Of a DNA stretch of 64,000 nt, positions 1 to 64,000 are shown piece by piece. The translations under genes and the position numbers were made by a program. Source of the DNA: Ulva prolifera. Taxonomy: Eukaryota > Chlorophyta > Ulvophyceae > Ulvales > Ulvaceae. Position 1 is the first letter of the stretch; every line of letters begins with the position of its first letter. The DNA lies in contig CM041196.1 of NCBI GenBank assembly GCA_023078555.1, positions 3,224,001 to 3,288,000 on the forward strand, written 5' to 3'. Below the pieces are notes generated by a model. It was not told the origin of the DNA and made no database searches. It worked only from the letters and a program-made list of their open reading frames with translations.

Positions 1-3000
1 GGCGAACATATGGCACTGACCTTCGAAGCTTGGCCAAGTCTAGGAATTCGTGCGGCGAACGTGCACCGAGGTGACGTAATTACTGTCAGCCTTTCAATTG
101 GGGCGCAAGATTGGCATGTTCTGTGCGGACGAGGCTTCCACCAGACCCTCGGGCTGCAAGTTCGAGATGCCACAATGGGGGCTGGCCCTTCGTGCTCCGC
201 ACTTGAGCGCCCGTGTGTTCTGGTCAAACTTGATTTGATCTTGCTTGCAATGACAGCGCAGCCACGATCGTGCCAGCCGCCTGGTTGAAGATGGCCGGTG
301 TACGTTGCCGCTCAGAGGTCTAGGCCCCTGCAGATCTGCAGCTGGGCTGGAAGGGTTCCAGCCCAGGTGCAGGGACATACGGCATCGATCACATGTGGAC
401 ATACGGCATCGATATCGAAACAGTCAACTGTAACGTCGCCGTCGCAGCAAGCCCAGCCCTGCAGGGCCCTGGTGCCAGTTGCATCGTGGCCAGTGTTGCC
501 CGAGGCGCAAACTTACCGCTGGGCTCCTGAGGCTCGAGATCGGAAGCGCCACTGGTGGTGGCATATGTAACCTTATGCATGCGCTCGCGCGTCCGACGGC
601 TTCACGGGTCAGCGCACCGTTAGTTTGCGCGCGCAGCGCGCGCGTATGTCACTCGTGCGGGTCACATCGCTCAGATCTGTATACATAGCTGTTGGATTCA
701 ACAAGCAGCCCAGCGATACCATATGAGACAGCTCTACACTCGAGGTTGACCGTGCGCGGCTGCATGGCAGTGCTGCAGGCGGTCGAACGAGTATTCGACG
801 GTATCTGTGGATCTGATTGGACAGCGCTCGGTACTACGCCGAGCTCGGGTGCACGAGGGCGCCCTCGACCAGTCGCATGCTGCGGCCGCAGCGCACGCTG
901 CGTTCGGAGCTGTGCAAAAAGTCGATGTGTGATGACGGTTCAGTCTCTGTACAGCTGTGCACAGGCGCAGAAGACGCGTGGCCTCGTAAGGGAACAGCGT
1001 AGCTCTCCAGTCCGCTTGCTCCATAAATTGTAAGTAATACTTGAAATATCAACTGGTTCATTCCTGTCTGGTGCCGATGTGTGGGGAGGCACCCGCTGTC
1101 TACCTGATTCCGTGGAGCGGGGCCCGTGGAATGCGTGGGCATGGTCGAACAGGTGGCGTCGCTTGCTGTAAGCTGCGGCCACAGAACCGCACGTGCACAG
1201 ACGTGAGGCTCGGCCTGACGCCCCGGCGAAGCCTTGCATCCGTTGAGGTGTGGTGCCGTCCGAAAAGAGGGTGATCCGGCCTTGTGTGAGTTCTACTGCA
1301 AGGAATCTATGGCCGTGTAGTAGTGCACGAACGATTCGATGAGTCGGGTGAAGAATCATCAAAGGCCATGAACGGCGGGTCGGCCACTGTTCGGATGAAC
1401 ATTATAGCCTTACACATCCTAAAACTCCCGAATTTGTACAGCTGAGTTCCCATCAACCATTCTCGCCCTCGCTGTCTCAAATGTGTAGGTGCCCGCAGCT
1501 ACCGACGGCCCAGCGTATCATGCATGCGGCAATTCAAAGCTGTGCGGGTCTACATGGACTGGCTGCTGCAAGCGCCAGGCGGGTATAAAGCAATCGCATC
1601 AGGTGAAGACACACAACGCATGTCACATCTTTCGTTGACTGTTCGCAACCGGCTCTGTCTCTTAGTGCACAGAAGCGTTGCGGCAGTACTGCCATCGACA
1701 TCGCAGCTCAAGCCTCGGAAGCAATTTCTTCAAACGTGAAGGTGAGCAGACCAAGCCAACGATATATGTCAACTGTCAGCGACTGCGCTGCGCCTGGACG
1801 CTGTGTCTCAACGCGCATGCGCACACGCTTACTGATCGCGGGTTTCTTCTGCATGCTCTCAGCATGCGGCCCGAAGTTGACATTATCGAATCAGTAATTT
1901 CGAATAACGCGCGATGGCTGCGCTACTGCTCAGTATGCGCGCGAGTGTGATGCCACAAGTGCGGAAACCCGATGCCTGGTGCGCATTAGCTGCAGCTGCG
2001 AGGCCAGGAACCTAGGTTTGTCAAACGCCTGTTCACGGACGCTCCAGTGCCCCGGGACCACAGCTGCGCCATCAGAACGCATTTTATTCACATTTAGGCG
2101 ATGCTGTGCCAGCTCACTGCGTAGGTTTCAACTCTATCGCTTGCACGAAGACCTCATGGAGTTCGACGGCGCGCAGGTAGTGGTGTGATGCATTGTCGTG
2201 CACGCATGCACATGTGCTTGCATAGCGCTCAAAAAGCGTCCACAGCACCACATCTCTTGTCATCTTCCGCACGCCACGTTTCCAATTCGTGTTTGCACTT
2301 CCTTCCGTCGTGGGAATCACGCCGTCCTCCGCTCCCAGGCCAGCCGGGATGCCCGCTGTGAAATGCGTCATACGCCTCGGTTGCCCTTCAGCGTACGTGA
2401 TGTAGCACATGTGGGCAGCCGCAGATGACAGCGGCTAACGCATGGGGCCCTGGCCCCGCGCCACCGCATGGAATGTTCCTCGAAGTCAAATGCTCAGGTT
2501 GGTGTCAGGGCCGCGAGGCCGTGGCTGCTGTGTCATCCGCATGCGTGCCCGATGTGTGCGTACCACCGGGGTCTCGGCAGGTAGCTGCAGCCCATCGCTA
2601 TGCATCGCCACAAGCGCGTGAGAGTGCATGGCATCCTTACATCCCGTGCCGCAGACTTACTGTTCGGATAGCGTGCTGTTCGCACATTTGCGCTTGTCCC
2701 CGCAGCGCTGATGCCTCCACGCGATGCATCAACTTGTATTTCTAAACAGTGTCCGCACATGCCGACAGCGTAGCCTGGATCTCCACGGTATCTACTTTTC
2801 TCCCGTTCACTCTTTTGTAATACTGCGCTGTCGCTGCAGTTGGTCAGCTGCTGTCAAGCGTGTGAGCTCGAGCCCGCACTGCCTTAGACCCCCAGCCGGT
2901 CAACGCGAACGAGCACTACCACAGATATCGAACTGTTGTTGCTGCGACGAGGGCTGCATCGTCGCCGAAGCGGCCCTCGTCAGTGATGCACTACTGAATT

Positions 3001-3138
3001 CATGATGCCAGCTGACACTCTTCTCGGTGAATGCAGAAACTCCGACTCAGCGCTACCATCAGCCCTCACCTCTCCATCAGCATTGGCGTTTCAACAGTTG
3101 CTAAGTGCTAGTCAACTACTCAACGCCACCTATACAAG
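1..3138. other. Intergenic region, no recognisable gene
   Basis: I see no reading frame with recognisable family motifs or codon-like composition here. Open frames are short and overlap on both strands. Near the centre (about 1500-1740) lies one copy of a diverged dispersed repeat listed separately. The last bases before the first expansin ATG contain a weak TATA-like string (ctatacaag), too close to the start codon to be a convincing TATA box. Confidence 0.5.
1500..1740 (+). repeat. Diverged dispersed repeat, copy A
   Basis: This stretch aligns by eye, with gaps, to 15140-15390. Shared blocks occur in the same order: a GCATGCGGC block, a TATAA-containing block, a block reading CTCTGTCTT/C followed by the exact string ACAGAAGCGTTGCGGC, and a GAAGCAA block. 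Order and spacing are conserved but identity is only moderate, suggesting two old copies of one element. No terminal repeats or coding capacity are visible. Confidence 0.4.
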
Positions 3139-5073
3139 ATGTCCCTCTCGTCTTGGTTTGCTGTCCTCGCGGCCGTCTCTGCGCCCCTCGTGGCCACTGC
3201 ACACAGTGTGACCGACACACACGCAGTGGCTTCTGGGGCATCCGAGCAGCTCGTAGGTGACAGCTTTGCCGTCGGGTCCTCTCTCGAATTGGACGAGCTC
3301 ACAACTGCCGTGCTCGAATGGGCACATGAAGAGGATGCCGAAGAGGAGTCGCAGCATGGGCGGGCCCTGCTGAAGAGCAGTCGCCGCAAGCGCGGCGTTG
3401 CCCGGGCCGCTGCTAAGGCACCTGCAAAAAAGAAGTCCGCCTCTAAGAAGAAGAAGTCATCTCCGAAGAAGAAGAAGTCGTCTCCGAAGAAGAAGAAGTC
3501 ATCATCGAAGAAGAAGAAGTCATCGTCGAAGAAGAAGAAATCCGCGCCAAAGAAGAAGCAGTCGGCGGTGGCCGGTGCCCGCCGATTCGGTGGTGGCGGT
3601 GGTGGCGGTGGTGGCAAGACGATCGGCAAGTCCAAGCTAGCTCACGGGACATTCTTCTCCGGCATGGGCACCCCAACAGGCGGCTGCGGAGTGCCCCCTA
3701 GCAAGGCGTATGACGACCGGGGCACCCCGCTGCCGTTCGTTGCGCTCAACACCAACTCGGAGTTCGCGAACGGAAACAACTGCGGCCGCTGGATCGAAAT
3801 CACGCTCGGCCAGAACTGCGAAGGCGGCGGCAACTCTGCCTGGAGCATTTGCAATGGTGGACGTGCGCTGCCTCTCATTTCATTGCATGGGGCCCATGCC
3901 CTGTGCTGATAAGAGTCCGTGCAGTGCATGTAGTGCATCGAGACAACCACATTGACATGAATCTGTGCGTCACACTGTCTGCACCTCCCTGTACCCCGTG
4001 GTTCTGATCAGGACCAGATGGTGTGTATCTGCAATATGTCATCTGTGCACGCCTCATCTGGGTCCATGCTGTGCTGTGTTTTGGCGTGTGTCGGAGAGGC
4101 ATTGGCCCAGGAGCTCATGCTGGTGGTGTCCTCCAGGCTGGATGTCGGACAGCATGACCGGAAACACGATCTATGGCTACGTGATGGACTCGTGCGCCGA
4201 TGACAACTTCTGGTGCCAGAACGACGTCAACCATCTCGACATCTCTAAGTCGTACCTCACTGCGATGGGATATGTGAGCAAGTGGAACGGCCGCAAGGTG
4301 TCCTGGAAGTACATGACGGATACCCCATCAGGGTTCGCTCCTGCCCCCCCATTCCCTGCCTGTGCCTCTTGTGCTGACTGCTTGTGGTGTGAAGTCTGTA
4401 CCTCTGCAGCTTGGGAATTTCAGGATCCCTCTTACGCATGTTGGTATCATGCATGTGAAAGGCAGCTGTTGTTGCTGCCCTCAGCCAGAGTGTGTTGTCA
4501 GTGTGTGTGGTAGTACATTCCATAGTCATCTCTGTTCATCCACCTGAGTCAGCTGCCAGTGCAGCCCTTCGCATTTGCACTGCATGCTTCAAGTTTTATG
4601 CCGCTTCCTGCTTCTTCATGCACACACCCGCCCATCTTCTGTCCTTGAAATACTCCCAGTCCGACTGATGTAATACAGCAGTTTGATTCTTGAGTCTGGA
4701 ACTGAGGTGCAGGTGGGTTCAGTCAGACCCCAAGTTCATGTGGAAGTCCGGCAGCAAGTGGATCAAGAACGGTAAGGGCTTCTATGCGTCCATCATCATC
4801 CACAACACCAGCAACGGCATTGGCGGCGTGCAGCAGCAGGTTGCCGGCAAGTGGGTCAACATCCAGCCCCTGAACCACCTCGGCAACATGTGGGTGCTCC
4901 AAAAGCCCAGTGATAACGAGTACCGCCTGCCGAACGGTGGCACTGGCCAGTACATCAAGGTCCGTGTGATGGACAAGGATGGCGAATACTACGGCTCGTA
5001 CAGTCTCAAGTGGATGTGCGGTGGCACTGGGGCGTGCTCCACTGAAGTCGACGCTCCCACGATGAAGATGTAA
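3139..5073 (+). CDS. Secreted expansin-like protein 1, Lys/Ser-rich stalk (3 exons)
   Basis: Exons 3139-3862, 4137-4332 and 4713-5073 encode 426 aa. Residues 1-21 look like a signal peptide. Residues 22-80 are acidic and end in a GRALL motif. Residues 96-141 are repeated KKKKSSP-type units, followed by nine glycines. From about residue 170 comes a double-psi beta-barrel: GTFFSGMGTPTGGCGVPP, VALNT, CGRWIEI, then in exon 2 YGYVMDSC, WC and HLDIS, which matches the expansin domain-1 HFD region. Exon 3 resembles the expansin D2/CBM63 beta-sandwich (KWVNIQPL, RVMDKDG). Expansins loosen polysaccharide walls without hydrolysis; wall loosening or binding at the cell surface is inferred. Intron phases 1 and 2 and the domain order match the paralogues at 17.6 and 24.8 kb. 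The polycation stalk is not a classical expansin feature. The family call is good; the substrate is unknown. Confidence 0.85.
3424..3563 (+). repeat. In-frame lysine/serine codon repeat
   Basis: This is an AAG/TCN-rich tandem run encoding KKKK-SS-(S/P) units within exon 1 of expansin-like gene 1. Its complement reads as a long Phe/Asp/Ser open frame, which is an antisense artefact. A similar run sits at the same place in the second paralogue (about 17860-17990). Confidence 0.8.
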
Positions 5074-5837
5074 GACCCGCACGTGCGCTGACCGGACGGC
5101 TGGACAGTGTACGGGGACGATGTCATGCCACTCCCCCAGCTTTTGGGCACCGATGGCGATGCTCAAAGAAACGGTTCATGTGGGTTTATGACATCTGGCC
5201 AGAGTGGTCGGCAGAGCTCACAAGTGGGTGAAGGATTTGACAGGAGCTGAGTGTGGACACGATTTTGCGAGCGTGATGCATGCCAGTGGGCAGACAGCGC
5301 TGTTGCGTGGGCCTGTGTTTTTGGGGCAGGTGTGTTGGGGAGGGGGTACAGTCCTTGAGGAAGAATGGGCATGCTATGATGGTTGTTGTGCCTCACGACC
5401 AGTCCGCCAGCCAGAAGCGGGTGCGTAAGAGCTCGGGCAGGTGGTCGGTGCGGGGTGGTTCTGCGACGGATGCATGCTTATGTTGAACTCAATCATCGAG
5501 GCGAATTTTATATTTGTCTGGGACAGTAGATGCGTTGCTGCGCATGGGCGCAGGTGATGCTAATGTTTCACCAGCTAAAGCGGTGGGTTCTTGTGGCCAA
5601 GCTTGCTGTGAAAGGGAAGTATGGCGGGTGATGCTATACTATTTCGTACTGCCGACGCATTTTTGTGCGTTTTGGCAAGACAGAATTAGCGTAGCTGATT
5701 ATGCATTCGAGATATGTTGCCATTCCACGTTCAGTCGGACACTTCAGTTCGATGTGTAGCAGGAATTGGTCGTTTTTATTCCATTGTAACACCTCGCTTG
5801 GTGGGTGATCATGAAAACATGTGCACACATGTGCACA

Positions 5838-5840
<3 letters not shown>

Positions 5841-5930
<90 letters not shown>
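5841..5930. repeat. (CA)n microsatellite
   Basis: An almost perfect AC dinucleotide run of about 90 bp, preceded by imperfect GTGCACAC units from about 5820. Open frames through it (Cys-Val or His-Thr repeats) are artefacts. Confidence 0.97.
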
Positions 5931-5932
<2 letters not shown>

Positions 5933-8900
5933 CCTAGAAAGTGTCTAGCATCCTGTGGCGCAAAGTCTCAGCAACTTGGCGTGAAGGACAGCAGGCCCAC
6001 CCACCTCACTCGGTTTGCTCTTCTCGCAGTCACTGCCACCCAACGGCACATTGTCCTGTTTGCTCGGAGTTGTCTATGTCCTCTCAAGGATGCTCCAGGT
6101 AACTCCAGAGTTGCTTTGCTTCTTCTTTGCCCTATGCCTGCCACACTCCTTTCGCAAACGAGCACACATTACCAGCTCGCAAGGCCGGTACGCATTTGCA
6201 AGACTGCACAGGCCACTGCCACAAATGTGGGAGGTACTAACCTCGGGGATTGCTCATGCATGTACCATATGGAGGTGTCTGTGCGGCCCAGCCGCAGCTG
6301 CATCTAATGCCATGGGCCGCTTGTGCACGCGGCAGGCAGAGCAGCAGCAGCCTGCGGCGCCGCCTCCGATGATGCTTCAACCACCTCTGCAGCGCTGAAA
6401 GTTCCAGCCTGTGCGAGGGAGATCCCGTGTGCTAGTCTGGTGTGTGCGCAGATCAGACGCCACTGCTACACAGCGCCCCGATGCACGCACAGCACGCCCA
6501 GCACGCCCAGCGGCAGCATACGGAAGGGGTCGAAGTGCCGGCGCACGATCTCCGGCCAGAGGGCCGGTACACGCACGCACAGCTGCAGGAAATCAGCGGC
6601 TACTTCTGCCTCATTCGGTTCATTTCAGAGCTGGCATGTTGTGTGTCTGCAACGAGGCTGTGGACTGTTCTACGAGGACAAGCCCGGGGATGCTGACAGC
6701 ACCACAGGGACCACACGCAGCACAAGAACACGAACGACCACGCCGTGAATGGAATGCGTGGACCGTCCTTGTAGCGCCGCCATTGCGCCCCATGGGGCCA
6801 GCATCCTCTCGGTGCTGGAGTGTGCCTGACGGCCAGTCCTGGATGTTCATGCATATACTGGAGCACCGCCACGGCCTAGTCAACCTGTAAAGAGACTCGG
6901 TGACTCGATGTACCCAGCTGTGCCCCTTCGCGACATTGACAACTCCGGACAGCAGGCACCACATCAGCCGCAGGGGTCGACCACCTGTGCCGGTTCGGAT
7001 GTCCAGCTGCAGGTAAGCCATCGTGCGCTCGGTGTGAATTGCTAGGTGTGAATTAATTGAGACATGATCATTCTGTCACAGGGTAACACGCGCTGCTCAC
7101 TTCGCAGCGCCGCTCGTGTATACGTCAGTTCACTGCCGGTGCCAGGGGGCAGCGCCGCCTCCTGGGGGCCCCAGTGCTGCAGTGCTGGGGTGTCCACATG
7201 GCGCACAAATGCGGCGCTGCAGCCGCAGCACAACGCACGGAGCCACTGGTGCACGCTCTGCAGGCACCACACCACCTGCATGCATCCATACATGCGTGCA
7301 TGCATGTCTGCGCAGCCGCACCCGAGCCGCACTCTCGGCCGCTGGATTGTTGTGGCCGGCGTTGTTGTGTGCAAGCACGGGACCGCAGGATTACACAGCA
7401 ATGTGCGTGCTGGCAACCGGGTTGGATGGAAATTAATGCACTGGCGCTACTGGGCGCGCGGCTGCATGTGACCACAGCATGCATGTGGCTGCGCGGAGCT
7501 CCCAGACATCTCCGCCTACGTGGCAGTCCATTGATCAATTGATCTGCAGACATGTCCGATACGCCGCTGACTTACCATGCGTTTTGTTAAAGTGCGTTCT
7601 GCGACACCACCATGGCTGCACGCATTTCTCAAGTGCTGTGATCGCTACTGGGCTAGCTGCGCCGTACGACGGTGCTGCTTATGCTGCCTCCTCGTTATGG
7701 CAGGCTGACAGCTGCACAGGATCACAGCGGCATGCATTGCTGTCACGCGAGCTCAGCAGGCTCAGCAGGCTCAGCAGGCTCAGCTGCTCTTGCAACCTCC
7801 CCACACGTCCTCGTACACACAGACAGATTTGCTTTACGTGCGACATCACCACCTCGCCACATCATCCGGCCGCCTGGGCCTGCGCATGCATATGACCACA
7901 GCATGCATGTGGCTGTCTGATGCGGGTCCGCGGACACCTGCCAGCCTCCTGCCAGCCTCGAGTTGGACTGTCCGCGACGTGCTGTGAGCTCAGCCGACTA
8001 GTCGGCAGTCTTACACCTCGGGAGAGCTAGCCAGCTAGCCGAGAGGATGTTTGTGCAGTACGTTGGCAAAGGCAGCTGGCTGAGGGGTTGGGCGTAGAGA
8101 TGCACGCAGCGCTGATGAGTACGTGTTGAGCGTTGGCATCATGGCTGCTTGAGGTGGCCAGGAGTGGTGCAGGTGGCAGGAGGTGCTGTGCAGGGTTATG
8201 CAGCAGTGTTGGCACGCCTTGCAGCCTTGCAGCATGTTCGCGGCTACCATCCAGAAATCAGCCCTGAACATTCGGAAGTGAGATTGGCGATCGGGCGCGT
8301 GACCTTTGTGGCAACCGACACGCTTGCACTAGGGGAGATCTGCTTCCCACAACCTTACTCCACTCTGCAGTGCCTGGCACAAGAGGCTGTGGCCAGACTC
8401 TGATTTCAAAGTTTGTGATACGAGGACAGACTCATCTCGGCATAGCAGCTGCCTGCAGGCAGCTGCTGTGCTCAGAAATATTCTTACTGTCCACAAAATC
8501 AGTTTCTTGCCAAAGGAGCCAGCCTACAGTCTACTACCATCAGACTTGATTCACTCTTCCACAGCTGCACAGCCCACAGGCATCTCAGCACACCCTAGGG
8601 CAAGATGCCATGTTACAAACCAAACAAAACAAACATAGCCACTGGTTCCTCTGGCAGCACAAGAGGTTCATAACAGAAGCACGCCAAGCTTGTTGCACAC
8701 TTTGATCAATGACTGTGGCAATCCGGTGATGTGACTGCTGCACCACAGGACAAGTTTGCATGAGAACCTGCAAAAGGGGCAGCCCCATATGACTCTATGC
8801 AGTTATCACCAGCTTACTCTTGTGCAAATCCACAGTCCAGGCTTGTGCCAGGCACAGATGCTGGAGAACATGACTCCCAACGGTGACAGCAGGTTCAGGC

Positions 8901-9661
8901 CTGAGATCTTGCCAGCGGGGTGTGAGGGCTTGTGAGGGCTGTATTGCCAGTGGGTTGTGAGGGCAATATTGCCAGTGGCACATTTGCAACAGCCCACCAA
9001 GCTTGCCCCGTGGCTCTGCTGTGTCCACTCAGGGAAATGCAGCAGCAGGCCATGCATCATCCCGCGCCCAGGCATCATGGCAATCACCTCAGCACCTCAG
9101 GACCAGGGAAGACACACTGAACGTGCACAAGTTACAGGTTAGTTGACTCTGCCAGCCCCGTGTGAGCAACAGTCCTGCAGCTGCGTTTCTGGTGTGCGCC
9201 CCCAGTGCCAGATCTGGGAGGCAATCAAATGATTCCTTATTCTATAGGTATACTTACATACATACATGCATAGGTTCGATTTGCGAGTGGCTTGCGAGAA
9301 ACGGCTTGACGAGAAACGGCTTGATGCCCCACCTGTGTAGAGGGCTGCAGGGGTGGGTGGCGGGTGCGCAGGTCTGCACCAGATCTGCACAGCTGTGGAA
9401 GCAGCTACAACTAGCAGCAACAGCAGCTGCTGCTGTGCTAGAACTCCATGGTGTGCCCCTGTGGGGGACAGGTGGTGCTTCCTGGCTGTCTGCTTGACCT
9501 TGACACAGTTGGCAGGGGTACCAGGTCACATCACAGATCCTGCACAGGGTTCACCATGGCAATCACACCAGTCACAGGTCCACAGCAGCTGCCACCTGAC
9601 CTCGGTTCCGATACATAAGACCCTTTCTGTGCTGTATGAAGCCTGCAGTGCTGCCTTCTCC

Positions 9662-9990
9662 AGGGGGGTCGGCACTCAGGCCTCATGCACGTCCAATTGA
9701 ACCGCGAGCAGCTCAGAACGCTCGAGACATCGCTGGGAACGTCTATAGACTCACAATAACCTTCTGAATGCTGCTGTATCTTTTGTTAAACTCGCTGGGC
9801 GAAATGGACCTTTGGCCCGAAATCCGTGTGCATGGCTGGGCGAAAAGCCCCATTGTGCCCAGCGAGCGCGAGAACGCGCCCAGCGGGACCGGAAGCATGC
9901 CCAATGGCCTCAGAACACCCTTATATGCCTGTAATGCATCCTGATGCGTTATAAATGGTCTATGTGTTGCTGCGGGCGGTACTAGTACAT
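9662..9990 (+). repeat. Left inverted-repeat arm of the transposon
   Basis: This arm pairs with the reverse complement of about 10920-11238. The outermost 44 bp are identical. Further in, the shared blocks are TATAGACTC, CAATAACCTTCTGAAT, repeated GCCCAGCG octamers and GATGGCCTCA/AATGGCCTCA. Divergence of the inner part implies the insertion is not very recent, or that the arms were never perfect. Confidence 0.85.
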
Positions 9991-10919
9991 GCTCTGCCAT
10001 GTTTGCTTCCCTTGGACACCATCGACCGCGTCGTTAGGAGCTACTACGCACAGAATAATTACCGGAGATAGTTGACATGGCTTTCCGGGTCTGGCGAGAC
10101 TGTTGCTTGCCCGATGTGGCTGGGGGGCAGCTTGGCTGCTGCAATTTGTACTCCACAGCGCTGGGCGTTGTCAACAGTTGATCACAACAGAGTCAAGCAC
10201 AGGTTCTACAGCACATCAGATTGCCATGTCCTGATAGCATGTGTGATACTTGTCCTTCCATCCAGCGTATTTGTGATGACCTGGTTGCATACATGTGTGA
10301 CTCTGTACCACTGGAAATCAGTGTATCGCCTTCGTCAACAGATCAGGCATGTTTAGGACCATGGCAGAGTCTTAAGGAGCATGGCAGACTGTCTCTGGTA
10401 ACACTGTGCGTGGATCTACTGCATGATGGTGTGGATTCAGGCGAACAATGACGTGCCTACGCAAGCCTTCCATTCTGTAGAATGGTGTTTGCTTGCAGAC
10501 CATGCTGATGATAGGCATGTACATTTCAAATTTTTTATTCTGATCGCTTTTGAAGAACATGTCTGGTCGGTGGTGCTGCTGTCCCTTCGATCTTAAGGTG
10601 CAAAGCTGCACTGCTATGCAGTGTAGCATGCTACACTGACTGACCCGGAGGTTCACTCAGTACCGTATGGGCAGGCACCAAAGCGTGGGTAGTCTCACAA
10701 CAATGCCATCTTAAGATGAAGTTCACAACACTGGAGCTGCTGCGATGTTTTGAGCATCTCAGCAAGGAGCACGTCGCCCACCTGCTCTTTGATCACCACA
10801 CAAGACAGCTGCATATGTGCCAATAGTCCGGTAAGCTAGTCGAAATCATGGTAATCGATGGGATGTTTCCCGGTAGTATGGACGCCCGCCATGACGCTGG
10901 TCGGACGCGAACACCGCAC

Positions 10920-11238
10920 GGTGACACAAGTCGAGGTGGCAGGCAGTTGAACATCAGGGCAACATATTATGGTGTTTTTCGAGTGCTCTCTGCCCACTGA
11001 GCACGATGGGCATACGCTGGGCACCGTTTGAGGCCATCCGAGGCGTCGCTGGGCAAAACGGGCTTTTTGGTCCAAAAATCCCGGTTTCGCTGGGCGTTTT
11101 CACCTGTTTCGCCCACACTACATACAATCGATTCAGAAGGTTATTGCGAGTCTATAGGACTTTTCCTTGTGTTCTGGAGCGCTCTGAGGTGCTTGCGGTT
11201 CAATTGGACGTGCATGAGGCCTGAGTGCCGACCCCCCT
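10920..11238 (-). repeat. Right inverted-repeat arm of the transposon
   Basis: Read on the minus strand, this arm begins with the same 44 bp as the left arm and carries three CGCTGGGC octamers (near 11018, 11047 and 11090 on the plus strand). It ends exactly at the second copy of the CCTTCTCC target duplication. Confidence 0.85.
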
Positions 11239-14200
11239 CCTTCTCCTTCAGCTTGTGCATCATACCAGCCAACCATCCAGTCATGGCAGATCATACAGTT
11301 GCTGTGGCAAATGCAGTGAAGTGGCTGCTATAGCGCTGTAAGGCCACATCACCGAATTTGCCACAGTTGACCATATATATGAATACAGTTGCCACAGCAA
11401 GCAGCTGCAGCTGCAGAAACAGAGAGCTGCAAGCTGTGAAGCTGCCACACACCTGTGGTGTTGAATTGCTCATCCAGCAGAGGGAAGTTGCTGCTCTTTG
11501 GTGAATGTGGCTTGACGTTGGGGGAGGTGAGGTGCCTACATGCACGCAGCTGGAAACATGTTGCCAGGATGTTATGGTGCCTGAAATGTCTGTAAAAATG
11601 TTTGGTGACACGATGCAAACACCTTGGCAAGGCACATCATGCAGGGGGTGGGGGTGAACAGGAACAGGAACACTGTGCACAGCAGTGCTGGTGCAAACCA
11701 TCTGCAATTGCAGCAGGTCTGCTGTGAGCTGTCTGCCAGCAGTGGCAATGCCGGAGAACACTATCTCAGAGGACGGTCTGCCAGCAATGCCAGATTGCAA
11801 TGTCTGGGCATGTCAAGAGGGGGGGTGCCGTTGTGCCATGCCAGGCCAGCTCCAGGAAGGTACCTGTTGTAATTATTAGTTACCTGATTAGGTGGGTGCA
11901 GTGCTTGAAGCAGACCACACCTATAGCCCCACATGGGGCTGATGAGGTGCTGAGGAAGTGGCAAGCAGCATGAAACGGGCGGAAACGCCTCAGGTTAGAA
12001 TAGCCCAGTGACTCTGGGCTCAGTCAGCCGCGTCCCGAAGAGGGACGACAAAACGAAACACAGTAAAGCAAAGTAAATCTGAATTTGGACAGTGGAGAGA
12101 AACTGCTGAGACTAGACCAGTAAGCAATTGCTTAAAAAATTCTTCAAACATCAGCAACGGCACTGGTACCTTAATGTAATTACCCTCCCCCTTCTCCCCC
12201 CTCCCCCCCTCCTGCAGGGTGTACATCGGAATTTTTGCAGGGCAAACACTGGGCCAGAGAGTGGCAGCATGCTCGCACAGGATCCCTCGAGGTGGATGGG
12301 TCCTAAGCTTGGGGCAGGGGCCGAGATGCTCATGATTCGTTACCCATGTGTACAGAAAAAGCCAGAGACGCAGAGTGGTAGCACCGCAGGAAGCAGGACA
12401 CAAACTGGAGCACCACACACGCTCGTGCTGTGCCTCGAGGCTCGATCGTCGACCTGGCGGTGCTACCGGCCCCTCCGGCTTTGTCCTTGTAACTCACACG
12501 CTGGTGCTGTGCTGTGCTGTGTGACGCTCGTGCGGTGTGTTACAAGGGCCGTGATTGGGCCAGCAGACAGCCACATCAGGTCTCAACAATAAATTGATAA
12601 GAGTAAAGCACGATGCTGAATTATAATGCCGTTGAGCACCACCTAATAGTCCAGAGTTCTCAAAGTCCGTTGAAGACATGGCCGTGTAGATCATCCTGAT
12701 TAAGGTGATTTGAATGCATCCTTTACGTATTTATCAGTGCACTATTTGTTGTCTCTCGAACGTCCCACGAACGAACTCGAGTTCGAATTTGGCTATTGTT
12801 TATATTGCAAGGCATGCGTACGACTATTAGGCGTGAAAGAATACACGGCGTTGACCAGGGCTGTCAGTCCTTCAGATAGCTTCACATAGCTACCCGGCAA
12901 GGCAGCCACTGAATTCGATCGACGGATGTTGTTGTCGGCATGGGTGCCAGGTGACGTGATCCTGGTCAAATCAAAACTGTCTCGACACGTCGTGAGCGTA
13001 GCTGACAAGGCATCACATGGTCCGCCAGCGCGCCATTCGGCGGTTGATGACGAGCGCCTTGGACCCCGTGACATGCTGCGCGCATACATCAATGCATGAG
13101 TCATGAACCTCGCTCCTCTCTAAAGTTACCTCCGTCAGCCGGACCCACGTGACCGACACCGTCACGCCTCGTGCTTTACGACGCCAGCATGACCACCGGG
13201 GTTCCATGCCATGCAGTTGCACTGCCATGGCGCTGCAGCTGCGCTGGCGCTCGCGGCGGTCCAATAAATAAAACGCATTCAGAGGGTACACATTGAACTT
13301 GTTTCTTGCTGTGCTGTTTGGACATTGATAGGCGCTGTGCGACCTGGTGGGTGGGGACAACGTTGGCACGAGCCTGCAGCGGGGCCTGCAAATTGGCTAC
13401 AATCTATGACAATGTGCTTGCCAAAGTGAAGCCGCTCCACTGCCTGACACGCTGGTCGTTGAGCATATGTAGTTGCTGCGGTGCCGGGGAGATTGCCGTG
13501 TTGCCGTGTTGATGCAGTGGCCCGTGCCCCTCCGCCAGGCCGCATGTTTGCTGCAACACAGCTCCGTTGCAACGAAGAAACAACAATGCCAGTATGTGGA
13601 CGTTGGCTGGGAGGTCAGTCTATAACTGTGTTTGCGTTTCAAAAGCTCTGCAGATGCTAACACTGATGTTGACCTCGCCCGCGGCTCTGCAGCAGCGCTG
13701 GACACACTAAATGAACCACAAATTCATTATTGTTTTACTGCTGGCCACATCCCTGTACTGTAGTGGAACCGCCGCAAATTGCACCGCAAAGGCAACTGGT
13801 TTGCTCCGAGTAGCCGCGCGTGACAATTCTGATCGTCGCTCTAATACAACATCGCCGCAGTGCTATGACAATCAACGATATGATACATAACGTTTAATAT
13901 TTCCTTTGCGTTTAGCCCTGATTATTACGCAACAGCTGGGCAGGTCTTTGCAGTGGTTTACTGCCAACATCCGAAGACAAGACAGTGCTGGCAAGCAAGC
14001 ACGTCCACACTACGCTAAACAAAAATTGAATCAAAGTCTGCATTGCTGCTCAGCTGTAAGCCAGCCAAGGCAGCTCGCAGAGACAAGCTTTTGGCGAAAG
14101 GCACTTTGGTTTGCAGTCCGCGCTGCCCAACATCGCAGGCATGCACGCATCATAGCGCTGCCTCTTTGAAAGCTTTTCAAGCTCTTTGTAGTGGAACGCC

Positions 14201-15139
14201 ATACAGCAGTCGTTCGTCTTCACGTTGCATGGCTGGGCAGTTGCGGTGACTGCTCGTGGCAGCCGTCATATCCACCTACAGGTGGTCGTCATATGCGTGT
14301 AACACGCCCACCCACGTGGGGTGGTGTGACCTCACGGAGGTATACCTAAAAATGACCACAACCTCGACTCATGAGGCAGGCAGTCCGTATTCTGTCGATC
14401 TTGCCCGTCGGATCGGGAAGTGTTGACGTGTGTTTGCACTGTGGCTTGGATTCAGGTTATTGATCCGTGCATCTCTGACCGAGACGCAACGGACAGTCGA
14501 GCTGTAGCATGCTATAGCAGTGGGTGATAGAACACAGCGCGAGGCTGCCGGTAGTAGGCTGGTACTAAACTCAACTCATATGTACGTGAACTCCACGTCT
14601 ACAATGGTCGCACAGAGCGCAGGCTGCACCTGCGGCATAAGGATGCGAACAACGAGATGTGTCAACAAGCTAGGGCTATCGCGAAGCATGGCAACTAGCA
14701 ACGCACCGATACAGAAAATCCATATTCGCACAAGTAGGTTTGCAATGCAAGACGCGGGCCCGATTGCGCTCGTGGGCAGAAGAGCATCGCCTGTGATTGC
14801 AGGTGGCCAAGCAAACCATGTTTACTCTGCTGACTTATCAAGCTTGGACTCATGTTACCCCCAGAATGATTGAAATTAGGAAGTATCGCGTTTGTCATTC
14901 CTCGAGAGTACTGAGCGGTCTCTGCTGTTCGGATGCTATTCGTTTCACAACCACAAATGCCCCAGGTAGCACAAGCAGACAGTAACGCCCGGCGGTGGCA
15001 TGGCCACACACACACGCCACCAATGAACCAAAAACAACCTCATGGTCGTTGACAAGTCCGTTCCAGCGGTTGCTGCAGCAGCTTGTGCAATTGCCCGGGT
15101 TTGCAGCGCGATTGAGCGGGAGGCCTCGCGGCAGCGTTC

Positions 15140-15390
15140 AGCATGCATGCGGCTGGGATTCAAATCTGCGTCAGGTCTGGGACCACCGCACACACACTCC
15201 AAGGCGAGCAACGGTGCTTTATAAGAGCTTCGCCGAACACGCAGCGCCATGTTTCAGGAATGAAGCCTGTCCGCAGCCGTCTCTGTCTTGAAGTGTACAG
15301 AAGCGTTGCGGCGGTGAATACAACGTTGTACTGCAACCATCTCAGCAACATAACCGGTTGAGAGGAAGCAACTTAACCGTGGAGAGCATT
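15140..15390 (+). repeat. Diverged dispersed repeat, copy B
   Basis: This is the partner of 1500-1740. The best block is 15268-15319, which shares ACAGAAGCGTTGCGGC exactly and CTCTGTCTT nearly so. Upstream it has GCATGCGGC and TATAA blocks in the same order as copy A. Nothing in it codes for a recognisable protein. Confidence 0.4.
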
Positions 15391-17355
15391 CCTTGTACTC
15401 GCGCAGGTGTGATCCAGCCTTCTGATTGATTGCATATCCCCTTCTGGAGTGCCTGCTGAGATCTTGCAGTCGCAAGGCCAATGGAAATGGCTCCTTGAAC
15501 GCTCGACGCGAATGCCGGTTACTGACTCCATCCCCTTGCCTCTCGCTGCTATTATGCGATATCTTCTGCTTAGCCCTGGAGAATGCCAGCCAGCTGCTGA
15601 AACGCGGGCTTGGCCCGCTAGCAGTGCCGCGTGCCTTGGGCCAGGGAGCAGGAGTGCGCCGATGACAAAGGGTTGGTCGCAGCCTGTGCAAGCTTGGCGG
15701 ACACGGTCATGCTGGCATGGCATGGGGCGCCGCCCGCGCGGAAATGCGCACCGAGCACCTGTGATCTTTACCGGCGCACGTGCCCCGCGAGACGCCGTCC
15801 TATGCCCCGACTGCTGTCGTGCCACAGCTCGTGCCCCCAGCTGGGGCGCATTTCTGTGTGTACGGTCCAATCGAGGCGCACCCTCACTCATCCATGTGGA
15901 CACGCCGACGGTTCGTGCGTGGGGCAGATGTAGCGAGCGCCACCCGCGCCTGAGAGAATTCAGCGCTAGTCCGTACCAGCAGTGCGCGCGAGCTTCCCTG
16001 ACTGTCAACTATCGCGGTCCGGCCTGGGCGAAGCACCGTGCGGAGTCTGCCCGAGTGCGCTGGCGCCCGTCACGCCTGTATATGCATGCCTAGCAGGCGA
16101 GGCAACCCCGCATGTCGTGACTTGTGCTCCCCCAGCGCTGCGGCGTGGCTCTTAGCAAGTCAGCGTGCTGCAGCGGCATATCGCGCGTGCTGCATACGGC
16201 TACCGCGCTGCCTCCCGAGACACTATTACTCCTCCGTACGGATAGTCGCGGTCACGCTCTGCTGATTCGATGGCCGCTTGGCGGGCTGGAATGCCGTTGA
16301 GGCCGCTTGCAGGGTGCAATTACCCTGGCCATGCCTTGCGCTGTCACGGGTCGTGCGTTTGTAGCCTCTCGTCAATGACCGGCGAGTGACGGCAGCAGGT
16401 CAAGCCTGCCGCGGTGCGGTCGGTCACACGCACTCATGTCGCCTCACTGCGCCCCTCGCCCTGACGAAGCCACAGTTCTCCCGCAACCGCGACGTCATCG
16501 CTGTGCCTGGTCCAGCTGAGGACAAGCGTTTTCGGTTTCTGATCCAGGCGTGTGCTTTCGTGTTGTGTTTTCATAGGAATCGTGCCGTATTCGCAGTGAG
16601 GTCTGTGTCGCACAGTCGAGAGTGCGGTGCAGCTGTGAGCTTCACGTTCACGGCTCTGCATCTTCAAGCCACTGCATCGAACGCACTGCATCGAACGCAG
16701 TTGTTGACAGGGCTGCAGCTTCGTCGGGGTCAGTCGAGCAGAAGGCGAGCGTGATAGTGCTGCACGGGCGCCCTGTGTTATGAATACGCTGCGACCACGA
16801 ATGTGCTCCATCTCTGTCGGCCATTGCTACAACAGCTGATACAAAATTGCTGTGGACTTTTTAGGGCATTGAGTCAGTCTCGATCGCTTGCAGAATGTCT
16901 GCGCACGTAGGCCGTCGTCATGCCGGTAACAAAGCTTCTCTTTTGGCAGTTGCCTTCTGGCCCGTGCAAGGCCATGTGACAGAACCGTGTATCTCCAGAC
17001 GCCCGCTTCTACTTCTGTATGCCTGTCGACGCATTTGCACCACCACCCGAGCGTAGCATTCGCTTGGCAGGCCCACTGAACATGCTGAAGGCTTGATGGA
17101 CTCATGTGCACTGCTGCATATGTGACTGCAGACCTTCACACCAAGCACTGAATTGCTAGGATGTTGGCATGCAGTCCTTGTGGGCAGCTGCCTAAAGCAG
17201 TTGCTGACCTGGTTCCAGTTCTTGCTGCTCGGGCAGTGGCATGCTCCCTGTCATGCCTGCTTGCCACTGCATTCATATGATGGACAGGTGGGAGGGTAGT
17301 GTGTGCTGGTGCATGCAAGGATGCTGTAGGCCCTGACCGCCGCCAGAGCAGCACA

Positions 17356-17357
<2 letters not shown>

Positions 17358-17391
<34 letters not shown>
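17358..17391. repeat. Poly-C tract, 34 bp
   Basis: An uninterrupted C run on the plus strand, about 225 bp upstream of the start codon of expansin-like gene 2, probably in its promoter or 5' leader. The complementary G run could form a G-quadruplex. Confidence 0.95.
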
Positions 17392-17616
17392 ATACCCGCT
17401 TCACCCGCCCTTTTGTCCGTCGTGAGCTTCAAGAACTCGTAGCACTCCAACACTCGCTACCAGCAGATAGAGTAACAATTGTGACACTGCCTCACAGCCT
17501 CCCCACTTTCAAGTATGGCGTCGCTCATTGCACATACTGTGCCCATCCCGGCCGCTGCATGCAGGGACTCCGCAACTGCCGTGTTTTCACAACACGTCTG
17601 ACAGTGACACACAACG

Positions 17617-18323
17617 ATGCCGTCTCTGATTTCCGCCCTCACCGCCGCGGCAGCGCTCGTTGCTGCGGCGCTAGCCCCAGCCACCGCCGCCGACCCCACC
17701 ACACAACTGCGCTCCGCCGGCGACGTCCTCTCCACAGACTCCCTCCAGGTACTCCCAGAGGGCATGCCGGAGGCCCTCACGCTGGCTGGCGGCGATGATG
17801 GGGAGGTGAGCGTCGGCCGTGGCCTGCTGCGGTCGAAACGCGGGCGTGGAAGCTCTAAGGCCAGCAGGAAGAAGAAGAAGTCTTCACCAAAGAAAAAGAA
17901 GAAGTCATCTAAGAAGAAGTCGTCATCCAAGAAGAAGAAGTCATCGAAGAAGAAGTCGTCGAAGAAGAAGTCTGCACCGAAAAAGAAGACTCAGTTCCGG
18001 CAGCAGGCCTCGGGGGTGAAGGCCGAGGTCCGGTTCAGCAGCGGTGGCAAGAAGTACTCCGTTACGAGCAAGTCGCATGAAGGCCACGGCACGCACTTTG
18101 CGGCGATGGGCAAGCCGTACGCGGGCTGCGGCGTGCCGCCACACCGCGCGTACGACGACAACGGCAACCCGCTGCCATGGGTTGCGCTCAACACCAACGC
18201 GGAGTTTGAGAATGGTATCAACTGCGGCCGCTGGATCGAGATCAAGCTCGGCCAGAACTGCGTCGGCGCGGGCAACGCGCAGTGGAGCGTTTGCAACGGC
18301 GGCAGTGCGTACCCCTCACCCCG

Positions 18324-18354
<31 letters not shown>

Positions 18355-19502
18355 CCCCGCCCCCCCCCCCCCCCCCCGCTTCGTCATGTGAACTGTTGTG
18401 ATGTGCTCGATGCGCAGCATGACTGAGTCGTGGCCGGCAAGCTTGCCCCCTTTGCTGTGGGTCATGCGTCGCTTGCGTTCATGGTTGCATGCTGCTGCAC
18501 ACTTTTCACCATGCTCTGTGCCATTCCACATCGCCACGCTCGTCCATGTAGCCACATGCCTCGAGCGCTTTCTTCAGCCGCACCTTCATACGTCACCGAG
18601 GGGAGTGTGTCAGTCAGTGCTTGCGTTCAGACTGGGAGTCGGACGACCGCACAGGCGAGACAATGTACGGCTACGTGATGGACCACTGCCCTGACCAGAA
18701 CTTCTGGTGCCAGAACGATGCCTACCACCTCGACATCTCGCGCCCGTACCTCACCGGCATGGGCCTCACCGGCCCGCACATCTGGAACGGCCGCAAGGTG
18801 CACTGGAGTTACATCGATGATGTCCCCGGCGGGTATGCATGCCCTCCGTTCCTTGCCCCGCGCCTACCTCCCGGGGCTGCATCCCAGACAGTGCTTCAAA
18901 GTTCTGTGTGCGAATATTCGTCTGGTTGCCCGCAGCTCCTTGTGAGTCGTACAGCAGACCTGCACAACATGTCGTGTGATAGAGCTGCCGGGGCGCTGCG
19001 TGATGTACATGCCTGTGACGTTTGGTCCAATGTGGGCGGTGTGTCTGACCAGGCTTGTGGTTGACCTACGCGTCTCGGTCTCTGGTAAGGTACAGCAAAG
19101 CAGGGGTGTGTGATGCCAGCGCTGACAGGTGACGGCGGGTGCAGGTGGAAGATGTCGAACCTGAAGTTCATGTGGCTCAAATCGTCCAACTGGATTCCGA
19201 AGGGGCACGGCTTCTTCGGCGGCCTCATCTGCTACAACATGCCCAATGGCATCTCCCGGATGTCCCAGAAGATCGGCAACAACTGGGTGCCCGTGCGGCC
19301 CCTCTTCCACCTCCGCAACCAATGGATCCTGCAGAAGCCCTCGAACTACGTCTCTGCTCCCAATGGCGGACAAGGCCAGGAGATTCACATCGAGGTGTGG
19401 GACGCGCAAGGTAACTCGTATGGCAAGTATGCGGTGGAGTGGGGGTGTGGCACCGGCAGCTGCTGGGATGACACCGACGCGAATTCGCGGAAGATCGGGT
19501 AA
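17617..19502 (+). CDS. Secreted expansin-like protein 2, Lys/Ser-rich stalk (3 exons)
   Basis: Exons 17617-18304, 18631-18832 and 19145-19502 give 415 aa. A signal peptide (about 1-25) is followed by an acidic segment, a GRGLLRSKRG motif, and about 45 residues of KKKKSS-type repeats. The double-psi beta-barrel follows (GTHFAAMGKPYAGCGVPP, VALNT, CGRWIEI, YGYVMDHC, WC, HLDIS). Exon 3 carries the expansin D2-like domain (KFMWLKSSNW, NNWVPVRPL, IEVWDAQGNSYGKY). Splice phases 1 and 2 and flanking residues match the other two paralogues exactly, so these are tandem duplicates. Intron 1 contains long poly-C runs starting 16 bp after the donor GTGCGT. A role in wall or matrix polysaccharide loosening is inferred from the family. 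It is most similar in layout to the 3.1-kb copy. Confidence 0.85.
18321..18378. repeat. Intronic poly-C tract
   Basis: C runs interrupted by single G residues, starting 16 bp downstream of the intron-1 donor (18305) of expansin-like gene 2. Read through, they give polyproline in one frame and are not coding in the spliced model. Confidence 0.93.
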
Positions 19503-22500
19503 ACTGCGCCAGAGTTGCTCCCCGTTGCTGTCCCTCGGCCACCTGCGTGGCTCTTTGCGCAAGCGATCGGGCTGGGGTAGGTGTGGGTCGCAGGGACAGG
19601 TGGAGGCGGCGTGTGGGTCACAGGGTCATCTGGAGCAGAGAGCCACCGGGGGGGGCCCGCGACGCAGCCTGTGTTTATTTGCGATTTTGGCGCAGATGAC
19701 GAAGATGCTTTGGTAGCGTGGACACGCCTCTTTGCCACCCCGGCGCAGTCGCACTTTCTCGCCCGCGCATGCAGCTCACGGCGTGTGTGTGTGTGGTATG
19801 TGTTGAGCAACTGGCACGCCTGTTGGGCACTGCGAGGGGGAGTGTGGCTGGAGGGGTGGCTGGGGTTAGATCCAAGCTGCTATGATGCTGGATGCATGGT
19901 GATGAAGCATGTGCGGGTCCAGCGGATGTGGCTGGTGCGCCGGGTGTGCCGTGAATAATGGTGGTGATGATGGCGGTGCTTGATGCCAATTATGCCATTT
20001 TCCGTGGTGTGGGCTGTTGTTCACGGAGCCTCCGAGATCACTGTCCCCGCGTTCATCAAGGTGTGAGGCCGGAGGGGGGTGTGTGTGTGTGTGTGTGAGC
20101 CGTCCCACCGTAGGGGTGGGCCTTTGGGAATGCCAGTGGGCATGGCGGCAGGGCATGGATGAAGCTGGAAATGCTGTGTCCATTGAAAGTAGATTATTAA
20201 GGTGATGAGTGATTTATGAGGTGCCTAGCGTGGCGAAGGTGTGCATGCTGGATGAAGGCAGGCTGTGGCCGAGGCATCTGACTGAGCGATGCGGGCGCTG
20301 CCTGGTGACGTCCCTTGTGATACCACAGCCTACTCTGGCTTTTTAGAAGAACCTATTTTTCTTGTTAGACAGTCAGTACGACGCTCAGGGAGAATTTGCA
20401 TCTCCACTGTAACATCTCACCCGGCTACTCTGGGATGCCCCGGCACGCACCTGTTGGCCCATGTTGTTTGTACTGTGCAGCAGGACTGTTGCAACGTCAA
20501 TTGGGACGAATAACCTGTACCTAGGACGACTCGACCAACAGGATGCGTGTAGACTGTGTGGTGCAGCCAGGGTCCATAAGACATTGGGGATGCTGAGCAC
20601 TCCTTTGCCTGGAAAATCCTGGTGGTATGACGCATGGTGATATGGCTTGGATTGCCGGAGTGGACCAGAGCCCCAAGGCAAAAGCATCACCTGGCACTGT
20701 TGGCAAGTTTGAGGGCAGCTGCCAGGTTGACCAGGGTGTGTCATGAACGGGGCATCCTCACAAACACAGGATCCCAGTGTCCGGGTGCGCTGGGCTACGA
20801 GTGCACCAAGAGATGTTTCTATGATGCGATGATGGTCCATTGCTGACGTCTGGGTGTAACTGGGGAGCATGTGCAGTGTGCTGGATATCCACACATGAAC
20901 CATCTGGCTTGATAGATGGTGTGTCTGTTGGTTGTACGCAGCCCCACGAGCTCCGCGGGAGCGCCAGGCGCGATCTCCTAATGGCCTCTGCCGTCGGGCT
21001 GCTTGGTGCTTGCATAGGTGGTGGCTGCGTGGCATGTACATCTAGAACTTAACAATTGTGGTGGGGCCAATGCAGCCCTTGCGTGGCCTGTTGCAGGCTT
21101 TGGATGAATCGGGGCTGCGCGACGGTGAGAATGCCGCGTTGCCTGATGTGTGTGGAGAGGGTTCACGATTGGGGGTCTGGGGCTGCACACCTCCGGAGTC
21201 AGGCCGTCCGGCTGGGCACTGTTGAGTTCGGCCGCCTCGCCGCGGGCGCGGCTGTGGTGCCGCTTGGGAGCGGCTGTGGGTGGGTGCGTACGCGTGCTAC
21301 AAGGACAAAATTCGACGAGGCTGGTAAGTGTTTATGGGTGGTCATGCAGGTGGGTTTGCATGTGTGGTCAGGTGTGTGAGTTGGGGTGTTTGTGTGCGTC
21401 AGTTCGGGTGCCGCCCTCGGTTTTGGGCTTGCTGCTATGTACTGGCATCGTTGATGTTGTATGCGTGAGTTCCGGTGCGATGGGTGTCTTGTTAGTGGGG
21501 ATACGGGATCGCTTTGCTTACTGCCGGCTGTGGACGGCTGCTTATTCTGCGCGGAATGATGGCCCCGTTCTTGAGCTGCTCGCTAGTCCTGCGGTGCTAC
21601 CTGCCTCTCGGTCTCGTCCTTGTAAAACATGAATTTTCGTAACACACGATTCAAAATTGGTTGCGCAACAGTTTGAAAACAGGGTGACGTCCTTACATTC
21701 TCTAGGCGGTATGCACACATCATGATGATCGTCTGAAACAAGCTTAGCAGCTCTGCAGCACAGCTGGCGAGCCTGAATTCATACGGAGCCTCCGCTAAGT
21801 CGTACTCACAAGATCACTCGATGAACAAGCGCTCGGTGAGTACTACTCAACAGGCCCAAGCGAGGGAGCTGAGAACTCTGGTAGGACGACCAGAAAATTG
21901 ATTCGCGCATCCGCCGATGGTGGGAGTCGCCACCGCATCGTGCGCAGACAGTGTGCACAATTTTCAAGGAGAAAAGCTATACTGACGACCTCGCGATCGC
22001 AGATGCGTCCATGTGCATCTCGAGATAGGCAATTCTCAGCGTGGCACCATGGACAGAGTGCTGGCGAGGTGTACAGCTAGCTCGCAGCGGCATCAGTTCA
22101 CCGCGGCCTAGGCTTGTGACAATTGGCGAGAGCTGTGCCGGCGAGGCTGCTACCGGCGATGGCCGGCTTCGCTTGCACGCAGCTATCTCCATCAGCGCTC
22201 TATCGAGGCATCATTCATGAGTACAGCATGACCTCTGGCACGTACTCAGGCTAATCAGCATATAATGTTAGGATAGCGCTGAGACAAGCTGACATGCGGT
22301 GATCTCACAAATTTTCGTTTGGTGATTAATCATGACTACATAGACGTGGGCGTCACTGACTGGTGCTGGCAGCCACACAGCGTCCCTGTCACCACTTGCA
22401 AGGTGCATCGCCGTGCCTATCAGTAAGGTCAATGAGTCATGATGCCCCAAGAATCAGCGGCCTGGCGATGTGTTGATGCATGCTGTGTGCAACTTGACCA

Positions 22501-24783
22501 TGCAGCTGCTACACAAAGCACATGGCAACTTCAGCAGCCCAAAGATGGATGCCTAAACTGCAAGTGAGGTTGAACAAGCTAACCTGTATAAGAGATACAT
22601 TGTGACTCTTGCACCCGAACGTCACATGGATTGACAGATGTTTTCGACACAAAACATCCTCAATATCCAGTCTAACATTGAGCCTAATTACTGACAGACG
22701 CAGCTGACGACTGCACGTGTACATGTGGCATGGCTGGTGCTTGTGCTTGCTCAAAAACACACAGACACGCAGCAACATTGACCTGCTGCAGCTGCATGAA
22801 TCGATGTGCAATCGCCGTATGTCCAGCACAGAAGCAGTAGCTTGCGTGACTGGCGTGTGTGTGAGTGCATGCTGGTGGCCTCACATGGGTGAGCACTCAA
22901 AACCACTTACAGCAAACAGTCCTGCTGTGAGTCAACATGTATCCTCAACCAGACCATCGGCTACTGACCTGAGCAGCTGTTCTGTAATGGTAGAGCCAAG
23001 CTGTAGCTTGGGCACTGACCCATTGCCAGCGTCAACCGTCATATGGCTGACCTCGCGAATTCCCCCGCCGTCTCGAGGAGACTGATTTTGGACAATTCAG
23101 TCTCATGGGGAAATGCTGTTCGACCACCTGCGGCCTAGATCAAAATATAATAACACAGAGCGCGCAGAGGATTCGTATCTCACTGATCCTCCGAGTCTCA
23201 GCCGATCTACGGCTGCTTGCGATGCATTTCGAATAGTGGAACGGGTGTTCAAGATCCCAACTATACAGGTGCGGCCCCGCCCCCGCTCCGACCGAGCCCC
23301 GCACGCGCACGCATATACTCCTTGGTATGGTATGAAGTGCAAAGTATAAAGAGACGCGAGGCTTGGTCTCGTTGCTACAAGGCCTGAGTTCAGAGCACAG
23401 CCGAGGTGTCGCCGATGGCAACGTTGCGTCCTCGGTGTGTTCGCCGTGGCGAGGGCCTTTGACGATCGAGGGCACGGCCGCAGCGGGCCGGCAAACTTAC
23501 AGCCGTGCTCCGGATCGCGCGACGGTCGCGTGCCAGATCTGTCGACCTGGCAATGCTGGGCCGCATGTGCCGCCGATCACACAACGTCTTCAACCTTGCA
23601 AGGACATGTCGCCCCGAGACTGATGTCGGCGTCACGTCTCCCTGGCTAGGGCCATTGCGCATGCCGTGCTCGAAACAGCTATCTCGCCCGCACAGGTTAT
23701 TATGATGCATCCCGGCCGGCCCAGATCTCGCGCGTGCATATGCCGGTGGCAAATTGTGAATTGACTAGTACTCAGCACGCCGGCACCGTGACTCGGCGCC
23801 GGACGCGTAGCGGAGTTGAACATACATGCTGGGTGACTAATCTGGCTTATTGATCTCTACAGCACGGGGCGCAGTACCACCATGGGTGATGCACCAGGTA
23901 CAGGTTCATAGAAATTGCTTATATGATGCATCAGGGCACAAATTCCAGCATGCATAGTGTGCATGCAAGGCTAGTAAGCATGAGCAGAGCCAATTGCAAG
24001 CCAGCTGACAGGCCTAGGCCTGTAGTGTGAGAAAAAAAGTGGTGCTCGTGCCAAGAGAACATCCCCTTAAAATGTGCTGGCCAATAGAGTGTTGGTGGCA
24101 TGCTTGCACCAAGGTGCTTGAAGTTTCACACAGGCACTCAGATCTAGACAGTCAGACAGTCAGACATTAGTCAGATCGCGACCCTCAGACAACCTGTGCA
24201 CAAGGCCTCTGTGTTGCATGCAAGGACCAAGCCAGCAGGGCAGGTAGCATGCAGGGCCCAAACAGGGGGACCACCATCACCCCAGACACACCACAACACA
24301 CGCCACACAGACCAGCACCTGTACCGCCTCACACCAACACCGCCCATGCATATGTGCGCCAACGTCCACACGCCAAGGCTTCTGTGTGGTCCTGCTTGCG
24401 ATATGTCTGAAGGCTTCAGCCTGAAGCTGAGCAGGGTGCACTTACGTCTTTCGGTGCATGCCATGAACAGCGTTCTCTGGAGTCGTGCATGTCTGGTTGC
24501 GAAACGGCTACATCATATCAGCCAGCTGAGCAAGTCCAGATTGGCTGCACCTTTGCTGACACGTTGGGTCATGTGCAGGCAGTTCCTGGAGGAGAAAGCG
24601 CACCTCGGCGTACCCCCCCAGGGCCTACGTAAGTACCTGCAACCAGCCCATATATATATACCCCCTGCTAGCTACCGCCGCGCACAGCAGCACTCACCTC
24701 CCAGTGACCTTGAAGGCACCCCGACAGCGGATCCAGACGCACGTGTCTGTGGCACCCCCTCACGTGCACACGCAGCGGCAGTC
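19503..24783. other. Intergenic region between expansin-like genes 2 and 3
   Basis: No gene was recognised. There is a short GT run at 20078-20098 and a CAGT-type run at 24148-24170. The stretch near 20520-20600 reads ACRLCG in one frame, like retroelement C-terminal zinc motifs, but downstream residues do not fit. The region 21050-21630 is open on the plus strand without recognisable motifs. Confidence 0.45.
24651..24660 (+). promoter_or_regulatory. TATA-like element upstream of expansin-like gene 3
   Basis: A run of five TA dinucleotides lies 124 bp before the chosen ATG (24784) in otherwise GC-rich DNA. It could be a TATA box with a leader of roughly 90 bases. This is suggested by position and composition only. 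Confidence 0.35.
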
Positions 24784-27665
24784 ATGCATCAGGCAGCCAT
24801 CGTCGGCACGGCGCTCCTCGCGAGCGCCGCCGGAGCGGCCGCCCAAGCCACCAGCCGCGCGTTGCTCACAGAGCAAACCGTGCACTGTGGCGACGTCGAG
24901 ACCGCGAACTACGGCCGCCTCTGCGGCGGGAAGTTCCGCGACACGCTGTGCTGCCCCGGAGAGCAGCAGTGCTACATCTCGAACGAGTGGACGTGGCGCT
25001 GCGCCGACGCGGCGGACTCGATCGGCCGCGAGGTCGCCTTCCTGCAGGAGGGCCCTGTGAAGAACATCCCGCGTGACCCGAGCCGCGAGCGGCGCACGCG
25101 CGTGGTGAAGGAGCGTGTGCGGCGCGTGCGCGAGCGCACGCGGCGCGTCGCGTCGCCGCGGGAAGTCGAGCAGGCAGAAGCGATCGTCGCGGCAGACCCG
25201 GACTTTGACGCTGCGGCGGACCAGATGATTGATTACGAGGGGCCGGGGACTGTGGACTACCTGAATCTGATGGAGGTAGGGGAGGTGGAGGACGTGATTG
25301 AGGAGGAGGTGGGGTCAGATGTGGACGAAGAGGAGGATGCGGACTACGATGAGGATTATGACGGGGATTACGAGGAGGACGAGCTGGGGGATGACCAGGG
25401 CGACGACCAGGGGGATGATCAGGGTGATGAGAGCGGGGATTACGGGGATTATGAGGATTACGAGGAGGAGGCCGGTGGAGATGAGCCGCCATCAGCGACG
25501 GGGGTTGTGGACGTGGGGCCGGACGGCCCGAAGGTGACGGAGGAGACGACCGGGGATGGCACTGTGGATGTGACGGTCACGCCGATTGAGCCTGAGCCAC
25601 AGCCGGAACCACAGCCGGAGCCACAGCCTGAGCCTGAGCCACAACCTGAGCCGCAGCCTGAGCCACAGCCTGAGCCGGAGCCACAACCGGAGCCAGAAGC
25701 ATCGCCAACGCCAGCAGGGGGCACTGGGAAGCGGACCGGTGGCACATTTGATGCGACGGGCACGTACTTCACGGCCATCGGGACCCCGTTCTCTGGCTGC
25801 GGCGTGCCACCAGACAAGCTCAAGGACAAGAACGGCAAGGCGCTTCCGTTTGTGGCGCTGAACCAGCTGAAGGGCACCGACTCGATGGAGCCGTCGTACC
25901 CGATCCCAGCGCAACACACGGGGCCCTTTGAGATGGGCCGCAACTGTGGCCGCTGGGTGGAGATCCAGCTTGGTAAGAACTGTGTTGGCTCCGGGAACAG
26001 CGACTGGGAGGTCTGCCTGGGCAACAGTGCGCCCCCGCCCCCTTGATTCAGGTGCCTGCGTGAAGGTGTCTGCATCTGAAAGCAGAGGCACCTTCACGCA
26101 GGCATTTGAATCAGTCCGCTTGATCATGTTGGTGTGTCAGAGTTTAAGGGCAGATGCTGTCCTCATAGCGTACAAGGTTCACCACCAAGCCCGCACACGG
26201 CTGCATGTGTGCATGTGTTCCCATCATCTGGCATGCTTGATGTGGTTGGAAATGAATCGAGCTTTGAAGCGCCCTGCGTGTGCCACTACAGCTGTGAGCG
26301 CCCTGATGCAGTTTATGGCAATCTGTGTACCTGGTACAGCCTCACAAATCATGCTTCAATGGACTCGCCATCCGCAGCAAGCTGCAGTGGTGAAATGTGG
26401 TGAGAATTCTCATTAATGCCGGGCTCATCCGCTGCGAGGTTTGTGAAGTGCTGTGTGAAGCCGACTGCGGCTGAGGTGGCACGGGCACACCTTGCATGTG
26501 CGCGCGGCCCATCCGGGTGCCACATGCATGCTGTACATGTGCAGACTACGTGGCGGACCCGTCGACCGGGGAGGTGCTGTACGGTTACGTCGCGGACTCG
26601 TGCGCCGACAAGAACTGGTGGTGCCGCCGCGACACCCACCACCTCGACATCAGCGCATCGTACCTCGACTCCATGGGCCTCATGCATGGCTGGAACGGCC
26701 GGCAGCTTACGTGGAGCTACATGACTGGACCGCCCTCAGGGTGCGCCTCCTCTGCTGCTGTGGCACCTCCGCCACATGACAGATTTACGACAGATCTACC
26801 ACGGCTGCCGGCCCTCTTGTGCCCTGTGATCGTACATGTAGCTGTATATAGTATTGGTGATTGGCAGTGAATTCGTTCTGGGGCGGCTAGCACTGCCAGT
26901 CTGGCCCCGGGGGCAATGCCCGCCGCCCCTCACAGCCTTTCAGATGCATCTCAAGGTTATGTGAAGCATGCCTGAGCAGAGGTAGTTTTGCTATCTGGTT
27001 GGTGCCTTACGTGACCGACCCCCACAAGGAACGCCGCCCGTACACATGCATGCTCGGCGCGAGCCTTGAGGCTCTTCCTCATGCGCCAGTACACACACAG
27101 GCACAGGCGTTGACCTGCACAGACCTCATGCTTCTGTCGCATGCACTCACGTCTTGGTCAACTTCTTGCATGTACACCATATGCGAAGCCACAGATGTGT
27201 ATACTGTAGATAGTATCTATAGAGCACTTGCACTATAAACCTCGTGGCATCGCAGCCACGGCGCATGGCCTCTTGCCATGCCCCGCCCCAGGCACTGAGC
27301 TCCGTCCGCGATTCAGGTACTCGATGGGCGACCTCGAGTTCATGGTCGCCAGCGGCAGCAAGTGGATCAAGGGCGGCTACGGCTTCTGGGTGTCGCTGAT
27401 TGTGTACAACGTGCCGAACGGCATCGGCGGCGTCGAACAGCGCGTCGGCGATGGCTGGACGGCCGTCGACGACGTCAACTGGCTCGGCCAGCAGTGGAGT
27501 CTCGCGCAGCCCGCCGACTACCGCTCTGCCGACGGCGTCCGTGCCTTTGAGGTCCGCGTCACCGACGTCGACGGCAAGCCGTACGGCACGTACCGTGTCG
27601 ACTTCCCGTGCCCGGAGGACGGCGCGTGCGGCGGCAACACCGACGCAACGTCCACGCGGATGTAG
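24784..27665 (+). CDS. Secreted expansin-like protein 3 with Cys-rich head and acidic/PEPQ stalk (3 exons)
   Basis: Exons 24784-26026, 26545-26740 and 27317-27665 give 595 aa. The open frame extends upstream, but this ATG begins a signal peptide ([20 protein letters not shown]). Residues 24-28 read SRALL. Cysteines at 35, 47, 56, 57, 63 and 73 form a small cysteine-rich module I cannot name. Residues 100-122 are Arg-rich, about 165-240 are strongly acidic (Asp/Glu/Gly/Tyr), and about 269-308 are Pro-Glu-Pro-Gln repeats. From residue 320 the expansin-like barrel begins ([40 protein letters not shown]), with an insert of about 20 residues after VALN. Exon 3 is the D2-like domain ([35 protein letters not shown]). 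Intron phases equal those of the other two genes. The polyanionic stalk contrasts with their polycationic ones. Confidence 0.83.
25583..25707 (+). repeat. In-frame Pro-Glu-Pro-Gln repeat
   Basis: Tandem CCNGARCCNCAR-type units in exon 1 of expansin-like gene 3 encode about 40 residues of [10 protein letters not shown]. This is probably an extended, charged spacer between the acidic region and the expansin module. Confidence 0.9.
26044..26113. repeat. Perfect-length intronic hairpin
   Basis: Arms 26044-26068 and 26089-26113 are 25 nt each and complementary except for two positions. The inner bases (TCTGC at 26069-26073, GCAGA at 26082-26086) extend the stem. It lies in intron 1 of expansin-like gene 3, starting 17 bases after the last base of exon 1, so it would place a strong stem next to the 5' splice site in the pre-mRNA. 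Confidence 0.88.
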
Positions 27666-29628
27666 GCCCGAGTGCTGGGTCGTCTTCCTGTGTATGTGTC
27701 AGCGTTTTCAGCATTTTCAGGGCTGCCATCCGAAAGTTAGACCTGAATATTCAGACCTGTTCTGTGATCAGGCCCAGCACTGGTCGTTTCGCTTGCGTAG
27801 CTCGTGGTGGCGCTGTGTGCACAGGGAGCTGGGGCTTGGGCTGGCGATGAGGTGTGCGGAGGGCAGTGGCGCTCCCGGCAAGGGGCTGCGGGGATTTGGG
27901 CGGGGGCGGTTGTATATTGGCGGGGTGGAGGAGCACTTCTACTTACGTGGTTTTTTGACTGGGCCCGCAGTCTGTGCACAGACGTGCTTGCGGGGTTTAA
28001 GCAGTTGCAATCACATGTGATTACACAATCGTGATGGAGCATAGCAGCGGGAAGTGAAGGAGCTGTGAACTGAAGCTGTTTGCTCCAGATGTGACCATGT
28101 GCTAGTTTGATGGGATTCATTTACTCGGGTGGCATGGACTTGGAACATTGCGGAACTGTGCTGTGTCCAGGGACCTCAGTGTCGACGCTGGCCGTGATTA
28201 CAGGGGTGGGGGGTTTTGTTTTTTGCACTCGCTTATGCAGCGTGACGTTTCAGTAGAATTTTCAAGTCCACCCAGGAGTGGTGTTGTGTGCTGAGCGCAA
28301 AAGGAACTGGCTGGCATTGTGTTGGGCCTGACCTCAAGCCAGGCGCCCGAAGGGGTGCACATGTTGAATTGTGGGGCGGGCGTGGGTGATGCGTCCGCCC
28401 GTGGGGAGTGGCCCGTGTTGGGGAATGCGGCGCAGCTTGTAGCACTGATCTGTGGAAGATCTGTGGAAGATCTGGGCGAGTGCACAGCGCTGATGCCGGG
28501 TAATAGTGGCGGAGGGGGCGGCCCGCACCTGTGGCCACTGGCCGCCCTGTACGTCGGCCGCGGTGATCCATAGCATGAGGATGTAAGGCCCCTTGTGTGA
28601 CCTGAAGCAATGCCTACTTCCCGTTCAGGCAGCGGGGTGCAGAGATCGTGATGTTGGTCTGTGCTGATTTGGCGCTGTGATGGTGGTGTGACGTACTCGA
28701 TGTACCTGGTCTAGACAGTTGCAGCCTGCCTGCACGGCCAGGCGGTCAGCCATGGCAGAATTGATACTGGTACATGGCATGCACTGCTCTCAACATCCTC
28801 AGGGGGTTGTAGGTTGCATGGCGTGTGGTCGTGTAAAGTCTGTCACCCAGCATGATGTTGAATAGAGTTCAGGGAGGTATTACATCAGAACCTGCAGGAG
28901 CTCCGTATTTGAGTTCGACTAGCTCAAGAGGTGTTGCCTGAAGTGCTGGAAATTGGGGTGCAATGGGCGGGCATACATCCTCCGTGGCATGTCTATCCTT
29001 TCATCCGGTGCTTGTGCCCAGGTTATGTAAATTCGTTGCCCGTTCGTCGTTGCCGGCTCTGGGGCTGCAGGCGACGTGGGTCTTTGGCCAGGGATGGAAT
29101 TTGCAGCAGGATAGCACAGGTATAAGAGAGCATTGCCAAAGTGAGAAGCCATTTCCTGGGATTACCGGGTATGCTGCGCCAATGAGACGCGGCGAGACAC
29201 GACGAAGTGTAAGCAGGCATGTGGAGGGATATTCGATGTGATTCTCAACAGCGATTTTCCACTGGATCAGGCCAACCGCGTGGCGATCGTGGAGCGACGT
29301 TGCCAGCTCGAGGCTTGTGTAAGGGCGCCAATCCATGGGCACGATGGACACCGATTACGAACGGAGACGTCGTCGAGTCGAGAGTCGCTACATGTCGCGA
29401 CCCAGATTATCTCAGAGATACACTGAAGCGACGATTTGTACTGTTGTCGCCGCTCCAACTATAATCTGCGCGACTTTGGATCGATGCAGTGATTGAGCTT
29501 GCTGTGAGTCAGTGTCCTGTAGTTGTCACATCAGTGTTCCTCTTCAATTCATTCTGACGTGGCAACATGCGCATCCGTCCCGTGGCTGGGACATCTCCGG
29601 AGGCACTGCTGCAGAAATTGTGTACACC
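27666..29628. other. Intergenic region after expansin-like gene 3
   Basis: I see no recognisable gene. The stretch should hold the 3' untranslated region and terminator of the expansin gene and the promoter of the glycosyltransferase. Short duplicated words (for example TCTGTGGAAGA twice at 28451-28472) are the only local structure. Confidence 0.45.
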
Positions 29629-29636
29629 TATAAATA
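29629..29636 (+). promoter_or_regulatory. TATA-box-like TATAAATA upstream of GT92 gene
   Basis: TATAAATA lies 72 bp before the ATG at 29701. If it is a TATA box, transcription would start near 29660 and the ATG inside it (29638) could not be used, which supports the downstream start. Suggestive only. Confidence 0.45.
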
Positions 29637-29700
29637 TATGTACAGGCGTGCTGCCAGAGCATGGCTGACTGCGTGGCGGACGATCTGTAGCCTGCGAGCC

Positions 29701-31756
29701 ATGATTGTGGCACTGTCCCTGTCGTTGGTGGTTGTGATGCAGATGGGATCGATGATCCTTCAAAGTCTTGCAGCATCGCCATCACACCGACTGTATAGAA
29801 GCCTATGGGAGTATGCGCACATCGCCGGGGACCTTCCGGAGCTGATCAGCTCCACCCATGGCCCGAATAGCACGAACTGGAGCAATTCTGTGGCGATTTG
29901 CGCCACAATGAAAGACGAAAATGCAACAGATGTTAGAGAATGGCTGCTTTACTACCGGTGCGTCGTGATCACCACTGTGATCTGCTGTTTGGCCATGCTG
30001 TTTGGCCACCCCATCCCGCGGCGAATGTCGCATCGCCAGACGTTGAACGTTCACGTCACCGCGTGAAACGCTGCAAGTGGCCACCATAAAGATCATATTT
30101 TGAGCCGTCCCTGATCTGCAGGTGGTTAGGTGTTGACCACGTGTACTTGTCCGAAAATGCAGCCACCCCAACCACCGCGCTGAGGTCTCAATTGAACGAC
30201 TTTGTCCAATCTGGGTTTCTGACATACGCCACGGAGCCTATGCCCAGGTCTCAGCTGAAGGTGTACTACAATTGCATGAGGAACAACTACGACAAACACA
30301 ACTGGCTGGCATTCATCGACATTGATGAGTTTCTGGTGCTCATGTCCAAGTGCGTTATGGAGACACACCTCCGCACCCCTCCGATGTACGCCATCATTGT
30401 CCCGTCAGCAACAGCAGCAATCAATGGATGTCTAGGCTTCCGCCCCTCGGGGCATCTGTGAACAGAAACACCACCACGACAGGCATCACCTGCAAACATG
30501 CCTGTGAGCCCTGCACAGAATGAAAACACAGACAGCTACAGCAGTGTTTTGTATCCAGCTGACACGAGCGCTAGCACTGCAGGAGGGATCAGAAGCTGCC
30601 ACAGTTCCTGGACGCGTACCGGCACGAGGCGGGACTGTCAGTGCACTGGGTGCTCGTCGGCCCGAGCGGCCGCCGCACCCGGCCCCCCGGCGGCGGCGTC
30701 CTTCAGCACTACACTCACTGCGCCGGCGAGGGCCGCCACATGGTCAAGACGATCGCCAACACCTTCTACCTCGCCAACGTCGCCTCCCACCCCCACAACC
30801 TCGAGTTCAGGTGTGCAGCCGCTGCCGCTGATTCTATGCAACATGTGGTCAGGCTTGCCCGGCGCGTCAGAGGCACCCATGCCGCTGATAGGTGCTCTGC
30901 AGACGTGGCCGAGGTAAAGTAAAGCAAATCTAAGGTTGCACGGCTGTGGGCACGCGCACGGCCGCAGCCGCCGCTCTTCTGTTGACTCTCCACAATCCAT
31001 ACACTCACACGCGCCATGGCGGTGCCTGCATGCCACAGGTTGCGTATGGGATGCCGCAAACCACCACATGCTGTTTGCACGTGTTGCTGCTCTCGCGGCT
31101 GCGCACGTGCGCTGGCAAAGCCGGAGGGGCGGGCCGTGCCGCTAGCACTGCACAGAACACGCAACATGTGATAACCTCACCACTCATCATCAGGGTGGCG
31201 CAGGCGTGGGAAGTCCGTGTGGTGCTGATGCAGGGCAGAGGTACGTGGTGCTGCGACCTTTTTGTCTTGGGTCTAGCTGCCATCACACCCGTTGCACCCC
31301 TCTCACCACTCATCTCACTGTACTCCCATATAAACCGCTGTTGATCGTGCCGAGTTCAGGTGATTGTTCTGACACGTTGAAGTTCATCTTGGTGTTCTTT
31401 CTGCCACAGGACAGCCATTGTTCATGCCCCTCATTTCACTTCCAGATGACGCGCAGACGCGTGCGGCGGCATGCAGGGACGGCCGGGCGTCCGTGGACGA
31501 GCTCATGCGGCCGGTGCCGCACCAGACCGCTGTGCTGTGCCTGCCGCAGGCGGTGGCGCAGAGCCGGCGGGGGGCGCAGGCGCCGGCCGTGGGGCGCCGC
31601 TGCCGCCTCGACGCTGGCTTCCAGCGCTCAACAGCGTCGATTTCCAAGGTGGCGCTGTTCCACTATGCCACCAAGTCGCGCCAGGATTTCGAGATCAAGG
31701 TGAACCGCGGCTCCGCGATGAAGGCGACCGGCAAACCGTGGAGCTTCTTCGAGCAG
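29701..31756 (+). CDS. GT92 (DUF23)-type glycosyltransferase, type II membrane protein (3' end unresolved)
   Basis: Exons 29701-29957, 30122-30349, 30583-30810 and 31477-31756 join in frame to 331 codons. The chosen start gives an immediate membrane anchor (MIVALSLSLVVVMQMG). The luminal domain has VAICATMKDENATDVREWLLYYRWLGVDHVY split across exons 1-2, then FIDIDEFLVL, whose Asp152-Ile-Asp154 is the metal/nucleotide-sugar DxD motif. Exon 3 continues KLPQFLDAYRHEAGLSVHW, and exon 4 has the family signature HYATKSRQDFEIKVNRG. GT92 enzymes transfer galactose or related sugars in the Golgi; the acceptor is unknown here. The start of exon 4 was chosen because its phase fits and no stop follows. 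After 31756 (donor GTGGCG) a poly-C run begins and I could not fix the last exon; candidates lie at about 31915 and 32190. Codons upstream of 29701 are open, so a longer N terminus is possible. Confidence 0.75.
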
Positions 31757-31769
31757 GTGGCGCAGTGCG

Positions 31770-31804
<35 letters not shown>

Positions 31805-33907
31805 CACAGGCCTTACTCATGTAGCCAACGTGCAAGGCAACTGCCGACGTTGCAGCAACAGAGCTCCTTTTCACGCCGCTAGGCGTCGCCATGTCTCGAT
31901 GTCGGCGGCGCCAGCATGTCCGGGTTTGTGGACCAAGTGAGCATGCATGCATGTATACATGCGAGCATGCATGCGCCATGGGCCAGGCCATCACCCCCCC
32001 ACCTCCACCAAAGCATGCTGAGCCACACTCACCCACGATCGCCCACCCAGCCACCACCAGCACAACAAGCTGCAGTATGCGGTGGCGGTGATACACGAGT
32101 GCATTGGATGTCACGCACAGTCATCCTGACGCGTGGGGTGTGAATGCAATGGAAAACGTTTCGCACCAACACCCGATGCTGGCCCGCAGGATCACGCACA
32201 AGGAGGGGGGCATCTGCGGCCTGCCCGCCGCCGCCGCGCACCAGTGCTGCCCCGCCGAGGCCCTCGTCCTGCATGCATGACACCCATGCACGGAACCCCT
32301 GACCGCCACATGGTACGGCTGCTGCGCCCGCAGGCCTGCGCAATCGCCCTGCAGCGCACCCGCGAGTGTGTGCCCTACTCAGGAGGTACGCCCGGGCGCT
32401 GCATGGCAGACGCAGCTCAAGCAGCGTGGCTGTGGCGCGACAACGGCAGCGCGATGGAATCGATGCCAAAGAGCAGATGCAGGCGGCGTTTTTTTTCCGC
32501 AGGATGTGCGCATGTAGACGTGCCCCTCAGTCGCAATTCCTTGAGCACGCAGCCGTCAGTCTCGCAGCACAGGTGCCGCGGTGGCGAGTGCGGCGGTGAG
32601 CGGGTGAGAGGAGCGCGCGGGGGGGAGGCAGCTGCCGCAGCGAGCCGCGGCGGCGCAAACTCAGAACCCCTGCTGCTTGGCAGGGCAGCCCTTGAAGTAT
32701 GAGGTGCACACTGTGGTGTCGGTGTCCTGGGACGGGTCTCTTGGCTGCTCTGCGTGAGGTTGGTGCTGTCGTGCGCGTGCCACTGAGCAGGACTGGCAAG
32801 TGCAGCAGGCAGTGGCGGGGGGCGTGGAGACCCTGTCAAGTGCATGGCCTGCATGCACAGCTCAGGCTGCGCACTGGCGGTGGCAGTGCGGTGCCTCGGG
32901 TGCCGGTGCCGGAGGCTTTGTGCTGCGCACCGCTCTATAGGCAGCCCAGGGCCAGCCTGGTCGCCCGGCAGTTGTGCTGCCACGCCAGCGCAGCGCCAAG
33001 TTGTCTGAGTGGCGTGGGCATGAGACAGTGTCAAAGATGGATGTACGATGGAAGTATGAGGCCTGTTTTGTTTCTGCAGCTGGACAAGATGCTGGTGTGG
33101 CTCTGGGCTACTCAGCGGCCATGCATGTGGTGCACAACACAAGTGGCGGAGCTGGACATAGGCGAGCTATGCCGTGGCGGTGTGGCTTAACTGTAGTCAT
33201 GCTACGCCAGGTGATCTAACAATGAGTGGCTGTGGCTTGTCGTGTCTGTGGGATGGGGGTGGTGGGCATGTCTGTGCTGCCACAGAGGTCAAGTCGATGG
33301 TGCAATTGATGCCAGACCCGCAGTGGGGGCGTGTAGCCCTGGCAATATGTGCATACATGGCCAAACCGTCATTGTGGGAAGCACATAGGGTTGTGGCCAG
33401 GGTGAGGCACAGGCATGAGAGCAGTGAACACATGGGGTGCTACAGCCAAGACCCCTTCGACATGCAGTGATGTGACATGCAGTGATGTGAGTCAAATGTA
33501 TTGTGAAAGGATGAATTGTCCAGGGAAGATGTAACAAGTGAGGTTTGTGAAGCAGGCGTGTAACGACTGATGTCCTGGCCATGCATACAGCTCTGGAGAG
33601 CATCTCAATTGTGACGCATGTTCCCCTGTGCGTCCGCACTGCATGGTGTCAAATGTTTGGAATGAACAGTATGCAATTAGTCCTTCAAATGCCGCCCAGA
33701 AGCGAGCTTTTGGGGAATGGATGACAATATTTGGAACGGATGACAATATTCGAGCTCGAGCCTGAGCAATATGCAGTATCCCCCCCAGTTTACATATGAT
33801 CAGTGGTTGTCCACATGTTAGGCATCAGCCTGATGCTGGTGTACCCAGCTTAGTTCTATGCGACATCTATGCCATGCAAGCATGCAAATTGACGCCCATG
33901 CAGCACT
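31757..33907. other. 3' part of GT92 gene and intergenic sequence
   Basis: This contains a poly-C run (31770-31803), probably intronic, and GC-rich sequence to about 33000 that may hold the unplaced last exon of the glycosyltransferase. A 15-bp tandem duplication (gacatgcagtgatgt) occurs at 33460-33490, and a second local duplication (GGATGACAATATT) at 33718-33751. No other gene was recognised. Confidence 0.4.
31770..31803. repeat. Poly-C tract, about 34 bp
   Basis: An uninterrupted C run beginning 13 bp after the GT92 exon-4 donor at 31757, matching the placement seen in intron 1 of expansin-like gene 2. Confidence 0.95.
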
Positions 33908-34457
33908 CTAGCTAGCGGGCGCAGCTTCCTTCTCATTTTTCATGCTGTCACTAAGTGTGGCCACGTTGCCAAGGGCTGATCCGGCAAATCTAGCCTTGAA
34001 CTTGTTTACCTGCAAACTTCAGATGTAACATTCAAGACCCGGCTCGGGTGGCAGCCCGACGCTACATGAATACCCACATACTCTGGACTGCCTCCTCAGC
34101 GAGCAGGCGCCTGAGCACCAGCTCAGAAGTATAACTTACCTGGCCCTCATCAACAACGAGTGCTGAACCGTCGCCCTTGTAGAAGGGATGGTTCCCAGAC
34201 CATACTTCAACATGGTACTCTGCTTGTGTGCCAGTCAGCTCAGCCACCTCCTCGCCGTTGCAGATCACCTTCGCAGAGACAAGCTCTGGATGGAGGTCTT
34301 TCTTTGCAGACGCTGGCACGCGCCTTGCGCTGCTCACCTGCACCTGCTGAATCGCTCTCCATAGTTCTTTGGTTCGAGTCCGCTGAGGCACCACTCCCGC
34401 TGCCCAAACTGTCCCAAAGCTCTGCCCCGGCCCGGCAGGGCGAATGAAAAGGTTCAT
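33908..34457 (-). CDS. rpl31: Plastid-type 50S ribosomal protein bL31 (2 exons)
   Basis: Exons 34457-34140 and 34009-33908 (minus strand) encode 139 aa. The intron has a GTAAGT donor and GCAG acceptor, phase 0. After about 55 residues that could be a targeting peptide (MNLFIRPAGPGQSFGTVWAA, Arg/Ser/Ala-rich) comes the bL31 core: HPELVSAKVICNGEEV, EYHVEVWSGNHPFYKGDG and VDEGQ joined to VNKFKARF across the splice. The WSGNHPFY and VxKFxxRF motifs are the hallmark of the bacterial/plastid form of L31. The tail (about 25 residues after KARF) is polar. It would sit at the large-subunit bridge of the organellar ribosome. A plastid location is inferred from the motif style; a mitochondrial location is less likely. 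This gene has the only GTAAGT donor I resolved in the window. Confidence 0.9.
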
Positions 34458-35518
34458 TATGATTCAGATTTCCCTACTTTGTGGCAGGTAAGGTTGTGTT
34501 CAGTAGGGCGTGCGGCCTGGGCCAGCCTGTGGCCACGCCTCACGCAAGGGCAGTACACACCTTTCACGCGTGATAGTCACGCAGTAACGCCAATACAAAA
34601 CGCAAATTACTATGCAATCTAACAGAGTAGCTGTTCGGCAGAAATCACACCTTGCAGGTTGGCAGGCTTGAGAAAACAGCGCAGCGAGTCATGCTTGCGA
34701 CGTCGATCAGGCCAAGAAGAAAATACGATACAAGAAGAGCGTGTGACCTGTTCTGTGTTGGGATATCATGCTGCGGGCTTGGTTCCTGCTTGAGCACGTA
34801 GCGTGCGCCGCTGCACGTGTACCCAATCGGTCCCGCGCTTTCTAGGAGAGCCATGGGTTGCGAGTCGGCTCACTTGAAACTTGAACGCGACTAGGTGATG
34901 GAATTACAAGCCGAAGACGCTTTTGACTGTCTAGCGTGCGCCCTGCTACACTTTGCGACGCATGATCCGGAGTCTGGTGTACCAGGGCATGCTCAAGCGG
35001 AGGGGTCGAAGTGCACTGCAGTGCTTGATACGTGGCAGGCCGAGCTCGGCAGATGCAGCGGAACCACGCTGATTTATAACTCAGGAATCTTTGCCATTCG
35101 CCAAGTTGGCAGGGTCTACTGTGTCCTGAATACCTCACCAAATGTTGGCCGTCGTTGCCCTGGACAGTTCCCATCGGAAATGTATCAAGCAGCCTAGATT
35201 GCTGGAGCTCACGATCGAGGAGATAGGTTTAGTCGATGAACCAACTGAACATGCTCCCCCCCGTGAGGTTGTCCAGTGGTGCCTTGGGTTTGGTCACGAC
35301 CGATTACCCTGCTCCCGCCGGGGCTCCCGGTACCCACACATACTTCTCCAGTGCAATCTAACTGGTTCCGACCACCCTGCCGCAGTGAAGGTCTGTGTAA
35401 TCCCAGTCTCCACCACAGTGAATGCAAGGAGCGTTACAAACCAACCCCAAGCTCAACACAAGCAGAGCTGCTGCGCCCCTCACGAGGTCTCACCACACAG
35501 CACAAACCAACGAGCACA
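34458..35518. other. Intergenic region between bL31 and the APC5 3' end
   Basis: I see no recognised gene. A plus-strand open stretch at 34895-35197 lacks any motif I know. The region should contain the bL31 promoter, since the gene reads away from here on the minus strand, and the APC5 3' untranslated sequence. Confidence 0.45.
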
Positions 35519-38500
35519 CTACACTGCGACACATTGGTGTGGCAGCTGCATGCATCCGTCAAATGCAAGCGCCGTACGCGCAGCTTCGTCGCAGCCATGA
35601 GCTTCACCATACACTCGCCGAGCCATCGCCAGCAGCGCCGCCGCCTTGCGTCCCATCGGCCACCACTCCGCCTTGCGACACGCCTCCACGGCTCGGGCGA
35701 GGCTGTGCTCCAGCTCCGGCCGGAACGTCGCGAGGTGGCCTGGCAGCGTGCAGCGCAGGTAGCTCTCGGCGAGCAGCAGGTGCGCTCGCGCCACGAGCTC
35801 CAGCGGCGCTTGCGACTCGATCACACACAGATGCTCCTGCACCCAGCACATCACTCGAACCGGGACCGGACGAGGTCGGCAGAGACCGCGCAGTCCTCCA
35901 GATCGCGGCACAGCAGCTGCTGCAGAAGTGCAGCCTGGCAGACGCAGTCCGGTGGAGCGCAGGTGAGCCTCGGCGAGCAGCAGCCGGGCTCCGCTGAACA
36001 GTAACCCCAGTCCTGCTCCACCCGCAAGGCTTGCCAACAGCTGGCTGTGGCCAGATGCCACATACTGTATCGTGAAGCACGCACACGCTGTGAGCACACC
36101 AAAGATAGAACCATGTAAAAAAAAGCATACACTCACGGCCGCCCACGATTGCTCGGGGCCACATTAGCACCCACATTGAAAGTCCGGCACGACGCATCAC
36201 ATGCTACGCCAGAGGGCCGCACGCTGTGCGCGGGATGCCCAACGCACGGTGCCGCCGCAAGCAAACGCCGCAAGTTGCGGACGCACACGGCAAAAGGGGA
36301 GAGGGGTGGGGGGTCACCTCGACGAGGGCGCGGGCCTCGGAGGCCATGGTGGGGCTGAGGCTGAGCTTGATCTCGGCGAGCGCGACGGCGGCGGCGGCGG
36401 CCGTGCCATCGAGGTGCAGCGCGGTCGCGTGGTAGAGTGCGTTGAGGACGTGCGGCAGCGCGAGCGCCGGCTGCCGCGCCGCCGCGTACGCCGCGGCCAC
36501 CGTCAGCTGCGCCGATGTCGCCTCCACCTGCACCACCGCACCCTTCACCGGGGGGCGTTGTAGGCCGCGCAAACGCGGCTTGGGCAAGAGCTAGCTATGA
36601 CACGACCGGTAGCCTGCGCTGCGAGGGCGCGGCAGCAGTGCGTGTGCAGATTCGAGCCCCGGGCAGTATGCTGCGCGGCTCTGAGAGAGTGTCTAGGCCC
36701 TGGCGTGAGCTGTGGTCGCAGAGGCACGCACCGGGCAGTCTATTTGAGCACTAGAATCTGGCGTGCGCGCGCCGACGTGGCTGTGGGGTCACATAGTAGG
36801 ACACACACGTGACCAGATTACGTGGTCAAGGGCCCAGTCATGGCAGGTGCGTGGAGCAGGTTGACTATCAACATACACACAGCGTAAGACGCCTAAGGGA
36901 TGGATCATGTGATCGACGACAAGGCGGAGCAGCCAGAGTCGCGGGCGGGGGTTTGGTGGCGGCAGGGCGTGGAGGGGATGATGACACCACACCTGGAGGC
37001 CTGCGGCGTGGCAGTTGGCAAACAGGGAGGCGGCCTGCGTGCGTGCCTCCTGACACTCCCCCCCCGCGATCATCGCCTTGATGAGTAGCTCCTCCGCCTG
37101 AACCCTGCACAGACCCCACCGGCTCGTGACTCACCGGCCACAGATGCATTGGATGCACCAATCCAAAGTCCGGGGGCCAAGATGACGGGTACGCAAGCCT
37201 CACGGTCCGCCCTGCATATGCGGCGTGGAACAGCCAGCAGCCGCTACTCAATTACAAACTCATATGCAATGGCCGCTCTCCAGGGGGCTGCTTGGGACAG
37301 GCTCGTGTGATGTACGGGAGTGATGCTTGCAGGCTCTCCTGCTTGACTTACTGGAGCGCCGCATGCCGCCGACATTTGACTGCGGTGGCATGGCAGGCGG
37401 TCTCAAAACAGTTCCGTAACAATCGTTGTGGGGACTGCACCTGAAGTCGAATTCAGTGCGGCCGTGGGGGTTGGGCATGGCGGCGAGCTTGCTGGCGATG
37501 GTGCGCGCGGCGCGCACGCGACCGTGCCGGAGCTCCTGCCAGAAGGCCACCTCGAGCTGCGCCGCCTCGAAGGGCAGGCTCTTGATGAGGGGGTACGTCG
37601 CGAGCGCGCTCTCGATGATCTGCGCCGCCGCTCCTGGCCCTGCAGCACCAACGCGTTCACGGCGTGAGCTCCACAGCCCACATTCAAGCGCGGCAGCACA
37701 GCGAGGTGGCGGGATGGTCGTGTCTGGAAGAGTTGGAATCCAATAGCGGTGACGGCAGTGTCGCGAGGGCATGCATGCAGCCCAGCCATATTGCACAACG
37801 GGCACCGGGCGAATACAGACTGGATCAAAGTCTGGCCTCAAGAGACAGGGTGGTGCAGTGATCCAGGCGCGAACGTGGTCAGATGCTCCAACAGCTGAGG
37901 GCACATGAAGAGGGTGCTCCCAGGCAAGACCGGGGGGGAGGGGTGGGGGTTGTGGGGGGCCAGGAGGGCCGCACCCTGCAGGTCGTTGGCGATGAGGGCA
38001 AGGGTGGCGTAGGCGTGCAGCGTGTCGTCAGGGTCCAGCGTGTGGCAGGAGAGGAAGGCGGCGGCCTCGGCGGCCGCGAGGGAGGCGCAGCCGTGGCGCC
38101 GCCAGGCGGATGCCGCGACGAGGTGCATGCGGCCGCGGGCGACTGACACCGCCGTGGCTGCCGCCGGTGCCTCTCCTTGCGCCTGCACCGCTCAAAACTC
38201 ATTCACGGGGGTGCACGTGACAGGCAGCCACGCCACAGCCCACATCACGGACAACTACAGGGACGTAGCTCTCACACTCACAGACGAAAGGGAGAAGAGC
38301 CTGTTGGGAGCTCACCCCGCCTCCGCAAGCCATACCTCATGCAGAAAGACGATCGTATACATCTGCTGGGCATGCTCATTCGCATGAGCCCAGTCGCAAT
38401 CCCTTGACATGCCGCCTCGCCCATGCAGGCGGGCGAGCTGACCTCCGCAACACCGTGACACGACAAACAAGCGAGACGACCGGCTTTCATGCACAGACGC

Positions 38501-41500
38501 GCATCAGGAGAGAGGGGCGGAAGTGTTTCCCCTGCAAGCTTGCACGCAGGTGCGCATGCCCTAGGCCCTGGCAGCATCCGCGACTCCGGGCGTATGGCGC
38601 ACACAGTGGCCGGGGCCGGGGGGAGGCGGAGGGGCGCACCAGCATGTGCTCCGGGAAGCAGTCGGCGTGCAGCGCGTACAGGTCCGAGCGCGCGAGCTCG
38701 GCGGAGCCGTCCGCGGCCGGCACCGCCTTGGCGGTGATCGGCGGCATCGCCGCGAGCTGGCACGCATGCTCCATCTCCGCCAGGCACTCGCTATACTCCC
38801 ACACCTGCTCACACACACCCGTGCAACAAAAGTGCAGTCATCTACATCTGAACACTCTAGGCCCTGAGAAAAGTTTGTATCTGCTGGAATATGGGCGCAT
38901 GTGTTACGTGGATCCGAGGCTGTGCGGTGACTGCGTGCGCCGAGCAGGGGCAATAGAGGTGAGAGGTGCACTTCAGCAGGGGTGCGACTCAGGGAGTGGG
39001 GGCCGCACCATGGCGGCCGGGGAGACCCCGGAGACCACGCTGCGCTCCACCCGCACCGCCCCGCCCTCCCCGCGCTTGTCCCCCTTTGCCTCGGACACGG
39101 AGAATGCGAGCCGGGGCTCCCCGGCAGAGCGCAGAACGGCGACGGCGGCCGACGCCGGCGCGCCCGCCGGCTGCGGCTGGTGCTGCGAGGCGAGCTCGGC
39201 GAGGGAGAGGGCGGCGTTGGCGAAGAACACCGGCAGCCGGTGCTGCGCCGCCTGAGCCACGCAGCGCTGCAGCAGCTGCTCGAGCAGGAAGATGTGCGTC
39301 GCCGCGCTGCCCTGCACATGCGCTGCGATGTTGCCACCGGTGCCGCTTCAGAACTCGGAATGCATGGCTTTGTGGCGGTGAGAGTGCTTGCGAGCGCCCG
39401 GGCACCCGCCTGCTCATATCAGGCCACTGTGGCTGCTCAAATCTCGCCGGGAGTAGCTCTTACGACACGTCCCCGTGGGCAACCAAGAACACAGGGGCCC
39501 TGGCGAGCCATGACTGCGAACACAGACGCCTCTGGCAGGGAGAGAGGGGGGGGGAGAGGGGGAACTGTTTCGGGATCAGCTGCAGCGTATGATTGTGTTG
39601 CTATGCGGCGCACCTGCATCATCGCAGTCGGGCTCTTGGCGGCGCCGCGGTCGTGGTCAAACGGCGGCGTTGCACGCATGATGACGCACAGCTGCAGCAG
39701 GCACATCACGAGCGCGGCGGCGTCGCCGCTGCCCTGGTCGACGTCCACCGCCTCCAGCAGCGCCGTCGTCGCCGCCGACACGTGGCCGTGCTCGACGTGC
39801 AGCTGGCTCAGCGACAGCAGCGCGGCCTGCAGCGGGCGGGAGCGGCCGTCCGCGGCGGCGGCGGCGGCGGCCGTGGCGGCGCGGCCGCGGCCCGCGGCTG
39901 GCGCAGTGCTCGCCGGCAGCGCGCAGTCGTGGAAGTGCAGCAGCTCGGACAGCGCGGCGTTGTATGTCCTGTACCAAGGGGGGCGTGTCATGCATGTGCC
40001 GTGTGCATGCATGGCCTCTCAAAAATCCCCAGCAAGGCCACACCTCGTACCCGACACCACTGAATGCATTGCCGCTCAGCAGTCAGTGGACGGCTGACGC
40101 ATTGCTCTGTGGACCGTCACTGCGATTGCGCACACCAAGTAGAAACGCACAGGGTTTTGCGATGCTGCATGCTGGCAGCAACCCACGCAGCCCATCCCGC
40201 ACTTCCATCTCCTGTCTCATGCATTCATGCATTCACAACAGCATGTGCCGAAAACACACGCAAGAGCCGCCGCTGCAACCCCACATCAGCGGCACAGATG
40301 GCACGCCGGGCGCATGCGCAGCATCAGCGGCAGTCATCACGGCGGGGGCGCACTTGGACCACGCGGAGACGCCGGCCTTTGCGGCATGCACGACCGGCAC
40401 GCTGGGCGCCGCGGCCGCGACGGCGGCGAGGTCCGACGCCACCGCCTGCAGCGGCATCACGCCGGAGAGGTGGCGCATGAGGTCGGCGTGGTGCGTGAGG
40501 CAGGCCGCGAGCTGCGGCGCGGGGCACAGCGTGCGGGTGCTTGAGAAGGCGGCGTCGGCCGCGAGGGTGTCCGCCTGCGTCGAGATTTCGAGCCGCTGCT
40601 GCAGCTCCTGCTCGTACACCTCGAGGTAGCCTGCGACGTTCGTGAGCATGTGCACAACCACCTGCACCCGGGGACACGCGTCGCAATGCATGCCACGTGG
40701 GGGACGGATGCTGTTGGTGAGCGTGGTTGGAACGCAGGCGAACGCTGCGAGGAGTGTAGCGCGACTTCAACGCGGTGGATGCGGATGTCAACCTGCGGAT
40801 GTCAGCCTGTTCGTTCGGCACCGATTCGTTCGCCCTGACGGCGGCGACTGCGTGTGTGCGGGTTTGAGACAGCTCTGTGTCGGTGTCGGTGTGATGTACT
40901 GATGGTAGCGAGTCAAACATGTGGCTCTGCCCGCACGCCGGGCCGTGCAAGCGCCATTGCCTGATGCCTTCGGTGGCAGAGACAGTGTAAGCAGATTGCT
41001 CTCACGATGCCGGCGCATGCATCGTGTGATTGACGACGAGCTTGTCATCATGGGCATGGTGGCTGCTCCCCCGGCTGCCTGGGAGCTCTGCACGTGGAGG
41101 GCATGCGGCCATCAACGACTTGTCCGGGTGTGGGCGTTGCCGCTGGAGACGTGGGGGGGCGGAGATGCAAGTACACGGCAAGGCTCAGCTGCGAACGTGT
41201 GTGGCAGGATGGCCCGCCGGCGGGGTATGGGATGAGCGGAGCAGGTGAGCACCTCGAAGGGCATGCTCAGGACAGCCAGGCGGCATCCTCGCAGGAACCT
41301 GCCCTCAGGACTCTGTGGCTCGATGAAGCCTTTGGCATCGCCTGCCTTCACCTTCAGCATGTCTGGGCCCCAGCAAGCCTCGCATGTGTTGAGAAGATCC
41401 TCTGGAGACTCGATATCCTGCACACGCTGTCGTTGAAACAGCTGAGGAAAGCCGGCCAACCGCAAGCGCAGCGGGGACCTGTGCGGGGGGAGGCGGTCCG

Positions 41501-41913
41501 ACGCAGGTCAACGCACCTTGAGCGCTCGTATGAGTGTCATTTGCAGGTGCTTCCCAATCTGACCCAGTGAACCACAGAGGTCAAGCGCCAAGCCATACAA
41601 CGTTGGCTCGAATGTCGTGCCAACAGCCTGTACAGCACAAATGTTCATACGAAAATTGGTCAACACATTTTCGCACCGGTCCGGTACTCTTGGGAAAAAG
41701 AGAGGAGCAACAGGGGAAGCGAACATTTGTTTTGGCTTGCAAGAACTGCATCACTTGATCACTGGCTTCTGGTGACAACTCCCGTGTTGTACGGCAATGG
41801 TGTGCTTCATGAAGAATCATGCACAAGCATAGCCGGTAAGGGCTGAGGATCTGCAGGTTGATCGCTGTTAGCCAGTGGGGTCTGTCGTGTCGCTGTCCTC
41901 GATACAAAAGCAC
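35519..41913 (-). CDS. APC5: Anaphase-promoting complex subunit 5 (12 exons)
   Basis: Minus-strand exons 41913-41725, 41627-41517, 41417-41253, 40661-40354, 39968-39614, 39311-39009, 38804-38640, 38182-37975, 37639-37441, 37104-36993, 36527-36318 and 35836-35519 join in frame to 880 aa, within the usual APC5 range. The N terminus has LSPYRLCLCMILHEA. Exon 3 has SPEGRFLRGCRLAVLSMPFE, and exon 4 continues HMLTNVAGYLEVYEQELQQ. Exon 5 holds the APC5 TPR signature (ALLSLSQLHVEHGHVSAATT, then ALLEAVDVDQGSGDAAALV). C-terminal TPR helices include ALAEIKLSLSPTMASEARAL and LELVARAHLLLAESYLR. APC5 is a scaffold subunit of the APC/C ubiquitin ligase that links the catalytic platform to the TPR lobe and controls mitotic exit. 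Some exon borders may be off by a codon or so, and the intron before the last exon contains a decoy exon fragment. Confidence 0.85.
35934..35983 (-). repeat. Intronic duplicate of an APC5 exon fragment
   Basis: On the minus strand this 50-bp stretch reads CTGCTGCTCGCCGAG then CACCTGCGCT and CTGCCAGG. It closely matches the last APC5 exon at 35739-35785, which encodes LLLAESYLRC and following residues. Translated, the copy gives ARLLLAEAHLRSTG against ARAHLLLAESYLRCT. It sits in the intron immediately upstream of that exon, and its frame cannot be joined to the flanking phase-0 splice sites, so it looks like a partial duplication rather than a used exon. Confidence 0.6.
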
Positions 41914-42901
41914 AGGCTTCCCCGCACCTCTCCCTGCTGGAACACATCATGAAAGCCTGACATTGTTTTCACACTGTATATCCCGGTACCGTGCGGTCGA
42001 AATAATGAAACTGGGCGAGCGCTGCGTTCTCAATCAATCAGAACATGGGCGATCACCAGTTCATGGCTGCCCGGAAAACGCAAAACCCGCAATTGGATCG
42101 TTGTACACAGCTCGACGACTTCGCAATTGTGCAGCTTTTACTGGAGCTTTTGAATGCAAGTGCGCGTGTACATACTGCCGTGGCGTCGGGGCGCTGGCAC
42201 TGCTGTGTTGTCTGACGCGGAAGTGGATGATGGGCCCAAAGCAAGCGAGGATACAGAAGTCAACGCGAAGGACGACGAGATAGCGGTGAGACGGCGATCT
42301 GATTCTTATGTTTCTCACTGTCGTTGTATCGCCGGTGTCATACTGTCAGGCCGTGTGGTGGCACCAGCTCCACTCAACACTGCCACAGACAAGCGCTTTC
42401 TCGCAAATTGCAATACTTACACATATTTGGCGTCTTAGCATTGGCCAGACATCAGTTCCAGCTAGTTCACTCGCCACTGCTGTAAGAAGAGTCGTTCATT
42501 CACTGCTTTGAATTCAACTGGTGTTACATCAGCGTTGCCAGGTGCCTGCGGATCTGCGATGATTTCGTGGGTGTGACATTGCGCACAAGGCTTTATGGTA
42601 GCGGCGTAGCCATGTCTGTGCGCATTGACCAGCTGCGTGTCGGAACACAGTACGGTGACGCTAATGTGCCATTTATATATGTCCCGCTGGAAGCGAATTT
42701 GGCACAGTTTACGCACAGGCACATCTCAGAGTCTACTACCTTGGGCGAGCGTCAAATGTGCGTGCTCAGTAGATACATCTGCAGGCTCGCACCACTCCCG
42801 TGGCCCACAGCTTCGTCAGCGCTCCCCAAAGTAGACTGCACAAAGATGGACGCAAACAGCGTCAGGTATCCCAAAATATCCACATTGATCGCCGACACCA
42901 C
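41914..42901. other. Divergent intergenic region between APC5 and the thioredoxin-like gene
   Basis: The two genes are transcribed away from each other, so this should hold both promoters. The frame of the thioredoxin-like gene stays open upstream to about 42780, preceded by an AG acceptor-like string (catctgcag), so a 5' exon encoding a targeting peptide may lie here. I could not identify it. Confidence 0.4.
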
Positions 42902-43638
42902 ATGGAGATTGCGTGGAAGCGACAGATGCAACTCGAAGCTGACATCGCTGCCGAGCTCAGCAGAGGTCCAGACGGAGTCGTGTGGGATGTCAGGGACTTA
43001 GCACATCTGGAGAAGATCCATAAGGTTGCTGAAGGCCGAGTTGTTGTGATGCTTGCGTATAGTCGAAGCTGTGGCAGCTGTAAACGGGCTATTGATTTTT
43101 TGCAGCAGATGAGCAGACAGGTGCGAGCCGAAACGAATGCCATCATGTTGGCATTCAAAGACAAGCCTATCGCTCCCGCTTGTCTAGAATGTCAAGATAT
43201 TTGTTGCTCCGCAGAGTGCATTCTCCAAGGCAAGAATAATACATTGCAAGCATGATACAGTCAATGAGTTTGACTTCGCATCGGATGTTTCACGGATGTA
43301 TGGGGTACGGCACGTTCCAAGCTTCCTTTTATTCTACGAAGGCGCACTGATCGACCGCCAGCGACTCCCAGACAGCCGGGCTGGCGCATTTGGACCCTCC
43401 AGACAGGTACACCATTGGCTTTGTCCGCCCATGCAAGATCATGTACAGAAATCCAGAACAACAGAACGTCATTATAGCCTCCTTTTCTGAAACTGATGGG
43501 GGGTGGTTGCAGATCGATCAAATGCTGCAAATTGCGATGTCGCAAGTGCAGTCACGGGTCCGCAAGCAGGTGTTCAGATTGGCACCCAGTGCAAGCATGC
43601 CGATTCCAGATGGAACACCGAATTTAGACAGTGTTTAA
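42902..43638 (+). CDS. Thioredoxin-like protein with CGSC active site (3 exons resolved)
   Basis: Exons 42902-43120, 43215-43406 and 43513-43638, all phase 0, give 178 aa. Exon 1 has VVVMLAYSRSCGSCKRAIDF with the redox pair Cys57/Cys60. Exon 2 has ARIIHCKHDTVNEF and YGVRHVPSFLLFYEGALI, where the VPS proline is the cis-Pro opposite the active site. Exon 3 supplies the last helix and a short tail. The pattern is closest in my memory to atypical plastid thioredoxins with CG-x-C sites rather than to classical WCGPC thioredoxin, but I cannot assign a subfamily. It probably catalyses thiol-disulphide exchange. The upstream frame is open, so an N-terminal targeting segment may be missing from this model. 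An alternative frame across intron 2 also reads open but does not continue the fold. Confidence 0.72.
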
Positions 43639-44517
43639 GAAGCTCTACTCTCGCCGTGGTTGCTGCAGCTTACCACAAGGTCTAGGAAAGGTTACCGCAA
43701 GTCAGAATGCTCTGAAGGCAAGCGTGGTGATCTGTGGTGTCACTCGCCACGCTAATAACTTACGGAATATTTGCAAAGTATGCGTGAATAGATTTGGGTA
43801 CTTGTTTTCGACGGTGTGCTCGTGCAAATAGATGTGCAGGTGGTGTGTGTGCTCGTGGGATGTATGTGGCCAGTGTGGCGGGCCTGGGAACACCTACGTG
43901 TGATACAGCCTGGCCAACTATCTGAAACATACAACAAGCGCAATCGGCAGTCAGCGTGATCGCGATGTGCTTGTAATGCAGTGTCATATGCCTGCAGCAC
44001 GTGCATACGTCGTGAACATGTCACCTGGCAGAAGACCTGAAGCAGTTCACTGGACAGCGGACTGTTACCATATTGCTGCTCCGTTAAATACAAACGCAAG
44101 TAGTACACCAGAGCAATGTGCATCGCGAGCCAGCGTGCCATCGAGCGCGCGTTCAGGCTGGCACCCTTGCGACACCACGGCGTTGCGGTCCGCTGTGTAA
44201 GAATAACACTGCAGCGGCCTGGCCAGTTTTGTAACCAAGATGGACACATTGATGTAGAGGTCTTGTGTCCTTGTGACCCTTGCGATATATGCGCGAAGCC
44301 AGGGCAGCGTGTCGGAGACGATATGTCATGCCAAAGGCACATACAAGTCAACGGAACGGCTGCCACACTCAGCAACGATATATTTGTTTGATGTCAACGG
44401 AGTGGCTTGCGTGTGCTGATCGTTGAATCCTGTACTTGGCCATACCCACCATAAAGGGGTCGTTCTTTCAATCGGATCTTGCAGTAAATAGCAGGCTCAA
44501 GACACGGATTTCGACAC
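43639..44517. other. Intergenic region between the thioredoxin-like and FSH1 genes
   Basis: I see no gene with recognisable motifs. It presumably contains the 3' end of the upstream transcription unit and the FSH1 promoter. Confidence 0.4.
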
Positions 44518-46385
44518 ATGAACATCATGCATCCAAGGAAGTTGCGAGTACTGTGCCTGCACAGCTTCCGAACAAGCGGGGCCATATTCAAACAACAGGT
44601 CTGCTGTCGCGAAATTCGAGCAAATTCATGTACGCTTTGTAAGCATGCATCCGTCAGCATGCAATGCAGGAGCACCTCATGAATCCAGGTAGCACGATCT
44701 GGTTTCGGGGAGGCAATCGAGGACCTGGTCGAGCTTGTGCGTTGCCCACTCTGCGCTGGTGATCCACTCTGCTCCCAGTGCACCCACCAGCCAGGCAAGG
44801 CCGTGCCGCCTGAATCCCACTGGCATGCTTAGATGCTGATGCCGTCCAGGAGTTCATCGATGCACCGCATGAAGCCTCAGGGCCTGCTCCGGACGACGTC
44901 ACTCCGCACTTTGAACCGCCATTCTTCCAGTGGTGGAACGCAGAGAAGACCACAGCCGCATCAGGCAGCACGAAGACATACGGCGGCTGGGAGGCCTCTG
45001 TCGGACAGCTGCAGCAGGTGATGATTGAGCGGGGGCCTTTCGATGGTGCCATGGGCTTCTCGCAGGTGCCACACCTCTCCCTAGCCAGCACGCCACGATC
45101 CTTGCGCCTCGTGTCTCTTGCACCCTCACAGCTGCTCCCCCAAGCACGGGACATTCACCTAGCCTTCCATTCCTCACCTCCAAGCAATTCCTCAAAACAG
45201 TGTCACCTGCAAGTCTCAGACGCGCCAGGGCATGCAACTTCTGTGAGCTCCACGCAGAGCCCCACCGGACTGAAGCTCGCAAGCTGCTTCACCGGGATAC
45301 CTCAATTCCGTCAAATGCAACTGCGATGAGTCCTGTCATCAGAGCAGACGCAGCCACGCCTTGCCGCAGCAGCAATAGCAGCTGTCAACCCCCTCATGCA
45401 TGCTGCGCCTATCACTGCTCTCGCTCGCCTGAACATCAGGGGCGCTCCAGTGCAGCGAGTCACGGTGTTAGGGTCCAGGACTCTATCGATGCACCGCATG
45501 AGGCCTCAGGACCTGCTCACGACGACGTCACTCTGCCCTTCGAACTTATGAGTTCACTGCACTGCAGGGAGGCGCGGCGACCGCGTGCATGGCGGCTCTC
45601 CTGGAGTCCGCTCAGGCGCCGCGGCCAGAGGTGTTCTGTCCCACGCCCGACTGGCAGCAGCCAGCCTCCCCATGCATGCTGACGGCCGACTGCCGGTGCT
45701 GTATGTGCCGCCATGCAGGAGCACGACGCCTGGCTTCCAGGTGTCACGCTGCGATGTACCCCTTGCCCGAAACCGTAGACAGCTGCGAGCATTGATTGCG
45801 GGGGTTGCTGCTACCCGGGGGCACTGGCGCGCAGCATGCCACATGACCTTCATGTCACTGCAATGCGTCAGATGTATGCTGTACATTGGAGCCTTGGACG
45901 GGCGAAGGGCAGTGCATAGCACAGACCTTGGCGACGGGCGGTTGCAGCTGCTGCCCTGGCTCGGCGAACTACCTTCTTGGCATCTGTTGACATGCACGAG
46001 CCCATGTTTGCGGATATCCGGGGCGTTCTAGGGATTCTGTTGCAGTTTAGCAGCGGCATGCTTTCCCAACGGCGAAATCAGCCACTTCCCCGGCCATCAT
46101 GTCACTTTCAAACATGTGTCTTGATGTCAGGGGAGGATGCCCTGGGCCCCGTTTGGTGTGCAGCCGCGCCGAGGCACAAGGGTCGTGGTGCGCAGGTGCC
46201 GCCACTGAAGTTCGTGATCGTGCTGGCCGGGTTCCCGCCGCAGGATGCGCAGCTCGCGGCGCTGTTTTCGAGGCCGCTCGCGCTCCCGAGCTTGCACATC
46301 ATCGGCGAGCGGGACGTCATGAAGCATGCAAGCGCGAAGCTGCTGTCTTTTTTCCAGGTCCACACTGATATCTGGCACCGGCAAG
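44518..46385 (+). CDS. FSH1/OVCA2-type serine hydrolase (5 exons resolved, 3' end uncertain)
   Basis: Exons 44518-44598, 44689-44736, 44850-45065, 45568-45630 and 46196-46385 join in frame. Exon 1 gives KLRVLCLHSFRTSGAIFKQQ, the FSH1 first strand and oxyanion loop. Exons 2-3 give DLVEL then EFIDAPHEASG and FFQWWNAEK. Exons 3-4 join as PFDGAMGFSQ + GGAA, the nucleophile elbow, with Ser114 as the catalytic serine. Exon 5 has LKFVIVLAGFPP and LPSLHIIGERD, where Asp176 is the expected acid. Exon 5 ends WHRQ-G; if it splices to 46637, a GH pair would supply the catalytic histidine, but the following sequence runs into poly-C and is unsure. FSH1 enzymes are cytosolic alpha/beta hydrolases acting on esters. 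A degraded copy of exon 3 lies in the intron before exon 4. Confidence 0.78.
45472..45548 (+). repeat. Intronic duplicate of FSH1 exon 3
   Basis: This is a close copy of 44846-44925, including the GTCCAG acceptor and ATCGATGCACCGCATGA. It translates as DSIDAPHEASGPAHDDVT against EFIDAPHEASGPAPDDVT in the real exon. It diverges abruptly after about 75 bp, so the FFQWWN and PFDGAMGFSQ parts are absent. It lies in the intron between exons 3 and 4. Confidence 0.8.
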
Positions 46386-46676
46386 GTATGGCCCACCCTG
46401 GCAGTGCACGACCCAGCAAGCGCACAGGCGTCTGTGTGTTCGGCGCGGCTGAGCAATCCCCTGCCCCCTCGCATGGAGCCCGGTACGGTCACGTCCAGAG
46501 CTACGGCTGTGTGCGCTGAACTATGTGGCTGGCTGCTTCTGTGGTGCCAGGGGACTAGGCGTGTCGTTGCATCGTGTGGTTGGAACAGGCATGTAGTTGG
46601 GACAGGCATGCCTGCAGTGACCACCTCCTGTCGCAGGTCACCGCACATGCATGCTTGAAATCCCCTTCACAACCCC

Positions 46677-46700
46677 GCCCCCCCCCCCCCCGCCCCCCCC
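46677..46700. repeat. Short poly-C tract
   Basis: A run of about 22 C with one G interruption, shortly after the putative last FSH1 exon start. It has the same strand orientation as the other C runs in the window. Confidence 0.9.
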
Positions 46701-47101
46701 TGCATGTATTTGTGCCTGCAGGCAGCAGGAGGAGCACTGCGTGAGTTCCCGCTGTCCTCGCCGTGCCTGCTCTGCCTGTTGATCGGCCAGTCGCTGTACA
46801 CATTCCCAATGCCGAGGCACAGTCATCGTTGTGCCCACGTAGCCGTCGTGCGGCCGCATGCTTTCACATGTCGCGCTGGCCGTGCGGTGGTGCTGCGCTG
46901 CCTGTGGCAGCTTGGGTACAGCAACACACGGCCTTGCGCGCTCTTGCCCTTGGTTGACAACAGCCTGTTGCATTCTACCTGAATGCTTTCGTCGGGGCAG
47001 GAAGGTGCAGTGAAGGTGCGTTCCACCTGCACATGTGCGCATGCACTACAGCATGGCTGCTTTGCATGCACGCGTCTCTCATTCGGAGCTTGCAAGGGGC
47101 C

Positions 47102-47149
47102 GAAAGGAGAGCAGAATGGCTCCGCTGGCAGCCATCCTGCTCTCCTTTC
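47102..47149. repeat. 20-bp inverted repeat (hairpin)
   Basis: Arms 47102-47121 and 47130-47149 (GAAAGGAGAGCAGAATGGCT and its complement) differ at one position and are separated by 8 bases. A further partial copy, GGATGGCTCCGCT, follows at about 47155. It lies between FSH1 and the heliorhodopsin gene and has no clear role; a transcription-terminator or miniature-element origin is possible. Confidence 0.85.
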
Positions 47150-48336
47150 CAAGAGGATGGCTCCGCTTGCCGAGAATTGTCTGAGTGTGGAGCCTGTGCA
47201 GGGCATGTGGTTCCCCGGCTTGCTGGTGAGCAGCTCGAAGTCCTTCGGGGCTTCCTGAAGCAGTTGGCAGTGGCACAGCCGCGTTTGTGATCCATGTACC
47301 ACACTGGTCGCACAGAGGCGCCGTCGGGGGGCTGTTGTCCTGGATCTGGCCATGGGGCCTGTGCCACTGCATCTGCTGCAACCAATCTGACAGATGTATG
47401 GAGCGCTCAGGCCGCAGCAGGGCCCGTGGGACGGGTTTATTCATGCTCATGAGACTGGAGTGAGGACCTGAGGTCACGCTGCTCGGTGGCATGCATGCAC
47501 AACCCCCTGATGAAATGGACAAGGCAGCTTCCAGGTGAATTGCCTGACTGTTCATGTAGCATTCTGATGCACGGTGTAATCTATTGAGCTTGATTGCCCT
47601 CGGCATGACCACATTCAACCTGTTTGCTGCACAGCAGTATCATCTGGAGCACCGAGGAAGACGCAGGACCATTTGCTTGGCAGAGTAGTGCAGAAGGGTA
47701 TTCACTTCTGCTTTCTGATGTTTTGTACGCATTGTGTGGCATTCGCAGACTTTCACAATCTGTGGTTCTCGAGTGCTGCAGTACTGAGCCTCACACCAAA
47801 CATGGATCGCATGAGAAGTCGACCGGGTATGATTATTACAGGGCAGCCTCATTGAGTGTCTCATATAAATAGCTGTAGATTTCACGTGGGCCGATTATGT
47901 CAGCGCGACCTCGCTGAATGTGTGATGACCGGAACGTATGGCCGGCATCGCGACGTACATCATAGCGCGGCGAGCTGATCACGCGTGCACCCAGGAAAGC
48001 GCGCATGACACATGTTGAGTCGGCTTCAGTGTATGGTGACGTGACCAAAACACCCAAGAAGCCTGGACTGCTTGTGGCCTCAGAGCTGTTGCACGTCCGC
48101 CACGAAATACACCGGCACGTCAACGCACCAAGGGCATGCACAATTCGATCGGACGCGTTGCATAGCAACACATGTTATTGATATGGCGTATATTTCTTGG
48201 GATCTGCATCAAAAGCTGAACTCACACGGCTGCACCGGACGCGCTACTAACAGGTGGTTCGCCAGAGCTGTGCTCGTTCCTGCAACACTTGCGCAAGCGT
48301 CTCAAAACCCATTCAACCGGCAAGAACTCGACCAAA

Positions 48337-50103
48337 ATGCAATACACGGCTGCTTCTCTTTCCAAATGGAACCTGGGTGTTGGCATTTTCCAGTTGCTGT
48401 GCGCAGCAGTGTTGTTCGCGATCACCGGTGCGCCTGCGTCTTTCAAATGCTTCCATGCACCCGGCTCCCCTGAACGTCACGAAATGAAACCTGACAAGCA
48501 TCGCGCATTAATTCCATGATATTATATTCGTGTTAGTCTTGTTTTGTTCCCGGACGATCATGCGCAGAGGGACGCGTCTGGGCGGTCTGCAGCGCTGGTC
48601 TTTTGAAACGACAAATACGCCACACCCGATGAATATAGCGACCGACATGCAGATTACGACTTAACAACACCGTTCTACACGTTCTTCATCGGGTCACGAG
48701 ATCCTGATGAACCGGACAACTACGTCCCTGATGCCAAGCTGATTGCGGATGTGCCAGTGGGCGTCTTCTCGGCGGTGTTCTTGCTGCTTAGCGGCTTGGA
48801 TCACCTCACTGTGATCATTCCAGGATTGAAAAAGGTTTACATGGAGGATATCAGGCATAACCGCAACCGCTTCCGATGGATCGAGTACGCATGTGCGCTG
48901 CTCCTTCCATGTGTGTCAGTGCACCCATGCCACAGTTGAGGGACAGGTCTTCGGCCGGTGCATGTGCGCAAAGCGCTGAGCTATATCCTTCATACAGTTG
49001 TAGCCCACTTGGTGCTGAGGTACCACACCCGAGACGTGTATTGAACCTGTAGCGATGCTCCATGTCCCCTTGCAGCTTGAGCTATGACCTGCCTTTCTGA
49101 TGACAATCACTGCATCACAATGGTGCACGCTGCGACAGCCACTTGGACAGGAGGACATAGACATATAGAGACATCTTGATCGCAATTGTCTCCTGTTGTG
49201 CAGTGTCTGCTTCTCTCATGCGTGTGCAAATCGCCATGCTGTCAGGAGCAGTACATGTCCATGAGCTCTTCGCCATCTTTGGGCTCACAGCCTGCACGAT
49301 GCTATTCGGCTGGCTCATGGAGACCCTCAACGGAGACCGCCTGACAACATACACGGAGCTTGATGAGGAGAACAAGGTGAGCGGCCTTGCAGCTCAACGA
49401 CAGCACTTCTTCAACTCCTGCTGACATTGCTGATGTTGTCCAGCTTGGTGACCTGGGCGCACAACGGTCAGCAGGAAATCGATCCACAAAGCATCTACGC
49501 CATGCTGTCACATATACTCACAATGGTAGCAGACGGAATTAACAGATCAACGATATGCCTGCACTCCTTAAAGTCAGCTCCTTTAAGTGCATACCACAAC
49601 AATCATCCTGCACGTGTGCATTAGCATATGAGTGTGTGTGAATGATAGTGGCCTGATGCTTTGTGGTGTCCAAAAGGACCACATCATGGTGCGGCGTCAC
49701 TCGTGTCGATCATCAAGTGCAAGGCAATGCATTGAGGTTTGTGTGGGTATGTGTGCAGTCACTAGAAGAGAATGGAGTGCCAGACTCCAGCGTGCGCTCT
49801 CCAAAGCAGATCGACTGGACTCCTTTCCTCATGGGCTGTGTATCCCATCTCTTTGCGTGGTCCCTCGTCCTCTGCCACTTCTTCCAGGTCGTGTCCAATG
49901 GCGACCCTCCAGCATTCGTGTGGGCGATCATCTTCATTCTCTTCTTCCTCGATGCGGCCTTTGCGGTTGTACAGTTCCTGCAGTTCAAGCGGATCATCAA
50001 AGGCTTTGCCCGTGCTGAGTTTGCGTACATCATCCTATCGCTGACGTCCAAGCAACTACTTGCCTGGATCGAGTTTGGCGGGACGCAGTCCCTCAACGAG
50101 TGA
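48337..50103 (+). CDS. Heliorhodopsin (4 exons)
   Basis: Exons 48337-48427, 48653-48892, 49204-49376 and 49759-50103 give 282 aa. Exon 1 is helix 1 (KWNLGVGIFQLLCAAVLFAI). Exon 2 has the extracellular loop and helices 2-3, with FRWIEYA, where Glu108 is the Schiff-base counterion position. Exon 3 joins as SASLMRVQIAML and HELFAIFGLTACTMLFGW. Exon 4 has helices 5-7, ending in AEFAYIILSLTSKQLLAW; Lys266 is the retinal attachment site. WSL and FVWAIIFILFFLDAAFAVVQ match helices 5-6. Heliorhodopsins are retinal-binding seven-helix membrane proteins of inverted topology, distinct from type 1 and type 2 rhodopsins, thought to be light sensors or regulators rather than pumps. All key residues are intact, so it is probably functional. 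The homologue is known from several algae and algal viruses; the four introns-and-exons structure shows a resident nuclear gene. Confidence 0.92.
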
Positions 50104-52428
50104 TCTTCCCGGGGGCTTTGTTGCTGGGTTTGCGGCAGGAGCTTGGCAGAAGATACATGGCAGTAGTGGGCGGATGTCAAAACACCATTGCTGTTGATGG
50201 CACAACACAGTTTGAGTTGCAGCTGCAGGGGAAATATGGCCAGCTGATAAGGCGTTACGTGTGATCGTCTAGCCAGGCTCAATACGGTGGTGCTGATGGT
50301 GCCTGGAGCATGCATTGGTGATGACAATGTGCCACATAGAGGGTTCTCTGGTTCAGGCTGAACCTCTAATTGTGTGGCATGTGTGTGGATTGGTCATGGT
50401 GATTGAGCGAGTGTATTGTAAGGGTGTGCACAGCTCTGGTTGCAACATGACAACAGCCATCAGCACAGAATGGTTTGGGTGAAGCGTAAGATTACTGTGG
50501 GTGTAGCTCTTCTGTACGTGTTGAGTGCAAAAATATGTGTTGAATGTTTTGACGGCAATTGCGACTCGTTTCACAAAGTCCAGCTCCGAAGCTCACATCC
50601 ATCCTCCCAGGATGATCAAGGACCAGATAACAGACTGGGCATGGATGTAAATACCACTTTCGTACCTTCGATCATTCAATCCATCACACTGTTATTTGTC
50701 TCATCGCAAGTCTCAAATCCGACAATGGTTCTCTGATATGTTGAACGAATGCAGGCTCTGTGCACCTGTGGGTAGATTACACACCGATTGAGACTGATCA
50801 TAACGAACGTGACACATCGGGAACCTTTTCAATATAGCAGCCTGGGTTTAGAATGCCATACATGCTACACATCGGCAAGTACAATGATATGCCACACCTT
50901 GTACATACCGATGTTGTGCTGTGACCAGGTCATACAGTGATAGATTGGTAGACCACAGCTGCATTGAGGTATATGGCATGTGATAGGGTGGAGTAGTCGC
51001 AGGTATGCTCCAAAGTGGGGTTGCTGACGATTGCCAGGGCATACACACATTCTGGTCCGGGTGGATGCATCCAGCCCATGGGCTACAAATTGTACGATTA
51101 ATTGCCACGCACCGTTCACTTTCACTGCAACTTCTGGAGATCACCGTGCAGGTAAACTCCAGAATAGATGTAACGTTGTGATACACTTGATCAGAACAGC
51201 ATTTGGCGGACATAGTTGTAGCATGACTCCACTTGTGTGACTGGCACTGGTTGCATCTGCAATTGTTCGTTTGCATCTGCACTTGTTCTTGACGTGTAAG
51301 TATGTGCACATATGTTGAAGGCTAATGGTGACGTGTAAGTATGTTCACATATGTTGAAGGCTAATGGGGAAGGCTGAGGTCCTGTGATGTTCAACTAAAG
51401 CCTTGTAAGAACGTACCCTGCAGCAGGCAAGGTCAATGAGGCGGAAACAGGGACTTGGGAGTAACTATATCCAGTTATGGCACCCAAATAGGTACACTCG
51501 GGAACAGTACCGATTATAACAACAACCAGTATCATTAGGGCTTTGCTGCTAACAAAGTCATGATGATATATATATGCTAATGAAAGAATACATCATTCTA
51601 CAAACTTTGGTAGGCATACCAGATGCAGTAATGATCACCAACTATTGGACGATAAAAGGATGTATTCCATGTGTGGCGCATGGTATCGTATGGAAAATGT
51701 CACTCAGAAGCATGTTCCAACGTGCACTGCCTGATATGTAAATTGGAGCAGTTAGGCTCAGAGGAACAGTTCAGAGGGCTGTAACAAAAGGGAGAAGAGT
51801 GTTACAAGTAAAGTCCGAAGCTGTTAGATAGTACATGTGCAATTATAGGCTCCAGAATGAGGCCTGTAGTTCAAACACAAAAATATACCAGTCTCTTCAA
51901 CTTCTGAAACCCTTGATACCTCAATAAGGTCATAATCTCACGAAGTCAAGGACGGAATGACATAACACCGCCACACCATCATCAAGAACTGTCAGAAATT
52001 CTACAATGGGCAGGAAGTTAGGATGAGCACATACCTTGCTATGAGTTCAACCTAACTGTGGGCACAATGTTAACACAGGCGCAGTACCCAGCCATGATGG
52101 TCAGTGCAGATTCAGAGATTTGTGTTACAGTTATGAGTGTTACACTTGTGTGCCACCTCTCTGACACAGTGTCTCTGGGTTCAGCAGGCATTTCAACCAT
52201 CCCCTGCCCCTGACAGTACACAGCCTCTTGATCACCAACCTACCCAACATAATTTCACTATGTCCAAACCCTCGTCTATACTCTTGTCACGCTCAGACAA
52301 AGGTTCCACTGCTTCCAGCTCCAGCAGAGCCATCTCACTCACCACACTGGCAAATTGTAAGCTCGGCACAGTCGCCTACGCCTGTGATATACATCCGCCC
52401 TCACCTCACACCCAAAGGCAGGACTGGT
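50104..52428. other. Convergent intergenic region between the heliorhodopsin and ABCC genes
   Basis: This is the 3' side of both flanking genes. The part from about 50800 to 52100 is visibly more AT-rich than the rest of the window and contains a 39-bp tandem repeat (51291-51368) and a TATATATA run (51566). No protein motif was recognised. Confidence 0.45.
51291..51368. repeat. Two-copy 39-bp tandem repeat
   Basis: Copies at 51291-51329 and 51330-51368 share GACGTGTAAGTATGT, CACATATGTTG and AAGGCTAATGG with one substitution (G to T within the first third). A shorter duplication (TTGCATCTGCA) lies just upstream at 51251-51281. Confidence 0.9.
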
Positions 52429-55400
52429 TTACTGCAGGCGGTAAGAAGCCGAAGCGTTCGACACGCCCTGTGGCCCAACACTTGCCATCGCCATTGCCTC
52501 CTGTTCCGCCATCGTCCGCTCAGCAAAGTGGCGAGCTGCCTCGGCACGGAGCGCCGCAGACTCTGCTGGGCCGGCCATATCCACCAGCTTGGAGAACCAC
52601 GAGGCGCGATTCGCCAGCAGTGTGTCCGGCGCGCCCGTCTCCGCAACCTTCCCGCGCTCCATCACGACTACAGTGTCGCACGAAATCACAGCCTCCAACC
52701 GATGTGCGACAGTCAGCAACGTGCGGTCGTTGAAGAGGCGGCCAGCAGCCTCAAGCACAGCGGCCTCAGTGTGGGGGTCAAGAGCAGCTGTCGCTTCGTC
52801 CATGCACACGATCGGCACCTTGTTGAGCGCCGCACGGATGAGGCAGACGAGCTGGCACTGGCCGACGGACCATTGGTCATTACCGGAGCCGTGCACGTGG
52901 CCGTCGAGGCCGCCGGCCTGCTCCGCCTGCTCGCGGAGGCCAACCTCGACGAGGAGGTTGTACAGCTCAAAATCGGAGTGCTCGTGGTAGGGGTCGAGGT
53001 TCTCGCGGAGAGTGCCGGAGAACATAACCGGCTCCTGGGGGATAATGGACATGCCGCGGCGCGCCTTCTTGAGGGGTAGCATGGAGATGTCTACACCTCC
53101 GACCTGGATGTTGCCCTCCTGCACAGCAGCCGGAAATGAGCATGTGGCCAGTTTGCAGAGTGAGCAGGTACTTGCTCACTGCAGGGCAAAGGATTGTTTG
53201 GATGGGCAAGTCAATTCCAATGTCAGAATTGCACACATTCTTGAATGGCCAGCAAACATATACTGTTTCAAGACATTTGCGGATAACACGTGAGCTATGC
53301 TGTGAAGGAAGGTGACCGAGGGAGCAAAGGGGGGATGGAGGCGCACCGCAAGCTCAAACATGCGGAAGAGACCCATGAGCAGCGAGGACTTGCCAGAGCC
53401 GGTACGGCCGACGATACCGACGGTCTCGCCGTGCTTCACCGACAGGTTGACACCGTCCAGAGCAAAGCCAGCTGAGGGCTTGTAGCGCATGTGGACGTTG
53501 CTGAACACGATGCGACCATCAATGGGCCAGTTTTTGAGGGCGCGGTTCTGGCGGATGTCCTGCTTCTTGTTGGCAATAACGATCTTCTTGAGCTCCTTCC
53601 ACTTGATGCCAGCTGCAAAGAATATCTAGAAGTGAGGTGAGGTGTAGGCGGGCAGCACCACCAACCACTGTGAGGTTGCACGGAATTGTGAAGCTGTACA
53701 AGCACCAGGCGCAGTGAGGTGAGGTGTAGGCGGGGAGCACCACCAACCACTGTGAGGGTGCACGGAATTGTGAAGCTGTACAAGCACCAGGCGCAGTACA
53801 TAAACAGAACAAAATCACGTGGTCAAAACAAGCGGGGATCACGGCAACACTGGTAACAGATCAACGGAGCGTACTCTCAATGCCCTGCCCAGCGTTGTTG
53901 ACATCATCCTGACCATCAATCGGGGTCGACTTCGCGAGCCACGTCAGCTGCTCCACGGAACCAGCCAGAGACACGGACTCTGTGATGAGGCGCAGTGTCC
54001 AGGTGTAGAACACCAGCAGCTGGATGGTGTTGGAGAACGCGAGACCAACAACGGCGGAACCACGGTCCTTCTCAGCGACAGCAAAGGTGCAGATGGCGAG
54101 AAGCATGATGGAGCCGTAGAAGTCACAGCGAAACGACACCCACAGGTTGAGCGAGTCGGCGTTGAAGACGGTCTTGTGGTTGTTGTCAGTCCTGCGGCGG
54201 AACTCCTCGATGAAGTGCTCCTCATGGCGGTACGCTTGCACGAGCTTGAGGCCTTCGAGGACCTCAGCAGCGAGACCGACAAGCTCACCGGCGGTGGTGG
54301 CGCGGAGGGCCTTCATCTTGGTGGCGGCGGGGAGGTAGAGGTACAGCATGAGGCCGGTGAGGGCGAGCAAGCAGCCGAGGAAGGCGATGAACTCAAAGAT
54401 GTTGATGGAGACGGTCACAGCGGTGGATAGGATGATGAAGCCATACACAACTGCAGCAAGCACAGCAGCAGTCAGGAAGGGACCGGGTGGTACCGTCTGC
54501 TGAAAGCTGAAACAGGCAACTGTACAGTAGTACACAGGAGGTACAACACACGCGGGAGGAGCTGAAGAGACGCACATGCAAGGTGCAGCACATCAATCAA
54601 GTTCTCATCAGCGCGGTCCTGATCGGACGAGAACGTCGACAACAGCTCTCCCACAGGCTTGGCAAGGAAGAAGCCCATCGGGGCGTTGAAGACACGGTGG
54701 ATCGAGCGCTTGAGCACACGGTTCGCAGCGACCAGCCCCCACGTGAAGAACCCGCCCGTCCGGATGACCTGGATCGCGAAGAACGCAAACGTAAGAGCGC
54801 CATAGATGCCGGCGTAGAAACGCGATGTGTCGCCTCCATTGATGTCATTGCCATCCTCATCCTGATCATATCGCTCATACCGGTCGTTCACCCACGAGCG
54901 GATCCAGAAGTCAGACATCTGGCGGGACGCCTGGGAGACGAGGCCGGTGCAGACAGAGATGATGCACGCCCAGGCGCGGCCGGCGCGCATGAACTGCCAG
55001 AATGCAGCTCCCATCTTGAGCGACGTCTTTGGGGGAGCTTCAATCTGTGCCTTCGCCTTCACGACTGTGGTTGCGACCTTCTTCTTGCTCTCGGCGGCGT
55101 GGTTCGCGCCGGTGTCCTCATCGGGCACAGGCATGTAGCGGGAGAGGATCGTCTGGGCCTGGCCGGTGAAGGGCCCGAAGTACTGCACCTTGCCGTGGTC
55201 CATGATGCAGACCTTGTCGCAGCGGCGGATGAACTGGAGCTGGTGGGTCACAAGCACGACCGTCTTGTCACGCATCATGCCGCGCACACAGTGCGAGAAC
55301 ATGTGCTCGGCGGTGTGGTGGTCGACGGCGGAGAGGGCGTTGTCCAGGAGGATGGTGTCCGCGTTGAAGTAGGTGGCGCGGGCGACGTTGACGCGCTGGC

Positions 55401-58207
55401 GCTGGCCACCGGACAGGTTCATGCCGCGGAGGCCGCCCATGGAGTTGTCACCCGAGGGGAGCATCTCGAAGTCGGCGTCGAGGGAGCAGGCGTGTGTGGT
55501 GGCGTCGTAGCGGGCCTGGTCGAAGGGCAGGCCGAAGGTGATGTTGTCCTTGATGCTCATGTTCTGAACCCAGGCGGTCTGCACACGCGCCGAGGTGGAG
55601 TGAGCAGTCCGTGCACCTTGTGAAGGTGATTCACACTGGGCAGCACAGCTGTAAAGCAGTGCTGCGGGCACAGACAAGGGACAGGGGCCCATGCATAACA
55701 ACTCGCAGGAACTACCAGGAGTGCGCAGGTCACAGACCAGTGTCAAGGGGGCGACACAGAGTGGAGACAAAGGCCACCACCATGACAAAAGAACTTTCTG
55801 AAACATGGACACGCAACAGATGCTTGATTTACACACCTGGGGAACGTAGGCGATGCGGCCGCCGACGCGGACGTGGCCACCCTTGATGGGCATGTTGCCG
55901 AGGAGAGCATCGAGCATCGCGGTCTTGCCGGCACCGACGCGGCCGACGACGGCGACGACCTCCCCGGGGCGGACATCGAAGCGGGGCACGGAGAGCTTGA
56001 AGCCGTGGCCGTCGTGGCCCTCGTACTGCAGCACGGCGTCGTGCATCTCTACGCCGATGGCCTCCTTGGTGAAGATCGAGTCGGCCTCGCCGTCAAAGGC
56101 GGCAGCATCATGGGTCTGGGGGTCGAGCAGGAACTCCTCAATGCGCTTCAGCGACGTCTGGGCCTCTGCATCGACATCAGCAGAGTGTCAGACATGACTC
56201 TCAGGACGTATGCTCTGCCTCCAGAGTCTCAGACAAGTTGCTAGCATGGGGCCCAAGCAAATGTACTACACGAACAGGTGCTCTGGAACCAGGACAGCGT
56301 GTTGCCAGGCAATATACATCACCCATTTCAAGGTGAGGCAGGGCGCACCAGAGGCAGCACGGAGCGCCTTCGGCAGCACCACGAGCGGGAAGCGCATGAT
56401 GTTGAAGAGGGTAAGCGTGGTGAAGGCGATGGTTGAGCTGAGGCGGTCAGCGTACAGCTCGTAGGTGGCAAAGATGACCGAGGCGCAGAGGGGCGGCGTC
56501 GTGAAGACGAGGCAGATGTTGATTGTCTTGAAGAAGATGTTGGTCGCCGCGAGCTTGGTCTCGTGCTTGCGGATGTTGGCGATCTTCTCCTCAAGGAAGT
56601 CCTCCCAGGCATAGTACTTCACCAGCTTCATGGCTGGGAGAATCTCCTGGAGGATCGAAGCACTGCACACAACGAGGACCACTTCAGCAGAGCACTTGGG
56701 ACTGTAAAAACACCTGTTTCCTGGCGTTTCGTGTCTTCATCATATGGTATCCCAAGGGCAACACTCAGTCAGATGACAGGATACCAACAGGATGCAGCAG
56801 TTCATCAAGCAGTGGAGCAATAGGCATGTAGCAGGGAGGCAAAGGGGCGACTCACCGCTGGTTGGCGAGCTTGGCACCCTTGACCTTGTTGACAGCAATC
56901 TGCCAGCCGAAGAAGTACTGGATGAACAGAATGAAGCCCACAATGCCGGCAGCTGGAAGCGCCCAGGCCTTCACGAGGATGGCCAGCAGAGCAATGATGG
57001 TGAATGCCTCGATCGGTGAAGCCCACAGGTAGTGGAACTCCTGCATGCAGAATCGAGTCAGATGATGCAGAGCAGTGAAGTCTTGGCTAGCAGCAATGCT
57101 AGATGCGGCAGGAACAACGATCACCTGAACTGCGACCCAGAATAGAATGCCTATACCCTAGAATGTCGAGACCAACCAGGAGGGCGAGTTGGACAGGGCA
57201 GTGCCAGATGCTGTTACAGGTTGGTCTGCCCAGGATACTCCTGGTGAGCGGGGCACGGTCAGCGCACCTGCATGCCGTCGTAGATCTTGTTGATGTCATT
57301 TGCCATAAAGCTCACAACACGACTTGCGTTGTCCGCTGAAATGTACCCGAGACCGATGGCCTTCCTGGTGATGGCGGTCGTCAGAGCTGCTCGGACCTTC
57401 ACGCCTGAGTTCATGCAGATGAAACCCATCCGCTGAAGGCAGAGACCTGCATAGAGAAAAAATCTTAGCGTCAATGGAATCCATCTGTCGTACGACGTGA
57501 GTGGAACGTGTCTCCAGTGCGCACAGAAGCGATCAGTATTTGAATTTATGACTTGCACGGGGGGCAGTTTGAAAAAATAACGAGTCACTGCGACAAATCG
57601 GTTCATTGCTAAAGGCAATCAGGTTTCCAGTCTTTCATACACACAAAAACGTGCAGGTGTTGACACGTGCGCAAGTTAGCCACGTTCAAACAACCTCCCA
57701 TCGATATCGATATCCACCCATTCGAAGGTACCAACGCTCGCACCAAGCACGTGCACTGGGTGATCTCGCTAAGGAGAGGACAAGCAACTCACCCCAGAGG
57801 ACTGATGCCACGAAGAAGCCGATGGCCAGAGGCCAGCCTGTCCAGTCCTCGACGAAGGGGTGATCATCCTCGTCTTCGTCCACATACATGAGAAGACTGC
57901 GCACGAAGAAGAAGGCGCCAGAAATGACAAAGAAACTCCACCCGAGCTTGAAGAAGCCACCGATCAAGAACTGCCTGCCGTACAAAGACCACAGCGAGGA
58001 TAGCAGTGGATTCTTCAGCTTCTTCGCGTCAGGAGCGATGTTAGCGTTCCACGTGCGCTCAAACTCGCTGTAGCACTTCGCAGCCTCTGCCTCTTTTGGC
58101 AGGTACAGGTTCTCAAGCTCGAGCTCGTTCTTACGAGCCTTCTTGATGGGCCCGTCCACCCATCCGAAGGACAGGTGGCCCCACAGGCCGTACGAGCGGT
58201 CAGACAT
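52429..58207 (-). CDS. ABC transporter subfamily C (MRP-type), 9 exons
   Basis: Minus-strand exons 58207-57793, 57446-57268, 57040-56856, 56662-56349, 56165-55837, 55578-54592, 54499-53875, 53612-53347 and 53118-52429 give 1329 aa, a short ABCC layout without TMD0. TMD1 spans roughly residues 85-360 and includes MKLVKYYAWEDFLEEKI. NBD1 has Walker A GRVGAGKT (439-446), LSGGQ (529-533), Walker B ILLD553 followed by Asn554, and H-loop VTHQ. TMD2 follows in exons 6-7 (FWIRSWVNDRY, GLVAANRVLKRSI). NBD2 has GRTGSGKS (1080-1087), Q-loop IIPQEPVMFSGT, a signature altered to WSVGQ (1183-1187), Walker B VCMDE (Asp1207-Glu1208) and AHRL. Family members export glutathione or other conjugates across plasma or vacuolar membranes; the substrate here is unknown. 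Site 1 lacks the catalytic Glu after Walker B, as is common in ABCC proteins. The exon 6 donor (GTGCTG) was chosen by frame. Confidence 0.88.
53631..53794. repeat. Two-copy 82-bp tandem duplication in an ABCC intron
   Basis: Copies at 53631-53712 and 53713-53794 are nearly identical (GGCAGCACC vs GGGAGCACC, AGGTTGCA vs AGGGTGCA). They lie in the intron between exons 7 and 8 of the ABCC gene and do not alter coding sequence. Confidence 0.93.
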
Positions 58208-60567
58208 ACTATCCGGAGCAGGCTGCAAACCTAATTGCTGTTGCTAGACCACTCAACAATGACCACGCAGTACCTACGACTGCAGGAGTTCAAATATGTT
58301 GAGGGTTGTCTGATACCGATGTCACTGTGCAGCGGGCATATATACTGCTGCTTGCGGCTGTGGACTCCACAGTGTGGACATGGAGCAAAGTTGCCCCAGC
58401 AGGATGCATGCAGATAGCTGTGTTGGAGCCGGGCATGTGATGCATGTGGTAGGCGGGCACCTCAGATCTACAATGACCCTGCGACGCAGCCGCATGCATG
58501 CTCTTCACGTCGTGCTGCACTGAGGTCGTAGGACCACCGACGGGGTTTCGAAATGGCAGATGAGAGTCGGAGCCAGGTGTGCTCGAACAGCTGCAGTGCT
58601 GAGTGCCACGATGTTCACACGCAGACTTGCAATATTAGCCACATAAATGAAGATCCCCACGATTCGCAGTGCCGCGGGGCCGTAGTCACCACCCGATCCG
58701 CAGAGGCGTACGCGTGGTCAACGTCTGCGCCAGAGTGGCGCTATCTCCAATATCGGAGCCGCATCCGCAGTGTCGGCACATATCTCGGGGCAGGCATGTG
58801 AGACATGTGTCGGAGGTGGTGCCACATGGCCATACTTACATGAATTCACCCATCCCTCGCCCCATGCATCGCGATGCATAGCGCGATTCCTTCGTCGCCT
58901 CCAACATCAGCGCTTGCAGCTGCGGTCACCGGAGAGCTACGGTAGCACTCCTCCTACACCGATGGTACCCCTCCAACATTCCCTGCGGCGCTTGTACGTG
59001 CCTGCACAGCTGCGCTCTGAACAAGTGTATCTGCCTGTCCCAATTTGTCCGTGCAAGGAAATTTCAACACAGCCGACTCTTGCAGCGCTAGCTGCAGCAC
59101 ATGTCCCCCCCGAGTCACGTGCACCGACCACCGACGAGTATTCCGCGGGTACTTGCGCTGCAGCTCTGCAACTATCTCCGAGTTCGAGGCGTTCGAAGAT
59201 TGTTGCAAAGCCTAGGTTTCCTGCTGTTACTGGAATTATCGCGAGACCGCTCTAGAGCTTGCAGTAGCGCGTGGATACTTTGCGTTCCGTGTGACGACGT
59301 ACAGATGGTGCTCTCTGCGGTGGGTGCAGCTTGAAACTGCTCCGCTCAACAGGCAAAGACAGCTGCGGATGATCATGCGAATACAGTCGTATGCGGATGC
59401 ACGCGCAGCGTTCCACCAGGTGTCAGCGTCTACCCGTAGCTGCCTTTCCACTAGCGCTGCACACAGGCACGGTACCAGCGGTGTGCGTATAGGTGTGCGC
59501 AAAAGATCAGTCGATTTCGCACATTGTTTTCATGCGAGATGGGCCCATGGGGTACCAGAGCGCTTCAGAGTTGTGGGCGCGTATCAGCTGGGAGTCCGAA
59601 CTTCGGAGTGTGGGCTGGACCTCCACGGAGTGCGACATGTCTGAGGCACGCGCTGCCTCACCGCCTTGGTGAGCATGTATCTGTGAGCATAGCAATTTTG
59701 TAGTTCTCGTTACATTCGTTGTGTCTTGGTCTGTGCAAGACGTACCACGCGCGCAGTTTTCGCGGTGCTGCCCACCTGCACGCCTTTGTCCTGATTGTTG
59801 TAACACATATATATCACGCACGAACACATGCACGGGTGGCCTCAGCCCTGCCTGCACATTGACCAAGGCCCGCAAAGCAGCCCTGTGCGATCCCAGGACC
59901 CCTCAGAGCAGCCGCTTCCATCATTGCTGCCAAGTGATGGAGCTGCGGCTCAGATTGCGACAGCAACAGGCTTAGCTGCCTCTCCACAGGCGCCCTCACT
60001 GCTTCCGGCCTGGGCTCTGGTGACACATATACACACATGATATCGTATCATCACAGATCACAAGCAAGTCCAGCGCTGCCACCTGCTGGCATGTGAGCAA
60101 CAAGCGGCTGTGATTTACCACCATCCCATGCTGAGCGATGGCGCTGGCATCCCGCAACTGTGGCTCTCATATATGTTTGGGCTGAATCTTGAGATACATG
60201 CAGCCCGCTTCCACGCGTCTCGCATCAGTGACGGTGCGCGGCTGCCCCAATGTCTGCAAGACCATCCCCAGATGCTGGATCTCCTCATGGGCACGACCAC
60301 AAAGCAACGAACACCTCCCGGGGCCCTCGAGGCGCCGTGCTCTGACCCGCAGCGCATGCTTCGCAGCCACCGGCCCCGGGTTGGACTCCCCGCCCCCGCT
60401 GGGCATTTCAGGAGGCACGATCACAGCATGTCAAACCTGACGCCGCTCTGGCACACCTGTCTGGTTGTCTAAAAGGGGTTTTCCAGGTGGTTCACCTCTT
60501 TGGCATATGTGGCGCCGGTCCTCCAGATATCGCAATTTCCGAAGAGGCCCAGTAATTGCGGTTTACT
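58208..60567. other. Intergenic region between the ABCC and METTL22-like genes
   Basis: It should contain the ABCC promoter on its left and the METTL22-like 3' region on its right. Plus-strand open stretches at 58770-59255 and 60110-60470 have no motif I recognise and were not called. Confidence 0.45.
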
Positions 60568-63321
60568 TTACTTTACATGCGTTACGTAATTCAGCGAATC
60601 AGGCAACCACAGCTCCACCAGGACCAGGTGCTCCCCACGCCCCCCCCCGCCGACAGCCCGCGGCACCCCGGCCACATCCACGAACCGCCCACACAGCCCT
60701 GGCACAGCCGGAGCGGCCGGCCCTGGTGCGGATTCGGCGCGCTGGCCGGCCACTCTTTCGCCGCAGGCCGGAGGCGGCCCTGCACCGCCGCCTCCACCCC
60801 GATGCTGCTCCGCCGTGATGGTGACGTGGCGGAGGAAGTGGTCAAACGCCGGCGCGCACACCTCCTGCGCGTCCATCGTAAACACGAAACGCTTCTCCGC
60901 GGCGACCAGCACCCGTGGTGCCACTGCCGGGGGAGCCCAGCAGGCAGCCGGGCACGCCGGGGCGCCTGCACCGGCAGGGCCCGGGCTCGTTGAGCAGGCT
61001 GCCTGCGGGGGGGTGGTGGGCTGTGGAGGAGGGCCGCGGTCTCGCCGCCGCTGCCGCCTGCGGTGCTCACGGGCCGCCCGCAAGAGAGCCCCGGTGAAGG
61101 CGCAAAACGCGTCGGTGAGGCCATCGTCGTACAGGACGTCCGCCGCGAGGATCACCTGCGCATTACGCACAGCATGCACAGCGTGCACAGCATGTACATC
61201 GTGTCCAGAATGTCCAGGGTGCAAAGCGTGCACAGCGTGCACAGTCCATCGCGCGTTTGCATGCCTCAGGCCTCAGGGGGAGGCATGCATGGAGCATTGG
61301 CAATCGCAGAGTCCAAGCACAGTGACTGGCGGTCGACACTGTGGACTCCACAGATATGTAGATGCGCAGTGAGACCACGAGGCATACCAGCCACGCGCCA
61401 TACCCCACCGCAGCAAACATGCACAAGCTGGGTTCATCAGGCTCTCTGTGCACCTGCGGCCACTCTGTAGGAAATAGAACACGAGTCTGCACAAGGCATT
61501 TCAGAAGCCAGGCGCTCCATCTAGCCTTTTCGTCGAGTGGCACGTCCAAACGCGCGAAATGCATGTGCGGCTGCAATGGGGAAGCCGACGGGCCTCTGCT
61601 ACAGGCAGCACTCCCCTCGGTGGTGAACAAGTATGCTACTGTCTTCACAGTGTGCAGGCCAGATCAGGCTCGGGGCGGGGGGAGGGAGGGTCGCGGAGGG
61701 GCAGCAACGCACGTCTGCTTCCAGGGCCTGCTGCCAGTCAGCCCCCGACATCTGAAACTCCGCCGCCCCGCCCGGCTCGCTACCATCGCGCCCTGCTCTG
61801 TTGGCAGCTGTGGCTCCATGAACCGCCGCGTCCGCCGCCGTCTCTTCCGCCTCACCATGATCTGCCGCCGTTGAGCCATGCATGCTGGCCGGCCGCCGTG
61901 TTGGTGGAGGGGTGTGGTCCAGCGCAAGCCTGGCGGCCGTAGGCCGGTGTGTCTGGCGGGCGGGGGGCTGTGGCGTGGATGCTGAGCTGCAAGCGGGAAT
62001 GCCAGCGCCCCAGTCAATCTGCCTCACCTGCAGAGAGCCGCGTTCCCAGTTGCGGGGGTGTGCATGTGCGCCTCAGCTGCTGCGAGTGTGTACGTATGCA
62101 TGCATACAGGCTGCGGCCCTGGCGGCGGCGGCGGCGCCGGGTGGTCAGGATCCGGCGGGGCCTGGGGAGCAGGCCGCTGCCGCGCAGGCAACGGCGCTGG
62201 ATGAGGTGTTCAGGGCAGTGGCCCAGGAGAAACTGGGGGACATCATGTTTATGCCGCCGGGCGACCCTTTGTGCATAGGCGATGTGTCGGTTGTGAACCC
62301 CTGTGCTGGTTCCTATTGCGGCCGTGCGGCCCGCGAGGACGGGGGTGCTGCGGAGACGCGGGACGTGCAGAAACGCGCTGCTTATCGTTTGTACGACCCT
62401 GATGCGTATAGTTTCGTGCCGTTGTCGCATGAGACGCATGGTCGCTTGGGGCGGCCTGCCATGAATCACTTGAATCGGCTGGCGGAGGTTGCGTTTCGGT
62501 GTGGTAAGGTGAACCGTGCTTTGTTTGTGACGAATGCTCTGCGCCGGTTGAGTGTGGCATTGTGCAAGGGGAATGCTCTTGTGCTCCGTGCGGGGCTTCA
62601 ATCTTTGGCTGGCATCACCGGCCGAGCTGTGGTACGTGCTCGTGCCCGGCCTAGTGCCATGATTGCGTGAGTGGGTTTGCGTGTGTATTCCTAGCAACGG
62701 CTCGCTGCCCGGCCTCTGTCCTTTGTATCTACATGCATGCGTGGCGAAGTAGGTGCGACAAACTGGGCATCGTGGGCGTGGCTGCAGGGCCAGCTCAGGC
62801 ACAGCCAGCGCCGTTGCTGCTCCTCCTTTCGTGCCGCACAGGCCGCGCGAAATTGAGGCGCTATCTTACGCGAATGCACGGCACAAATGCATAGCATACT
62901 TCCCATCTTGAGACAAGTCCGTGGCGGAATTCCCGGCGCTATCCAACTGACAGGGCAAGGCCGCCCAGATGGCATGGTGACGGCGGACGCATCGTGTGGG
63001 TGCGGCGGCGGAGCCCACCTTGACTGTGCCCTTGGTGGCATGCATCAGGTGTGCGTTGGCACTGACGTTCCTGCAGGCCAGGTGCAGGGCGCTCGGCAGG
63101 CGGTCGGTGAGGAGGGCAGTCGCTCCGCAGGCCGCGGCTACAAGGGCCGGCAGCCCGACACCAGCCCCGAGCTCAAGCACCTTGGCCCCTCTCAACGGCA
63201 GCCCGGTGGCTGCTGCACCCGAGCCTGTGGCCTCCTGGATCGTGGGCGACGTGCATCCGGCTGCACAGAGCTGATCCATTAGCGAACTTCGCACCAACGC
63301 GGCGGGACATGCACAGGCGGA
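60568..63321 (-). CDS. METTL22-like lysine methyltransferase (3 exons; N terminus incomplete)
   Basis: Minus-strand exons 63321-63019, 61751-61713 and 61155-60568 are all joined in phase 0. Exon 1 has CPAALVRSSLMDQL and then the SAM-binding motif I, AKVLELGAGVGLPALVAA, followed by motif II LLTDR. The 13-codon exon 2 reads MSGADWQQALEAD, replacing the usual LDW segment. Exon 3 has VILAADVLYDDGLTDAFCAF, then a Pro/Gly/Arg-rich insert, VLVAAEKRFVFTMD, FDHFLRHV and a final VLVELWLPD. The order motif I - LDW - AADVxYDDxLTDA - EKRxxFTM - hydrophobic strand is that of METTL22 in the Methyltransf_16 family, which methylates protein lysines. The exon-1 border follows a CTACAG acceptor, so one or more N-terminal exons probably lie to the right, possibly beyond the window. 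Intron 1 carries a retroelement remnant in the opposite orientation. Confidence 0.8.
62080..62670 (+). mobile_element. Retroelement polyprotein C-terminal remnant, antisense in METTL22-like intron
   Basis: An open frame ending at 62670 encodes GDPLCIGDVSVVNPCAGSYCG, RAAYRLYDPDAYSFVPLSHET, HGRLGRPAMNHLNRLAEVAF and ALRRLSVALCKGNALVLRAG. The order DVSVxxP, then a Lys/Arg-Tyr turn, F-x-P-x-x-x-E-T, GRLG, then LSVALxxGNA is the C-terminal domain that follows reverse transcriptase in many algal and protist retroelements. No reverse transcriptase or endonuclease is present upstream, so it is a 5'-truncated fragment. The frame is still intact, which suggests a fairly recent insertion or a captured domain. 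It lies wholly inside the intron between exons 1 and 2 of the METTL22-like gene. Confidence 0.7.
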
Positions 63322-64000
63322 CTGTAGATATAGATGGAAATGTGCACTACACAGACTTGCGGTGTATGTGTATATGTCTGTGGCAGGGTATTGGCATGGC
63401 CACGGTACCACTGGCTTGCCGCGTTGTGACGATGTCGCGGTCCAGGAGCCCTGTGCATGCGACGTCCTGCACGTCCTGATGTCGCCCCTGAGTCGTAAGT
63501 GTGTGCACGGCGTTGGCATCACCAGAATGTGGAAGGTTGTGCTCGTAGCCACAGCTGCAGTTTGAGTTCAGTAATGGTGTGAGTGTCCATCACTTTGGCC
63601 ACCATCACTTCGAGCTACCGTGATGTCAACAGCTTGTTTGAGATTATGCACGGTGGTCTTGTTTGTGTCCAGGCAATGGCAGGTACTGCCCGGTGGACAG
63701 CTTGGCGTGTTTGGACGATGCCGACAAGAAGCAAGTGCTGAAGCATGCAGCTGCAAGGCCAAGCAGCGACGGCATGGTGTCACAAGGAAGCATGACCCAC
63801 CTGGGTTCAGTGAATGCTGGGCCAGTAACCAGTCAGCCAGCAACAGAGCTGCTGGCCAAACCTGCAAACAAACTCTGCCTTCCAGGCCTATCCACATGAA
63901 ATGGGTCAAAGTCTGTCACTGTGTCCATGTTACGTTGCTTGGATGCATTCACTGTCTGCCACAAATCCTTCAGAGGAGCAGGAGCGTGACCATGTATGCC
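63322..64000. other. Right edge; probable upstream part of METTL22-like gene
   Basis: No gene is recognised. The missing N-terminal exon or exons of the METTL22-like gene may be here or beyond the window end. A plus-strand open stretch at 63663-63899 has no known motif. Confidence 0.35.

Follow-up and report, generated by a model that had tools for sequence, protein, structure and literature searches.

Three expansin-like genes, g1, g2 and g3, are encoded on the + strand of a 64-kb stretch of the Ulva prolifera genome (the window, i.e. the whole stretch analyzed here), as seen in a six-frame display followed by splicing. g1 (3139–5073, 426 aa) comprises exons 3139–3862, 4137–4332 and 4713–5073. 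Its exon 1, which was also recovered in the genome search (locus L045), encodes a leader (residues 1–21), an acidic pro-segment, an R-A-L-L motif (residue 75), a Lys/Ser stalk with a Lys-rich repeat of KKKKSSP/KKKKSSS units (3430–3563) and the start of a barrel; exon 2 encodes the remainder of this first domain (NFWCQND..HLDIS) and exon 3 the second, CBM63-like expansin domain. In g2 (17617–19502, 415 aa; exons 17617–18304, 18631–18832 and 19145–19502), exon 1 likewise encodes a leader, an acidic pro-segment, R-G-L-L (residue 68), a Lys/Ser stalk (Lys-rich repeat at 17868–17988) and the barrel start, and exon 3 the second expansin domain. g3 (24784–27665, 595 aa; exons 24784–26026, 26545–26740 and 27317–27665) has its second expansin domain in exon 3 too, and its exon 1 encodes a leader, R-A-L-L (residue 25), then, as extra features ahead of the acidic part, a head with six cysteines and a patch rich in Arg, followed by an Asp/Glu-rich stalk, PEPQ repeats and the barrel start; the acidic repeats lie at 25318–25430 and the PEPQ repeats at 25587–25698.

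Gene models and charged stalks

A sequence-only reading of the window had described these genes as a tandem trio with signal peptides, common intron phases, KKKKSS repeats in two genes and PEPQ repeats in one. "Tandem" here denotes a common strand, the genes being about 12.5 kb and 5.3 kb apart, and the KKKKSS repeats are regular in g1 but looser in g2; the PEPQ repeats are present in g3 as described. All six introns are of the GT...AG type, and intron 1 is in phase 1 and intron 2 in phase 2 in all three genes, at aligned protein positions; we infer the splicing as modeled from the consensus splice sites and homology. The leaders are hydrophobic (Kyte-Doolittle 12-residue maxima 1.95–2.32) and signal-peptide-like by hydropathy, and judging from these predicted leaders the proteins look secreted. 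Stalk and barrel belong to the same gene in each case, since one uninterrupted ORF (3112–3909, 17608–18426 and 24148–26046, respectively) spans the leader, the stalk and the first part of the barrel.

The opposite charges ascribed to the stalks were borne out, with net values of +26 for g1 (147 aa), +29 for g2 (132 aa) and −59 for g3 (304 aa), and peak values per 60 residues of +32 (g1 and g2) and −35 (g3). Start and end motifs (KKKKSSPKKKK ... KSAPKKK) are common to the g1 and g2 Lys stalks, whose repeats are made up almost wholly of Lys, Ser, Pro and Ala and lack a hydrophobic face. Pfam matches on the stalks, such as PARP and TAF4, fall under their cut-offs and were dismissed as matches of composition. 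Among the open-access literature matches listed, none described by its title or the start of its abstract an expansin with such charged stalks.

The expansin-like core

Relatives of the core are encoded at 43 bacterial loci (L001–L043), many of them from cellulolytic genera, and 42 of the 43 matched over at least 200 of the 258 query residues. Additional parts were recognized in the eight that were scanned, namely CBM2 in three, a dockerin in one and a secretion sorting tail. For alignment, 22 bacterial rows were retained after removal of L038 (a stop in the trimmed stretch) and of 20 loci with at least 85% identity to a kept row; alignment A4 contains 24 rows (three from the window and 21 bacterial), as L035 (incomplete sequence) was also dropped.

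In profile searches, none of g1–g3 carried a signature above the curated thresholds of PF03330, PF01357 or NF041144, with no Pfam match for either of the former two and no NCBIfam match for the cores. Seven of the eight scanned bacterial relatives matched expansin_EXLX1 (NF041144; E 3e-5 to 7e-12), all below the curated cut-off, and CBM49 matched the second domain of g1 under its cut-off as well (E 0.054). An exon-by-exon search of the genome revealed no PF03330 exon and no PF01357 exon, the latter profile being silent in every control genome too, so that its absence is not demonstrated. In the PDB, the five matches under 0.001 of a profile that included the Ulva rows were all expansins, while a profile of the three Ulva cores alone matched nothing there; thus, the link to expansins of known structure runs through the bacterial rows.

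Structure prediction supported the two-domain expansin-like core. The AF2 model of the bacterial relative L001 (pLDDT 93) retrieved with Foldseek ten chains (eight entries) at E≤0.001, all of them expansins and all covering both domains, though the fit is not tight (TM 0.48–0.56 by query, rmsd 4.9–5.8 over both domains). For g1 exon 3, modeled with 21 bacterial rows in the alignment (pLDDT 87), expansins took the top five places, three with E≤0.001, and non-expansins came next, at E 7e-3. Because an intron splits the first domain in the window, its assignment as a double-psi barrel in g1–g3 is based on sequence alignment to the modeled relative. On these grounds, the core of g1–g3 is predicted to adopt the two-domain fold of the expansin superfamily, in which a six-stranded double-psi barrel (DPBB) precedes an Ig-like CBM63 and whose members are secreted and loosen walls non-lytically.

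The motif H-L-D-I-S is invariant in g1–g3, and its Asp is nearly invariant in alignment A3 (Gly instead in L043 and in the Ulva paralog C8, see below); it may correspond to the conserved Asp of the HFD/LDLS motif, D82 in EXLX1 (numbering of PMC3995998). In EXLX1 a planar aromatic triad (W125, W126 and Y157) lies on CBM63; HMMER aligned the RWW of EXLX1 with the bacterial [YW]W column, where the Ulva rows have FY, FF and FW after a short insertion, a possible correspondence at the level of sequence alignment.

Compared with the bacterial expansins of known structure, i.e. EXLX1/YoaJ (2bh0, 3d30; NF041144) and the proteins from Clavibacter (4jcw, 4js7), Xanthomonas (9ms4) and Streptomyces (9ms5), the Ulva-type core shares the two-domain fold, matched over the whole core of the relative (248–276 Foldseek alignment columns), and a sequence profile match in the second domain. 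It differs from them in its low identity (15–20% in the structure alignments), its length (258–271 aa versus about 200–209), the charged N-terminal stalks and scores below the NF041144 and Pfam cut-offs. The plant and green-algal expansins (EXPA/EXPB; PF03330 and PF01357) have the same fold (cotton GhEXLA1, E 1e-5 with the L001 model), whereas g1–g3 lack a Pfam match for either domain. Proteins L001–L043 are of the same core family, with both domains aligned and targeting parts appended in some; however, the Ulva stalks are more highly charged than anything in the 43 ORFs, whose 60-residue extremes are at most +17 and −22 (with some ORF starts unsure). In two relatives from Cellulomonas, L023 and L041, the core is followed by an acidic linker of Pro, Thr, Glu and Asp (net −22 and −21 over 60 residues). 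Acidic linkers on this core are therefore not unique to Ulva, and we regard these two as a weaker parallel to its stalks.

Paralogy and evolution of the trio

The U. prolifera genome contains at least five expansin-like genes, the three stalked ones and two stalkless paralogs (C6 and C8), all of which escaped the Pfam models tried (scanned as joined exons for C6 and as the 207-aa first-domain piece for C8). In the tree the five Ulva rows form one clade apart from all 22 bacterial rows, and the stalked trio is one clade within the five (support 100/97), in which g1 pairs with g2 (100/96), in agreement with the paralogy proposed earlier. The cores are 58% identical between g1 and g2 and 51% between g1 and g3, and their dN/dS of 0.43–0.63 indicates moderate constraint. 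The Lys stalks of g1 and g2 are alignable at the DNA level (score 103 versus a shuffled maximum of 48) despite the 58% core identity, and their Ser codons use all four TCN triplets, which fits upkeep of the stalk at the protein level.

As AAG repeats shifted by one base read as runs of Glu, the acidic stalk of g3 was considered as a frameshifted Lys stalk. This was ruled out: the DNA similarity is no higher than in codon-shuffled controls (g1–g3 score 18, reached by 163 of 200 shuffles; g2–g3 score 21, reached by 78 of 200), and no homology between the g3 stalk and those of g1 and g2 was detectable in these alignments. Protein searches of the genome found neither the g1 stalk nor the N-terminal 173 residues of g3 a second time; the g1-stalk search (nine candidates, one match, g1 itself) says little, as it copes poorly with low complexity and missed even g2. 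Plasmids yielded no relative, and in viral_contigs none of the 32 pattern matches was confirmed.

Candidate processing of the stalks

Site-1 protease (S1P) sites are of the type R-x-[hydrophobic]-[L]. Each of the three proteins contains exactly one R-x-L-L, in the stalk (RALL in g1 and g3, RGLL in g2), which resembles such a site and is a new observation here; no such motif occurs in exon 1 of either stalkless paralog. The probability of the motif in shuffles is 0.01–0.03 per stalk, for a motif spotted post hoc. In g1 and g2 the segment preceding it is acidic (−12 and −6) and the Lys stalk that follows has a charge of +38 and +35, while in g3 it directly follows the leader and a cut there would release only eight residues. 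The genome encodes an S1P-like protease gene, with the S1P C-terminal domain MBTPS1_4th (E 1e-44) at C1:7632800-7633711 and an S8 exon about 1 kb away on the same strand. Pre-processing of the S1P type is known for plant precursors (PMC7162652).

Basic R-X-[KR]-R sites, likewise spotted post hoc, occur in all three stalks; by chance, such a site would turn up in 39% of g3-segment shuffles, but in 1.8% for g1 and 2.6% for g2. Given this frequency in g3 shuffles, and as an intron-limited genome search found no exon of the furin-type P domain (P_proprotein), furin-type processing was placed below the S1P idea.

Proposed function

The sequence-only reading had envisaged a wall, scale or mineralizing matrix as the setting. 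The genome encodes a mature plastocyanin identical to PDB 7pcy at 98 of 98 residues, which points to an Ulva, most likely U. prolifera. Since the host is an Ulva, scales and minerals give way to a wall of cellulose, xyloglucan, glucuronan and sulfated ulvan, as described in PMC10762512, the ulvan and glucuronan being anionic. In our interpretation, to which we assign a probability of about one in two, g1–g3 are secreted wall proteins that combine one expansin-type module with a long charged tail serving as an address label.

Within this interpretation, Site-1 protease would trim the precursors at R-x-L-L in the Golgi, which in g1 and g2 would remove the acidic pro-segment that may shield the Lys stalk in transit. 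Outside the cell, the expansin core would dock on the neutral polymers cellulose and xyloglucan. The Lys stalks could bind anionic ulvan and glucuronan multivalently, strongly enough for seawater salt, and thereby anchor or enrich the loosening module where fiber and matrix meet. The acidic, Pro-rich stalk of g3 might be repelled by the anionic phase, or coordinate Ca2+/Mg2+, and so send the same module to matrix-poor cellulose. A bolder proposal, possible but on balance doubtful, is that after duplication the trio became a charge-addressed set, with the polycationic tail leading to ulvan, the polyanionic tail to cellulose, and S1P cutting off the counter-charged pro-segments of the cationic pair.

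A precedent comes from PMC3995998, according to which net charge shifts expansin binding between acidic matrix and cellulose: basic BsEXLX1 favors the acidic matrix, while acidic PcExl1 is excluded from it, with a preference for cellulose and improved Avicel binding at high salt. There, charge off the binding face steers the choice, and something similar is proposed for Ulva, albeit with the charge on low-complexity tails of paralogs in one genome instead of on the folded surfaces of proteins from different species. The same paper reports that 10 mM CaCl2 removes more than 90% of the binding of basic BsEXLX1 to walls, which counts against a charge tether; as seawater is saltier still, such a tether must rely on multivalency.

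Other explanations of the stalks were weighed against this one. They may serve as spacers only, or be low-complexity sequence in drift that binds nothing specific, their charge difference being accidental, as the tandem repeats in the DNA, the missing homology between the g3 and g1/g2 stalks, the moderate core dN/dS and the acidic linkers in two of the 43 bacterial relatives would allow. However, the Lys stalk has outlasted the split of g1 and g2 with both end motifs retained, neither the g1 stalk (within the low sensitivity of that search) nor the g3 N-terminus was found elsewhere in the genome, and the 60-residue charges of +32 and −35 exceed the bacterial extremes given above, subject to the unsure ORF starts; we consider drift rather unlikely. 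Somewhat less probable still is the sequence-only proposal that stalks of opposite charge co-assemble, here taken as binding between the g1/g2 and g3 stalks in an electrostatic coacervate or layer that carries expansin heads. Large opposite charges on a common core in neighboring genes make co-secretion plausible, but the Lys stalks would meet competition from abundant anionic ulvan, electrostatic complexes of this kind are screened by seawater salt, and the stalk lengths are unmatched (132–147 aa versus 304 aa). Nor is co-assembly needed, because the wall offers the Lys stalks an abundant polyanion and net charge by itself shifts expansin binding (PMC3995998).

Two further readings both appear improbable. 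The proteins could be cellulose-degrading helpers of bacterial origin with a nutritional or lytic function, since the relatives found are bacterial, many of them cellulolytic and some with CBM2 or a dockerin (in a search confined to collections other than eukaryotic ones); yet the host is a photosynthetic seaweed with a cellulose wall of its own, the Ulva rows stand as one clade apart from the bacterial rows, and the trio has spliceosomal introns; we consider this reading very unlikely. The least probable of these readings takes the Lys stalk as a defense or processing product, with released cationic peptides hitting microbes at the wall or basic runs being cut repeatedly. It would account for the R-X-[KR]-R sites in all three stalks and for the Lys-rich repeats, but not readily for their missing hydrophobic face, for the failure of the intron-limited search to find a furin-type P domain, or for the acidic g3.

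The three charged tails hint at a means by which wall proteins might locate sulfated polysaccharide in seawater. If the charge-addressed set is real, a marine wall would target loosening despite seawater salt, with tails replacing the CBMs that bacteria append. The review PMC10762512 leaves open what part expansins and further wall proteins play in green algae. An Ulva genome paper lists one expansin each in U. compressa and U. mutabilis (PMC9266709); the present analysis adds at least five expansin-like genes in a single Ulva genome, missed by the Pfam models tried.

Gene models and core domains

The three plus-strand genes g1, g2 and g3 lie precisely where the sequence-only reading had placed them, with exons at 3139–3862, 4137–4332 and 4713–5073 (g1), 17617–18304, 18631–18832 and 19145–19502 (g2), and 24784–26026, 26545–26740 and 27317–27665 (g3). 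Splicing was inferred from consensus splice sites and homology; all six introns are GT-AG, and every gene has a phase-1 intron followed by a phase-2 intron, at positions that align between genes, in agreement with the phases claimed for the paralogues. ORF inspection revealed a single uninterrupted frame spanning the leader, the stalk and the start of the barrel in all three, which are therefore parts of one protein, as had been proposed. Long poly-C runs occur at 17358–17391, 18319–18377 (inside g2 intron 1) and 31770–31803.

The cores of g2 and g3 are 58% and 51% identical to that of g1. Single-sequence scans of g1–g3 gave no DPBB_1, Expansin_C or NCBIfam match, and a profile of the three cores alone matched nothing in the PDB. 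A pattern search of one genome per species (84,980 prokaryote species) gave 100 matches, among them 43 loci encoding relatives of the core (26–34% identical, 42 covering at least 200 of its 258 residues) in Streptomyces, Cellulomonas, Dactylosporangium, Cytophagales, Fibrobacterota, Myxococcota and others. Eight of these were scanned: three carry CBM2, one carries dockerin I, and seven match expansin_EXLX1 (E 3e-5 to 7e-12), all below the curated cut-off. With 22 non-redundant bacterial rows added to g1–g3, the profile search of the PDB returned expansins only (five of five at E<0.001), counting 4jcw and 4js7, entries labelled 'cellulose binding protein' in that search and, in the structure search, Clavibacter expansin. 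The AlphaFold2 model of one relative, L001 (22 rows, pLDDT 93), retrieved with Foldseek at E<=0.001 ten chains from eight entries, all expansins, spanning both domains (TM 0.48–0.56 by query length, rmsd 4.9–5.8). The model of g1 exon 3, the window's own second domain (pLDDT 87), had expansins as its top five PDB matches, three of them at E<=0.001 (2bh0 with E 9.6e-5); unrelated chains came next, starting at E 7e-3. Taken together, the relatives' matches, the profile search and the models indicate that the predicted expansin-like nature of the core is right at the fold level, yet the core falls under every curated sequence threshold tried.

Genomic setting and paralogues

The genome (88.9 Mb, 44 contigs) contains a light-harvesting exon (L058) with chlorophyll a/b-binding proteins as its best match, which places it in the green lineage. 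The plastocyanin obtained by joining two exons (L072, L073) is identical to PDB 7pcy at 98 of 98 residues, the next match, 1iuz, showing several differences; these entries are from Enteromorpha prolifera and Ulva pertusa, respectively. The former name is filed under Ulva prolifera at NCBI. The G+C content of the window, 57.7%, fits the 57.2–57.3% given for two Ulva genomes (PMC9266709). On these grounds the genome belongs to an Ulva species, in all likelihood U. prolifera.

The protein search of the genome revealed, besides the trio, at least two dispersed relatives, at G000:C8:702441 onward (L053) and G000:C6:2679464 onward (L055–L057), both with first-domain and second-domain exons but with intron positions different from the trio's; by eye, their first exons read through the trio's intron-1 site. 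These exons encode short N-termini lacking a Lys or acidic stalk (60-residue net charge −9 to +4) and the R-x-L-L motif discussed below. Neither the joined C6 exons nor the C8 first-domain piece matched Pfam. A tree of 27 rows separates the five Ulva sequences from the others at a single branch (98/99); the trio groups as a clade (100/97), in which g1 pairs with g2 (100/96). The C8 sequence sits on a long branch, at a place where, according to the program's warning, long branches meet. One expansin each has been counted for U. compressa and U. mutabilis (PMC9266709), and expansins are reported for Volvox and Coccomyxa in a survey of five chlorophytes other than Ulva (PMC11547041).

Stalk charge and maturation

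The opposite stalk charges were borne out by computation: +26 for g1 (147 aa) and +29 for g2 (132 aa) against −59 for g3 (304 aa). At the DNA level g1 and g2 share a homologous Lys stalk (score 103; best of 100 shuffles 48), while the g3 stalk resembles neither of the two in the same comparison. In both genes, Ser in the Lys repeat is encoded by each of the four TCN codons, a sign that the repeat is old and has been maintained at the protein level. Added up over all pairs, the four regular g1 units show 8 synonymous and 4 non-synonymous codon differences. Read one base on, the DNA of the Lys repeats with its AAG runs (3382–3642 and 17820–18090) gives Glu-rich runs, so that one frameshift would invert the charge; judging by the DNA comparison, the g3 acidic stalk does not appear to be such a product. 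Ahead of its acidic part, g3 has a six-Cys head (C-x11-C-x8-CC-x5-C-x9-C) and then an Arg-rich patch (24844–25158, plus strand, residues 21–125), for which neither a Pfam family nor a second copy in the genome was found.

The only common motif found in the otherwise unalignable N-termini is R-x-L-L, present once per protein, in the stalk (RALL, RGLL and RALL in g1, g2 and g3) and anywhere in 2 of 43 bacterial ORFs. Its probability in shuffled stalks is 0.018, 0.024 and 0.012, respectively, computed after the motif had been noticed and with g1 and g2 not independent. Net charges before and after it are −12/+38, −6/+35 and +1/−60; for R-X-[KR]-R they are −7/+33, −3/+32 and +6/−65 (in g3 at the last of three such sites). 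The plant Site-1 protease (S1P/SBT6.1) is described as trimming secreted precursors in the Golgi, with sites RRLR and RRAL in CLEL6, to which R-x-L-L is similar, and as required for pectin methylesterases (PMC7162652). An S1P gene is present in the genome, recognised by an MBTPS1_4th match (E 1e-44) close to an S8 catalytic exon; an intron-limited search of the genome found no furin P domain. In g1 and g2 the motif sits between an acidic pro-segment and the Lys stalk; cleavage there by S1P would therefore unmask the polycation, presumably after transit.

Possible role of the stalks

Ulva walls are reviewed as containing cellulose, xyloglucan, glucuronan and sulfated ulvan (PMC10762512). The scale or mineralising matrix suggested from sequence gained no support: no pointer to scales or minerals was seen. 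The basic BsEXLX1 is reported to bind cellulose and acidic matrix polymers alike, and the acidic PcExl1 to be excluded from the acidic matrix and to prefer cellulose, with better Avicel binding at high salt (PMC3995998). In this charge logic ulvan and glucuronan are the acidic counterpart in Ulva; the tails of g1 and g2 (about +35) could hold the module in the ulvan/glucuronan phase, and that of g3 (about −60) could keep it out of the acidic phase or bind divalent ions. According to the same source, 10 mM CaCl2 abolishes most wall binding of a basic expansin, which tells against tethering by weak electrostatic forces in seawater and is the most serious objection to a charge tether of g1 and g2; a long multivalent tail would be a natural answer to such salt screening. 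Direct pairing of the g1 and g2 tails with that of g3, as in the co-assembly envisaged earlier, is possible.

The expansin module is known in kind, as are appended binding parts (CBM2, GH5 and others; PMC11040781). An acidic linker on this core also has a bacterial parallel, following the core in L023 and L041 (−22 and −21 per 60 residues, versus −35 in g3), whereas the Lys stalks reach +32 against a maximum of +17 among the 43 bacterial ORFs, in a stretch whose start is unsure. Among the papers listed in the literature searches, judged by titles and abstract openings, none showed opposite-charge low-complexity stalks on paralogous expansin modules of one genome, which is weak evidence of absence.

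Other features of the window

Domain matches identified minus-strand exons of APC5 (ANAPC5; 39437–40018) and an ABC transporter (ABC_tran, ABC_membrane; 52429–56187), a plus-strand FSH1 serine hydrolase exon (44814–45326) and, barely above the cut-off, a minus-strand Methyltransf_16 exon (62866–63567). There are also two recent-looking direct repeats, both 97% matches (82 bp x2, 53631–53797; 39 bp x2, 51290–51367), and a long CA run at 5834–5930.
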